From: Rhizophagus irregularis
Lineage: Eukaryota; Glomeromycota; Glomeromycetes; Glomerales; Glomeraceae
Direction: 5' to 3'
DNA length: 64,000 bases
Assembly: GCF_026210795.1 (NCBI RefSeq)
Contig: NC_089447.1
Coordinates: 1,800,501-1,864,500 of the forward strand
Under the pieces are notes generated by a model. That model had not been told where the DNA came from. It ran no database searches and worked only from the letters and a program-made list of their open reading frames with translations. The position numbers and the translations under genes are program-made. Positions within the stretch are counted from its first letter, which is position 1; every line of letters starts with the position of its first letter. Positions 1 through 64,000 of the stretch are shown piece by piece.

Positions 1-13
1 ACAGTATATCATG

Positions 14-59
14 CACCAATCGGTCACCAATCAGGTACCTGATTGGTGACCGATTGGTG
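14..59. repeat. Perfect 46-nt palindrome
   Basis: The 46 bases from 14 to 59 equal their own reverse complement with no spacer; the axis lies between 36 and 37 (GGT|ACC). The arm is built from two CACCAATC-like units. It could extrude as a cruciform or mark the end of a foldback element lying mostly outside the window. Bases 60-249 after it are AT-rich with no gene visible. Confidence 0.85.
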
Positions 60-492
60 ACTGATTGATGCCTGATTTTTCACTTTTCGACCTGTGGAAG
101 TAGTGCAAATAATTAATATATTGTTGTTTTCAAAAATTCTAAATTACAAATATAATTTATTTTGCATTAAAAAATTGATATAATAATATTAAAGAAATAA
201 AGAAAACTTTTATTTTTATCTAATCATTTTACATAATCACAAAAATTATTTATATTGCGTGAATAATTATAAATTACTCCAAAAAGTTCTTGTCTATAAG
301 GATAAACTTCTTTTTGAATTTTATCCATATAATACTGCAGATGATCATTATTATTTAAAAATGCATATATTTCAGAAAGATAATTGATTCCAAAATATGT
401 TTTAATTAGATTTTCTAATAATAAAAATATGTTAAAATTTTATAATAATATTTTTTAAAGTATATACTTGTAAAATAATTACTAGTTATAAT

Positions 493-805
493 TAGTGTTC
501 TAAAAGGATTGAGTTAGATTGGATTTTGAGATGTATTCGAACTCGACTTGAATATAAAAGTAATAACTCAGATTTCTGACTTAGATAATCTGAGTTCAAC
601 CTGTTAAGTTGTATTTAATATAAAAAAATTAAAATTTTTAGTTAAAAATATAATAAAAAGATTTGGGTTGTCAGGTCAAAGTAAAGGTATAATCCAACTC
701 AGTGAGTCAGGTTAAATTCATGCGGGTTACAGGTCATCATATCAAATCATGCAACCCCAACCCAACTTCTAAATACGAGTCAGATTAATAATCTGAATTT
801 AACTA
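493..805. mobile_element. hAT-like MITE inserted in the zinc-finger pseudogene
   Basis: A 313-bp non-coding block is flanked by the 8-bp direct repeat GTTATAAT (485-492 and 806-813), inside a longer shared ACTAGTTATAAT. The left end begins TAGTG, which fits the hAT tip YARNG; the right end is diverged. It splits coding fragments that read collinearly on both sides, so insertion is supported by context as well as by the duplication. Confidence 0.55.
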
Positions 806-1591
806 GTTATAATATTAGTTGGTATAGCATTAACATTATTATCATTTGCCTAATAAATTAATTTTTGTAAACATGACTGAATAGTTAATGGTACACAACT
901 TGATGAAGATGAAGGGTGAGAATGAATTCCTTTTGATATAAGAATCACATATGGACAACTCTTTATATCATGTGAAATTATTTTAGAATACTTAACATTA
1001 CATGTTTTTTTGTGTAATTACATCTTGTTTAATAATATTTCCTGTATGATGTAGATGTGCTATTAATGGATAATTTAAATAAATAAGTAAAATAATTAGA
1101 TATTTAAAAAAAAATTAATTACTCTTTAATAGTTATACTTATGACAAAAAGTCTTTTTTAAATTATTATGCAATACTGTAAAGCAATCATTAGTTGGTTT
1201 ATTTGATTCACCTTAAATATAAAATATGTTAAATAAAATTAAATAAATAAATAAAAAAAAATAATAAATTATATCTAATCTCATATAATCCATCTAACAG
1301 TTGACGTAGTAAATTAAAATCTACATTTTCTTTAATATTAATAAACTAATAAAACTTTTCATTAAATTTTCATTCAGAACAACCAATAAAATAATTTGCT
1401 ATATTATCTTTACATTTCAAACATTTTAATATTAGTTTTCCGGTAGTGTGTTGTATTCTATTTGCATATATCTACATTTGGTTATGAATGTTGCAAAATA
1501 TATGCTAAATAAATAATCATATGAAAAAATATATTAATAATAAACTAATTTAATTGTAAATTAAAAAATCAATTATATTTATGCAAAAGTA

Positions 1592-1997
1592 TAGTCAACT
1601 CTTAATATAACGAAGTTGACGTCTGGGCTGATCTGGCCTTCATTATAGGAATAATATTCATTAATATAATGGGAAAATATGGTATAACCTGGAAAATTTT
1701 TGTGTATTATGGTATATTATCATATAATAATTATATCTTATAATGCAAAAATGCAAGTTACACAAAATATCTTCGTTATATTGAAAAAAAATTCGTTATA
1801 AAAGAAAATTTGTTATTAAAAGGGGCATTTTTCATATACAGTTTATAAAATTTACTTCGTTAAATGGTATACAGCATTTAATTAGTAAAATTCGGTATAA
1901 TGAGATTTTTTTCATATGTTAAAATCTGTACCATACTGAAGATCCGTTATATTGTAAAATTCGTTATATCAAAATTCATTATAAGAAGAGTTGACTG
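1592..1997. mobile_element. pogo/Tc1-type MITE with TA duplication
   Basis: About 406 bp, flanked by TA (1590-1591, 1998-1999). The left end reads TAGTCAACTCTTAATATAAC; the inverted right end reads CAGTCAACTCTTCTTATAAT. It has no coding capacity. The AGTCAACTC tip is shared with the Tigger-like element at 14645 and the termini at 19599 and 32312, so one transposase family may have moved all of them. It interrupts the zinc-finger pseudogene. Confidence 0.75.
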
Positions 1998-2640
1998 TAG
2001 TATTTTCAATGTTATCATCTGACATCTCCTTATTAATTTTAATTGTAAATCTGAATTAGTATTTACTGAATCATGATTCATTTCTAAAAGTTCAGGATTT
2101 GAAAATTCACATAATTTAACTTCCTGGCATATTTTATTTTTTTTTTCTATAGTAACATTATTAAGATAAGAATAAGTTGAAACATACTGTCCACAAGGTT
2201 TATCTATAGAATATTGAATCTAAATAATTGCAAATAAGAAATTAATAAATTAATATCATTTTTTTAAAAATCGCGTAATATATTTATTTAAAGTATATTT
2301 ACATCTGTAAACACTTCCTTTACATTATTCCATCTTTCAACATAATAAATTATCGCAACACCTTCTTTACTTGTAGGTAGATATTTAATGGGAGTTAGTA
2401 AGTGAATTATAGTTTTAACAGTCATTTGTTTCACAATAAAGTATATTTCTTCTATATCATCTTTCAATTCAGATATATTCATATTATTTAATTAAATAAT
2501 AATATGATAAGCAATAAAATTGTATAAATATACATAAAAATGATATAAACAAATAAGTTATGAGCGTGTTATATTACCTCTGTAGCATTAAAGTCTTTTT
2601 CATAAATGATATACTCTTTATAAACAAAGTTAGTATTTGC

Positions 2641-3433
2641 TATAGACAATATGTTTTGTATTATAATTTATTAAAAAATGTAAAAAAAAAGCAAAAAAAT
2701 AGCTAAAAATTAAAGAACAAAAATTTAAAAAATGAAAAAACATGTTTCAACTTTCAAGCTTTAATAAATATGATGTATTACAATTTACAATTATAGTGTA
2801 TTATTAACAATTATAGTATATTGTTAACAAATATAATAGTATTCAGACACATACAATAGTTTTTATTATACATTACATAGTAGTAGGTCTGCAAATCACA
2901 TTCTTGTAATACTTCATATGACTATACTTCACTCATCATCCCCACTGGATTTCATAACTTTTTGTATTACTTGTTTCACTTTCACTTTCAAGAAAGATTA
3001 AATTTATTTACAAGATATTCAAGTTGTCTGAAATCAATGAAATGTATATTGTTAAATGAATAAGTATAGTAATAAAATGCTAAGATGAACCTTCTGGTAC
3101 TAATCATATTTTGTTTTAAAAGTTTTTGTAAAATATTTGAAAGCGCATAAATCACATCTTTAGTCATTAGATTTTTTAACTATAAACTATAACATTATTG
3201 TAAATGCACCACCTCATACAGAAGATCAGAAGAACCTTAATGATGCATGAACTAAAAATTTCTGTGAGAAGTTAAAGAATCAGATGATATTATAAAGAAA
3301 GTAATTCTATTTCAACTTGAACAGAAGTAGAAGAGAGCTTCTGACAGATATTACCTGAATCTGATATATCAGTAATCTTCTGGTCCAAATAATGGTGTGA
3401 GGCAACTCCTTAACAGGTAGTATCTGCACTTGA
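2641..3433. other. AT-rich spacer
   Basis: No gene, RNA or clear element was recognised. Open frames are short and of low complexity. Confidence 0.5.
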
Positions 3434-3441
3434 AGCATTAG

Positions 3442-4639
3442 TAAAGCTCTGAACAGTTCGGGCTAAACCGGGGAACCAATCCGAAACTGGCTCAAAATTC
3501 GGTTCGGTTCGGTTCGGGTATTAGAACCGAAAAACCGGTGGTTCGGTTCGGTTTAATCCAATTTTTATAAAAATGCGAAAAATCGAATAGCCGGCCATCT
3601 AGTGATCGTATAAAGTCGAGCCATATATCATTGGATTCGTCTCGACGAGACGCGTCGAATGGTGGTAAGATCATGTCTCTAGCATCGATAGAATACACGT
3701 TAACCTACGCTAAATGATTTATCAATAATTTGAATTAGCAAGCTATCTATCGGTGCTAGAGACGTGATCTTACCACCATTCGACGCGTCTCAGTGAGACG
3801 AATCCAATGAATATAAATTCGTTCGTGTACGACCACTAGATGGCGAATAATATCAAGTTTCGCATTTTTTTAAAATTTTCGAGCGTTAAAAATTAAAAAT
3901 TCCGATACATGAATTTATTCATCGTCCAATGGTCGTACAAATATGAATTAGGACTCATTGGATTCGTCTCGATGAGACGAGTCGAATGGTGGTAAGATCA
4001 CGTCTCTAGCATCGATAGATAGCTTGCTAATGCCAATTTTTTATAAATTATTTAGCGTGAATTAACTTACGATCTATTAATGCTAGAGACATGATCTCAC
4101 CACCATTCGACTCGTCTCATCGAGACAAATCCAATGAGTCCTAATTCATATTTGTACGACCATTGGACGATGAATAAATTCATGTATCGGAATTTTTAAT
4201 TTTTAACGCTCGAAAATTTTAAAAAAATGCGAAACTTGATATTATTCGCCATCTAGTGGTCGTACACGAACGAATTTATATTCATTGGATTCGTCTCACT
4301 GAGACGCGTCGAATGGCGCTAAGATCATGTCTCTAGCACCGATAGATAGCTTGCTAATTCAAATTATTGATAAATCATTTAGCGTGGGTTAACGTGTGTT
4401 CTATCGATGCTAAAGACAAGATCTTACCACCATTCGACGCATCTCGTCGAGACGAATCCAATGATATATGGCTCGACTTTATACGATCACTAGATGGCCG
4501 GCTATTCGATTTTTCGCATTTTTATAAAAATCAGATTAAACTGAACCGAACCGCCGGTTTTTCAGTTCGGTTCTTACGGGTTTTAGCTCTAATCCGAACC
4601 GTCTATAATCCGGACCAAACCGACCCGTTCAGAGCTTTA
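3442..4639. mobile_element. 1.2-kb hAT-like foldback element with perfect 8-bp TSD
   Basis: A near-complete inverted repeat centred about 4041-4046; each arm is about 590 bp. The tips are TAAAGCTCTGAAC on both ends, fitting hAT YARNG, and the flanks carry the exact 8-bp duplication AGCATTAG (3434-3441 and 4640-4647). Just inside the left tip is a period-5 array of GGTTC (about 3494-3512), mirrored in diverged form on the right. Each arm carries about three copies of a hairpin module (TTGGATTCGTCTCGACGAGA then GTCGAATGGTGGTAAGATCA). The two open frames on the arms (3492-3698 minus, 4367-4723 plus) are the same repeat read from both sides, not genes. Confidence 0.9.
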
Positions 4640-4647
4640 AGCATTAG

Positions 4648-6103
4648 TAATTTCTGGTCCTATCATTGTGAATCTGCATTATCACAGTTTGATTTGTTAG
4701 GGCTTGAGATGTTTGAACAATAAAATATATATCTTAATTATCTATTTTATTTAATCAGGCCTAAAACATGCCTAATTTGACCTGTTTCACTTTTGATAAG
4801 AAATGATTATTGAATGATTACAGGTAAAATTTTTAATCTTATTAATGTATTATTAATAATTCTTTATAATTATTATTAGTGTCAAGTTCAAGTACCTATA
4901 ATAAGAAACCTTTTATACATTTAATGAATTAGGAAATTTTATGGTAAACAACTGTGCTTACCATATATTGGAAGCAACGTTCGATCTAGAAGTGAAGGAA
5001 GAATACTGAACAATTATAAGGGTGAAAAAGATGGTGTAAATTTATATTACTTAGAATTTATACTCACTCTCGAATGATACATTTTATAGAATAATATGGT
5101 ACCGAAAGTCTATACTTGACAATAAAAAAGTAACACTTAAAAAACTTTCAACTTCTTAAAAAAAATACAATTTAGAAAAAATAAACTGGTAACTTTAACT
5201 TTATTCTTTAAGATAAGCTTTATCAAATTACCAGTCAGATTTTTAAAAGAAGATTTATGTAAAAAGTTATAAGCATTTAAAATTGCATGATTTTCATATG
5301 ATCAGCCCAAATTTGAAATAAAATATGTTGGCCAGAACTTATAATAAATTGGGCTAACTTCATGCATCGTGATAATGCCAACTCAAATTATCATATTATG
5401 ATAAATCAAATGTAAAAAAAAATTTTTATCAATGTATGACTTTTATAAAATGGTAGTTGCGATAAATCTACTTTTTCTTATATTTTATTTTGTTTGTAAT
5501 ATCATAATAAATTTTCAAAAATCACATTTTATTAGTACTTTTTACAAGAAATTCCAGTTTTTTATTGGCTGAATTCTGGATCATATGATATAGAATCGGC
5601 TCAGAAAATTAAAACAAAATTACATAATTGTTAAGTATAGATTTTTGTCACCATAAAAAAAACAGTTAATTGAAAAAAACCAAGCGAAAAAAAAGCAAAC
5701 ATAGAAATATATTACAAAATACTGGTTATATTATAATAATTGTAAGAATGTTAAATATGAGTTAAACGATAAAAATATATTCTAATATAACTTTAATTAT
5801 TATAGAATGCTATGGATATAAATGAAGAATCAGAAATTAAAGAATCATATGACAGGCTTAATTTCACAGAATTTGATAAATCTTATTTAGCGATAGATTC
5901 CAAAAAAATGTGAAAGCTAAAATCTGGACAAAAAATTGAAAAAATAATTTATTAGTAAAATTGATTTCCTTTATTTAATATTCTAATAACTTGCAACTGT
6001 TTAATAATATTACAACTACACTCAGAAATAAATTTTGTAATCATGTCTTTTAGCATTTTATTTAGCTTTAGACTATCCTTTAAATATTTCACTCCATTTG
6101 ATC
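4648..6103. other. Repeat-bearing spacer
   Basis: AT-rich. It contains one copy of a dispersed repeat (5205-5465) and a 34-codon open stretch starting MDINEESEIKESYDRLNF near 5814 that may be a gene fragment. The run at 6104 starts TAAAGCTTTAAATGG followed by GGTCC/GGTTC-like pentamers, resembling the left tip of an hAT-like element, but no matching right tip was found. Confidence 0.45.
5205..5465. repeat. Dispersed repeat, copy 1
   Basis: About 250 bp aligns in direct orientation with 17155-17400, for example AAAAGTTATAAGYATTTAAA and the shared run TATGACTTTTATAAAAT near the end. It is non-coding and the element class is unknown. Confidence 0.7.
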
Positions 6104-6438
6104 TAAAGCTTTAAATGGTTCGAATTGGTCTGGGTTGGGAAGTAACCCAGAACCGGACCAAAAAATTAGTTCATTTCAGTCCAGTCTGGTTTATATTAAA
6201 AGGAAAATCTGTGGAGCCGGACTGGACCAGTTATTTTGGTCAGTCCAAGTTCAGTATATAATAAAAAACGTTGCAAAAACATTTTTTTAATTATAATTAC
6301 TTAGAAAAAACGTTTCGCAATGTTATTTCACAACGTTTTTTCTTTAAATTAATTAAAAAAACATTGCAGCAAAACTTTATTTAAATAAATTGAAATATTC
6401 TAGAACTATCTTAATATCATTAATTTATAAACCATTTA

Positions 6439-6805
6439 CTTTACTAAAAATGACCAATTTTTTGAAATGATTTTGTAATAATTTTAAAATACTACAAAAA
6501 TACATTTAATACATCAAAATGGTTTTATTATATTTTTGTTATTATTTTGTAATTATATTGTATCTAGGTCTATAAGAATAACTCAAAATAATATCACAAT
6601 AATTTTTTAATGTTTTTGTTATTATTTTATTATTATAATATAATTAACTTTGATATTATTTTAATATTTTAATTTCAAAAATACCTTAAATATATTTTGA
6701 TATATTTTAAAAATTTTACAAAATAATTGCACAATTGTTTTGAAAGCTATTGTATCTATATAGATCTATAAAAATATTTCAAAAAATTGGCCATTTTTAG
6801 TAAAG
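6439..6805. mobile_element. mariner-type MITE with TA duplication
   Basis: A 367-bp foldback flanked by TA. The left end reads CTTTACTAAAAATGACCAAT and the inverted right end reads CTTTACTAAAAATGGCCAAT, followed by TTTTTTGAAAT on both. Imperfect complementarity continues through much of each arm. It has no coding capacity. Confidence 0.75.
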
Positions 6806-7024
6806 TAGCAATAATAAAAATATAAAATTTCATACTAGTTTTCATGTAATTTTTATGGATTTTACAAAAATTCTATGGAAATCCATAAGAATTCCATGTA
6901 ATATATCAAAAAAAAAAATTTTACTATTCACACGGTAATTAATATTTTAACAATACTTTAAAAAATAAGTTACACAATATAAATAAATAAAATTTCAAAT
7001 TTTGGACTATTGTTCATAATTGTT

Positions 7025-7232
7025 ATTTATAGATGACCGCCACCATACAAACATATAGTCTATTTATGAAATCAAATGATCACTCAACAGTGTACACATA
7101 GGTATTTTATATATGATGAATAGTTTGTAGCTTAATAATATATAAGTAGTTTATAGAATTATACTTAGTATAAAATTTCTTTTATTTTCGTTAATAAAAC
7201 TGCAAATACACTGCAATAAAAAAAAAATAAGA
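7025..7232 (+). repeat. Poly(A)-tailed dispersed repeat, copy 1
   Basis: About 200 bp matches the reverse complement of 34663-34865 and ends in an A-run after ACTGCAAATACACTGCAAT. The best block is around ACTCAACAGTGYACA. The A-tail in the same place in both copies suggests retroposition, as a SINE or a LINE/mRNA 3' end; the class is inference. Confidence 0.65.
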
Positions 7233-8641
7233 CTAATTTTAATTTGAGGTGATTTAATTTGGATGATTTAATCTACTAGTAAATTTTATATAATTATATA
7301 ATTTAAACATAAAAGTTATTGTTAAAAAATATCCAAATAATAAAATCTATGTAAAGTAAAATGAATAATACAAATAATTTTTTTTTTGAAAAAAAATAAT
7401 CAGCAAAAAATCATGTAAATATAAAAATATAAATTTTTAGGGGGTGATTTAACCCAGATTATTAACCCAAGGGCAAGTTAGCAAAACTCATATAATTTTT
7501 ATAAAAATATACTTTATATTATTATTGGAATTAAATTAAAAAATAATTTATTAAATAAATTAAAAATTATACAAATCTATAAAGATAAAATATAAGAGAA
7601 ATTAAAGTTATAAATAATATAATTGAAATTAGAATTGAAATTAAAAAATGTAATTGTTAATTTCAAACTAATCATAATTGAAATTTTAAAAATTGGATTT
7701 AGAATTAAACTCCAGTTAGAAATTATTATATTGTTAAAATTACAAGTTTTATTGAATTATTCTAATATATAATATATAAATGATATATAAATGAATTTTG
7801 TAAACCAAAATTGAAATGTTAATCCTAATCTCAAGAATTTTAAATCCAATTTCAATTAAAAATAAAAATTACTGAATTTATAATTTATAATTTTTTATTA
7901 GTATTCCAATTTATCTTAATTCATTTTCATATTGTTATTCTTATTTGGATTTGAGATTTTCAGTTGATTTACTATAAAGGATTAGGGAAAACCTTTAGGA
8001 ATTAATCAAAATAAGCTTTCCATTTTACTTTCCATTTACTGAACAATCATGAAAATAAATTCATTGTCATGTTAATGCAATATTTGTGACATAATCACGT
8101 AATTTTCCCGAAAAAATAGATCCGGAATTTTACAATTCCGAACTTAAAAAATTTCCCACCGAGAATTATAATCATAGTCATGTACATTTCCGAATATAAT
8201 TTTTACCCCTGAGAAGTATCGGGCTTGATCTTAACTCATTGTACAAATTAAGATGAAAAATGACATAATGAATTATGTTATTCGCTAAGCGTAAAATTCC
8301 CGAAAAAATTCGTTTCGGCAAAATACATAAAAACGTGTAATGTATTGATCGACGTACGCCAATATTATTAATGCTACTTTTTGTGCCGATTCATCCAAAC
8401 TACTAAAACTTACCATTATTAAAGATTTTTTGTAATCAATTATGGAAATTATGGCGTCCAAATTTAAACTTGATCACATGGAAAATGAGTTTATAGCGTT
8501 ACACTGAGTACAAGTCACAAAGTTATTTTGGTTACACTTCGTTTCTACCTTTCCTCATTTTCCCATTCACAGAGAATTTCTTATATATTGTTCAACTTTC
8601 TTTCTCGTTTTTTTTACCTTTTTTACGTGTATATATAGGAA
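7233..8641. other. AT-rich spacer and 5' region of the 8642 gene
   Basis: No gene recognised. Stretches of AATTGAAATT-like low complexity fill 7560-7900. A TATATATA run at about 8630 lies just before the start codon of the following gene. Because it is so close it is more likely 5' UTR or background than a TATA box. Confidence 0.4.
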
Positions 8642-9244
8642 ATGGCAAAAATGTTACTTCCAAGACTTTCTTCATATTTGCGTTTGAACGCTGCTTTCAA
8701 CCATACATTTTCCCGCTCTTTCCAACAACAAAACATTATTATTATTAATCGTACTTTATTCTCCAGTAATATATCAAGAAATGCAGCGCCAACAGCATAT
8801 GAGGCGGACAAAGACTTTTATGCTTTAAAAGTTACAATCGATGATATTAGGGCAAAATATGGATTAGGGGGCGGTAGTCGTATTAAAGATGCAAATCTTG
8901 AACAAAATTCTGATTTAGATTTAGAAGTTGATTTAACTTTGGCTGATGTAAAGAAATTATCTAAAATTCAAGAATTATTAGAAAATGCTTCGCAAGATTT
9001 ATCACGTTTAATTTCTTCAAAACCTGGAGATATTGAAGGCATTAGAGATGATGATATCGTTATTAAAGCTAATGTAAAAAAATCTGTTTGGTTAGCTGAA
9101 GATGATGATGTTTCTGGTTATGCTGAAAAAGCTATAAAAGCTTATAAAGAGACTAAAGTTGTGGGGGACGTTCATGCTTATGATATAGATGACGGTAAAA
9201 ATGAAAGAAATCCCGCTGGTTTCAGACAAGATTTATATAACTAA
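8642..9244 (+). CDS. Hypothetical protein with mitochondrial-type N-terminus
   Basis: A single-exon frame of 200 codons with no recognised family. Residues 1-50 lack acidic residues and are rich in Arg, Ser, Phe and Asn (MAKMLLPRLSSYLRLN, later RTLFSSNISRN), typical of a mitochondrial presequence. The rest is acidic and helical, with a GLGGG turn near residue 75, a run of alternating Asp/Leu near residue 92, and a charged C-terminus. Codon use and lack of low-complexity bias set it apart from the surrounding repeats, so it is probably a real host gene. The start could be the ATG at 8642 or the one three codons later. Its predicted mitochondrial location is inference from the N-terminus only. 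The minus-strand frame over 8623-8811 is its shadow. Confidence 0.75.
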   Translation: MAKMLLPRLSSYLRLNAAFNHTFSRSFQQQNIIIINRTLFSSNISRNAAPTAYEADKDFYALKVTIDDIRAKYGLGGGSRIKDANLEQNSDLDLEVDLTLADVKKLSKIQELLENASQDLSRLISSKPGDIEGIRDDDIVIKANVKKSVWLAEDDDVSGYAEKAIKAYKETKVVGDVHAYDIDDGKNERNPAGFRQDLYN

Positions 9245-11160
9245 TATTACTAATTTTAATGAATTAATGAATTTCAAAGGATTCTAAAATTTGGCATATT
9301 AGTTACAAGAAAAAAATTTTTAAGGTAAATTCTGAAAGGAATACCAAACTCTCTTTATTTTTCTTTAGTGATTTTAGTTTAATGTAAATAGCTTTTTTGA
9401 CTATGTATGTAGTTTAGTAAAAATTTATTTTTCATAAGTAGGATTCATTTATTAGTTACAATAAAATTTTTTACACGCACAAGTAATTAAAATTTTAAAT
9501 TATGAAGTCATAAAAGTGACACCGTGCCAAATAATGATGCATAAAAAATTATATAACAGATAATTCTGCGAGACGTGGGAGATATATAAATTCCACGTTC
9601 ACGTGATTTCGTGATTTATGGTGTCCAAGTTTTGATTGGTTCAATTGGTACGGCTCAATCGTCCAAAAGTTTTCATATAATTATTATAATCCAATCTTTT
9701 TATATCAGAAGAATAAGTTAATACTTAAGCATCTGGATTTCAAAATTTTGACATTTTAAATACATTAAAAAAAAAGAAAATCACCATATTAAAGTATTTA
9801 TTAAAGTAATGTCTAAATACAATTTTTTATCAATAGGAACCTGATGTACCAAAATGCTTAATCAATATAAAACAATTTTAGAATATCACCAGTATTTTAA
9901 ACTCTGGCTAAATTGTAATTTTTGGTCAGAATTAAGTGGTGACAATTACTGGTAGTAAAATTTAATAATACCCTTAAATTTACAATGTTTAATTTTAGTA
10001 AAATTTTATATAATATAAAATGATTAATTTGCATCATTTTTTTCAAAATACTAAAAAATTTTTGGTTGCTTAATTTTGCATATTTATAAAATTTAAATAT
10101 TATATATAGTAATACCTTTATAAGTGCATTTTCTACAAGTACACATCCTTTTTATATGTACTTCATAACTTAGTTCTAAGCTTTAAATGTATTTCCTCTA
10201 TATCTTATATATTGTAATATGAGAATCCTTATAGGAAAATACTGATATTGTAGCACAATAGTAATAGTATTATAGTTTAAACTATATTATTTATTACATT
10301 ATAATTTATTATATTATAGTTTTAAGATCATATATGATGTTATTTATTACATTATAATTCTTAAAACTTCAAATTAAATCAAATAAAGCCAACCCAATAG
10401 AATTCAATTTAAATCATAATTTGATTTGATTTATTAATAAAATTGATGGAATTAATAAAGTTAATAGATTCAAATTGATAAAATTAATAGGAGTTAATAT
10501 AACTAATAAGATCAACTTTATTGATTTAACTTGTAACTTAAATTAATTTAATTTAGTTTAACTTTATCTTCAAATTAAAATCATTAATATTAATTACATT
10601 ACTAGTTAATTATTATATTATAGTTTTTATTATTTATAAAGAAAAATTTATGTAATTTTATTTCATATATATTGAATTAAAGTTTGTTTTTATATTTTTT
10701 ATAAAAATAAAATAATAAAAATTAAATATTAATAAACATTTGAATTATTAATATTTGTAATATAAATACAGTTAAATATCACAATTTGATGTAAATTTTG
10801 AAAAAGAAAATAATTATTTTCATATAATCATTATTAAAAATAGAAATTATATTTTTATTAATTACAAATCTTATTTTATAATTCTAATCATAAGTTGAAA
10901 AGGTTTGATTTATTTTTCTATAATTATACTAAAATTTGAAATAGTATAGAAAGTTTTAAAAGATTTTTTTTAAAATTAAAAAAAAAGGGTAATTTTAATA
11001 CTTATTCTGGGTAAAAATCATCTGGTCATATAATTTTTAAATTTATACATGTAAAGTAAACCTGATTTTTTAATAAATTATATTAATTAAAATTGTCAAT
11101 AAATTGCAAATTTTCCTCTTTACTTTATTAAAGCATTATAAAATTTGATAGCTAAAATAT
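9245..11160. other. 3' flank and AT-rich spacer
   Basis: No gene seen. A TTCACGTGATTTCGTGAT motif lies near 9600. Around 10390-10620 there are GATTTGATTT-like repeats resembling the subterminal arrays of the hAT-like elements here, but no ends could be fixed. Confidence 0.4.
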
Positions 11161-11164
11161 TAAC

Positions 11165-11640
11165 CAAAATGGTAAAATTATATTCTTAGTAAGAAAAATT
11201 CAAAAATTAGTATCATTATAAAAAATACTGATATCTTTGCAAACATTATATTTACACTCATGAAAATTACAATGTAAGTGTTTTCCATCTTATTGAATAA
11301 TATTCACTTAATAAAAAAAGTTAATTTCATTTGAAAAAAGTAGCAAAATTACACTATGAATTTAATAAACAAAAAATAAAAAATTCAAAAATTATTGCCA
11401 TTATATAAATGTGAATATCTCTACAAGTATTATATTTATGCTTATAAAATTTAAGATATAAGTAGTTTTAACATCATTAAACAACTTTTACTTAATAAAA
11501 AAAGTTAATTTCATTTGTCTAAAGTAGTAAAATTACATTCTGATGTTAACAAATAGAAAAATAAAAAATTCAAAAATTATTGTTATTATAAAAAATATGA
11601 ATATTTCTATACATATTATACTTACACTTATAATATATAC
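11165..11640. repeat. 184-bp tandem repeat, about 2.5 copies
   Basis: The block ATAAAAAAAGTTAATTTCAT recurs at about 11311 and 11495, a spacing of 184 bp. Surrounding sequence (AAAAATTCAAAAATTA, then a run of TATTATA and TTACACT) recurs with it, including a third partial copy before 11640. Non-coding. Confidence 0.7.
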
Positions 11641-12390
11641 TATAAATTGTATAAAATATCTGTAGCTTTACAAGATATAAGTAAGAAAACTAAGTCAAAG
11701 TATTTAGTGTGTTAATAACAAAAGCTTTTAAAATTTTTTTTTATAATCATAATGTGATAAATAAATAAATAAATAATTGCGAAATGTAACACAAATCAAA
11801 AAGATGAATTTTACCTAAGATGATTAAAATTTAAAAATAACCTAGAGTAAATTTTAAATTAATTCAAAAAAAAATTAAAATTGGTAAAAATTAATTTTTA
11901 TTTAAAGTTAATTTTAGAATAATATGATATAACTTTATACAAAAAGTTATAAAAAATCTAGTTAATTATAAAAAAAAAAATCTTAGAATTTTAATGATTT
12001 TAAAATTTATTATACTTTATTATAATTAAAATTAATTAAAGAATTAAAATATATAGATTGTAATAAATTTATAATAAATTAAAAATTTTAAAAAATAAAA
12101 TTTTACTATACTTTATTTTGGCTAAATTAGTTAAAAAACTTATATATTATAAATAAATTAGACTTAAAAACATATTTATTTTATAACCTGAAAATTCTAT
12201 AATAGTATTAATAATTTAATTTTTAAATTTAAAAAATATTTTTAAATGTAAAAATTTCTATAAATTTAAAAATAATTGTAACTAATAATTTTAATTAAAT
12301 TTACAGTAAAATTAAAAATAAATTAAATATAAAGATTTTAAAATATTTTATTTTTAACGTATTATTTTAGTTTTCGTTTAAAATTTATCT

Positions 12391-13292
12391 TGATAAATTC
12401 GATTTGTGAGGTTTGATATATGATTTTTCGTATAATAAAAGTGAATCACATTTTTATGTAAATTTTTGATAAAATGTGTATCAACGCAAAATTTTGGCAT
12501 ATATTTAATATAAAAATTTTAGACTTTTACTATGCAGATATCATTTATTATAATCATTTATATATAAAAATAAAGTGAATCACATTTCTATATTAATTTT
12601 TAATATATTTATATTAAAATTTTTTTGTGAATCATCAAATTCAAGACATTATGTATATCAAGGCAAAATTTCAATATATATTTCATTTTAAAATTTGGAC
12701 TTTTCTATGTCACTATTTTTATATGTAAATAATTGTTATATATAATATTAACATAGTAAAAGTCCAAATTTTTATATGAAATATATGCTGAAATTTTGCA
12801 CTGATACTCATTTTGTCTCTAATTTAATGATTCACAAAAAAAATTTGACATGAAAATATCAAAAATTCATGTAGAAATGTGATTCACTTTATTTTTATAT
12901 ATAAATAACTGTAATAAATGATATCTGCATAATAAAAGTCCAAAATTTTTATAAGAAATATATACTGAAATTTTGTGTTGATACACATTTTGACTTGAAT
13001 TTGATGATTCACAAAAAAAATTTGATACAAAAATATTAAAAATTTATGCAGAAATGTGATTCACTTTATTTTTATATATAAATAACTATAATAAATGATA
13101 TTTGCATAGTAAAAGTCCAAAATTTTTATATTAAATATATGCTGAAATTTTGCGTTTATATACATTTTATCTTGAATTTGATGATTTACAAAAAAAATTT
13201 GACATGAAAATATTAAAAATTCACATAAAAATGTGATTTACTTTTGTTATACAAAAAATCATATATCAAACCTCGCAAATCATAATTTATCA
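12391..13292. mobile_element. About 900-bp foldback element with internal tandem units
   Basis: The left end TGATAAATTCGATTTGTGAG matches the inverted right end CTGATAAATTATGATTTGCG, and both continue GAGGTTTGATATATGATTTT. Inside are repeated units containing GTGAATCACATTT, with ACTTTTACTATGCAGATATC-like spacers, in both orientations, so nearly the whole length can fold. No open frame; the superfamily is unknown because no clean duplication was found. Confidence 0.7.
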
Positions 13293-13315
13293 GTAATTTT
13301 GAAAATGGCAATAAA

Positions 13316-13497
13316 CTTATATATGCTGTTCAAATTATTTTGGGATGCCATAATTATAATTTAAGATGCCATAATTCATTCAGTTTATATGTAATTTACT
13401 ATGTAAAATGCAAAAATAATTCGAAATGCTGTAATTAAATTTAGGATTTTACTTATAATTATAATATCTCAAAATAATTTGGATAACATGTATAAAT
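13316..13497. mobile_element. Small palindromic MITE
   Basis: About 180 bp. The left side has TTCAAATTATTTTGGGATGC and the inverted right side has CCAAATTATTTTGAGATATT, with arms flanking copies of AATGCYRTAATT. A related half-copy lies near 34520-34620. Non-coding. Confidence 0.5.
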
Positions 13498-13760
13498 TTT
13501 AATAGTTTCAAATTTCAATATTTTGAAAAATATTGAAATTTGAAAATATTGAAATTTAAATATTAAAAATTGCAAAACCATTAAAATTAAAAAGATGTCA
13601 ACTAAATTTTATTTAATAATATCTTTATTATTTATTAATAATATTATTTTCTGATGATATTTTTGCTTAAATTTTAATAAAATATTATTTTCTATGTATC
13701 TGTAGATAATAAACTTGCATTAATTTAAATGAATTAAATTAAAATCCAGCCTATTTTTAA

Positions 13761-13915
13761 GATAAATCACCCTAAACTTAAAGTAAGATTTATATATAAA
13801 ATTTGTTAAAAATTCTATTATAAAAGAAAAATTTTATATGATTTTTTTCCTTTTAGCTAATTAATTAATAGAATTTAAACAAATTTTAAGGTAAGATTTT
13901 ATAAAAATTAAAATT
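13761..13915. mobile_element. Diverged relic of the 17407/17904 MITE family
   Basis: Sequence from AATCACCCTAAACTTAAAGT through TTTAGCTAATTAATTAATAG aligns with the body of the two MITEs at 17407 and 17904. The tips and any duplication are gone. Confidence 0.6.
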
Positions 13916-14644
13916 TTTTATAATATTTATTAGTAATAGGCAAGTTCTGTTAAATTATATTATTTTCTATATATAAAAAATTTTATATGCAAATATATTG
14001 CAATGTATCCTTTATAATATTTTATATATAAAAGTTAAAAATACCATTTTAAACTATATTTTGATCTTAAATAAAGTTGTAGAGCAAGTAAAAATACATA
14101 TAATATATTTTTTTAAAAATTCTATAATATGTATATAGAAAATTTAACGATATTATATGATAAAAAATAATTGACATATTTACTATGAGAAAATTATCAA
14201 AAAGAAAGAATATATTGCTATATATCTATATAAAAATAATTTTTCCCAAAAAATAAATATAAAATATAATATTATAATAATTAAATGCTGATATTTTTTT
14301 TATTTTTAAATAAAATATTTTCAAACTTTTCTTTTTAATTTTTATATTTTACTTATCCTTATTTTGTATATTATTACTATAAATAACTTCTAAAAATTGA
14401 TTTTTAAAAAAATGTAATTACAGCAAATTTGAAATATTTTTTATATATAAAAAAAGTAACTGTAAAATTGAATATATTTAAGTTAAAGAATTCAAATGAT
14501 TTTAGATATAATTTTGGTTATTAAATAAATTAATTGCCAATTCAAATAAATCAACACTATTATTACTATATAAATATATTAATAAATTTTGAAGTAAATT
14601 TATTATAATTTTTTATTATTTTAGAATTTATATAATATATAATA

Positions 14645-17003
14645 CAGTCAACTCTCCATAAATGCACCCCTTTAGGCCAGGACCGCAGTGCGTAGCATTT
14701 AGAGGGAGTGCATTTAAAGAATATATAGTAGTAATTGAAATATTATTTATTATTATAAAATTGAAGAATTACAAAATTACAAAAATTACGAAAAATAAAG
14801 CAGTAATTACTATCTAAAGTATTGATCTATAGTAGTTTGTTGCATTGATTTTACTTGTTTTCTTTTAATGTATTTTTCAATAATACCCACTAATTTTATA
14901 TGTTCATTTGCATTTTCTTGTTGAAGTAAAAACAAATTTAGAGTTTTTAAGCATTTTAAAGCTTCATTAATGCTAATGATTTCTGCCAGTACTATCATCT
15001 ATTTCATCAGTGATGATTGGTATTTTTTTTAAATATGTTGTAAAGCTTCGAAATAATTTCATCTTCAGAAATTTCATAAACAATATTTTCTTCGGGAATT
15101 GTTAGAAATTCTTTTAATTGCATCATATTGGGTAAACGAAGAGCTTTAATTGCCTTATTAAGATCAACATCAAGTACTGAATCGTCATCATCATCATCAT
15201 CACCTCCATTATCATCATCATCTCCGTTATCATCATCATCATCATCATCATCTCTATCATCATCATCTCTATCATCATCATCATCTCTATCATCATCATC
15301 TCTATTATCATCATCCCCATTATCATCACCATTTCCACCAAGAATTTTAGTATGATTCCAACAGTTTCAAATAGTATTGACTGAAACTTTATTCCAACTT
15401 TGAATGATGTATTGTATTGCTTGTAAAACATCCATTTTCAAATCTTGTATATGTTGACCAGCTTCAACTTTTTCTAACATCCACCTAATATTACAAATAA
15501 AAATTAAATTAAGATTTGAATTGAAATATTACACAATAATGCATTATAAACAAACTTGCCTAATATGATAACGCCGATAGTGTTTTTTAAAAGACATGAT
15601 GATACTAGCATCCATTGGTTGAAGTTTTGAAGTTGTATTAGGAGGTAAAAAGCGAAACTTGACGATTAGAAAGAGTTAGATTTTCTAGCTTATGACTTGT
15701 GCAATTATCAAAAAGTAATAAAATACGTTGCCTTCTGTGTTTTATGCCCACTTGATAATCAAATTCTTGAAGCCACTCTTGAAAAAGAGTTGTTAACATC
15801 CAGGCTTTAGAATTATTCTGATAAGTCATTGGTAAATTTCTGATATTGATGTTTTTAAAACGTCGAGGATTTGCATATTTACCAATTATCAATGGCTTCA
15901 GTTTATGTGAACCATCAGCATTTGAACATAAAGCAACAGAAAGGCGTTCTTTGCATTTTTTCCGTCCAGAAAGACGCTGTGTAGTTAATGTTCGATCTGG
16001 TTCTAACCTAAAAAATAACTGATACATCAGATGATAATGAGCTAATACAAATAAGGAAAACTTGAATATTAAAAAAAATTACTGATAGAAAAGCCCAGTT
16101 TCGTCCATATTGTAAATTCGTTCAGAAGGATATTTGGAACATTTATTTCTAATTAATGGCAGAGCTTCAGCAATAGCATCTATGTCAGCTGAGTCTGCTT
16201 CTCCTTGAAGTTTTACCTGACGAATATTATTACGGTCTTTAAACTTTTGAAGCCAGCCAGAAGAAAATTGTAATTTTCCTTGAGGGACATTTAACTCATC
16301 AGCTAACTGTTTTGCTTTTTCGGTTAAAACACCATCACTCAAAATTGTTTTATGCTGATAATTTAATACAAATTCCTTTAGTGCAAGCTCGAGTTCTGGA
16401 ACAAGAACAGATTTATGGCGCTTTGCTTCTGGATTAGCAATTTCTGTACCAAGTCTCTTATTCTTACTTTTCAAAATTCTTGTAATTGTGGACTCATCAA
16501 CTCTAACCCCCATTTTTCTTCTATCCAGTTCACATATTGGGTTCGAGTCTTTTTATTATCATAAGCATAAAGACAGAACTCATATTTTTGAAGGTCGGTT
16601 AAAGTAACTCTATTTTTCGGCATAACTATTTACCGGTTTGAAGTTAACTAAACTGCGCGTACTGCGCATACTATGCGCAATTATATAGGTTCAGTAATAC
16701 ATGTCTTAATTGACAACTTTTAGTAATTTTTATTAATATAAATAGACAAATAAGGAATAGAAAATCAATGTAATACATGTAATACATTAAATTAAATTGA
16801 GTATTTTGGTATCTATTTCACGTAAAAATCACGTGAGTGCATTTATAGAAAATTACACTATATAATTGAATTAAAAAAATTATTACACATGTAGAACATG
16901 GAGGGTGTGCATTTAGCATTAAGTTCCAAGTTGGGACCAGGCAAAAGGATGCATTTGTAGAGGGTGTGCATTTATAGAGGGTGCATTAATAGAGAGTTGA
17001 CTG
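14645..17003 (-). mobile_element. Tigger/pogo-like (Tc1/mariner superfamily) transposon, degenerate
   Basis: The inverted ends are CAGTCAACTCTCCATAAATG on the left and CAGTCAACTCTCTATTAATG on the right (reverse complement), both followed by CACCC, and TA duplications lie at 14643-14644 and 17004-17005. The size, 2359 bp, is normal for a single-gene Tigger element. The transposase on the minus strand is broken, so this copy is not autonomous. Extra GTGCATTTATAGAGGG repeats sit just inside the right end. Confidence 0.92.
14810..16623 (-). pseudogene. Tigger/pogo-type DDE transposase, frameshifted
   Basis: Read from ATG at 16621-16623: an N-terminal DNA-binding start (MPKNRVTLTDLQKYEF), a frameshift in an A/G run near 16510, a CENP-B type helix-turn-helix (QLADELNVPQGKLQFSSGWL), then the first catalytic Asp in YNMDETGLFYQ. 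After a break near 16030-16079 comes FRLEPDRTL, then LLLFDNCTSHKLENL with the second catalytic Asp. A one-base shift follows VSL; another frame continues LPPNTTSKLQPMDASIIMSF, with the third-acid region. A probable GC-AG intron (about 15482-15577) leads to WMLEKVEAGQHIQDLKMDVL, an in-frame TGA (NTI*NCWNH), a poly-Asp tract from a TCATCA microsatellite (about 15180-15320), and the C-terminus ending QTTIDQYFR after one more shift. Clearly non-functional. Confidence 0.88.
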
Positions 17004-17154
17004 TATATAGTATTAAAAGTTTATATTTAATAATTATATAATTTTGTTTCAATTTTCTAAACTAATTCTATATTATATAATTTGAAATTAACTATTAAAA
17101 AACTAGAATTTCTTGTGTAAAGTACTAATAAAATGCAGCTTTTGAAATTATTTT

Positions 17155-17398
17155 ATTTTATTTTTAAGATAAATTCTATTAAAATTACCAGTTAGATTTT
17201 TTAAAAAAGATTTATATAAAAAGTTATAAGTATTTAAAATTGCATAATTTTTATATAATTAGCTAGCCAAAATTTATGATAATTTGGATTAATTTTATAT
17301 ATTATGATAATACCAACTTGAATTATTATAATCTAAATTAAATGCAATTTTTTTTTAAAAAAAAATTTTATTAATATATGACTTTTATAAAATAATAA
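17155..17398. repeat. Dispersed repeat, copy 2
   Basis: Direct-orientation partner of 5205-5465. Its end abuts the MITE at 17407, whose duplicated target TTGCTTTA starts within it. Confidence 0.7.
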
Positions 17399-17406
17399 TT
17401 GCTTTA

Positions 17407-17632
17407 CAGGACCCTACTTACTTATAAGATAGGTCACCCTCAGGCCTAAGGTAAAAATCATATATAAAATTTTTTGCAGATTCTACTATAAAAGGAAATT
17501 TTATGTTACATTATTATGATTTTTTTCTTTTTTAGCTAATTAACCAATAGAATTTAAGAAAAAATTTAGGTAAAAACTATTAGTAAAGGGCTAATTTTCT
17601 ACAGTGACCTTTATTATAAGTAAGCGGGATCT
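17407..17632. mobile_element. 226-bp hAT-like MITE, copy A
   Basis: Flanked by TTGCTTTA (17399-17406 and 17633-17640). The left tip CAGGACCCTACTTACTTATA matches the inverted right tip AGATCCCGCTTACTTATAAT. The body holds AACCAATAGAATTTAAG and is about 90 percent similar by eye to copy B. Eight-base duplications suggest hAT; no coding capacity. Confidence 0.82.
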
Positions 17633-17903
17633 TTGCTTTACTCTCCTATAAATAATTTTCATATGAAATATTTATAATTTAGTAAAAAAAAAAAATCCGA
17701 TAGGAATATATACTACTTGGATAAAAGTAGTAAACATCAAATATTGATTAATTTTTTAAAAACATATATAATAAGTTAATAACCCAGTTTGAAATTTTGT
17801 ATATCTGTATATACTATAACATAAATATTATTTTATATATAATAAATTTCAAATGTGATTACAAAAACAAATTTTAAACCAGTTTTTACTATATATGATT
17901 TAA

Positions 17904-18126
17904 CAGGACCCTGCTTACTTATAAGATAGGTCACTCCCAGACCTAAGGTAAAAATCATATAAAATTCTTTGCAGATCCTACTAAAAAGGAAATTTTATGT
18001 TATATTGTTATGATTTTTTTCCTTTTTAGCTAATTAACCAATAGAATTTAAGAAAAAAGTAAGGTAAAAACTATTAGTAAAGGGACAATTTTCTACAGTG
18101 ATCTTTATTATAAGTAAGCGGGATTC
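17904..18126. mobile_element. 223-bp hAT-like MITE, copy B
   Basis: Flanked by TGATTTAA (17896-17903 and 18127-18134). Tips are CAGGACCCTGCTTACTTATA and, inverted, GAATCCCGCTTACTTATAAT. Same orientation as copy A, only 270 bp away. Confidence 0.82.
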
Positions 18127-18582
18127 TGATTTAATTGAACTTGAATATAATTAAATTATTGGTTTTTTTAAAAGTGACGTCATAAAATTATATATTGCAA
18201 AAAAATTTAAATTATCTAAAACTTCAGTTATTTAAACTATTTAAGTTTATTGTAATGGAAAAAATCTTAAAGCATAATCATAAAGTGACTATCTAAAACT
18301 TTTAAATATTAAATACAAAAAAACATTAAAGAAAATTGTTAAAAAAATAATTGTCAGTTAGTTGAGCGAATTAAAAATAAATTTCAAAAGAAAACTAATA
18401 TGGAAGTCTTTACTAAAACTATTAGAAGAAATTTATATGAATTTAACTTTTTTTCTCATATTTTAGTATCTAAACTACTTCTTAATGATTAACAAAGAGA
18501 AAATCATTTAAAATGGTATATTAAAAAAAAGATTAATCTTTTGCAAAATGGAAATTAGTTATATAAAGTGATGAGAGCTGAT

Positions 18583-19519
18583 TATACTTGGGTGCCGAAA
18601 CCTTTTGGCTATATACCAAAATTGAAACACTTTTTGGCATATAATAGTTTCTGAAATTTCAAATCCCAAACTATTGCCAAAATCCCAAATCATTGCCAAA
18701 ATCCCAAACTATTGAAACTATTGCCAAAATCCAAATCATTGCCAAAATTCCAAATCATTGCCAAAATCAAATTCATTGCTAAAATCCAAAATTAGAGTTC
18801 TGAACTAAAGCGAAATTTTTTTTTCAATTCAGTTTGGTAATATACGGTAAGTTTTTATAATAATTAATATTAATTTTTCTTTTACTGAATTTTCAGTGGT
18901 TTATCTACAAAAACTTCTCAAAAGTCAGTGAAAGTGCCTAGTGTTGAAAGTGTATGTTGTCCAAAATGTTGTATAATTATATAATCACGTAAACAGGATT
19001 GCAAAAGTTGAATAGGGACTGGAGAATATACTAAACATTAACTTTATTATTTAAGTGATAAAATAATAAAATCAACATGACCTCTATTAAGGTGAAGACT
19101 TTGATACGATGCCTCCAGTGGGATGTTGGTAGGTATCACTACCAAAACTTTTATGAATTATTCTGCTGTGTCACCTCTTCTGTATTCTATATAAACTATG
19201 AGTACTGGAAAAAAAGTACTGGCTAGGTTTTTATTATATTATATAGATTATACTTTTGGGATTTGGCAATGGTTTTGAGTTTCAGCAATTATTTGGGATT
19301 TCAATAAAGGTTTAGAATTTTGGCAACAGTTTGGAATTTTAGCAACGGTTTGGAATTTTAACAACGGTTTGGGATTTTGGCAATAGTTTAGAATTTAGGC
19401 AATAGTTTGGGATTTGGAATTTAAGATTTGGAATTTTGGCAAAATTCTGAAACTATATTTTGGTATATGTCAAATCCTAAACATATTTTAGCACCTATAA
19501 GTTTCAGCACCCAAGTCTA
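18583..19519. mobile_element. 937-bp hAT-like foldback element with 19-bp subterminal arrays
   Basis: The left tip TATACTTGGGTGCCGAAACC matches the inverted right tip TAGACTTGGGTGCTGAAACT. The flanks GAGCTGAT (18575-18582) and AAGTTGAT (19520-19527) agree at 6 of 8 bases. Each arm carries repeated units of the type AAATCCCAAATCATTGCCA; the middle (about 18840-19250) is unique, with no convincing gene. Confidence 0.72.
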
Positions 19520-19598
19520 AAGTTGATTTACTATATTTAAGAATGATAGTTCAGGTTATATTTGAAGAATATTTGAAACAAAATTTAATATTGAAATA

Positions 19599-19720
19599 TA
19601 GTCAACTCCCTTTATAGTCATTCCCGTTATAGTCACATTCTACTATATAGTCACACCACATCAGGAAATTTTATAGCGCGAAAAATTGCGTAAGTTTACG
19701 ATTTTGTAAGTTTACAAAAG
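19599..19720. mobile_element. Left terminus of a pogo-type element
   Basis: After a TA comes TAGTCAACTCCCTTTATAGT, then repeats of TATAGTCA. It pairs as an inverted repeat with the end at 32220-32312 (CAGTCAACTCTCTTTATAGT). The stretch from CACATCAGGAAATT to GCGTAAGTTTAC also has an inverted match at about 23520-23562. Either 32312 or a truncated end near 23690 could be its true partner. Confidence 0.6.
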
Positions 19721-19849
19721 TTTATGGCATAATATTTCGAAAAATTTCAAAATATTACGTAAGTTTACAATTTCGTAAGATTTATGTGATATTACGGTTA
19801 AAATATTACGTGAGTTTTCAATATCGTAAGATTTACGCAATATTACGGT

Positions 19850-20335
19850 CAAAATATTCTGCAAATTTACGAAACTGTAAACCTGCGTAATATTACGGTT
19901 GAAATATTTCGAAAATTTACGAAACTGTAAACCTGCGTAATATTACGGTTGAAATATTTCGAAAATTTACGAAACTGTAAACCTGCGTAATATTACGGTT
20001 AAAATATTTCGAAAATTTACGAAACTGTAAACCTGCGTAATATTACGGTTGAAATATTTCGAAAATTTACGAAACTGTAAACCTGCGTAATATTACGGTT
20101 AAAATATTTCGAAAATTTACGAAACTGTAAACCTGCGTAATATTACGGTTAAAATATTTCGAAAATTTACGAAACTGTAAACCTGCGTAATATTACGGTC
20201 AAAATATTCTGCAAATTTACGAAACTGTAAACCTGCATAATATTACGGTTGAAATATTTCGAAAATTTACGAAACTGTAAACCTGCGTAATATTACGGTT
20301 GAAATATTTCGAAAATTTACGAGATTGTAAACTGC
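19850..20335. repeat. 50-bp satellite, about 9-10 copies
   Basis: Tandem units of exactly 50 bp (for example GAAACTGTAA recurs at 19921 and 19971). Each unit contains two short palindromes, CGTAATATTACG and TTTCGAAA, and the phrase GAAACTGTAAACCTG. Copies differ by a few substitutions; the right edge decays into unique sequence. Confidence 0.92.
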
Positions 20336-20344
20336 ATATGCAGT

Positions 20345-20718
20345 AGAACGTATACAAGGGGCATGTGATACTATTGAATAATCAAAAATAATATAAACAC
20401 CTTTTCTTTTATATAAACACCTTTTTTTTTAAGTTTGGGAAAGCAAATTTATTTTTATTTACGAATTTTTTATTATTTACAATTTTTATGTTAAAAATTA
20501 AAGTAAATTCTAATTTTTATTATAACTTAATAAAAAAAATACACATTTGATACTTGTTCGCTACTATTTTATAAAATAGTACCCAGGCTGTACGGCGTGG
20601 ACGTCAGTATCAGTCACAGCCCAAAAAAAACGTGAGTCTCCAGCCGATATTTGGTCACGGATCAAAATGCTAACTACTCACTTAATAAATAATAAAAAAA
20701 TAAAAATAATTATCTTCT
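20345..20718. other. Spacer between satellite and SANT-like gene
   Basis: AT-rich with a local direct duplication (ATATAAACACCTTTT twice near 20395-20435). The GC-richer piece at 20580-20670 may be untranslated sequence of the following minus-strand gene; nothing definite. Confidence 0.4.
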
Positions 20719-21332
20719 TCTACGATACGTAGGTAAGTTTCTCCTTGCCCTACGATCGTCACGCGACTAAAATTGATCAAATTTATCAAATTTAAAACAT
20801 GAACGTAAATATTAATTATAAATTTTATTATAGTATAATTACCCGGCCTCTCCCAAAATCTCGTTCTAAATTCGCGATAATATCTTGCGCCGGTACGCGT
20901 CCACAGCCGCCGCCCAGGGTTACCATTACGATAAAGGACATAGTTCTAAATATCAAAATCAGTTTGAATATTCGGTAAATACATTTAATTTATATGAATG
21001 TAATGTTATTTATTTACTTACATGGTAATCCCCGACGAGGTTCCTCCACTTTTGGCTGCACTGTCTGTCGGAAACCCTCGTTCGAAATATTCTATTTATT
21101 CTGATTCAATTAAATGGATTGGTTAATTTGAATTTAAATTCTTTCTTAAAGAAATTATAGATATTAGTCATATGAACCTATTGGCAACAGAGTCCCAAAA
21201 ATCTTGGCGGCTTCTACCATTAATATTGTGGTAGGCGCGGTTTCTGTCTCGGCGTATGTCAACAAGTTCGTCCATTATAGCCCAGTTCCAATGGACGTTA
21301 TAGTGGGAACGACGACGTGTGTGGCAAGGCAT
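20719..21332 (-). CDS. SANT/Myb-like (trihelix/MADF-type) DNA-binding protein, multi-exon
   Basis: Assembled by hand from splice signals. Exon 1 is 21178-21332 (starts MPCHTRRRSHYNVHWN, donor GTTCAT), exon 2 is 21022-21091 (acceptor AAATAG, donor GTAAGT) and exon 3 is 20843-20945 (acceptor ATTTAG, donor GTAATT). Phases agree across both introns and give about 109 residues: W-x-x-MDELVDIRRD ... FWDSVANRIFRTRVSDRQCS, then QKWRNLVGDY and a basic RTGARYYREFRTRFWERP end. The regularly spaced Trp residues and the QCSQKWRNLVGDY helix are typical of a trihelix/SANT-like domain, probably binding DNA. The last exon is uncertain: splicing at TTTTAG gives a stop after two residues, while a downstream acceptor gives a longer tail; an Arg-rich frame (RNLPTYRRRR) ends at 20713. 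Its place between repeats suggests a transposon-associated gene. Confidence 0.65.
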
Positions 21333-21863
21333 TATTAGTAATTTGATTTTGGGATGAGTAAAAATTTGAAAGAAGGTCGTAAAATGTCACTTTAAATAAA
21401 ATTTGAACAATACCTCTTTGGTTTGATTTTATTTCTCGTTTCAATTAAAATTTAATTTATTAGACTTTTCATCATTAAACATATTAATTAAATCTCATGC
21501 GGATATGGATTATCTAAATATAAATATCATGATTCTAAATATAAATATAAATCACTTAATTTATTTTAATTTTTTTTAAAAAAAAATCTTAGTTTGATTT
21601 CAATTAAAAATAATTAAAAATCATGTACATGTTTTGGTTATTTAAATATAAATATCAATATATTATATTTAAAAATAAACCAATTTATTATTAGCACATT
21701 CTATTGAATTTTAAAAAAATCAATTTTTTTTTTTAAAAAAAAAATCAATATATCATATTTAAAAATAAAACAATTATATTCTGATTAAATATTTTGCGTA
21801 CATTTCTTAAAAAAATCATAAAAAAAAATCTTGTACGTCGTACATGCAATTACTAAATATCAT
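21333..21863. other. AT-rich spacer
   Basis: Low-complexity AT DNA with two near-repeats around ATATAAATATCA; no gene seen. The minus-strand frame at 21816-22067 runs across the MITE and is not credible. Confidence 0.45.
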
Positions 21864-21874
21864 CCCCTTGTGAT

Positions 21875-22024
21875 GGGCGTCCTTAACGTACAGTAGGGGT
21901 GTAAATATTAACGTACAAACTGGCCCGAGTTTAGGAGTTATGCACTTGCACGTGATAGCGTTAACGTTAACTCCGGCCAGTTCGTACATTAATATCGTAC
22001 ACCCCCACTGTACATTAAGAAATC
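21875..22024. mobile_element. 150-bp Mutator-like MITE with 11-bp TSD
   Basis: Direct repeats CCCCTTGTGAT lie at 21864-21874 and 22025-22035. The left arm GGGCGTCCTTAACGTACAGT mirrors the right arm, whose inverse begins GGATTTCTTAATGTACAGTG; complementarity then runs through GGGGTGTA to ACTGGCC, leaving a loop of about 45 nt. Duplications of 9-11 bp point to Mutator-like transposition. Non-coding. Confidence 0.82.
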
Positions 22025-22439
22025 CCCCTTGTGATAAATAAAAAATTACGCAACACAAATTCAACACAAACTCAACACAAATTTAACAAATTTAACGAAA
22101 TTTGGCCAAAATTAATAATTTTTTACCAGAATTATCAACACAAATTGAACACAAATTGAACACAAATTTCAGTCACGATTTATTTATGTCACACCCGCTG
22201 TACAATATACATAATTTTTTAAAATGCAAATTTCTGTAATTTTATGATATCGTATTTTCTGGCCAATCAAAATTAGGCTGATCCTTGCATGTGATTTAAT
22301 CATTTAATCATGCACGCGTTTTTGTCTTATTTATTTTTGTTTCTTATTTCTTTATTCTTTTGTTCAATATTTTTAATTTTTTTGTCTCTTCTTTCTATTA
22401 TTTCTTTAATTATATACAATATATTTACATATATTTCAT

Positions 22440-22950
22440 AATTTATTGCTTTGCAGGTATAGAAATATTTGTTTATTAATACTAATTATTTTCATTTTTT
22501 TTTACCTCTTTGTTATTTTGTATCGTAATACTAACAATAATATCCATGTTTCCTTTATTCCTTTTTACTTGTACTTTAATACTAACGATACTAACAATAC
22601 TAACAACATGTTTATTTTTTTCCTTTCTCTTTATTTCTTTATTCTTTTGTTCAATTACTTTGCAGGTATAGAAATATTTATTTATTAATACTAATTATTT
22701 TAATATTAACGCATTTTTTTTTTACCTCTTTTTTTCTTTATGTCGTAATACTAACAATACTATCTACGTTTCCTTTATTTCTTTTTACTTGTACTTTAAT
22801 ACTAACGATAATATCCATGTTTCTTTTACTCCTTTTACTGTTTCTTTAACTCTTTTTACCTTAATACTAACAATAATAACAATATTTCTTTTATCTTTAT
22901 ATCTAATACTAACGTTACTATAGCTGTTTCTCTTCTTTTTACGTCTAATA
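22440..22950. repeat. TACTAAC-rich pyrimidine tract with 209-bp direct repeat
   Basis: TTGCAGGTATAGAAATATTT occurs at about 22451 and 22660. Between and after are about eight copies of ATACTAAC followed by long T/C tracts. The ORF over 22446-22688 is low complexity and not believed to be a gene. Confidence 0.65.
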
Positions 22951-23085
22951 ATATTGTTACTCTACTCTTTCTCTTTTTTACTTTTATGTATTCTGTATAT
23001 ATTAATAAATACTTGTAATTTTTTATGATTATATCTAATAAAACATACATTATATAAACTTATAGTACAGAAAATGAAGTATTAT

Positions 23086-23565
23086 TTATCGAAATATTTT
23101 GAAATATTACGAAATATTAAGTTGTGTAAAATCACAGAATATTACGAATCGTCAAATTATGGAACATTACGCATCATAGAATTTCGAAATATTTTAAAAA
23201 GTTGCGAAGTATTACGCAGTAAAATTACGGAATATTACGAATCGTAAAATTACGAAGCCTTGCATACAGTAATATTTCGAAATATTTTAAAAAGTTACAA
23301 AATATTACGCTTACGCAAACTTGCGGCGGGTCTGAAAACTTACGAAATATTATGTAAAATTACGAAATATTGCGAACCGCAAAATTACGGAATATTACAA
23401 ATCGTAAAATTACGAAGCTTTGCATATCGTAATATTTTGAAATATTTTAAAAAGTTACGAAATATTACGCTTACGCAAACTTGCGGCGGGTCTGGAAGCT
23501 TACGAAATATTATGATATGTAAACTTGCGCAACTTTTCACACTATATAATTTCCTGATGCAGTTG
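23086..23565. repeat. AATATTACG-rich decayed repeat, inverted relative of the 19.7-20.3 kb arm
   Basis: Many copies of GAAATATTACG, with a local direct duplication (CTTACGCAAACTTGCGGCGG at about 23311 and 23470). The right end, inverted, matches 19669-19718 (CATCAGGAAATT ... GCGYAAGTTTAC). The frame 23260-23763 is this repeat read through and is not a gene. Confidence 0.65.
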
Positions 23566-23780
23566 AATGTTCAAAACACTTTATTATTAAAATCTATTCT
23601 ATATAGTCACAATCTATCTATAGTTACTATTACACCTATTTTCAAAAATCTCATATTAAAAAGAACCGTTTATAATCACAGTTATATAAAGAATATATTA
23701 AATAACTTGGCATCTAATAATCGTACAAAGATGTACCATAGCTTGTTAGAATCATCTCATTGAGACGAATCGAATGGTGG

Positions 23781-23798
23781 TAGTTTTATTCTTTTATG
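23781..23798. repeat. Left 18-bp target-site duplication of the LINE
   Basis: TAGTTTTATTCTTTTATG, identical to 31640-31657. Bases outside the match differ on both sides, so the duplication is exactly 18 bp. The flank just before it contains the hairpin module GAGACGAATCGAATGGTGG. Confidence 0.95.
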
Positions 23799-24052
23799 TG
23801 TAAACAGTCTTGTGACTTTATCTTTTATTTATACTTTGGACTTCGAAAAGTAATCGAACAATATTACAAAAATAAGAAAATAAACTAATAAAAAATAAAA
23901 AGAGTAGCTTCACGACTCATACAAGTAAAGAAATCTAAACTAAAATAAAATTAAAGCAAAGAAAAACTGAACTATTACAGAATCGCATACCCCAACTTTA
24001 CCCGAAGCAAGCCAGTGTGAGTCAACTATCCAACATCCAAAAATCCAGTCTG

Positions 24053-27000
24053 TTACCAGAAAGAAATCCTAAGAGGTTGAACTGTTAAGCGGCGCAGAAA
24101 ATCCAAGTGCGAGATCCAAGATCCACCCCGAATTATAGAAGAGGATATCCAAGAAATCCAGGAATCCTGAGAAACTGACGCCAAAGAAGAGTTGTGTTGT
24201 TGTGGAGAAGTAGTATTAGGGAAAGAATTTGTAGATGGGCCACGTAATTTGGAAGCAGCCGAGATACCCTGCGACTCCTCCCAAGCATGAAAAAGAACAT
24301 TCCGACACAGCCAAATTTCACCATATAATTCGACTTGGAAGTCATTAAGAAGGGGAGAAATAATCTTGTATATAACAGAGAGAGGAAAGTATTGATTCAA
24401 AAATGCCGTTAAATGCGCAGGCAACAACCCTCGAGTAAGCCAAAGACAGGATGAAGAAGGAGCTTCATAGTTCCAGCAATCCAAAGCAAAGAACTCGGTA
24501 TGAAAGGAATTATCCAAAGATTTCAAGGCTAGGAAAGAAGATAAACAAGAATCTCTAAATTTAATAACTTCAGACCGGTGTGTTAAACAGGGATTTAAAT
24601 CCGGTAAAATATAAGGACAAGTCCAAAGATGATTCAAATCTTCAGGAGCAGAATTACACTGCGGACAGAGCCAGTCAGGAGAATATAAGTAAGGTTTACG
24701 TTGTTGAAGAGTAGTTAAGGTAGGCAACATATCCAAAAGAAGTTTAATACGGAAGATCCAAAATTCAGGACGACCATTCTTATGTGAAACGAAACCTTTA
24801 ATTTGTGAAAGGCAAAAATATATACCAGCCCAATCAAAAAGTGAAGGAGAACCAAGAGCAGTAAAACGCGCTAGCGAACAAAAAGATAAAAGAGCACGAG
24901 CATCTGCAATAGAGCGGAGAAAATGTCGAATATTCACGTCAATAGGCAAGGAGTTAAAAGTCAACAAGCATGGAGCATGACAAAATGTTGAAAGTGGAAT
25001 ATTGGGTTGTAAAGACGAATGAGCAGCTTTTGCCAAAGAATCCGCTTGTATATTGTAGATGTCATCGCCATGGGCAGGGACTTTAATCAAATCGACATTA
25101 AGATTACGATCCATGATAAGTTGTCGAATAGAAAGCCAAAGAAGATGATTAGGTTCTCGGAGCAACTTCGGTGAGAAAGGAGCATCAACAAACCGTGTCC
25201 ATAGTGAAATTAACTGATTACAATCAGTATGAATAGAGATTGACGAGTCACGGGAAAGGGCGTTCAATCCTAATAGAACAGCAGAAATTTCGGAACGCAA
25301 AGCGGAAGGAAAGTAAGAAGGGAGATGCATGGAAGAAGATTCCAGAAGAAGTCCAACATCATCAAGAGCAATCCAAGCAGAAGTCATGGAAGAAGGCGAA
25401 GAAGCATTGGCAGGATGGAACGAACCATCTGTGTACAGAGATTGCACCGAAAGTGGTAAAATAGTGTCTTCAATTCTATCGATTCTATCCTTAAAGAGAG
25501 GAGAAAGAGCGAGAGACGCGTTCGAAAAATGAACAAGAGCCAAGGAAGTCGCATAACTCCATGAAGTAGACAGAGTAATGGGAAGATAAGCCGCGAAAAC
25601 TTTGGCATTTCGGGTAGGATAGCCCACAGTATCCGATAGAGTTACATTAAAAAAACATTTCTCACTATTACAGCGTTGTCTGATGGCAGATTTCATGGAT
25701 AAGGCGGGAATGTTAAGAGCACAACCGGGACAAGGGTCATAGGATCGTTCATCAGCCGAGGTAGATACAGGAAGCCAATGAGACATAATAGCCGAGTTTT
25801 GTTTCTTATAAGTGATACACACACGACCAACAGATAAAGTTTGAGTAGCAGAGTCAAGAGTAACAGCCCATTGAGGATAAAAAGAATAATCTTTAACAGT
25901 ATGATCTAATAAACAAGGAGAAGCTAAAGTAAAAGAAGAATTAATAAAGTATGAAGATAAAAGTAAAGTAGAAGAAGAAGAAGAGAGAAAATTATTATTG
26001 ATAAAAGTAAACCAATTAGGGATCCGTCCTTTACGACCAACGATACTAAGATAACGAAGGTCAGGCCAATTCATAAGATAACGTCCACAAGGAGAAACCA
26101 ACTGAGCAAGCGCAAATATATTCAGGTTTTTCCAAAGTTTCCAACTCGATTGAAAAATGGAATGAGGTAGAATAGATCGGAGTGGCAGAGCAGGTTGTAG
26201 ATCATGCCTCGGAGGCCGGAAGGAAAGAGACCACGTGATGTTCAAACGTGAAGAAAACAATAACGAATTAAACAAAGTGTGCGTTCGCAAAGAAACGATC
26301 TGCGACCATGGTTCTAAGCTAATAGTAGACGGGCAACTTTCAGCACCCAAATATCCTTGAAGATAGGAGATAGCATAAAGAGCAAAATCTTTGAAATCAG
26401 GATGAGTGAAAATTTTTTGCCAAGATGCCATATGGGAAGAAAGAAAGTGATAGAAAGCATTTTGAATCGAAAAGGGAAGTTTAAGAAATAACAAGGGCAA
26501 CGGAGTAGTCGTAGCAAGACCAGCTTTTCTTCGAAGTACTGAAAACAGGGGCATGACAATTGATTGAATAGTACTTTCAGAGAAAAGGGTAGTTTGAAGA
26601 CGAAATTCCAATCGCGGAAGAAGGACAGCATTATAGAGATAGGCCACATGTTGTGCTAATAATTTCTTCGGTCCCAGGAGAGCTGCCATATCTTTAACCA
26701 TGGAACGCGCTTGTTTGAGAACAAAATCAGAAGAGGCGGATAAAGAAAACCAAACGCCTAAAAAGCGAAAGGAAGCATGCAAAGATAAAGAGGAAAGGGA
26801 AAGAAACAAATCAGAAACTAAAAAAGAAGGTGTAAGATCAAAAATAATCTTTGAGGAAGGGGAAGAAGATGAAAGAAGAACATATTTAGCTGAATTAGCT
26901 TGAACATTATTTAAAGTATAAAATTCAGCAGTAATAGAAAGACGGTCTTCTATTCCAGATTTTGAAGAAGCAATAAGTGTAGAATCATCCATAAACGTTA

Positions 27001-29437
27001 AATGTGAAATTGGTAAAGAATGTTGTTCAAATTCAAGTGGAGAGTAATTTAAAAGAGCTGAAGATTTTAAAATAAAAGGATCTCGTGCTTCTTGATTCAA
27101 AACAGTGAGTAAGGGATCCAAATAAATAACCCAAAGAAGAGGGGAAATAATTTCTCCTTGATCGATACCAACACGTACTCTATAAGCAGCTGTATCGCCA
27201 TGACATGTAATTATCTTATTATTTCGTCGTGTAAAAAGATTTAAAATAAATTGCACTAAAAGTGCAGGGATATGTAACCTATCTAAAGCTAGTTTAAGCA
27301 TATTTAAATCCATAGAATCAAAAGCTTTAGAGATATCTTGAGAAACGATCCATAGTTCCTGATCATCAGTAGAGTCATGTTTATGTTGATGAATAATCGC
27401 ATCCAGCATTTTGATAGGGACATCAGTAGAACCACCAGGTAAACCAGCAAAATTACCACCTTGAAGAATTTTATTATCAGCAAGGATGTTGGAAAGACGA
27501 TTCGTGATGACCTTAACTACACATTTACGAACTGTTTCCAGAAGTGTAATAGGTCGAGTGTTCTTAAGTTGAGCATCAAAGTCATGAGGTTTAGGAATAG
27601 GATAAACCACGGCTTCACGCCAGTCAGCAGGAATATCACCACGAGAAAGGCAAGTATTGGCAAGTAAAAGAGAAAAATCCAAGGCTTCACCGGACAAATG
27701 TTTGATCATCTCATAAGAAATTTTTGAAGGGCCGGAAGCTTTATTATTTGGCATGGAGGAAATCACAGTAGACCATTCTTGTAGGGAAATAGGCGCCAAA
27801 ACAGGATCATATAATGAAGCAGATACATTTGTAAGAGGAGTGTAAGCTTGTTGCCATCGGGCGGGAAATGAAGTGATGGAAGAATAGTGGACCAACGGAG
27901 GAGAAACAATTGATTGAAAATGAGAAACAGCCGCATGTTTAATATCTGAAGGATCCGTTAATAAAGTAGGAGTTGAGTCCAAAACGACCAGAACACGGTC
28001 AAGAACAATTGAACGTTTTTCTACTGATAAGGCAGAATCGATAAAAGTACCGAGCGAGGTCGAAAAGTGTTCATCACGTAGTGCAGTATAATATTCCACT
28101 GAGTCCGTAAGGTGTTGGGCGAATTTAGTAGATAAAAAGGCAGAAACTAAATTCTTCTGTGATCGTAAAAACGATTTAAATACAGATACAGGGGTTGTAG
28201 AATAGGTAGGAACTGAGTAATCAGGGAGTAAGGATGCAAGATTTTCAAGATGGGAGGGTAAAGCGGCAGTCATTTGCGCAATCTGAGTAAGCCGATTAGA
28301 ACGACGAGTAGTAAGGCGATATAAGAATCGATCTAAAAACTTGTTAATAGCAATAAGTTTAGTTAATTCAGGAGAGTACGAATGTCGGTGTGTGTTAGAG
28401 ACTTTTTGAAAGGGTAAAGTTTCAATAGCAGCACTAATTATGGCAGCTTTCAATACATGCCACATACGATCAAGAGAAAGAGAAGAGAAATCAAAATTAG
28501 GGTGATATTGTCTATCTAAATAAACTCCAAGAGAATCATCTACTTCAGTGGTAAAATTATTCCATTGTTCAACTGAAGTGGAAGCGTAAGAGAAAATAGT
28601 ACGCATTTCTTTTTTTTGTTTGAGACGAGATTTAGCCAAAATAGCCAGGCAAGAACTGAAGTCAAAAACAGTTAAAAGAACTTTGTGATCTGTAAAAGGA
28701 CGATCAAGGAGATCCGGGCAAGTAACCACTTGCGAAAAAAGACCAGGGGCAGGAAAACCAGGTGAAGACCAAATATAATCCAGTCTTGAAGATCCATTAT
28801 CATGAAAAAAAGTGGGATCAGGACCATTTGTAGAGGAGTGAGCTTGATGATCGGTAAAAAACTGAGAAGAAAGCAAGCGAAGAAGCTTAAAATGATTAGG
28901 TGAATAATTAGAATGAGCGATTACATCAGCATTGAAGTCGCCAAGAATAACTACAAAATAATTATTAGCACGGGCATAATCGAGCCAAGAAAGAAGTTTG
29001 GCAATAAGATCATTGCAAATAGATTGATGAACAGAACCAGAAGAGGGATAATATATAGAAATAATAGAAATTTTAGTTTGATAAAAGAACAAGTCTAATT
29101 TAAGAAGTCGACCGTTCCAAGAATCAATTGTTTGAACATGTTTATGAAGGGGATTTCGTAACAAAATACCAACACCATCATGAGGGCGAAAAGAAGATGA
29201 ACAAGCCCAATAAGATTTAAAGTGATGTTGGGAGTGTTCGGTTTTGAAAATAAATTTTGCATTTGAAGGGGAAAGACGCGTATCATTAATAGATAAAGCA
29301 CCAAAAGAGAAGTGGAGAAAAAAATTAAGCAAATGTTGTTGTCGAACTGGGGAACATAAACCATTAACATTTAATTGACCAAATTTAATAAGGGGAGAGG
29401 GGTGAGGGGAAAAATTATGTTTATTGTTGTCCATCAT
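24053..29437 (-). CDS. LINE ORF2: APE endonuclease, reverse transcriptase, RNase H
   Basis: An uninterrupted 1794-residue polyprotein that would nick target DNA and copy the element RNA. APE endonuclease at residues 15-255: QLNVNGL, GDFN near 166, LDYIW near 220, TDHK near 250. Reverse transcriptase at about 560-850: DISKAFD with the first catalytic Asp near 701, IDQGEIISPLLW near 759, and FMDD near 815 (Phe-Met in place of the usual Tyr/Phe-Ala). RNase H at about 1330-1470: YTDGSF, RSEISAVLLGL, HTDCNQL, and KVPAHGDDIYNIQADSLAKA, so all acidic positions look present. A CPQC ... HLWTCP knuckle lies near 1591-1608 and a CPGC/C-x4-C cluster near 1235-1261. The start is the first of two Met codons, 49 nt after the ORF1 stop, suggesting reinitiation. 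The smaller frames on both strands over this interval are shadows. Confidence 0.95.
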   Translation of the reverse strand: MMDNNKHNFSPHPSPLIKFGQLNVNGLCSPVRQQHLLNFFLHFSFGALSINDTRLSPSNAKFIFKTEHSQHHFKSYWACSSSFRPHDGVGILLRNPLHKHVQTIDSWNGRLLKLDLFFYQTKISIISIYYPSSGSVHQSICNDLIAKLLSWLDYARANNYFVVILGDFNADVIAHSNYSPNHFKLLRLLSSQFFTDHQAHSSTNGPDPTFFHDNGSSRLDYIWSSPGFPAPGLFSQVVTCPDLLDRPFTDHKVLLTVFDFSSCLAILAKSRLKQKKEMRTIFSYASTSVEQWNNFTTEVDDSLGVYLDRQYHPNFDFSSLSLDRMWHVLKAAIISAAIETLPFQKVSNTHRHSYSPELTKLIAINKFLDRFLYRLTTRRSNRLTQIAQMTAALPSHLENLASLLPDYSVPTYSTTPVSVFKSFLRSQKNLVSAFLSTKFAQHLTDSVEYYTALRDEHFSTSLGTFIDSALSVEKRSIVLDRVLVVLDSTPTLLTDPSDIKHAAVSHFQSIVSPPLVHYSSITSFPARWQQAYTPLTNVSASLYDPVLAPISLQEWSTVISSMPNNKASGPSKISYEMIKHLSGEALDFSLLLANTCLSRGDIPADWREAVVYPIPKPHDFDAQLKNTRPITLLETVRKCVVKVITNRLSNILADNKILQGGNFAGLPGGSTDVPIKMLDAIIHQHKHDSTDDQELWIVSQDISKAFDSMDLNMLKLALDRLHIPALLVQFILNLFTRRNNKIITCHGDTAAYRVRVGIDQGEIISPLLWVIYLDPLLTVLNQEARDPFILKSSALLNYSPLEFEQHSLPISHLTFMDDSTLIASSKSGIEDRLSITAEFYTLNNVQANSAKYVLLSSSSPSSKIIFDLTPSFLVSDLFLSLSSLSLHASFRFLGVWFSLSASSDFVLKQARSMVKDMAALLGPKKLLAQHVAYLYNAVLLPRLEFRLQTTLFSESTIQSIVMPLFSVLRRKAGLATTTPLPLLFLKLPFSIQNAFYHFLSSHMASWQKIFTHPDFKDFALYAISYLQGYLGAESCPSTISLEPWSQIVSLRTHTLFNSLLFSSRLNITWSLSFRPPRHDLQPALPLRSILPHSIFQSSWKLWKNLNIFALAQLVSPCGRYLMNWPDLRYLSIVGRKGRIPNWFTFINNNFLSSSSSTLLLSSYFINSSFTLASPCLLDHTVKDYSFYPQWAVTLDSATQTLSVGRVCITYKKQNSAIMSHWLPVSTSADERSYDPCPGCALNIPALSMKSAIRQRCNSEKCFFNVTLSDTVGYPTRNAKVFAAYLPITLSTSWSYATSLALVHFSNASLALSPLFKDRIDRIEDTILPLSVQSLYTDGSFHPANASSPSSMTSAWIALDDVGLLLESSSMHLPSYFPSALRSEISAVLLGLNALSRDSSISIHTDCNQLISLWTRFVDAPFSPKLLREPNHLLWLSIRQLIMDRNLNVDLIKVPAHGDDIYNIQADSLAKAAHSSLQPNIPLSTFCHAPCLLTFNSLPIDVNIRHFLRSIADARALLSFCSLARFTALGSPSLFDWAGIYFCLSQIKGFVSHKNGRPEFWIFRIKLLLDMLPTLTTLQQRKPYLYSPDWLCPQCNSAPEDLNHLWTCPYILPDLNPCLTHRSEVIKFRDSCLSSFLALKSLDNSFHTEFFALDCWNYEAPSSSCLWLTRGLLPAHLTAFLNQYFPLSVIYKIISPLLNDFQVELYGEIWLCRNVLFHAWEESQGISAASKLRGPSTNSFPNTTSPQQHNSSLASVSQDSWISWISSSIIRGGSWISHLDFLRRLTVQPLRISFW

Positions 29438-29486
29438 TATTACACACTGATAAATCGGTAATAAAGAAGAGGGAAAAAAAGAACAA

Positions 29487-31503
29487 TTATTGATTAGCTT
29501 GGCCTTGTTGCCGAGCTAAGATGAGGTTGTTTTGTTGGATTCCTTCTTTAATCGAGCCAGCCAAAGAGGCAACGGTATCGGAAAGAGAGGAGAGACGCTG
29601 TTCCATATCAATAGGGGAGGAAGGAGCGATGTTGGAAGGTGGAATGGGAGCAAAATGAGGAATCGGGGAAAAACCACTTGTTGATTGCAAAGGGGGAGAA
29701 TTAACATCAACGAGGATATTATTATCAGTTCGATTCACTGTATCATCCCATTCTTGCATAGAGGAAAGGATGTAGGAAGGAGGTTTAGTGACAAAAGGGC
29801 CAGGAATAGGAGCACGAGCAGCCATAGCAGATTCCAAATTAGTGATGCGGCTGTTCATGGTAGCAAATTGTGTGGTAAGAAGGGCTAATTCTTCAACTAC
29901 TTTTTCAAGAGCAGCACCAATAGATTTCCAATCAGTAAGCACAGTAAGAGGAGCAGGGTATGTAACATCCATGCCATCAGCATAGTGATCAAGTTCATTT
30001 GCATCAGGAATACGGCGACGTTGATTATTATTGTTGTTGTTAAGATTGTCGCGATTCCATGGTCGATGTTGAGAACGAGAACGAGATTGTTGTCGGTTAT
30101 TAGGTCTGGATTTAGAACGATGGCGAGAAGCGATTGGTACGGCTTTGTCCATCATTATTGTTATCAGGGCGGGCAAAACGGTTATGTCGTTTAGCAGGAT
30201 GAGAAGGAGGTAGATGCTTGTTATATAAAGCACGTAATTTATCATTAGATTGCCAAGGGCGAGAAGGGCGATTAGGTCTAGATGAAGAACCACATCGATC
30301 AGGGGTTACAATTAGGGCGACCACATCGATGACGAAGTAGGCTTCCATCCGGAGAATGCCAGGTAAGGCCAACTTTGCGAGACACATGAAATAGATTTAG
30401 CATTTTCCATAGCCGTTTCAGAGGCAAAATGGCAATAGGCGTAAGATTTGGGATTGTAAGAATTCATAGAGAAGGGAACATTGATAGATTTAGCGGAAAT
30501 TTTATCGGCAATTTCAGCAAGATCGAGTGCTATAGTGCCACGCGGGAGACCGGCAAGTAAAGCAACATAAGCGCGTCTTTCAGCGCGTTGTTCAGGGTGA
30601 GAAAGTAGCGGGGCAGATACGCAAACAATGTCCTTCACAAAGGACGCCCCAGGTAGAGTCGAGGTTCTGTAAAGCACCAGTAGATTCAAAGGTAATGTAT
30701 GCAGTACGATAAAGTTTAGATAAACGGGTATGGCAACGAGTAATATTGCCGTAACGAGAAAAGGTACCACGCAGAAGAGCGTCAGTAAGAAAAAGGGGGA
30801 TATCGGTAATCACCAGGGTACGCACGTGTTCATCAGCCTTAATAGCCTGGGAGTCATATGCATGGAAATGCAAGCCAAACAAAGAATCCATAGGGGAGGC
30901 TGTGGCGTTGTCAAGATCTTCCTTTTTTCGGAAGTGGACGATGATCCTCTTCAAATCGTTGGATCCACTACACGTGGCACGACTACCATAAGAGGAGAAC
31001 AAGGAAAGTTGTCGATCAACCGCGTCGCACGCTTCACAGTTCGAAGCGAAGTGATTCCAAAAGCCATCAACATCATTAGGAGCGGCCGAGGCGTAGAAAA
31101 GTGTAGGTTGAGATTGTACTGCAGCTTGGGACGCGTCCGGAGAGGCAGCACGTTTAGGGAAAGAGACTGCGGGAGTAATTTCAGGGCTTTTGCCTTTATC
31201 GTTGTTGTTAGCAGGGGCGTGTTGTGAAGCATCGAGAGAGGAGGTATCGGGTTGAGAAGGTATCTCGGCGGAAGTTGTCTCAGCAGGGGCCAGGGGAGGC
31301 GTGAGAGGTTTATCACATCCATGACAGAGTCTTCGCACTGACTCTGGTACGTTTATTAGTAGAGGTGGTCGAAGGTGGAGTGTTCGAAGGGCCAGACATG
31401 GGAACGACCAGAAACGTTGCCAGTTGGAGGCTCTAGAGACAGGACGTTTAGATGTAGTATCTTTGTTAGACTGGTTATTTTTCTTTTTGTTATCTTTACC
31501 CAT
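29487..31503 (-). pseudogene. LINE ORF1 (RRM/zinc-knuckle RNA-binding protein) with four same-direction frame changes
   Basis: Four or five overlapping frames make up one protein of about 660 residues. Frame A (31503-30592): a basic start (MGKDNKKKNN), a Pro/Ser-rich stretch, and an RRM-like fold around RTLVITDIPLFLTDALLRGT and YRTAYITF. Frame B (to about 30390): a second RRM with YVALLAGLP and KSYAYCHFASE. Frame C: a knuckle-like LTWHSPDGSLLRHRCGRP then NCNP. Frame D: DRCGSSSRPNRPSRPW, basic. Frame E (to 29487): an Arg/Ser-rich stretch, then a coiled-coil-like tail (ALEKVVEELALLTTQFATMN). Each change needs one base to be skipped in the sense of reading. Likely role is binding element RNA to form the particle. 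Broken copy, assembly error or recoding are all possible. Confidence 0.75.
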
Positions 31504-31639
31504 TTGTAAAGTGTCGTAGTAGTTATCTAAAATAAAGAAATTATAAAGAAAAAGTAATAAAAAACTCCGAAAAAATTTTTTATTTTTTCGTAAATATTGT
31601 CAAGTGAGCAGAACGGGAGAGAGTTTTTTTTTAGTTTTT

Positions 31640-31657
31640 TAGTTTTATTCTTTTATG
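31640..31657. repeat. Right 18-bp target-site duplication of the LINE
   Basis: Identical copy of 23781-23798; it lies at the 5' end of the element. Confidence 0.95.
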
Positions 31658-31789
31658 ATTACTGGCTGACAAGTTATTCGACAAAATGTTAAACATCAGC
31701 ATTATAATATTTCTTGATTTACGTTTACTGTGCCATTTAACATTTTGCTAAATTTCTTGGTACCTAGTAATTATAAAAAGACAATTAAT

Positions 31790-32150
31790 GGCTCGTTGGA
31801 ATCGCCTCATCAAGACGAATCGAATAGTGGTAAGCTCATCTCTCTGTGATTTATATCGACGGAGTTACTACTTAAAAACTATTTAATATTTTTTAATTTT
31901 GGAAATTGACTTAGTGATTTGATTTCAGTGTATCTTACACCATTAGATTCGTCTCATCAAGACGAATCGAATGGTGGTAAGATCATCTCTCTATGATCAA
32001 TATTGGCAGAGTTATTACATAAAAACCATTAATATTTTTTAAATTGATCTAGTGATTGGATTTCGATGTATCTTATACCATTAGATTCGTCTCATCAAGA
32101 CGAATTGAATGGCAGTAAGTTCATCTCTCCACAATTAATATTGGCGTAAC
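31790..32150. repeat. Tandem hairpin-module repeat, three copies
   Basis: Units of about 130-150 bp start near 31795, 31947 and 32080. Each opens with a GATTCGTCTCATCAAGACGA-type hairpin, then TCGAATGGTGGTAAGATCAT and CTCTCTATGATC, then TTGGC...GTTATTAC. The same module occurs six times in the 3442-4639 foldback element, once at 23748-23780, and in eroded form near 46715. Confidence 0.8.
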
Positions 32151-32219
32151 TACAATACAATAAAGTTTTAAGTATAATTCTGACCAAAATTATGTTAATT
32201 TTTGGCCAGAATTATGATA

Positions 32220-32312
32220 TACAAATATAAGAAATTTTTTATATAGTTACATCTCTTTATAATTACCAAATATGAACTGTCCCAAATGTGTAACTATAAA
32301 GAGAGTTGACTG
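32220..32312. mobile_element. Right terminus of a pogo-type element
   Basis: The inverted end reads CAGTCAACTCTCTTTATAGT, followed by more TATAGTTAC/TATAATTAC subrepeats; TA follows at 32313. It pairs with the left terminus at 19599. Removing the LINE plus one duplication leaves a carrier of about 4.85 kb. Confidence 0.6.
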
Positions 32313-32329
32313 TATAGTTCTTTTAATTA

Positions 32330-32798
32330 AATATAATGTAAAGAAATAATGGTGTAGAGCTGTTTTCCAGAAAATGTATTAGGATTACTAGTAAAAGTTA
32401 ATGAAAAAATGAATTATCAGAACTATATCTAAATATTTGAATCATATTTAATACCAATAATTAATAATGATTTTTATAGGCAGGGTTATTAATTTATTTT
32501 AAGATGATAATGTATCTATTTATACTGCTAAAAACATTAAAAAATAAAATAAATCAAAATTCTGGAAAATTGGCCAAGTCAATCACCTGACTTGAATCTC
32601 ATTAAACACCTATAGTTAGAATTAAAAAGGCATATCAAAAGATGATTCAAACTTGCAAAAAATGTGAAGGAATTGAAGGATGCTTTAAATGAAGAGTGGA
32701 ATAAAATTCCTAATGATTTTTTAATAAATTTAATTAAAAGTATGCCTTGCAGAATTGAAGCATGTATTGCAAATAATGGCTGGCCAACTAAATATTAG
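32330..32798 (+). pseudogene. Tc1/mariner transposase C-terminal relic
   Basis: A frame with several stops reads DDNVSIYTAKNIKK, then WPSQSPDLNLIKHL-stop-LELKRHI, then ELKDALNEEWNKIPNDFLIN and SMPCRIEACIANNGWPTKY. This is the classical Tc1 catalytic tail (QDNAxxH ... W-P-x-x-S-P-D-L-N-P-I-E). The final Glu of the catalytic triad is Lys here, and stops occur at least three times, so it is inactive. N-terminal and terminal repeats were not found. Confidence 0.82.
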
Positions 32799-33069
32799 TT
32801 TTATATATGGTTTAGCTAATAAACTTTAAAATTTTAACTCCAATCATTATGTACATTTTTGAGAAATTAATAAATATTTGGTATTCACTACTTTTGTTTA
32901 GATAGTGTATATATTAAATAAAATAATAGAGAATACTTATTATAAATGAATATTTAAATTATTTAAATATTACATTTACAAGTGATAGTTTTATTTGCAA
33001 ATAAAAGTGAAAGAAGTGAAAGTAATATAAGTTGAATCATATTAAGAAATTTTAAATTTTCTTTATTCC

Positions 33070-33537
33070 TTAAACTGTTTTGCAGCCAAATTTGCCTGCA
33101 ATTTTGTTTTTTAATTAAAGACACTTTTAAATATCTTAAAATATTTTATTACATAAACCAATATTTTTGTAATAAATTTTATAGTATTTTCTAAGTAAAA
33201 ATTGAAAAAAAGTTAATGATTTTTTAAAAGTAAATGATCAACAAATTATAACAAATAGTAGCTAAATTTTTCAAATTAAAATATCTTTTTATCCATTAAT
33301 AATCCTAAAAATATAAAATTACTACCATTTGATACAACTATTTGTTATAATTTGTCCATCTTTTACTTTTAAAAAATCATTAATCAAATTTAATTTTTTT
33401 TTTCAATTTTTACTTAGAAATCACTATAGAATTTATTATAAAATATTGGTTTATGTAATAAAATATTTTAAGGTATTTAAAAATGTTTTTAATTAAAAAA
33501 TAAAATTGCAGGCAAATTTGACTGCAAAACAGTTTAA
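33070..33537. mobile_element. 468-bp near-perfect palindromic MITE
   Basis: The ends TTAAACTGTTTTGCAG and CTGCAAAACAGTTTAA are exact inverse copies, followed inwards by AAATTTGCCTGCAATTT on both arms. Complementarity continues almost to the centre near 33303. TTAA at both extremities might be a TTAA target duplication, but this is not certain. It abuts the hAT-like element at 33547. Confidence 0.8.
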
Positions 33538-33546
33538 TAGATAGAA

Positions 33547-34095
33547 TAGAGTTTTGAATGGGTCAGGTCAGGTCAAGTTAATTGATAATCCTGACCTGAA
33601 AATTTTTTTCAGTTCAGTTATATCAGATTATCTGTTTAACCTGACCTGAACTGAAACCTGAAAATTTTAAGGATTTTTATTAAAATATTAAAAAAAAATG
33701 GTGCAAAACATTTTTTAAAAGGTGTGTAACTAACTTTTTTTATATAAAATCAATATAAAAAAATGAATTCTGATACCGCAATTCACTTTTTATATAAAAT
33801 CAATATAAAAAAATGAATTCTGATACCGCAATTCACTTTTTATATATAAAATCAATATAAAAAATGAATTCTAATACCGTAATTTACTTTTTATATATAG
33901 AATTAACATAAAAATATGAATTCTAATACCATCACTTATATTATATAAAATCATAGTTTCAGGTTAACAGGTTATTCGGGTTATATTGATATTATAATCT
34001 GAACTGATGCTGAATTGAAATTGCTAAATCTGACCTGATAAATTCAAATCAACCTGTCAGGTTACCTGAATTTGGTCAACCTGTTCAGAACTCTA
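33547..34095. mobile_element. 549-bp hAT-like element with GGTCA subterminal array
   Basis: The left tip TAGAGTTTTGAATGGGTCAG matches the inverted right tip TAGAGTTCTGAACAGGTTGA. Flanks AGATAGAA (33539-33546) and GAATAGAA (34096-34103) agree at 6 of 8. Next to the left tip GGTCA repeats with period 5, and TGACC/AACCTG repeats mirror it on the right. The core has about four copies of a unit near 54-60 bp containing AAAATGAATTCTGATACCGC (33730-33950). Confidence 0.78.
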
Positions 34096-34103
34096 GAATA
34101 GAA

Positions 34104-34662
34104 TGTAGAGATTTATATATAGTATATCTGTATAGTTAATAAAATAATATATAAAAGCAAAATATATAACAATTTTTAATATTACACTAAAAGAATTGAA
34201 AAAACTAATTTTTTTAATTTAATTTAACCTAATTCATTAGAAATTTTAGCAAATAATATATAAAAAAAACATTAAATATGATATTACAAACTAGTTTAAA
34301 ATTAAAGTGACTTATCAACTTATTATAAGAATTTGCAGAAATAGTAATTCAAATTCAAAAGAATTTAATAATTTTATTTAATATAAAGAAATAAATAATA
34401 AAGAATTTTTAGAGACAATATTGTAAAAAAATAATATGATAAAAAACAGCTGTTACATATTAAAAGATTCAAATTATTATTTAAAATAGTTAAATCTAAA
34501 TTAAAAAATTAATAAAATATATACTATTCAAATTATTTTGAGCTGTTATAATTATAAATAAATTTCAAATTCAATTATAACATTTCAAATTATTTAGCAT
34601 TTTATATAGTAAGTTACATAAAAACTAAATAAATATATATTCTAAAATTATAATTATAGTAT
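34104..34662. other. AT-rich spacer
   Basis: No gene seen. Near 34520-34620 a half-copy of the small MITE at 13316 can be recognised (TATTCAAATTATTTTGAGC). Confidence 0.4.
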
Positions 34663-34865
34663 TTCTTTTTTTTTTTTTTAATCACAGCGCATTTGCAGTT
34701 TTATTAGAATAGATGTAATAAGAATTCTAAATACAAAGTATGAATCAAATAAAGAAAACTACTCTAATATCATTAAACTACAAACCACTTATCATACATA
34801 TAGTACTCCACATGTGCACTGTTGAGTGATTGTTTGACTCTGTAGGTAAACGTCATTTATAACAC
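34663..34865 (-). repeat. Poly(A)-tailed dispersed repeat, copy 2
   Basis: Reverse-strand partner of 7025-7232. Read on the minus strand it ends ATAAAACTGCAAATGCGCTG, then a run of 13 A. Upstream (about 34866-35100, minus) the sequence is less AT-rich and could be a longer parent element or a retroposed mRNA. Confidence 0.65.
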
Positions 34866-35189
34866 GTCATCTTAGTCTTAAGGCCCTATCTTCAACATCA
34901 GGTGATTATGAGACCATTATGCTGTCATTTTTTTACTATTTCTATATTGCATGTTCAATTTTCTGGAGCAGGTATTCCTTTTGTAAACCAATGATACAAA
35001 TGGTTCTTACATCACTGCAAACCATCTTTAATCTTCAATAATCTATGTATACGTTTGTCAGGAAAGGGTTGTTTGTTATATTCTTCTTGTGGATTGGCGC
35101 TAATATCAGATGTTCTTAATATTTTTCATTTGTTTGATACTTGAATATTTAAAGACGTTTCTAATTCAATCATTTTCTTGCAATATGGC

Positions 35190-35433
35190 TAAGGTTGCTG
35201 GAGAAACTAGGAGTTTTGGCAAGTTGGCAAAATGCTAAAATAGCAAAACTTTGCCGAAACTATATGAAAGTCTTATTAAAAAGTTGGCAAAACTCTGGAG
35301 AAAAGTGAAACCTGATGAAACTTATTATAAATGCCGAAATTGCCAAAACCTTGCCGAAACTATAATAAAACTATAGTAAAATTTTGGAGAAACTAACCGT
35401 AGAATTTTGGAGAGGTTTAGGCAGGCAACTTTA
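35190..35433. mobile_element. 244-bp hAT-like MITE
   Basis: Flanked by AATATGGC (35182-35189) and AACATGGC (35434-35441), 7 of 8 equal. Tips TAAGGTTGC and, inverted, TAAAGTTGC fit YARNG. The body repeats short phrases such as TTGCCGAAACTATA and TTTTGGAGAAACTA. Confidence 0.7.
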
Positions 35434-35441
35434 AACATGGC

Positions 35442-36366
35442 TTTCGGATATGTTCTCTAAAGGCTGTGTGAAAATGTTTAATAATTTTTTGTGATAAAAT
35501 CGAAGCTATTTTTCTAGAGGTAAGACCGCGCAATTTTTTGACAATTGTGTGGAATTATAGTATTCAAAATAATTTGATTATTATATATAATTAGTAATAT
35601 GAAAAAATCAGTTATTATCAAAAAAATTGCAAGGTAAAATAATTATTATGATATTTTGTTTAGTATTTGATATTCAATTAATAAGATATTTAATATTACA
35701 ATATAAAAAATTAAAATGTAGTAATAAGATATATTTTTATTAATAAATTATTTTATTATCCATTATAGTAAAAACTGATTACTATTATATTATATTAATG
35801 ATAATAATAATTTGTTAAATATGTAATTTCTAAATGATTATTATGTGATTTATAAAAACTGGTGAAATATTGCAATAGTAATGAAAAAAATTCAATATAT
35901 TATTAATAAATAATTTAAATTCTTTTTTATTATATAAAATAAATATACAATAATTTGATAAAAATTCAATGATCAGTTTTTGCAACTAATAGTCCAATTC
36001 AGCTGATTCTTTTTTTTAAAAAATTTATTAATAGTTTCTACAAAACAAAAAAAAATTGATTATTAAATCTAAGAAACTAAAAGAACAAAAGTATTAAAAT
36101 TAGTGGAGGTTAGTTATGAGTTGTATATTTAGTCTGACTGTATATTATATAAAAACTGGAAAATTATTTCAATTACAAAGATGATAGAAATAAAAAGTAT
36201 ACTTCATTCCTTTTCTTCATATAACATAAATATACTGAATGAATTATTTATAAACTTTACTTCAAATATGCCTAAAAATTTATTAATTATTATCTTCAAA
36301 GTATCAGTTCTAAATTTTTTAAAGAATTAACATTAAATTAAAAATTTAATATAGATAATTTTTATC
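35442..36366. other. AT-rich spacer, 3' flank of the F-box gene
   Basis: No coding sequence, RNA gene or element ends recognised. Confidence 0.4.
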
Positions 36367-37965
36367 CTAAATATCCATCCATTCCGATTCTTCATCCAGA
36401 AAATTAAGATCTCCTACACGTACAAGTCTCACTTTACAAAGTTTTACACAATTTTTAACTATAATATCAAAGTGTTTTTTAAAAAATGTTGAAACTTCTA
36501 ATAAATCCAGTATTTCTAAATCTTGAAATCCTCCGTTTCTTAAAACCCGATCTTTATCGTCACGACATTCTCCAGTTTGAGTAACGTTATTTGTAGAATT
36601 CTCATCTCTAGTCCATTCATCAAAATTTGCGACTTCTATTCCATGTAATACAATTTCTTTTAATTTAGGACAAAAGGTTGGTGTTAATTTTTGAAGCGGA
36701 TCTAATTCCGTTCCCCTCCATCTCCTTAATTCAAAGATTTCTAAACATTGTAATGAAGATAATAATCCATCTATACCTTCAGCACTAATAGCATAAGCAT
36801 TAACTAATCTCAAAGAAATTAAAAATGGATGATTAACAGCTAAAGACCATAAGGAAGAATTACTTATAGTAATATAATGTTCAATCTGTGTTGATCTTTG
36901 TTGACCTCTTGGGTATATATCAAGTTTAGGTGAAAGATCGAGATGATGAAGTGGTGATCTATTTTGTTCAACAATTTTTCCTCCATTTTTAATTTTATTT
37001 TTTTCTAAAATAGATGTTAGATCTTCGACTGGACCGTCACAAAAAATCCATGATAAACCCTCGATGACAACCCTGTCTACTTCACCGATCATCGTTTGGT
37101 TCATCCTAAAATCCTCTAATTTTTTTAAATTTTTTAGCATATCCGCAACTGTTTTTGCGGAAATGATTGATCTGTTCTGTACGCTAATATGTAACTGTCT
37201 TAAATTTTTTAAGAGCGAAACCATCATTAAAGTCATAGCAGATAATTCAAGATCTAAAAGTTTTAAGAATTCTAATTGATTTACATGAGATAAAATGTCT
37301 TGTAGAGAAGCATTATTTAAATTGGTACCACTCAAATCCAATTGAACTAATTGAGAACAATTAGAAATTACAATAGCAGTTTCAGGATGAAGACTTTGAT
37401 TTCCAAGTGAAAGATATTTTAAATTTTTTACAGATCCTTTAAGTATTGTTTGAATAGATTTATTTGAAATTTTCCATGATTGTGTTGATTTTTTCGTAAT
37501 TTTCCATCTTTGATATAATCCTGGACGACCAAATTTTGAGAAAGTTGAACATTGCTTAAAATATTGTCGTTTTATCCAATCATCATTTTCTATTTCATAC
37601 CTCCAATTATCATAACGAGGTTCAGCATTTAGGTGAATTTCTTGAAAATTCGAATGCATCTCTACTAATTTTTCAAGAGCATAAGAAGCTATTAACTTAC
37701 AACCACTTAAATCAAGTTTATGACCTTCCATATCTGATTTCCATCTTGTCTTTGCGATAATAAACAAATCTTGATTTGAAAGATATTCTCCAAATGGTGA
37801 CAAATCAAGATATTTCCAAAATTCTATATTATTATAAATTAATAATCGAAATCTTTTACAAACTTGACATAATTGACATTTATCAATAACTGATAAATAT
37901 TTAAATATGGCAAGAATAACTTCAGTAGGAAGAATATCTAACTTTAAATTATTAACTTTTTCCAT
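36367..37965 (-). CDS. F-box protein with leucine-rich repeats
   Basis: An uninterrupted frame of 532 codons. Residues 9-56 (LDILPTEVILAIFKYLSVID, then CQLCQVCKRFRLLIYNN) form an F-box, which binds Skp1 in SCF ubiquitin ligases. Beyond residue 85 come leucine-rich repeat units: LDLSGCKLIASYALEKLVEM, LKYLSLGNQ, LVQLDLSGTNLNNASL, LEFLKLLDLELS, LRQLHISV and C-terminal LEIFELRRW / LKEIVLHGIEV / LEILDLLEV. These would select a substrate for ubiquitination, which is not knowable here. F-box/LRR families are large in such fungi. The first ATG is used; a short AT-rich leader precedes it. The plus-strand frame at 37064 is its shadow. Confidence 0.9.
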   Translation of the reverse strand: MEKVNNLKLDILPTEVILAIFKYLSVIDKCQLCQVCKRFRLLIYNNIEFWKYLDLSPFGEYLSNQDLFIIAKTRWKSDMEGHKLDLSGCKLIASYALEKLVEMHSNFQEIHLNAEPRYDNWRYEIENDDWIKRQYFKQCSTFSKFGRPGLYQRWKITKKSTQSWKISNKSIQTILKGSVKNLKYLSLGNQSLHPETAIVISNCSQLVQLDLSGTNLNNASLQDILSHVNQLEFLKLLDLELSAMTLMMVSLLKNLRQLHISVQNRSIISAKTVADMLKNLKKLEDFRMNQTMIGEVDRVVIEGLSWIFCDGPVEDLTSILEKNKIKNGGKIVEQNRSPLHHLDLSPKLDIYPRGQQRSTQIEHYITISNSSLWSLAVNHPFLISLRLVNAYAISAEGIDGLLSSLQCLEIFELRRWRGTELDPLQKLTPTFCPKLKEIVLHGIEVANFDEWTRDENSTNNVTQTGECRDDKDRVLRNGGFQDLEILDLLEVSTFFKKHFDIIVKNCVKLCKVRLVRVGDLNFLDEESEWMDI

Positions 37966-38418
37966 TTTATTGTTTTTATTATTATTAAAAAAAAAGAAGT
38001 GTGGATTTTTGAAATAAATTTTTTCTTGCCGATAAGTTTACCAGTAAATTAAGAGTTACGCGATTTGGAAATCTGTAGTGATACACTGAATTTGATATCA
38101 TATTTTATCATATGTATCATATGAATCAGAAGAATCAGAAGAAAGTTCTGCATTATACTTGATTCTGTACGATATTTTAATAAAAAATTATGTAAACTGT
38201 ATAATACGTTAGTAGTATATACTCGTGCATTATCTAAATTGTGATTTTCTGAATCTGAATCTATCAAGCAATCAAGGATTGAGCCATGCATTCAATCGTA
38301 TACTAAAAAAAGACAAATATAATAATTTTAAACTGTGAATAGGTGAATGGTCAAAATATCAGTTATATTTATAAATTCCTAATTGAAATTCTCTAAATAA
38401 GTTTTTTACTTCTCATAC
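37966..38418. other. 5' flank of the F-box gene
   Basis: Holds an 80-codon minus-strand frame (38049-38291, MHGSILDCLIDSDSE) followed by low-complexity residues. I cannot tell whether it is an upstream exon of a related gene or chance. Confidence 0.35.
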
Positions 38419-38420
38419 TA

Positions 38421-38615
38421 CAGTCAAAGCTCGTTATAGTGAACTTTCCGTTCCACTATGTAATTTTTTCCCTTTTTTTCACTATAACGAGATTTATTAA
38501 GAAAATTCACTATATCGAGAGAAATTAATTATAAGGAAAAAAATCAATAGGTCACTATAACGCGATTTTATTTAATGTTCACTATAACGAGATTCACTAT
38601 AACGAGCTTTGACTG
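38421..38615. mobile_element. 195-bp pogo-type MITE with TA duplication
   Basis: Flanked by TA (38419-38420, 38616-38617). The ends CAGTCAAAGCTCGTTATAGT are exact inverted repeats, and CACTATAACGAGAT recurs in both arms. Clean termini suggest a young copy. It lies between genes. Confidence 0.9.
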
Positions 38616-38617
38616 TA

Positions 38618-40416
38618 TATAATTTACGAAAATAAAAATAAAATAATAACAAATCAATTAACTCCCAACAAATACCACATATCGTCACCATCGTGATTAT
38701 TATCTGTTATGAGAGCACTCACACAACTTCTAGAACGAATTGATGATTTAAAAAAAATTGGGAGCTTTAGAAAATTTTCTAGTTATAGAGGGGCGACGAT
38801 GTCGTATACGACATTATTTTATGAGTACTAATCATTGGCGCGTTGAATATATTGCTAGTTAAGTAAATGATAATCATTTATTATTTTCTTCAATCAAAAT
38901 GTATTTCTTTTATTTCTGGAAAAAGTCGTATGACAATTCATCAATTCGCACCAATGAATATTGTAATTATTTGTAACGCGATAATCTAAACGCGAACACA
39001 ATGATTATAAAATAACTATTGAGATGAAGACAATACAAAAACTTCAAGAAGAGAGTGAGAATATTATAAACAAACAAACTCAGCGATGAGGAGGAAAGTG
39101 ACGTTAAAAACAAGATAATTTTAAACATCGTAAAGGATCAAATTGCTAAAACTTATATCGAAACTTTGTTGATTTAGAAACTAGTAATTTCAAACCTCAT
39201 AATTAGATTTATTTTGAGATTTTTATCATGTACTAATTCTTTTTAGTAACATCTTTTTATTTTAGTTGTAAACGATAATGATATAATAAATTTCTAATAC
39301 CAAGCAAGATGTAGATTATGTACCATAAAGAAGGAACGCCATCATGTTTCGCGTCAACGTATTTCAAATTAAAAAAAGGGGCAAATCATACGTAATATTC
39401 AAACTGGATTAATTTGTACTCCGTAACGCTAAAAAATAAAGAATATAAATTATATTTTTTTGCGAAAGTATGGTATCACACATTTACACATGTAATTTTT
39501 TTGCAAGTTGCACGGTTATGATCACATAATTCGCGTAATTTGTAATTTTTTACCATTGTGAATAATTCGGGAAAAGAATATTGCGAATAATCGTTTTTCA
39601 TAATTTTTTAGTGAAACTGACTCGTCTAAAGTAACCTTTCGTCTACCAATTTTTCTTTTATAACTAACAGAATTCATTCCAATGATGGTAGATAGATGCA
39701 GTATGATAATCCATACCAAGTTGTTAGTGCTTATTGTACCATTTGAAATGGGGTAGTACTTGAAATCCGTTTAATACTAAAAAAAAAAACCTGAAACAAA
39801 CCTTGAACAAAGAAAATCATATTCTTAATTTCTTTTTTTGGGCGTAGCAAAAAATTCCGTTACACTAACGTGACCCCCAAGATTGTGTGAATTTTTTTTT
39901 TTCTTATAACGATAAGAAGTAGTTTTTTTGGCCAATTAACAGAAGTATTGGCGTTAGAATTTTGATAAACTATTTTTACTTAAGCAAGATTATCAACGGA
40001 AAAGAAAAATTTTCTTAATTAATTAAATTCACAAGGTTCGCTGTGTTTGTATTGATAAAAAAAATTTTTTTTTAATAATGACACAAATTTAGTCAAAATG
40101 ATTTTATTAAGGTTTATCTGATTGCGTTGAGACAATTTTGTGTGTTCAATGATTTTCTTAAAAAGTGATCAGATGGAAGTACACAAAGTTTTTTGGCCTG
40201 CACTATCCCGTTACCATAATTACTTTTTTCGGAAACTTATATTGCCACATGCGCCAAAATTTTTTTATATCAGGCTATCAGTTTTATTGATACCTTCTTT
40301 TCAGTCGGGTTTTTTTTTATTATAGCTAAAATTAGCAGTTAGTTTAAAGTTTGAAAAAAAAACTTAATTATATTATAACTCGCAGTTTTTCCTCATCTTT
40401 ATATTTTTCATTCGCT
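38618..40416. other. Intergenic region before the PEEP-repeat gene
   Basis: No gene convincingly seen. A 41-codon frame starts MRALTQLLERIDDLKKIGSF near 38709 and may be a remnant. Long T runs lie at 39890-40075. The minus-strand frame 39522-39719 and the plus frame 40140-40325 have no supporting features. Confidence 0.4.
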
Positions 40417-41214
40417 ATGGCCGATACGAATAAAGTACCTGACTCCTCACAAAATGAACAAAATGAAGTAAATAACCCTGAAGAACTAAAGAAACCTGAA
40501 GAACCAAAGAAACCCGAAGAACCAAAGAGTACCGAAGAACCACAGAAACCTGAAGAACCGAAGAAACCTGAAGAACCAAAGAGTACCGAAGAACCACAGA
40601 AACCTGAAGAACCGAAGAAACCTGAAGAACCAAAGAATACCGAAGAACTAAAGAAACCTGAAGAACCAAAGAAACCTGAAGAACCAAAGAGTACCGAAGA
40701 ACCACAGAAACCTGAAGAACCGAAGAAACCTGAAGAACCAAAGAATACCGAAGAACTAAAGAAACCTGAAGAACCAAAGAAACCTGAAGAACTAAAGAAA
40801 CCTGAAGAACCAAAGAATACTGAAGAACCAAAGAAACCTGAAGAACCAAAGAGTACTGAAGAACCACAGAAACCTGATGAACCGAAGAAACCTGAAGAAC
40901 CTGAAGAACTAAAGAAAACTGAAGAACAGAAGAAACCTGATGAACAAAAGGACGAACCGCAGCCAAATACTGTTATTGTCGCACAAGCAGCTGGAGAACA
41001 AAATGGAACTAATGAGGACCCACCTATTCCGCCACCTAAACATAATGAAACTAATAATGAAACTAGAGAAGTGAAGAGTGGTGATAATAAGAGTGGTGAT
41101 AAGAGTGATAAGAGAAAGAGTTTAAAAAATAGAATAAAAGACTTTTTTTTTAGTAAAAAGAAAACTCCAGATACTCCAGATACTCCAGAAACTTCAGAAA
41201 CAACAGAAAATTAA
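40417..41214 (+). CDS. PEEP-repeat, acidic/Lys-rich disordered protein
   Basis: The preferred start is the ATG at 40417 (MADTNKVPDSSQNEQNE). The frame stays open upstream to 40351 but that part is AT-rich leader. About 265 residues. Residues 25-175 are tandem repeats of KKPEEP, KSTEEP, QKPEEP and KNTEEL, with a longer 54-bp period (18 residues) recurring several times. After the repeats come a Pro-rich linker (PPIPPPKH), an Asn/Asp/Ser-rich stretch, and a basic segment KRKSLKNRIKDFFFSKKK, then TPDTPETSETTEN. There is no signal peptide or membrane segment. It is probably intrinsically disordered; function is unknown. The antisense frame (40415-40966) is its shadow. Copy number probably varies between strains. 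Confidence 0.85.
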   Translation: MADTNKVPDSSQNEQNEVNNPEELKKPEEPKKPEEPKSTEEPQKPEEPKKPEEPKSTEEPQKPEEPKKPEEPKNTEELKKPEEPKKPEEPKSTEEPQKPEEPKKPEEPKNTEELKKPEEPKKPEELKKPEEPKNTEEPKKPEEPKSTEEPQKPDEPKKPEEPEELKKTEEQKKPDEQKDEPQPNTVIVAQAAGEQNGTNEDPPIPPPKHNETNNETREVKSGDNKSGDKSDKRKSLKNRIKDFFFSKKKTPDTPDTPETSETTEN

Positions 41215-42195
41215 TTCTTTGGAGTTTTATGGAAGGAGCTAATTGCGTAATTCTCTTTATACCTTAAAATTGGTTCTTAATTAATTTTATTTTTTTATCA
41301 ATTCCTTTTTATTTCATCTTTTCTTTTTCTTCCTTTTTTTATTCATGTATTTAACTTAGCTTTTTACATATTTGTATTTTTTGGAGATCATTTTATTTAA
41401 AATATGGGGTGGGTTACTTGTGTGTATATGTATGTATGATTTAGTGCGAGTATAATTGGTTTCTCAGTGTATTTATCTGTTCTTTACGAATTTCAAAGAG
41501 AAACTAGAAAATCTTAACATTTATTCTACGTTTATAATACTCTATATGCTAGTTATTTAATAAACTAGTTATTTTTTATAAATAATAATTCTTTTAGTCA
41601 GTAAATTTAATTAAAAAAAAATAAAAGATTAAAAAAACCGCGTAAAAAGTCAGTTTATTAATGAACACTTAAAATTAATTTATTAAAAGTTCTTTCTATC
41701 AGTGTCTTTATTTTTTCTTTTTTGTCTATAGATGGTAAAGTTCAAGATCTCAAGTTGATACTTATGTCAACAATTCAAGTATTTACACAAATGAATATCC
41801 TTACAATTTAACTCTGTATTTAATTATTTTTTGTAAACATCCTTTTAAGGATATTTTTTTTAAAAAAATAATACAGAGATGTAAAGACAAAGGCCGGATT
41901 ATCTTTATGACTTCCGTAATTGGAAGATTATTACTACCTTAAAATGCAAGGTGCGAATTTAGAAAATGAAAATCTTATTAACCAACGAAAAAAATGATGT
42001 AATGCAATGATATGCCTTCTAGAAAGATTGTTAATGTCAAATTTTCTACAATGTCTAAGAAATTTTCTTTTTCTCTTTTTCTATTCTTTTTTTTTTTGAA
42101 GGTAGAATTTCCACTATACGCGTTTAATCTTCCCTTATTATATTATCCTATCAAAGATATGATTACAATTACTATTACAATCAAATTATTACATT
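41215..42195. other. Intergenic region
   Basis: The 3' flank of the PEEP gene with T-rich stretches; no coding sequence recognised. A plus-strand frame at 42012-42209 is hydrophobic T-rich sequence and overlaps the end of the next gene. Confidence 0.4.
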
Positions 42196-42926
42196 TTAAT
42201 GTGAAATAACGTGATTAAAATGTCCAGGAATGCGTAATCGACATTTTTCACAGTCAGAACGACGCCCCATGGTAAAAGGTAGCTGATGCAGGCGATGTTG
42301 TTGCCGCTGACTACGTGTTGATGAGGATGATGTTATATCTGTCTCATGATGTTGAATCTGAAAAAAATAATAATATTTAGTAAACATATTCGATTAAGAG
42401 GATTAAGTCATAAATGAAGCAAAAGAAAGAAATAAAAATTATCCAGATCAGATAGTTATTTATTCATACACGCGAAAAACTACTCACAATCTCATCATTA
42501 TCTGAATCAATAGGCATGTTATCACAATCCATGAGGTCCACATGCGTAATATCTTGAACCATTAATGATTGTGTTCTGTTGCTTAAGTCACCAATAGAAC
42601 TAACTCGGTTGAGCCGATTTTCGCTCCAACAAGAGAGTTGCGGATTTGGAAAAGACTGCGAAGGTATCCCTCTAAAACGTGGCGGACTTAAAAGCCTTGC
42701 AGTTTTCTATAAGGAAAAAAGTTAATAAGGTTATATAAAGTAATAATGAAATATCGAAGGAGTAAAATCTCTCAACTATACATATGAACAATACCTGAAC
42801 ATTCTCACTTCTGCTTAGGCTGCTACTACGAGTTCTTTTACGTCCAGCGTTAGTAGGTGAAGTAGTAAAGTTAAAATGGTTGCTGACTGCACAGCTTGAA
42901 TTTGGCATGTGCATAGTGTAATCCAT
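42196..42926 (-). CDS. Uncharacterised small protein with C-terminal DCEKCR motif
   Basis: Three exons joined at canonical signals with phases agreeing: 42795-42926 (starts MDYTMHMPNSSCAVSNH, donor GTATTG), 42488-42706 (acceptor TTATAG, donor GTGAGT) and 42196-42357 (acceptor TTTCAG). They give 170 residues. The N-terminal half is Ser/Arg-rich (GRKRTRSSSLSRSENVQ) and looks phosphorylatable; the middle has an acidic stretch (DLMDCDNMPIDSDNEI). The C-terminus ends in a distinct motif, MGRRSDCEKCRLRIPGHFNH, the likely conserved core, perhaps a metal site from Cys and His residues. An in-frame ATG at 43034 would add 36 residues of AT-rich composition and is less likely. Function unknown; a nuclear or regulatory role is only a guess from composition. 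Confidence 0.72.
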
Positions 42927-44169
42927 GATTACTGATGAATTAACTTTACAGTTTTCAAAAAAAAGAGTATGGTGTATTTTGCTAATTTTACTTCCTCTAT
43001 TTATAAGTTTCGGAATTGTATCACGGATGACCAATGATAAAGCGGATATTACAAAAGTTGTATCCCAAACACGTGCAAAAGTGCGCAGTTTAAATTACAA
43101 AACAAAAAACGCGACGAGAGTCTGACTCCATTTGATTTTGAGCCATTATGAGCCTTCATCACTTCATAAGTCGGAACACACCCAAAAAGCACTTCTAAGG
43201 TTTGGTAGTTAAGCTAGTTATTTATCTGGAGAATTTCGTCCGAATAATATGAATAAACTACCTATAACTAGGTTTATAAGATGACATGTAGCACAACGTG
43301 TTAAATCTAGGACAAATAACACAAACTTTAAATGGGTTCATTCACTTGTAACGCCTATACGTCACCGGTTAAATCCCACGCAGCTCCGTTTTCTGGGCGC
43401 GGTTTCTGATTCATGCATGATGCCGATCCTACTGTAAACTGTATAAATTTCACGTGATCATATAAAACCGCGCCCAGAATCAGGGGGTGCAAATCCCACT
43501 TATAACGAATCTTAAAATAGATTTCCCCAAAAAAACGATTTTTTTTTTTGCCAATCATCCCAATCTCTAACGCAGAATGCATAAATCAATAACAATCGTC
43601 TCGTGTCCTCTATATTATTTTTGAATTGTCACAATGTGATAAGTACCTAAGATTTTTTTCTATAAAAAGTAAGCAAATTATATTTAGTTTGTAGAAAAAT
43701 ATTCAAATAATTATAATAATTATTTAATCTTGCTCAGGAGAATACGTGATTAATGCGCATGATTATACGTGACTCGTGACTCATACGTGACATATTGTCA
43801 TACTACTCCCTGTTTAATTTGTTAAATTTAAGGAAATTTTTTCGTCGTTCATCAGGTTTTGGTGAGACCGAATTTATATAATCACACATTGCTTACATCA
43901 CAACTCAAATGATTTTGTTTACTTTGTACTTTCATATCTTGATCAACTTTTCCATAAAAATCGTCTTTTATTTTGATTGTATAAAAAATAGTAAACTTTC
44001 TAAGGAGAAAAAAAAAATATATAAATTCTAAGCTCTTGTTATTGATCCTATTTTTTTGGTCCTTTTTCCTTTAACGAATTCTGAATTGTTTAATTTGTTT
44101 TATCAAACATTTTAACATTAGATTCCTTATTAAATAAATAAATAAGGTAATTTCATTATTAAAAAAACC
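42927..44169. other. Divergent intergenic region
   Basis: Lies between the minus-strand DCEKCR gene and the plus-strand transporter. A GC-rich inverted repeat (CTGGGCGCGGTTTCTGATTC near 43398, inverse near 43467-43485) flanks TTCACGTGATCAT. The plus-strand frame 42925-43125 overlaps the gene start and is not supported. No tRNA or 5S fold found. Confidence 0.45.
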
Positions 44170-45668
44170 ATGGTATACTGTTCACTAGATAATGGAGTAA
44201 ATGAGGGAAAGGATGATACCCCGCATTTCAATTTTGCTATCGGCATTACTATAGCTGTTTCAACTTCATTTATTCAATCTCTTGGTCTTACGATACAACG
44301 CAAATCCTATGTAATAAATGAAAATATTTATCCAAAGGAACTTAGACGATCTGCATGTAGACAACCATTATGGCATTTGGGTTTTGACACTTACATAATT
44401 TCTAATATAATTGGAAGCGCTTTTTCAATCGGATACCTTCCAATTGTTATTCTGGCCCCTTTAGGAGCCGTAACTTTGGTTTTTAATGCATTTTTTGCCA
44501 AAATACTTTTGGGGGATGTATTTACAAAGAAAACACTAATAGGTGCGTATTGAAATGTGGCGCATTATTTTCTATCACGTGACATGCATTTGTTCCGGCC
44601 GTTTTCAATTTCGGACAAAAAATACAAAATAACAATTTTTTTTTTTTGTCCTATTTTATTATACTTAATTTATAGGAACATTTTTTATTCTAATTGGAGC
44701 GGTTATGATTGCACTTTTTGGAGTCGTAAATGAACCAAATCATTCATTAGAAGACCTAATCGAACTTTATAAACGTCCAGCGTTTATAGCGTACTTTTCC
44801 GTAGTTGAATTTGTTGTTATAAGCATTTTAATTGCAAATAAATTTGGGGAATATGCATTAAATCAAATGATTAGAAATGAAAATGATATTATATTCGGGT
44901 GGTCATTGAAAAAGTTTCAAAAACTTCTCGGAATTTCATATGGATGTGTTGCTGGTATGATATCAGGTCAGACTTTATTATTTGCAAAGAGTGGAATAGA
45001 ATTATTACTTTTATCTATTTTTAATTGCGAAAATCAATTTAATCGACCATTAAGTTGGTTTATAGTAGCAGCATTGGTTGTTACTGCTTTAATACAGGTA
45101 AATATTTACAGTATTTTTAATTTTCTTTGTATAATCCGTTATTTAACGTTGTAGTTAACATATCCATTAATATAAATTTCAGCTTTATTATCTCAATAAA
45201 GGATTGAGACTATGTGATACAATTATTTTAATACCACTTTCATTTTGTACATATAATGTTTCTACAATATTTAATGGTCTTGTGTATTTTAATCAATGGA
45301 GTCGATTATACTGGTGGCAAATATTTCTTGTAATATTGGGTGTATGGATATTATTATGTGGTGTACTTATATTATCATGGCGAAGAAGTACAGCACCGGA
45401 AGAAGAATTATTTGCAGTGGGAGAGAATAGAATGTTATTAGGTCATGATATTGAAGGGTTAACTGAACTTTATGAGGATGGAGAAGATTTTAACAAATAT
45501 TCTTTGATAGGAGGAGATTCATCTAATACGGGAATGTTGACATTTGAAGAGATGATACAGGATGATGAAAATGAAAATGAAGATGCTGACGAAAAAACTT
45601 CTTTATTGGGCAAACACAGGCGTAAAAGCAGATCAGTTTCAATCGGAACGATACAAGAAGATAATTGA
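44170..45668 (+). CDS. NIPA-type magnesium transporter
   Basis: Exons 44170-44542, 44676-45097 and 45183-45668, with donors GTGCGT and GTAAAT and acceptors TTATAG and TTTCAG, give 426 residues in continuous frame. After a short polar N-terminus there is a series of hydrophobic helices. Landmarks are FNFAIGITIAVSTSFIQSLG, a loop with PLWHLGFDTYIISNIIGSAF, then VILAPLGAVTLVFNAFFAKI and SYGCVAGMISGQTLLFAKSG, as in NIPA/DUF803 divalent-cation transporters with eight to nine helices. After the last helix (FLVILGVWILLCGVLILSW) there is an acidic cytosolic tail with EDADEKTSLLGKHRRKSRS, possibly a dileucine-type sorting signal. Likely Mg2+ uptake or endosomal transport; substrate not provable from sequence. 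A CACGTG-containing motif lies in intron 1 (about 44575). Confidence 0.88.
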
Positions 45669-47040
45669 CATATTTTTCATCAATTTGTTGAATATTTATT
45701 GAATTATAAATGTTCGTTTCACTATATTTATATAAATTTGGAATACTTGAAATAAGTAACAAAGTAAAATTATTATTTCCAATTAATTAATAGTTAAAAC
45801 ATATGATTATTCCTTTTATCTGTTATATTTAATGGGTATGTGTTATCACTATTAGCTTTCTTCTTTGTTGTAATAATACTGAACTGAATTAATGTGAGTA
45901 ATGTAAAAAAAAATTTCAGAGTATTTAAAGATAAATACTAATAGTAAATAACCTTTACTAGTTTAATGTGATTGTTTTACAAAACTGTCTATAACCTGCA
46001 GAAGACTATTTTTGCATCTGGTATTTAGATCTTTCATGATTGTTACCACTTACCATATATATATCTGATATAATTTATTACACTCAAGTTTAATTTCTTA
46101 TTCCTATCTGATTATTTAATAATTATTTTAATTATACAATATGTATTAACCTTACTAAAAGTATTTGGATGGCACTTTTCAAAACATTATACTGCTATTC
46201 AATAATAATTGTAAAAAATAATTAAAGCTTATTAGATTTATTATATAAGATGTATTAATTGTAAATAAGTTATTATCAAAAGTTTCTAAATTAAAAAATA
46301 CTAATAACTTTTCATTTATTAAAGCCAGAAATAGGAAAATATCAATATGTTTTGTTATAAAGAATTTAATGAGGTTTGGCTTATTTTTTTATGATTATAT
46401 CAAAGTTATACCGATATTTATATCATATCCTCACATATAGTAGGAAATAAAATTTTATTGGTATAACAAGTTTTTAATAGTATATCAGTATATCGAATAT
46501 CGGTATATCGAGGTTAAACTGTATTTTACTTATTATTTTTTAAAAACATTATAAAATATATGAATTTTTAAAAATCTACTATTTTAACATTTATAATATT
46601 ATAGTAAAACTTGAATAATACTAATATACTCAAATGGTTTAAATAAAAAAAAGCAAAAAATCATATTTTTCCAATATATTAATATTAAAAATATGATTTT
46701 ACTATTATTGGATTTCTCTTATTAAAACAAATCCAATGATATAAATTTTATTAAAATTTAACTAGTAGATTACTTAAAATTAAAGATATATAATATAAAA
46801 ATCTTTGTAATATATAATTTTGGTTAGAATTAATATATAAACTAGTTAAGTTCGTCAATGAAAAAATTAACGTTAATATTAAAAAAAAACTTGAAAGTAT
46901 AAAGTTGAAATCATTTTCAAAGATTAGCAAACATTTTACCTTCCAGCCAACTGATTAGCACATACATATAATTGTATAGCATAACCTGTGGATAAATAAC
47001 CTTATTTGCTTTGAAGTCTCAGCTTCACACATGTTTCACA
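45669..47040. other. AT-rich intergenic region
   Basis: Holds a possible end of a pogo-type MITE near 46500-46530 (inverse: ACAGTTTAACCTCGATATAC) with no certain partner, and an eroded hairpin module at 46712-46745 (ATTGGATTTCTCTTATTAAA). No gene recognised. Confidence 0.4.
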
Positions 47041-47049
47041 TTTCCAGAT

Positions 47050-48010
47050 AGGATAGAGAACGAATATGTTGTTATAAATTGTAAGTATGGTGGTAATGAA
47101 AAGAAAATTATTTGTTTGATTGATGATAAGGATTTAGTAAGTGTAATCTGAACTTAAGGATTTAAGGTGGATTTTTCAATCATTGTTGATATATGTAAGT
47201 ATCAGTTTACTATTTTTTGAGAATAAATTATGATAGGTGTGACATACTTCTAACAAAAAATAATTTGAATGTTTTATAGTGTAACAGCTATTTTTGTTAT
47301 AAAATTTTTTTCAAATTAAGACATTATTCAGGTTAACAACTAATAATTATATTGATCTTTCCAGATTCAATAGAAAGTTAGCTAACACAGCCAATTATGA
47401 AAAGATATTGAAGCACATTTTGAAAGATATAGCTATAAAGCATAAGACCTGCATTCACATCACTAGTGTGAATGAAGTAACAAGATATGAATTTATTTCT
47501 TCTGTTCTTTATGGTGTTATCTCTTGTTATGATGATAAAGTAAAAGCATATTCAGACTCCAGAATATGAGTTATCTGAAAGTCATAATAAAGGGCCAGTG
47601 GATTGGGTTATTAAGATTGGAGATACAATTATTATTATTATTAAGTCTAAAAGAGAGGATATTAATCAAAGTGTTAGTTAAAATGCAATTCAGTTACAAG
47701 TTTTGTCTCAACATAATAAAAAGAAACGCATATATAATGAGGCTTTACGTGAAAATGTAATGTATGATATTGTTTTGATAGGGATCAACTGGATTATAAT
47801 TAAATTAGTCACTACTAGCAAATGTATGACAATGATTATAGAAATGTTGAAGTATTATTGAGTTCGTGAACACCATTTACTTTTCCTATTAATGAGAGTA
47901 TGTTCGACAAAAGTCTTATATTTGAAAAACTCAAGAATTTATTTGGGCAAATCAAATGAATATTTGATTTCAGATAGAATCACAAGAATCATTGAAGCAA
48001 GTAAAAACAG
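47050..48010 (+). pseudogene. Decayed gene of an uncharacterised family, PD-(D/E)XK-like segment
   Basis: Coding fragments in order on the plus strand: INCKYGGNEKKIICLIDDKD near 47070; a spliced-looking continuation FNRKLANTANYEKILKHI from about 47366; VNEVTRYEFISSVLYG; then, after a frameshift near 47567, HNKGPVDWVIKIGDT followed by IIIIIKSKREDINQ, an in-frame TAA, NAIQLQVLSQHNKKKRIYNE, and RTPFTFPINES in another frame near 47870. The DW ... K-S-K-R-E-D spacing resembles the D-(E)xK core of PD-(D/E)XK nucleases, with Ser where the acidic residue is expected; this is a tentative reading. Stops and shifts show it is inactive. The hAT-like element at 48060 lies just beyond. Confidence 0.5.
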
Positions 48011-48059
48011 ACATATGTATAAATATTAGTATAGAAAAAAAATCGTCATGTATCACAGA

Positions 48060-49217
48060 TAGTGCTCTGAAAAAAATCTGATCTGATCTGAATCTACAGA
48101 TTTGATCTGAGTCAGATCCAGTTTGATTTTCAAAATTTTGATCTATAGATCAGATTTTTTTTTTAAAAAATTTTTTCCTGGACGAATGAATGCTGGACAC
48201 TAAATGATTAAGATTTAAAAGAATGAACTAGGTAAGTTCATTTCTTTTTTTTTATTATTTTTACTTTAAAAGAATGTAATTAATAGTTTCCTTCTTTTTT
48301 ATTAGAAAGCCTAAATGAACAAAGTCTAACGATCAGGATTTAAAAAAAAAAATTTTTTTTTTAGTTTTTTTTTATTAACATTCTCTTTTTTTTTAGAAAA
48401 CCTGGACGTAGTCAAAGTCATTAATGACCAGGATTTAAAAAAAAATGAACTATAGTAAGTTTATTTTTTTTTTTAAGTTTTTTTTTATTTTACTTAAAGG
48501 AATGTAATTAATGTTCCCTTTTTTTTTTTAGAAAATCTAGACGAATGAAGTCATTAAGACATTAACAACCAGAATTTAAAAAAAAGAATGAACTATGGTA
48601 AGTTCATTTTTTTTTTAAGATTTTTTTTTATTTTTACTTAAAAGAACATAATTAACATTCACTTTCTTTTATTTTTAAAAAACCTGAATATGAGACGAAG
48701 CTGAACAACCAGAATTTAAAAGAATGAACTATGGTAAGTTTATTTTTTTATTTTATTTTTTTTTTTATTTGTAGAAATATAATTAACGTTCCCTTTCTTT
48801 TTTTTAGAAAACCTGAATGAACAAAATCATTAATGACTAAGATTTAAAAAAAAATAAACTATAGTAAATTCATTTCTTTTTTTTAAGTTTTTTTTTTATT
48901 TTTACTTAAGGGAACGTAATTAATGTTTCCTTTCTTTTATTTTTAGAAAATCTGAATGTGAGACAAAGCTAAACGGCCAGAATTTAAAAGAACGAACTAT
49001 AGTAAGTTAAAAAACATAATTAACGTTTTCTTTCCTTTTTTTAATTCAAGAACCAGATCTGAACATTCAGATTAAATTCAAATCAGATTCAAATGGATTT
49101 GAACTAGATTCAAATCAAATTAAATCAAATCTAATCAGATCAGATTTATTAAAATAAAAATCAAATCAAATCAGATTTAAGCTGAATCCAATTTGAACTG
49201 ATCTGTTAGAAGCACTA
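48060..49217. mobile_element. 1158-bp hAT-like element with GATCT array and seven long tandem units
   Basis: Flanked by ATCACAGA (48052-48059) and ATCACAGG (49218-49225), 7 of 8 equal. The tips TAGTGCTCTGAAA and, inverted, TAGTGCTTCTAACAG fit YARNG. Inside the left tip GATCT repeats with period 5; on the right AAATCAGATT/AGATC units mirror it. The core holds about seven units of 115-140 bp, each with GAACTATGGTAAGTTCATTT-like sequence followed by T runs and AAAACCTGAA. No coding capacity. Confidence 0.82.
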
Positions 49218-49225
49218 ATCACAGG

Positions 49226-49622
49226 TAAAGTCCCAAATATTTGTATTTATTTTTTGCATGTATTAATAAAGTAGTTTTACATTTGCATAATGCTCTGAAT
49301 GAGTCGAGTTGAGTTAAAATTATAAAAAATATAAACTTGACTCAATTTAAATTGAGTTGACCAGTTAAACTGAATTGAGGAATTTTGACTAAACTAAAAT
49401 TTTGAAAAAATAGTTTTAGCAAGCATCCTTATTATTTACAATACAACAATTCAACATATGAGTTGCACAGTCTTTTATTTACAATTAAAAATGAATATAA
49501 ATAAAATTTGTGATTTCTCTAATAATAAACTAAAAAACAAAAAGAAAAAGAAAAACATGAAAAAACTTAGTCTACCCTTTTTTTTAAATTGGTTATTTGT
49601 AAATATATTTTTCAATTTAAAT
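49226..49622. other. Spacer with a possible lone hAT-like tip
   Basis: At about 49289 the sequence TAATGCTCTGAATGAGTCGA followed by GAGTTGAGTT resembles the tips of the hAT-like elements here, with yet another pentamer, but no right end with matching duplication was found. The plus-strand frame 49458-49652 is Lys/Asn-rich low complexity. Confidence 0.4.
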
Positions 49623-49625
49623 ATT

Positions 49626-49763
49626 GGGGGTCTTCACAAAAAACGGGATTGAGATTGAGATTGAGATTTCATATAGAATTTTCAATCTTAATATGTTAGT
49701 AAGATTGAAATTCTATACTAAATTTCAATCTCAATCTCAATCCCATTTTTTGTGAAGACCCCC
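49626..49763. mobile_element. 138-bp MITE with GATTGA array and 3-bp duplication
   Basis: The ends GGGGGTCTTCACAAAAAACG and, inverted, GGGGGTCTTCACAAAAAATG are nearly identical and continue GGGATTGAGATTGAGATTGA, a period-6 subterminal array on both arms. ATT lies on both sides (49623-49625, 49764-49766); a 3-bp duplication suggests PIF/Harbinger-like mobility, though TTA/TAA is more typical. Confidence 0.8.
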
Positions 49764-49766
49764 ATT

Positions 49767-50550
49767 AGCAGTAGATTTGAATCATGTAACTTGTTTTTTT
49801 ACCTGATATAATGATGTTACATCTAATAAAATTATATAATTTGTAACTAACTGCAGATTCTTATTTTAAGTTTTAGTTATTTTAACTATATCATTCACAT
49901 CTGGCCTTTTTAGTTTTAATTTTTCTTAAATTTTAGGTTAGAGTTTTCTTATTTTTGTTTTATTTTATTAGTAGGATGTTTTTTTAAAATATTTGTGGAA
50001 ACTTATATATGGAAGTTTATTTGTAAGTGTTTTAACCTGGATCATTAGTTTATTGTTTATATAATTCTTTAGAATGCATTTACTTTTATTTTAATAAAAC
50101 TCATATTGATTTTAATACTTAGCCATAAAAAATATATATATATTTTGACTTTTGGCTTTTAATTTTAACTTCATGTATAAATCCAATATAGTGAAACAGT
50201 ATTAAAGCATTTATAATTTTAAATAATATATATGGTATAATGATGATATATGGTATAGGTTTTATTGTATAGTTATTAATTTTATATGATATAATTTTAG
50301 GGTTAATGTTAGGTAAAATTAAGGTTAGAATTAAGATTAAAAAAATATTAAGAGTAACTATACAGTATAGATAAAAAAATAATACTATATAAAATAAGAA
50401 ACAGGTTATATATCATACTTATTATCTATATACTCATGAATATCAATCACAAAAACGAGATAATCATTATTAAGTAATCTCGAATATATATGCTAGATCT
50501 TCGTATTATACCATTAGACAATTTTCTTTCTTAAAACTTTAAAATAATAA
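49767..50550. other. Intergenic region upstream of the LYAR-like gene
   Basis: AT-rich. Around 50268-50370 a small foldback has ends TTGTATAGTTATTAA and, inverted, CTGTATAGTTACTCTTAA, enclosing degenerate GGTTA/AAGGTTAGA units. No gene seen. Confidence 0.45.
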
Positions 50551-51927
50551 ATGGTCTCATTCAGTTGTGATTCATGTGCAGATATTGTCAGAAAACCAAA
50601 AACACAACAACATTTGAGTCGTTGCCCTAATGCACAATTTACTTGCATTGATTGTAATACTACTTTTCATGGTAATAATTTTATTCGCCATACTAGTTGT
50701 ATTAGCGAAGCTGAAAAGTATCAAAAAAGTTTGTATAAGGTTCATAAAAAGGTATTTAAAAACATAAGTGAATTATAAAATATTTTTATGTGAAATCAAT
50801 TTGAAATTTCCTTCTTTTTAAATTAGGGTAAACAGGATACGCCTAATAAACAAAAACGACAAAAAGTTGATATGCCAAGTAATATTAACAATCAATCCTT
50901 AGAAGGAGAACAAAGTTATACTTTCAATAATAGTAAAATATTAAAAAGTAGTGAACAAGATCAAATTCCAGATATCGTTACTGGCAACAACAAAAATCAT
51001 AATCAAGAATCAAGTTTTAAAAAAAAGAAAAAGAATAAAAACAAAAAAAATCAGCAACAAGATGATCAACCAAACGGGAATAAGATTAGCATTAAAGAAG
51101 AAATGAAAATAAAAATAGATATTGCGGCCAAAGTCTCTAATGGTTATAATAACGAAGCTGAGATACTGAATACGAATATTAAACAAGAAGATAACACCAT
51201 CGTCGCTAATAGTAGGAAAAAAAAGAAAAAGAAATCCATAAACAATATTAACGGCAATGACAATAACAAAGTTGAGGAGAGCAACAAGGAAGGTAATAAT
51301 ATCGATGAATTACAGTCTGTTCAGACTTACGTAGCAAATGAAACTCCAAAGAAAGAAGATAATGTCGTGAACCTCAATAACAGTAGCAGCAAGAAGAAAA
51401 AGAAGAAGAAAAAGAACGACACTGTAAACAAAGATAACAATAATTTGGTAAATCCTAACGTAATTAACGGAGTCGATCAATCATTGGTTGGAATACTTAA
51501 GAAGAAAGAATTATCTGATGAAAAAAGTAAGAAACGCAAATCTGTTGAGTTTGTGTTGCCTGAGTCTTCAACAAATAATAAGAAGAAAAAACTTAATGAC
51601 AAAAAATCGAAATTCAGTCATGAAAATGACGTTGCTAATAAATTATTTAATTATTGCGAAAGTGTCCCCGCTGTTGTTAAGAAAATTTTTAAAAATAACA
51701 GTGTAAATATATTATTTTATTTATATATTTAGAAATATCCTTATATTAAATTTTTCTTACAAAAAAATTTTTTTTCCTAGTATGAAGAACTGAATCTTAA
51801 ACGTCTCGAAGAAATGGTGGTTCATCAATTAATTCCTGGTTCAAATTCATCTGAAAGTGAACTGAAAGAGAAATTTCTAGAGAATATTGTATTAATTATG
51901 AAAGACGGAAAAATTACTTTAAAGTAA
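50551..51927 (+). CDS. LYAR-type C2HC zinc-finger nucleolar protein
   Basis: Exons 50551-50751, 50827-51702 and 51781-51927 (donors GTATTT and GTAAAT; acceptors AATTAG and TCCTAG) give 407 residues in frame. Residues 1-62 form the paired zinc fingers of LYAR proteins: FSCDSCADIVRKPKTQQHLS, then RCPNAQFTCIDCNTTFHGNN, then RHTSCISEAEKYQKSLYK. The long middle is Asn/Lys-rich, with several KKKKKNKNKK-type clusters likely acting as nuclear or nucleolar targeting signals. The last exon encodes a compact domain (YEELNLKRLEEMVVHQLIPG ... IVLIMKDGKITLK), like the C-terminal winged-helix-like part of LYAR homologues. Family members act in rRNA processing and ribosome biogenesis. The low-complexity middle is a lineage feature, not damage. 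The overlapping frame at 51488 is a shadow. Confidence 0.87.
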
Positions 51928-52030
51928 AAATAACATAAATCTCTTGTTCGATTTTTAGTTCAGACATTCCTTCTAATCTAATGTTAATAAAATTAAATTT
52001 ATTCCAATTTTGCTATATGTATTCACAAAA

Positions 52031-53641
52031 CTACCTATTCTTTTTTGCGTATCCGCTAGCTCTTTTTTTATAAAAGTCTAAGAATCCTTTCTTTTCCACC
52101 ATACCCAAACCCGTTTTACGCAATCTACCAACTTGTGACATATAATCTAGTACTTGTGAACCTATAATATCTTCAGGTACTGCTGAAGATTGTGCAGTTG
52201 GTGCAGAATAACGAGAGAATGATGATTCATCGGATATAAGAGATCTTACTTGAAGTATATTGATGAACTAAATTAAAAATGAAAAATTAATCAATTTCTG
52301 TAATTTTGAATCTTCATTATAATATATATCCTACCTGACAACATAGTTTAATAAAGTGCCAAAATTTATTTCCAACTGTAAACGTCGGCGAAAAATTTTC
52401 GAATTCATATCTAAGTGGTAATTAATTTCAATAAAATATTAATGTGCGAAATTAAATAATTATACTTTTATATTGATCAATTAATTACCTTACTGTAAAA
52501 ATATGAATTTTAAAATTTTTAACAGGTATCGATATATCCTTAAAGATAGGATTGAACTTCAACAAAGCTCTACCGTTAGATGTGGTTCCCTAAAAGAGGT
52601 AAATATTAATTGATATAAACTTTTAATTTGAATAATACAAGTTTATACATAATACCTCAGGAAATATGACGATTGGTTTTGATTGATTTGTTTTAGCATA
52701 ATTAACCAATTCTTGAAGTGTAAATGTTTCAATTCCAATAGGAGGACCAAGATTTGGGTATGATCCAGTTGTCCAAATTGCTTTCCATAAAGATATTGGT
52801 CGTAAAGTATTAGTAGCAGGATAATATTGTGTAAAAATAGGATCAAACCTGTAAAATAAATTCACGTATGATTATTATACAATCCTCATAAATAAAAGAA
52901 AAATAATAATTAACGATACCTGAATGCTAGATAAAATATTTCCACATATGATGTCCAATTGCAAACAATCACATCACCTGTATCGACTCCACCCTTCTTT
53001 GTACGCTCACGTGTTTTAGGAGCTCCTCGGCTGAAGTATATTATTTAAATTAAGATAAATTCTTTTTTTTTTAAAAAAAAAGGAAATAAGGTTACCCCTT
53101 TGTTAAAGATGAAACAGCTTCAGAGTGGATCCAATAAAATCCCATAAAAAATAATATTAAACGCGTCAAAATTGAGGTGAACAGATAATGAAATATTCTA
53201 TGAACAGGTTTTATAGGTGTCTATAATATGATTTTTAAGTCGTTAATAAATGCTCTTTGAGAATATAACTATCAGCGAATAGCTTACCAGAGTAAATCCT
53301 ACGATATCAACTATGATAAATAATAATATGGTGGCAGCTAGGACTAATAACAATTTGAGAATTCCGAGAATAGCTTTTAATATATACTCAAATAAAATGA
53401 TAATTTTTGTAACTGTATCCGAATCTTTACGTGAAGGCTTTTAAAAGCAAGATTAATAAATAAGACAGTTAAACGAAAAAATTAACGATTAAAAATACAT
53501 ACAGTCGGTGGTAAGAACGGTTGAATGCCACTACTAGCGTCCTAAGTTTTTATTGTCAAGTAAATAATCTATTTCAAATTTAAGGTCGAAACGATTTTTT
53601 TTTACTGTTATACTTACTCTCCAAGTTGAGAATTTTTCCAT
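52031..53641 (-). CDS. LOA1/VPS66-like lysophospholipid acyltransferase, with one-base frameshift
   Basis: Nine exons: 53618-53641, 53503-53541, 53288-53437, 53096-53220, 52920-53030, 52656-52848, 52489-52590, 52335-52410, 52031-52267, all with GT-AG borders, encoding about 351 residues. An N-terminal membrane segment (ILGILKLLLVLAATILLFII) precedes a second hydrophobic stretch (LTRLILFFMGFYW). The acyltransferase region has VIVCNWTSYVEIFYLAFR in the place of the HxxxxD block, then IVIFPEGTTSNGRALL, the glycerophosphate-binding block. The C-terminus (VGRLRKTGLGMVEKKGFLDF) fits the fungal LOA1/VPS66 group, which makes phosphatidic acid at ER or lipid droplets. After ALL, at about 52561-52562, one extra base shifts the frame; KFNPIFKDI continues only if it is skipped. 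It may be a sequence error or a lesion. Confidence 0.8.
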
Positions 53642-53869
53642 TTTTTTTTTTAAAAAAAAAAAAAGTCGAAATTTTATTTTATGATAAACATTGTGAAACT
53701 AACGCGTTCAATTAATCTACAAACTGCAAATCGGAAAAAAAGCTGATTGAATGAATGAATTTTTTTTTCTCCATTCGTCCGAAATTTTTTACCACTAGAA
53801 ATAGAAACTCTCCTGTTTGTTAGGGAATCAAAATTATTAATATATTCACATATATTTCTAAAATAAAAA

Positions 53870-54409
53870 ATGCCACAACAAACAGAACAAGAAGAAAAAT
53901 CTATTAATGAAGTATGTGCAGAACATACGATAAAAAGAATGAAAGGAATGATGAATGAAGTTGATTTAAGTAAAATCGTACAAAATCAAAATTCAATGTA
54001 CGTATATTTGCTGAGTTGATCTACTCTCTTTTAATTCATTCTCTTTAATTCATTCATCTAATTGTTTGACTTTCTTTTCTATAAATTCAGTCATGAAATT
54101 TTAGAATACAATACTACATCATTAACATCATTTAATGATTTTAGTCATATAAAGTATGAAGAATTCTCGAAGAAGCTTGATTCACATTCTAAATGTATCA
54201 AAGAGATGAAAGTTGATTTAGAGTATATTTTTAAAAAATTAAGGTATATTACAATTTTGGCTATTTGTTATACTCTTTCAGATAATTCTTTAAAATGATT
54301 CAATGTGATTAGGTTATTGAAAACAAAAGTATCAACACAATATCCAGATGCTTATGCTGAAGTTGAAAAAAGATTCCCTAAGCACAATAACAATAATGTT
54401 GACGAATAA
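53870..54409 (+). CDS. KxDL domain protein (KXD1-like, BORC/BLOC-1-type subunit)
   Basis: Exons 53870-53997, 54091-54243 and 54313-54409 (donors GTACGT, GTATAT; acceptors TTTCAG, GATTAG) give 125 residues in frame. An N-terminal charged helix (EEKSINEVCAEHTIKRMKGM) is followed by a long helical, coiled-coil-like region (FSHIKYEEFSKKLDSHSKCI), then KEMKVDLEYIFKKLRLLKTK, which carries the KxDL motif and the basic I-x-x-x-I/L-R-x-L-K pattern of the family. The tail is short and polar. KxDL proteins are small subunits of lysosome-positioning (BORC) or BLOC-1-like complexes that join endosomal transport. Length matches the family. It is about 230 bp from the divergent LOA1-like gene. Confidence 0.85.
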
Positions 54410-54605
54410 ATGTTTTAAAGGAATTAATTATAAAAATATGGATAATAAATTATTTGAAACAATTTGATTGGTTGTGAGATATAATAAAAAAAATTTTACT
54501 CTGATAATCTAATAGACTTTTTTAAAAAAAAACTATAATAAATCACGGAATATTAAAACTAACAATTATTAAAAATTACAGTAACAAATAAGCTAATTTT
54601 TGAAA

Positions 54606-56376
54606 ATGACAGGACCGCGAGATCTAAATGCTCAAATTGAGAGTTTAGTAAATCGGCTACGACGACGGTACTTTGTCTAAATAATTTGCTCGTGTAATAT
54701 TACCGAATATGATATTGTTGTTTTCCTAATTATATGTTATTTATTTATAGACAAGTAGTCGGTTCTTGGTCCGTCTCACTTGAAACGGCCCTGCTTCTCC
54801 GACAAGTAGTTTCAGTTGCACGATGGAATCAAGTTAATGTACTGATAAACTTGGTGAAAGATGTTGGAGGGAAGCTGGTTATGGCTCAGCCGAGGGGTAT
54901 TCAGAATTGTGATATTTTAAGTACTATGAAAAATTAGCGAGGATTAATTTTAATAAGATTTAATCTTTTAGAACTCGCGGTAGGAAATATTGTTCGTCGC
55001 GTATTACGTTTGATACGTGACGTGTATAATTCTGAAGTATCAAATAGTAATACCAATTTAACTTCTACATCAGAAGAGGTAGAGGATGATGATAAGGATT
55101 ATGAAGATGATAATGTGATTAAATCGCCCCCTCAAAAAAGCAAGACTTACGACTTACAAAGCTATAGTGGGCCAGGTTCTATTATAAGTTCTAGTTTCTT
55201 TTCATCATCGGCTTCTATGATAAATTTGTTGGGAGATGGATCTGTGAGCGGGAAGGAGGCTTCATTAGATTATGATCGAAAGTGTTATAATATCCTTTTA
55301 TTAGATACGTTAAATAAACATTACAAAAACTGTGAAGTCTTCTTAACTCATTTTTTTTTTACATTTGAAGCCTACAATAATCTCTGAATTACAAGAGTTG
55401 ATTAATGAGCTTGAAAATATGTACGTTAACATTGCAGATCAAGCTATGGAACACATTCATTCCAAGTATGTTGAAATTATAATATCTTTTTAATAATTAT
55501 TTATATTAAATTCCGATTAATATTTGTAATTTAGTGAAATTATAATGACAGTAGGAAAATCGAGAACAGTTGAAATGTTCTTGAAAACTGCAGCAAAGAA
55601 AAGAAAATTTTCAATTGTAGTTGCGGAAACATCACCTAAGTCAGTTAGTTCATAATAATTAATATTTATCAATTTTCTTAAATGAGAGTTTATAATTGAA
55701 ATTTTACGTTTTCCATTTCTATTTTAGATATCTTGGACACGAAATGGCATTATCCTTGTCACAAGCAGGAATTGATACAACAGTAATTTCGGATTCAGCA
55801 ATTTTTGCTGTTATGTCGAGAGTAAATAAAGTTATAATGGGAACACATGCTGGTAAATATAAATAAAATTATTTTGATGTTATTTAGATAAAATCGGAAA
55901 TCTGTTTAATCATTTTTTTAACAAGATCTGTATATATATTAACCATTTTAAAATGAAGTTCTTGCGAATGGCGGTCTAATTTCTGTAAGTGGTACTCAAA
56001 TGGTTGCTACCGCAGCAAAGCATCATTCCACTCCAGTCGTAGTTTGTACTGGATTGTATAAATTATCTCCTCTTTATCCATATGACGAAGATTCGTTTAA
56101 TGACTTGGTTGCTCCTGATCCAGTAATGAGTTTTGATGAAGGAGAATTAATTGACAAAGTTACTATATTAAATCCATATTATGATTATGTTTCACCTGAA
56201 CTTGTTAGTTTATTTATTACCAATACGTAAGTTTACTTGAATTATTTATGATTTTTTATCATCTCATGATGTGAATTTCTCAATTAATTTTATAAATTGA
56301 TAGTGGCGGTCATCCCCCATCATATCTGTACAGACTCATTAATGAAAATTATGACCCTGAAGATACTGTTATATAA
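54606..56376 (+). CDS. GCD7: Translation initiation factor eIF2B subunit beta
   Basis: Eight exons: 54606-54667, 54751-54896, 54972-55243, 55371-55465, 55535-55639, 55728-55852, 55959-56226, 56304-56376. They sum to 1146 bp and give 381 residues. The N-terminal helical part has [20 protein letters not shown] and [16 protein letters not shown]; an acidic, Ser-rich insert ([14 protein letters not shown]) follows. The C-terminal Rossmann-like regulatory domain has [59 protein letters not shown] and [20 protein letters not shown], ending [20 protein letters not shown]. eIF2B is the guanine-nucleotide exchange factor for eIF2 and is regulated by eIF2-alpha phosphorylation; beta belongs to its regulatory subcomplex. 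The third donor (GTGAGC at 55244) was chosen because it keeps the frame; reading through instead gives a stop. Confidence 0.93.
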
Positions 56377-56637
56377 ATTAAGAGATTTTTTTTTTATAGT
56401 TTCATAGGCAAATCAACATTTTCGGAGAATCCAGATTAATTTTACAAAAGTATAAATGATTTTACTACATAATTATTTTAATGAATAGATTGAATTACTT
56501 GATAATTATTTCATCGAAAATCTTTTCTATTTGTTATAATGCGATAATGCTAAACAAATATTTCAATTCTTTCCCCGTTTGTAACGATCGACGCATATAA
56601 GCTCAAACTGTAAATTTATATCCTCATTTCTCTCACA

Positions 56638-56898
56638 ATGCCTTCTATACCAGCTCCTCCTTTAGCACGCTATCAATATTTGATATCCCGGTATTTCAAT
56701 ATTTCAATTTAAGTTACCTAAGTTATTTAATCCTTTTATTTTAAAGGATTTAACCAAATTATTCCTTTAATTAGTCGTGGCGATTTTGTTCTTTCAGTAT
56801 TTGCAGGCTCTTTATCATATTATTTTTATGAACGAGATAATCCTCGCGAGAACGGTAAAACTCTGTGGTGCTTATTTAAAAGGAGAATTAAAGTTTAA
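56638..56898 (+). CDS. NCE101: NCE101-like small membrane protein
   Basis: Two exons, 56638-56690 (donor GTATTT) and 56775-56898 (acceptor TAATTAG), give 58 residues in frame: MPSIPAPPLARYQYLIS, then RRGDFVLSVFAGSLSYYFYE and RDNPRENGKTLWCLFKRR. A hydrophobic segment (FVLSVFAGSLSYYFY) is followed by the YERDNPRENGKTL block, matching the layout of fungal NCE101 (non-classical export) proteins: short N-terminus, one membrane helix, YER-x-x-x-R-x-x-G-x-x-L, basic end. The length is close to the family's 50-60 residues. An earlier AG (56745) gives a stop, so the later acceptor is preferred. It is too short to stand out as an open frame. The precise cellular role is not settled. Confidence 0.75.
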
Positions 56899-57531
56899 TT
56901 TATGAATAGGTAATTACTTGCGTTTATACAGAATGTAGATTCTGATTATAAAATTTTTGTAATTATTTTAATTATTTTACAGATTTAATTAAAAAATAGA
57001 TCTATCAGATTTATTAAACTATATAATAAAGCAAATGTTATTTCTAGACTACCAACTCATATCAACAAGTTAAATAAGCTGAACTTAAAAATAATAATAT
57101 TCATTTCTAAGCAGAAATAACCTTTGCAAATAATTAACATGGATATTTACCAAACACATTATAATAGCAGCTTTCCCCAAAATGATGATAACAAACAGGA
57201 CTGTTACACGAACCATTAAGACACTCTGTAAGTATCATACTTACAATATTTAACTATTGTCTTGTGAAATTTTCCACTAACGCTAAAACGATTTGAACTC
57301 TGCGAGGTCTTCCGATATAACCTATATTTATTAATTAAATTCTTATCTATCAATTTAAATGATGAGTTATTTATCAAATATATTTTACTAAATATATAAT
57401 ATCAGTTCTATCATATTTATTTCATTGGACGGGAAGCAGCATTGTTAGTTTAGCAACAAGTAAATACACAACACAATAATTAACTAAAGAACAATATAAT
57501 AATACATTTATAAACGGGTTACCTTATATGG
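56899..57531. other. Convergent intergenic region
   Basis: Lies between the 3' ends of the NCE101-like gene and the Prp43 gene. A 26-codon frame from 57139 (MDIYQTHYNSSFPQNDDNKQ) could be a first exon or chance; nothing else is coding. Confidence 0.4.
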
Positions 57532-60577
<3,046 letters not shown>

Positions 60578-60896
60578 TGGTCACAAATCGTCGAACATTT
60601 AACCTTTATATGATTCCAAATACTGAATCATGTGATTAATTAAACAACCCGGTGGCCGGATTTATTTTGCCGGTTACATACAATATATTAGGTTGTGACG
60701 AATAAGAAAAGAATTAATCCCCTTACCTAATCCTATCCCTTAATCTGCATCACGTGATTTCACGTGATGCGGCCGAGAGATTTTTTTGATAAATAAATAT
60801 ATGGTGAAAGTGGAATTTTGTCAGATCTATTCTCAACAATTACGATTAAATTCAAATTTAGTTTTTTTACGCGTTCTTTGAATAAAAAAAAAACAA
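60578..60896. promoter_or_regulatory. Bidirectional promoter between PRP43 and SF3A1
   Basis: About 320 bp between divergent start codons. At 60747-60770 is a perfect palindrome GCATCACGTG-ATTT-CACGTGATGC, that is two CACGTG E-boxes 10 bp apart, the usual target of bHLH factors (Cbf1/USF/Myc type). Related CACGTGA motifs occur near 9600, 43451 and 44575. Which factor binds is inference. Confidence 0.6.
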
Positions 60897-63800
60897 ATGG
60901 TTGCTGTGTTACAGCCCGAAACTTCGCTGAACTTAGAATCAGTTGCAATATCGGAGACAGGAAATGGAATTATTGATGAATCATCTAAACCATTGGTTGG
61001 AATTATATATCCACCACCGGACATAAGAAGTATCCTATTATATATAAATTTTATTATACATTTTTACTCTTGAACTTAAGATCTCTTAACCAATTCAGCA
61101 TCCAAATAGGCAATTTCAACAATTTGCCAGCCTAACAAGGTGCTGATCTCTAAAGCATAATAAATATTCATTCTGATCTGTTCATTGTATTTTGCTTGTC
61201 CTTAACCATTATCAATTTTTAGATATCGTTGATAAAACCGCAGTCTTTGTCGCAAGAAACGGTGTTCAATTTGAAGAACGTATTCGAGAGAATGAAAAAC
61301 ATAATGCAAAGTTTAGTTTTTTGAACCCTAATGATCCATATCATGCGTACTATCAATACAAAATTGCCGAGACAAAAGAAGGGAAAGGTATTTATTTTAT
61401 ATTATCATTTTCTTATAAAGAAGAATCAATTAATTATATTTTGTAATTATAGCCCCTAAAAAAGTTGAAGCAAAAGAGGTTGTACAAGAAGTCAAAGATG
61501 TTGCTCCACTGCCAAGAGCTCCACCAAAAGAGCCACCTGCTTTTGAATTTATGACTGACATGCCTGCTATTTCAGCACAAGATCTGTATGTTACAACCTT
61601 TCTCTTTTAACATTTAATATCTTCTATATACTCCTTAAAAACTAACATTTGAAACTTTTTTCAAGAGACATTTTGAAATTAACAGCTCAATTCGTAGCAC
61701 GTAACGGTAGACAATTTATGACAGCTCTTTCGCAACGCGAACAGCGAAATTATCAATTTGATTTTTTACGGCCAAATCATAGTTTATTTAATTACTTTAC
61801 AAAACTAGTGGAACAGTACACAAAAGTATTAATTCCGCCAAAGAATTTGAATGAGAAATTAAGAAATAATGTGAATAACAAATATCAAATTCTTGACCGT
61901 GTAATGCAGCGAGTTGAATATGCCGCTTATCAGGAGGAAGAAAGAAAAAAGGCCGAGGAAAAGGAAGATCAAGAGAGAAGTAAGAACTTATTGAATTTTA
62001 CTCAATTCTTACACTGAATTGTTAGAAAAAATGAATTAACTTACATTTATGTTTCTTGTAGTTGCGTATGCTTCAATAGATTGGCATGACTTTGTTATAG
62101 TGGAAACCGTAGAATTTACAGAAGCTGATGAGACTATTGATCTTCCGCCACCAATGAGTATTATGGAATTGGAAAATATGACTCTTGCTCAGAAGAAGAT
62201 GGCTTCGGTTAATTTAGTAGAATCTCAGCCAGATGAGAAAGTTGGCGAAATTGATATGGAGGTTTGTACTGAATAGATGATTAAAATCGTTAATTTTTAT
62301 TCTAATACCTATATATTACTTAGATGGATGATGATGTAGATATGGAAGAAGACGAGGAAGGAGAAAATGGAGACCAAGAGCAAGAATCAACTCCGGTAGT
62401 AGTGGAAATCAAACCTCCGGACACTTCGGCACCAATGAAAATTGTTAAAGATTATACTCCAAAAGGTATGTCTCTTTGTAATTTATAATATTATTTAATT
62501 TTGTTTTTTAATTGCTAACTTAATTTATTTATATTTTAGCGTATGCTCCTAAATCAACTGTTGACAGACCAACAGTAATTTGTCCTAGATGTAAACAGGT
62601 TATACCCGTTGATGAAATGGATGATCACGTTCGCATTGAACTATTAGATCCAAAATGGAGAGAACAAAAGTTGGCGGCAGAATTAAAAAAGAAAGAATCA
62701 AATTTATTGCAAGAAGGTTCGTTGTTTTTTTCTATATAGCTTCTATTTTAATCTTAAAATAATGTTTATTGTAAAATTTTCATTTTAGGTACCGACGTTG
62801 CAAAGAATCTCAAGGCATTTTCTGGTTACCGATCTGACATTTTTGGCACTGAAGAAACCGAAATTGGGCGAAAAGTATGATTTTTTAGTCATGATTTAAG
62901 GTTCTTTTTTTTGTGTTTAACAATAATTATTTAAATAGATTGGTGAGGAGGAAGAAAAGAAAAAACGGATCGAAAAGGAAAAAGTCGTATGGGATGGTCA
63001 CACGGCATCAATCAATATGGCTACTCAGCGTGCAGCTGCCGGTGTTTCCATCGATGAACAAATCGCTGCAATTCATAGAAGCAAAGGCTTGACAAGGTGA
63101 TTTAAATTCTCACATGAAAGATTTTACAATTACTGTTTATATGTTTATATTTTTCTCTTTTTGCATTTTAGTGATAGTGATTCTAAAATTGGACCAAAAA
63201 TTCCTCAAGCGCAAGATCAGCGTTACCAACATCCACATCAACAAGGAATGCAACATTCATCTTCGATTCAACAACCACCTATTTATTCTGGGTATCCGAC
63301 TCATTCAGCTCCGGGAATACCACCAGGTCCTCCACCTGCTCCATACCCTGGTTATGTACCTTCTTCTGCACCATTTGCCCATCAACTTCCTGGTTATATT
63401 TCACCTTTAACAACACAAGGTACAAATATAATTTCACAGCAATCCTCTCAAGCTTTTACAACTATTCCACAACAAATTCATAGACCTAACTCATCTTTAG
63501 CTATGTCAACACCAGCTCCTCCTTTACCTCCAACACCATTGGCGATGGGACAATCTTCACTAGCACCGCCAGCGCCTCCAACACCACCTCCACCTCCATC
63601 TAAAATCGGTCGAGCTGTAGACGATGAAGCGGAATTACCAGCAATGTTGAAACGACAGAAAATGGATGCTTTGGCAGGAGGAAGTCTTGTATCTGTAGAG
63701 GAATGGATAGAATCGCATCAGGTAACGTTATTGTATAAATTTAGCAATGAATATAATATTCAATATAATGTAAATATTTTCATTATCATTAGGGCCCAAT

Positions 63801-64000
63801 TAATGTGCAAGTTCAATGTCCAACAATTCCTGAAAAACCCGAGTGGAATTGCCACGGTCAAACTATCGTTTTAGACAATTTACCGCTTACTACATTCGTA
63901 TCCACCGTAAAGGATAGGATCGCCTCACAACTAAACTTCCCTGCAGGCAGACAGAAACTTACAATTGGAGGCGCAGTAATGAAAAATCAGCTTTCATTAG
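60897..64000 (+). CDS. SF3A1: Splicing factor 3A subunit 1 (SF3A1/Prp21), 3' end outside window
   Basis: Eleven exons seen: 60897-61029, 61223-61387, 61453-61585, 61666-61979, 62062-62261, 62324-62465, 62540-62716, 62789-62874, 62939-63096, 63172-63721, 63793 to the window end. Frames agree throughout; about 755 codons are visible. Two SURP (SWAP) domains: VDKTAVFVARNGVQFEERIR with FLNPNDPYHAYYQYKI, and LTAQFVARNGRQFMTALSQR with FLRPNHSLFNYFTKLVEQYT. An acidic linker (VDMEEDEEGENGDQEQ), the PRP21-like region (ICPRCKQVIPVDEMDDHVRI, a CxxC ... H knuckle), a Pro/Gln-rich stretch and a C-terminal ubiquitin-like domain (LPLTTFVSTVKDRIASQLNF ... QKLTIGG) follow. SF3A1 is part of the U2 snRNP SF3a complex needed for branch-site recognition. 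Small plus-strand frames over this interval are its exons or shadows. Confidence 0.93.

What the first reader, a model, noticed from the sequence alone, without database searches (positions are those of the whole stretch)
3442..49217. One tip, many pentamers: hAT-like elements each with its own period-5 subterminal array
Elements at 3442, 33547 and 48060 share a tip of type TARNG-CTCTGAA and the 8-bp duplication size, but the array just inside differs: GGTTC, GGTCA and GATCT, each with period 5 and mirrored at the other end. Partial tips at 6104 (GGTCC-like) and 49289 (GAGTT) may be further members. Elements at 18583 (19-bp units) and 49626 (GATTGA, period 6, different tip) show the same design. 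A constant cleavage tip plus a fast-changing, self-repeating recognition array would be an unusual way for transposons to diversify; I do not know a description of this pattern.
Basis: partly seen in the sequence, partly recalled or inferred. Interest (0 to 1): 0.8.

Follow-up and report, generated by a model that had tools for sequence, protein, structure and literature searches.

The report
Shared-tip jumping genes, different inner codes
A fungal genome carries at least five related kinds of hAT jumping gene that end in nearly the same 12 letters but differ in the short tandem repeat just inside, each kind lying beside its own enzyme; this fits known hAT biology, but having so many in one genome makes it a good natural test of how these enzymes recognise their own DNA.

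Summary
Window elements 3442-4639, 33547-34095 and 48060-49217 share the tip TARNG-CTCTGAA, lie between 8-bp duplications (8/8, 6/8, 7/8 matches) and carry inverted arrays of GGTTC, GGTCA and GATCT. Genome-wide the tip occurs 420 times, the reversed control 108. On two whole contigs 27 of 41 exact tips have a significant array, of five kinds, the commonest (GTTC-type) making 14. Tips with GATC, GAGT, GGGTC, GGTC and GTTC arrays lie beside five different transposase lineages, all with the Pfam hAT dimerisation domain, grouped away from two other hATs of the genome. Two lineages have a complete coding copy; three are linked by one end only. Likely mechanism: the catalytic core reads the common tip, BED fingers read the array. 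Precedents: Hermes, Herves, Ac, and diverse hAT DNA-binding domains, one from Rhizophagus. "Fast-changing" is not supported overall: the BED finger is only slightly more diverged than the catalytic fragment, clearly more in one lineage. The new part is a phased, co-resident set of repeat words. No binding was tested.

The parts
3442..4639 (.). Non-autonomous hAT-type element, GGTTC (GTTC-core) family; tips TAAAGCTCTGAA at both ends
   Evidence: duplication AGCATTAG 8/8, tips identical; GGTTC class, p 0.005 left, 0.02 right
3434..3441 (.). left 8-bp target duplication AGCATTAG
4640..4647 (.). right 8-bp target duplication AGCATTAG
3454..3560 (+). left subterminal GGTTC array, first unit directly after the tip (C-AGTTC); inner limit approximate
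33547..34095 (.). Non-autonomous hAT-type element, GGTCA (GGTC-core) family; tips TAGAGTTTTGAA / TAGAGTTCTGAA
   Evidence: duplication 6/8; p 0.005 both ends
48060..49217 (.). Non-autonomous hAT-type element, GATCT (GATC-core) family; tips TAGTGCTCTGAA / TAGTGCTTCTAA
   Evidence: duplication 7/8; p 0.005 both ends
493..805 (.).
49288..49400 (+). One-sided end TAATGCTCTGAA with GAGTC/GAGTT units; no mate found; right limit approximate
6104..6260 (+). Worn one-sided end TAAAGCTTTAAA with GGTTC/GGTCT/GGACC words; no mate found; right limit approximate
18583..19519 (.). Element with another tip (TATACTTGGGTG / TAGACTTGGGTG), 19-bp-unit inverted arrays, duplication 6/8; not a member of the CTCTGAA group
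49626..49763 (.). 138-bp inverted-repeat element, tip GGGGGTCTTCAC, GATTGA arrays, flanks share only ATT; a different kind of transposon

Best explanation
The elements are mostly non-autonomous copies of at least five related hAT transposon lineages living in one genome. The lineages keep nearly the same 12-bp cleavage tip (TARNG-CTCTGAA) and make 8-bp target duplications, but each has its own tandem subterminal repeat: a 4-bp core plus one looser base (GTTC+R, GGTC+R, GATC+A/T, GAGT+mostly Y; a fifth lineage has GGGTC), with the first unit often set in a fixed register one base after the tip. Shown here: tips, arrays, duplications, and a separate hAT transposase lineage beside each array. Inferred: the catalytic core of each transposase acts at the common tip, its N-terminal BED zinc finger binds the core of its own array, and many closely spaced sites let a multimer bind strongly and only to its own family, so that lineages sharing a tip do not cross-mobilise.
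For: Tip excess over the reversed control: 420 against 108, TAGAG 103 against 2, TAGTG 67 against 12, TAAAGCTCTGAAC 155 against 1. Mates: 30 of 52 exact tips in L001-L040 have an inverted mate with a matching 8-bp duplication (23 tips with a perfect one) against 31 of 1040 control trials. Arrays: 27 of the 41 exact tips on contigs C1 and C2 significant: 14 GTTC-type (GGTTC or GTTCA classes), 7 GGTC, 3 GAGT, 2 GATC, 1 GGGTC. Coding elements: GATC, L061, 5.74 kb, duplication 8/8; GGTC, C16:2055872-2059456, 3.6 kb, duplication 7/8; GAGT, four loci where the tip is followed within 0.1-0.35 kb by the open frame that holds the BED exon; GGGTC, L079; GTTC, L080 and the C8 locus. PF05699 above its cut-off in all five. 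Grouped away from two other hATs with support 100/99. Spacer variation is lopsided, GTT-CA-GTT 37 against GTT-TG-GTT 4, as if the core were held and the spacer free. The residues that contact bases in Hermes (64, 66, 67, 70; PMC10368747), placed by eye on the alignment, differ between most lineages.
Against: No binding or mobility data. Three lineages are linked by one end only. For GTTC the tip of L080 lies 2.9 kb from the BED exon, and the second tip of the C8 locus has no array and no matching duplication; no second end was found for the GAGT and GGGTC loci in the stretches fetched and tested. The GGGTC and GAGT lineages have nearly the same contact residues, so residue and unit do not map one to one; only five lineages exist to compare. 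The commonest unit type is 14 of 27 arrays, 14 of the 41 C1/C2 tips have no significant array, and about two of 41 would pass p 0.05 by chance. GGTCA triple units occur at 373 places (often several per element) against 103 exact TAGAG tips; of 54 loci among the first 100 places, 27 are near a tip or paired like element ends and 27 are unexplained. The left end of the GGTC-lineage coding element is mixed, GATCT-class pentamers outnumbering GGTCA-class ones 25 to 9.
Confidence: 0.8

Rival explanations
1. One transposase mobilises all families through the common tip; the arrays are neutral tandem repeats that ride along.
For: The tip is nearly the same in all families; most copies seen are non-autonomous; maize Ds1 elements can move with few or no repeats (PMC3260210, passages read).
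Against: Each array type lies beside its own transposase lineage; arrays are at both ends of the complete elements, often in register with the tip (T at position 17 in 26 of 26 ends sorted to the GTTC group), and hold the core while the spacer varies.
Confidence: 0.12
2. The units are worn forms of one or two older units that contained CpG (GGGTC to GGTCA, GAGTC to GAGTT, GGTTC to AGTTC), so the diversity is partly mutational decay.
For: CG, CA and TG occur at the same unit junction; GAGTT-rich ends (49288, L062) go with the GAGTC lineage by array, and L062 also by its transposase fragment.
Against: Decay should give CA and TG equally; counts are 37:4 and 44:4 for two unit types and 6:12 for the third (all ends scanned together). 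CpG observed/expected is 1.02 in the window, so there is no general CpG loss. Cores GTTC, GGTC, GATC and GAGT do not convert into one another by CpG wear alone.
Confidence: 0.1
3. The arrays are ordinary microsatellites or chance composition beside the tips.
For: GGTCA array places outnumber exact TAGAG tips, and half of the loci examined have no tip or partner in view.
Against: 373 GGTCAGGTCAGGTCAGG against 6 for the reversed word; 22 of 54 loci have two arrays 0.6-1.8 kb apart, as element ends would; significance against shuffles at 27 of 41 tips.
Confidence: 0.04
4. The elements are moved by the large Pfam-less protein found inside L010 and not by hAT enzymes.
For: L010 is a 5.6-kb element with perfect duplication and GGTC arrays that contains this gene.
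Against: The gene unit (L010 about 670-5003) recurs in L041, L058 and L059, and its first 3.0 kb in L057, without the tips, so it is a separate element nested in the GGTC one; none of 19 fetched relatives lies between a pair of such tips in the stretch fetched.
Confidence: 0.01

Closest known systems
Hermes (hAT, house fly)
   Same: hAT with 8-bp target duplications; short tip plus subterminal repeats bound by BED fingers; position of repeats relative to the tip matters (PMC10368747, passages read)
   Different: Hermes sites (AAGT) are scattered and asymmetric, not head-to-tail at period 5; here five lineages share a tip
Herves (hAT, Anopheles gambiae)
   Same: Short motif repeated near both ends, sufficient for transposase binding; authors state that binding regions differ among hATs and give specificity (PMC3143072, passages read)
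   Different: 8-bp motif CG/AATTCAT, a single element; no shared-tip set in the passages read
Ac/Ds (hAT, maize)
   Same: TIR-sharing group with 8-bp duplications and a subterminal hexamer AAACGG bound by the transposase; many non-autonomous copies (PMC3260210, passages read)
   Different: One repeat word; here several words with one tip
CGG-binding proteins from hAT-19-type transposons
   Same: Direct evidence that hAT-type BED plus Hermes DNA-binding domains have diverse specificities, for the hAT proteins matching their subterminal regions; one tested protein is from Rhizophagus irregularis (PMC8097297, parts 1 and 2 of 3 read)
   Different: Mostly domesticated host genes; tips and tandem arrays are not the subject. 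Whether that Rhizophagus protein belongs to these lineages was not tested
Curated Rhizophagus irregularis transposon library
   Same: Names several hAT groups in this fungus, such as hAT-19, hAT-Ac and hAT-Tag1 (PMC11075540, passages read)
   Different: In the passages read, no subterminal repeats or shared tips are described

Membership tests
hAT superfamily | 8-bp target site duplication | tested here: met
   Window 8/8, 6/8, 7/8; 30 of 52 exact tips have a mate with a matching duplication, 23 perfect, control 31 of 1040
hAT superfamily | Short terminal inverted repeat of the T/CA..G type (recalled) | tested here: met
   TARNG-CTCTGAA
hAT superfamily | C-terminal hAT dimerisation domain PF05699 | tested here: met
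   Above the curated cut-off in all five lineages, E 2.9e-9 to 4.8e-6; exon pieces of 44-50 aa were scanned
hAT superfamily | N-terminal BED zinc finger | tested here: inconclusive
   zf-BED above cut-off in three of the five lineages: GTTC (L080), GAGT (L085), GATC (C11:2903911-2903991, model positions 2-26, E 1.9e-4), and in relatives L081-L083. Below cut-off for GGTC (L076, E 0.007) and GGGTC (L079, E 0.071), where introns split the finger; none for L090. The Cys/His pattern is visible by eye
hAT superfamily | RNase H fold with a DDE catalytic triad | tested here: inconclusive
   PF14372 (hAT-like RNase-H) above cut-off in one GATC exon; no Pfam match in the catalytic exons of L078 and L079; triad not mapped
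hAT superfamily | Subterminal repeats next to the tip | tested here: met
hAT superfamily | BED finger binds the subterminal repeats | not testable with these tools
   needs DNA-binding assays
Ac/Ds family | Ac/Ds 11-bp tip and AAACGG hexamer | tested here: not met
   tips are TARNG-CTCTGAA, units are pentamers; the Ac tip itself is recalled
hAT subfamily (Ac, Tag1, hAT-19, Buster types) | place in a reference hAT tree | not tested
   no reference transposases were aligned; the tree holds only this genome's sequences

The most novel reading that the evidence does not exclude
In this fungus one hAT clade keeps a common cleavage tip and splits into insulated lineages mainly by re-writing a 4-bp word that is copied head to tail every 5 bp; the tandem array lets a changed BED finger gain a full set of new sites through repeat expansion rather than site by site, so the array is a mechanism by which related transposons stop sharing enzymes.
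Probability: 0.3. Interest if true: 0.65.

Novelty: new variant of a known kind. Interest (0 to 1): 0.46.

Why it matters
How a hAT transposase recognises only its own family while related enzymes cut nearly the same tip is an open practical and evolutionary question. A genome with at least five sister lineages that differ in array word and BED finger but hardly in tip is a natural swap experiment: it could give a BED finger recognition code, show whether arrays insulate families, and explain how non-autonomous copies stay loyal to one enzyme.

Tried and rejected
L010 (TAGAG tips, perfect duplication, 5.6 kb) first looked like the autonomous element; its Pfam-less gene proved to be a separate nested element. 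Sixteen relatives of that gene (L041-L056) and three closer ones (L057-L059) were fetched for this; none lies between a pair of tips in the stretch fetched.

The transposase first seen in L060 was taken for the GAGT enzyme and then found to belong to an inner hAT (474-3403, duplication ACTGGTGG, tip TAGTGTTCAGACCC); the outer GAGT element has its own BED and catalytic exons. The transposase in L065 is related to that inner type and was not counted as the GGTC enzyme; whether it is nested was not settled.

The C8 locus first seemed to be a complete GTTC element between two TAAAG tips; its right tip has no array and the flanks do not match (GTATTGAC, ATAACGAG), so only its left tip counts.

CpG decay as the source of unit diversity was considered and mostly rejected. 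A faster-evolving BED finger was looked for: on average it is little more diverged than the catalytic exon, with one lineage (GGGTC) the exception.

Rows dropped or misplaced: 11 exact tips without arrays were left out of the register count (L012 both, L014, L015, L023, L025, L026, L029, L033, L034, L039). In that call ends were sorted by the commonest 4-mer, which put two worn window ends (33547 right, 48060 right) and the tied 6104 end into the GTTC group, so '26 of 26' includes them; it also put GGGTC ends with GGTC. L086 and L062 were left out of the tree for lack of the first catalytic exon; the two outgroup rows have the second exon only. Six of the 14 ingroup rows have no tip in view, and two rows with arrays have variant tips (L085 TAGAGCTCTGGA, L090 TAGTGCTTCGAA).
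Full report
What is there. The window is C19:1800501-1864500 of an assembly of 146.7 Mb in 32 contigs. Its size and low G+C (0.20-0.40 in 4-kb windows) fit Rhizophagus irregularis; that name is my inference, no tool gave it. Three window elements have the described anatomy: 3442-4639 (duplication 8/8), 33547-34095 (6/8) and 48060-49217 (7/8), with tips of the type TARNG-CTCTGAA and arrays of GGTTC, GGTCA and GATCT at both ends. A fourth likely member is at 493-805 (duplication 8/8 but poorly matching tips), and 49288 and 6104 are single ends. The element at 49626 has a different tip and only a 3-bp flank repeat, so it is probably another superfamily; 18583-19519 has another tip and a 6/8 duplication.

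More than chance. TARNGCTCTGAA occurs 420 times in the genome, the reversed word 108 times. By tip: TAGAG 103 against 2, TAGTG 67 against 12, TAAAG followed by C 155 against 1, TAAAG followed by T 59 against 10. I fetched every exact tip on contigs C1 and C2 (41 tips) plus five further loci with tip pairs on C3, C6 and C7 (11 tips): 52 tips in 40 loci. Of the 41, 27 have a pentamer class enriched at p 0.05 or less against 200 Markov shuffles: 14 GTTC-type (classes GGTTC and GTTCA), 7 GGTC, 3 GAGT, 2 GATC, 1 GGGTC; about two of 41 would pass by chance. Of all 52 tips, 30 have an inverted mate with a matching 8-bp duplication (23 perfect; the 30 tips are 23 distinct elements because both ends of seven were counted), against 31 of 1040 control trials. 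The 11 tips with clearly no array (L012 both, L014, L015, L023, L025, L026, L029, L033, L034, L039) have no acceptable mate.

Fine structure. The repeated unit behaves as a 4-bp core with one looser base. In direct tandem pairs of the GTTC group the spacer is G or A (23 and 22). Over all ends scanned, the C of the core is rarely lost at GTT junctions (CG 34, CA 37, TG 4) and at GGT junctions (CA 44, CG 17, TG 4), while AGT junctions go the other way (CG 25, TG 12, CA 6). The commonest distance between successive direct cores is 5 bp in the three groups measured (45, 34 and 54 cases; the palindromic GATC is counted on both strands). The first unit often starts one base after the tip: in ends sorted to GTTC, position 17 is T in 26 of 26 and 18 is C in 22 of 26; in GGTC 13 and 18 of 20; in GAGT 6 and 7 of 11; in GATC 3 and 3 of 7. 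Copies of one family are not independent, and the sorting is rough (see Tried and rejected). For each array type I saw at least one end that begins Y-RNNTC after the tip (for GGGTC the right end of the non-coding copy L038); the left end of the GATC element and the L079 left end are shifted.

The enzymes. hAT dimerisation domains (PF05699) are abundant here: 836 first-look candidates, 150 scored. Comparing positions of tips, hAT and BED matches led to coding loci. GATC: L061, 5.74 kb, tips TAGTGCTCTGAA / TAGTGCTCCTAA, duplication GGTTGAAA 8/8, arrays at both ends. GGTC: C16:2055872-2059456, 3.6 kb, tips TAGAGCTCTGAA / TAGAGCTCCGAA, duplication 7/8; L077 repeats its 5' end, and L090 is a relative at 63% identity with a variant tip and GGTC words. 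GAGT: L078, L085 (tip TAGAGCTCTGGA), the outer element of L060, and L062, in each of which the open frame that holds the BED exon begins 0.1-0.35 kb after the tip. GGGTC: L079. GTTC: L080, with the tip 2.9 kb before the BED exon, and a 3'-side tip with GTTC words on C8 (L097), 2.9 kb from the catalytic match. PF05699 is above its cut-off in an exon of each lineage. zf-BED is above cut-off for GTTC, GAGT (L085) and GATC, and for the relatives L081-L083; it is below cut-off for GGTC and GGGTC, where an intron splits the finger. Several copies carry stops or frameshifts; whether any copy is active was not tested.

Relationships. In a tree of 16 rows built from two catalytic exons, 14 rows separate from two other hATs of this genome with support 100/99; GATC with its relatives (100/99), GAGT (99/96) and GGTC with its relatives (95/97) are supported groups. 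Eight of the 14 have an array and tip in view, two of these with variant tips (L085, L090); six have none in view. Between tip-bearing lineages the second catalytic exon is 38-65% identical. The BED finger is on average little more diverged: mean identity between lineages 43% against 50% for the catalytic exon over 66 pairs, within lineages 69% against 72% over 12 pairs (rows without tips were assigned to lineages by the tree; 25-48 BED columns in the pairs printed). The GGGTC finger is the exception, 18-41% against 41-62%.

How it most likely works. Shown: shared tip, lineage-specific arrays, 8-bp duplications, separate hAT enzymes. Inferred from Hermes (PMC10368747, passages read), where residues 64, 66, 67 and 70 of the BED finger make base contacts and the repeats must be in phase with the tip: BED fingers of a multimer bind the cores, and the catalytic core takes the common tip. 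Placed by eye on the alignment, the four contact positions are S-G-N-R/K for GGTC, N-S/T-N-K for GAGT, N-T-N-R for GGGTC, S-S-S-K for GTTC, and A-S-G-K for GATC (from a frameshifted copy). They differ, but GAGT and GGGTC are close, and five lineages cannot prove a code.

What remains open. GGTCAGGTCAGGTCAGG occurs at 373 places against 6 for the reversed word. The first 100 places make 54 loci; 22 have two arrays 0.6-1.8 kb apart, 9 lie within 1.5 kb of an exact TAGAG tip, 27 either way (random places near a tip: 2 of 2000). The same design appears in other hATs of the genome with another tip, TAGTGTTCMGACCC (inner element of L060, 3' ends of L066 and L067).

Known or new. That hAT enzymes recognise short subterminal repeats that differ from family to family is established (PMC3143072, PMC10368747, PMC3260210, passages read; PMC8097297, parts 1 and 2 of 3 read). 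The listings of six searches of the paper library (only the top 8-20 entries each) show no description of co-resident hAT lineages with one tip and several period-5 arrays, and the passages read of the Rhizophagus transposon library (PMC11075540) do not mention it; subscription papers and Repbase were not searched. I therefore file it as a new variant of a known kind.

Noticed in passing
L010 670-5003 (C3, about 837499-841832) and the places listed (150 matches, some of them pieces of one copy): A large dispersed gene family without a meaningful Pfam match that behaves like a separate mobile element nested in a GGTC element; its main exon has motifs (SDNG, EPGEAK) that could belong to an unfamiliar DDE-type enzyme. 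That reading is from memory and untested.
   Followed up: partly
L060 474-3403; 3' ends of L066 and L067: Other hATs with tip TAGTGTTCMGACCC and their own varying subterminal words; the L060 copy sits inside a GAGT element with duplication ACTGGTGG.
   Followed up: partly
genome-wide, listed (for example C1:5148048-5148934, C2:5328459-5329368, C6:2400794-2401703): GGTCA tandem arrays in pairs about 0.87 kb apart with a 51-bp offset copy and no exact TAGAG tip: probably an abundant related short family with a variant tip.
   Followed up: partly
window 24053-31599, minus strand: Open frames of 1820, 272 and 335 aa in a G+C-richer stretch; the long one reads like a non-LTR retrotransposon (endonuclease, reverse transcriptase, RNase H), recognised from memory.
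   Followed up: no
window 19789-20332 and 23089-23514: Tandem arrays of a 50-bp unit (10.9 copies, 92% match) and of TTACG-rich units of unknown nature.
   Followed up: no
window 40477-40901: 18-bp repeat (23.6 copies) that encodes a proline-glutamate-lysine repeat in a 288-aa frame.
   Followed up: no
L077 457 onward (C25): A GTTC-type tip and array (TAAAGCTCCAAATGGGTCGGTTTGG) begins inside the first exon of a GGTC-lineage transposase gene: one lineage's element apparently disrupting another's.
   Followed up: no
L023, L026, L029: Almost the same TAAAGCTCTGAA-CGCTCGGCGAG sequence at three places on C1 with no array: exact tip matches that belong to some other repeat.
   Followed up: no
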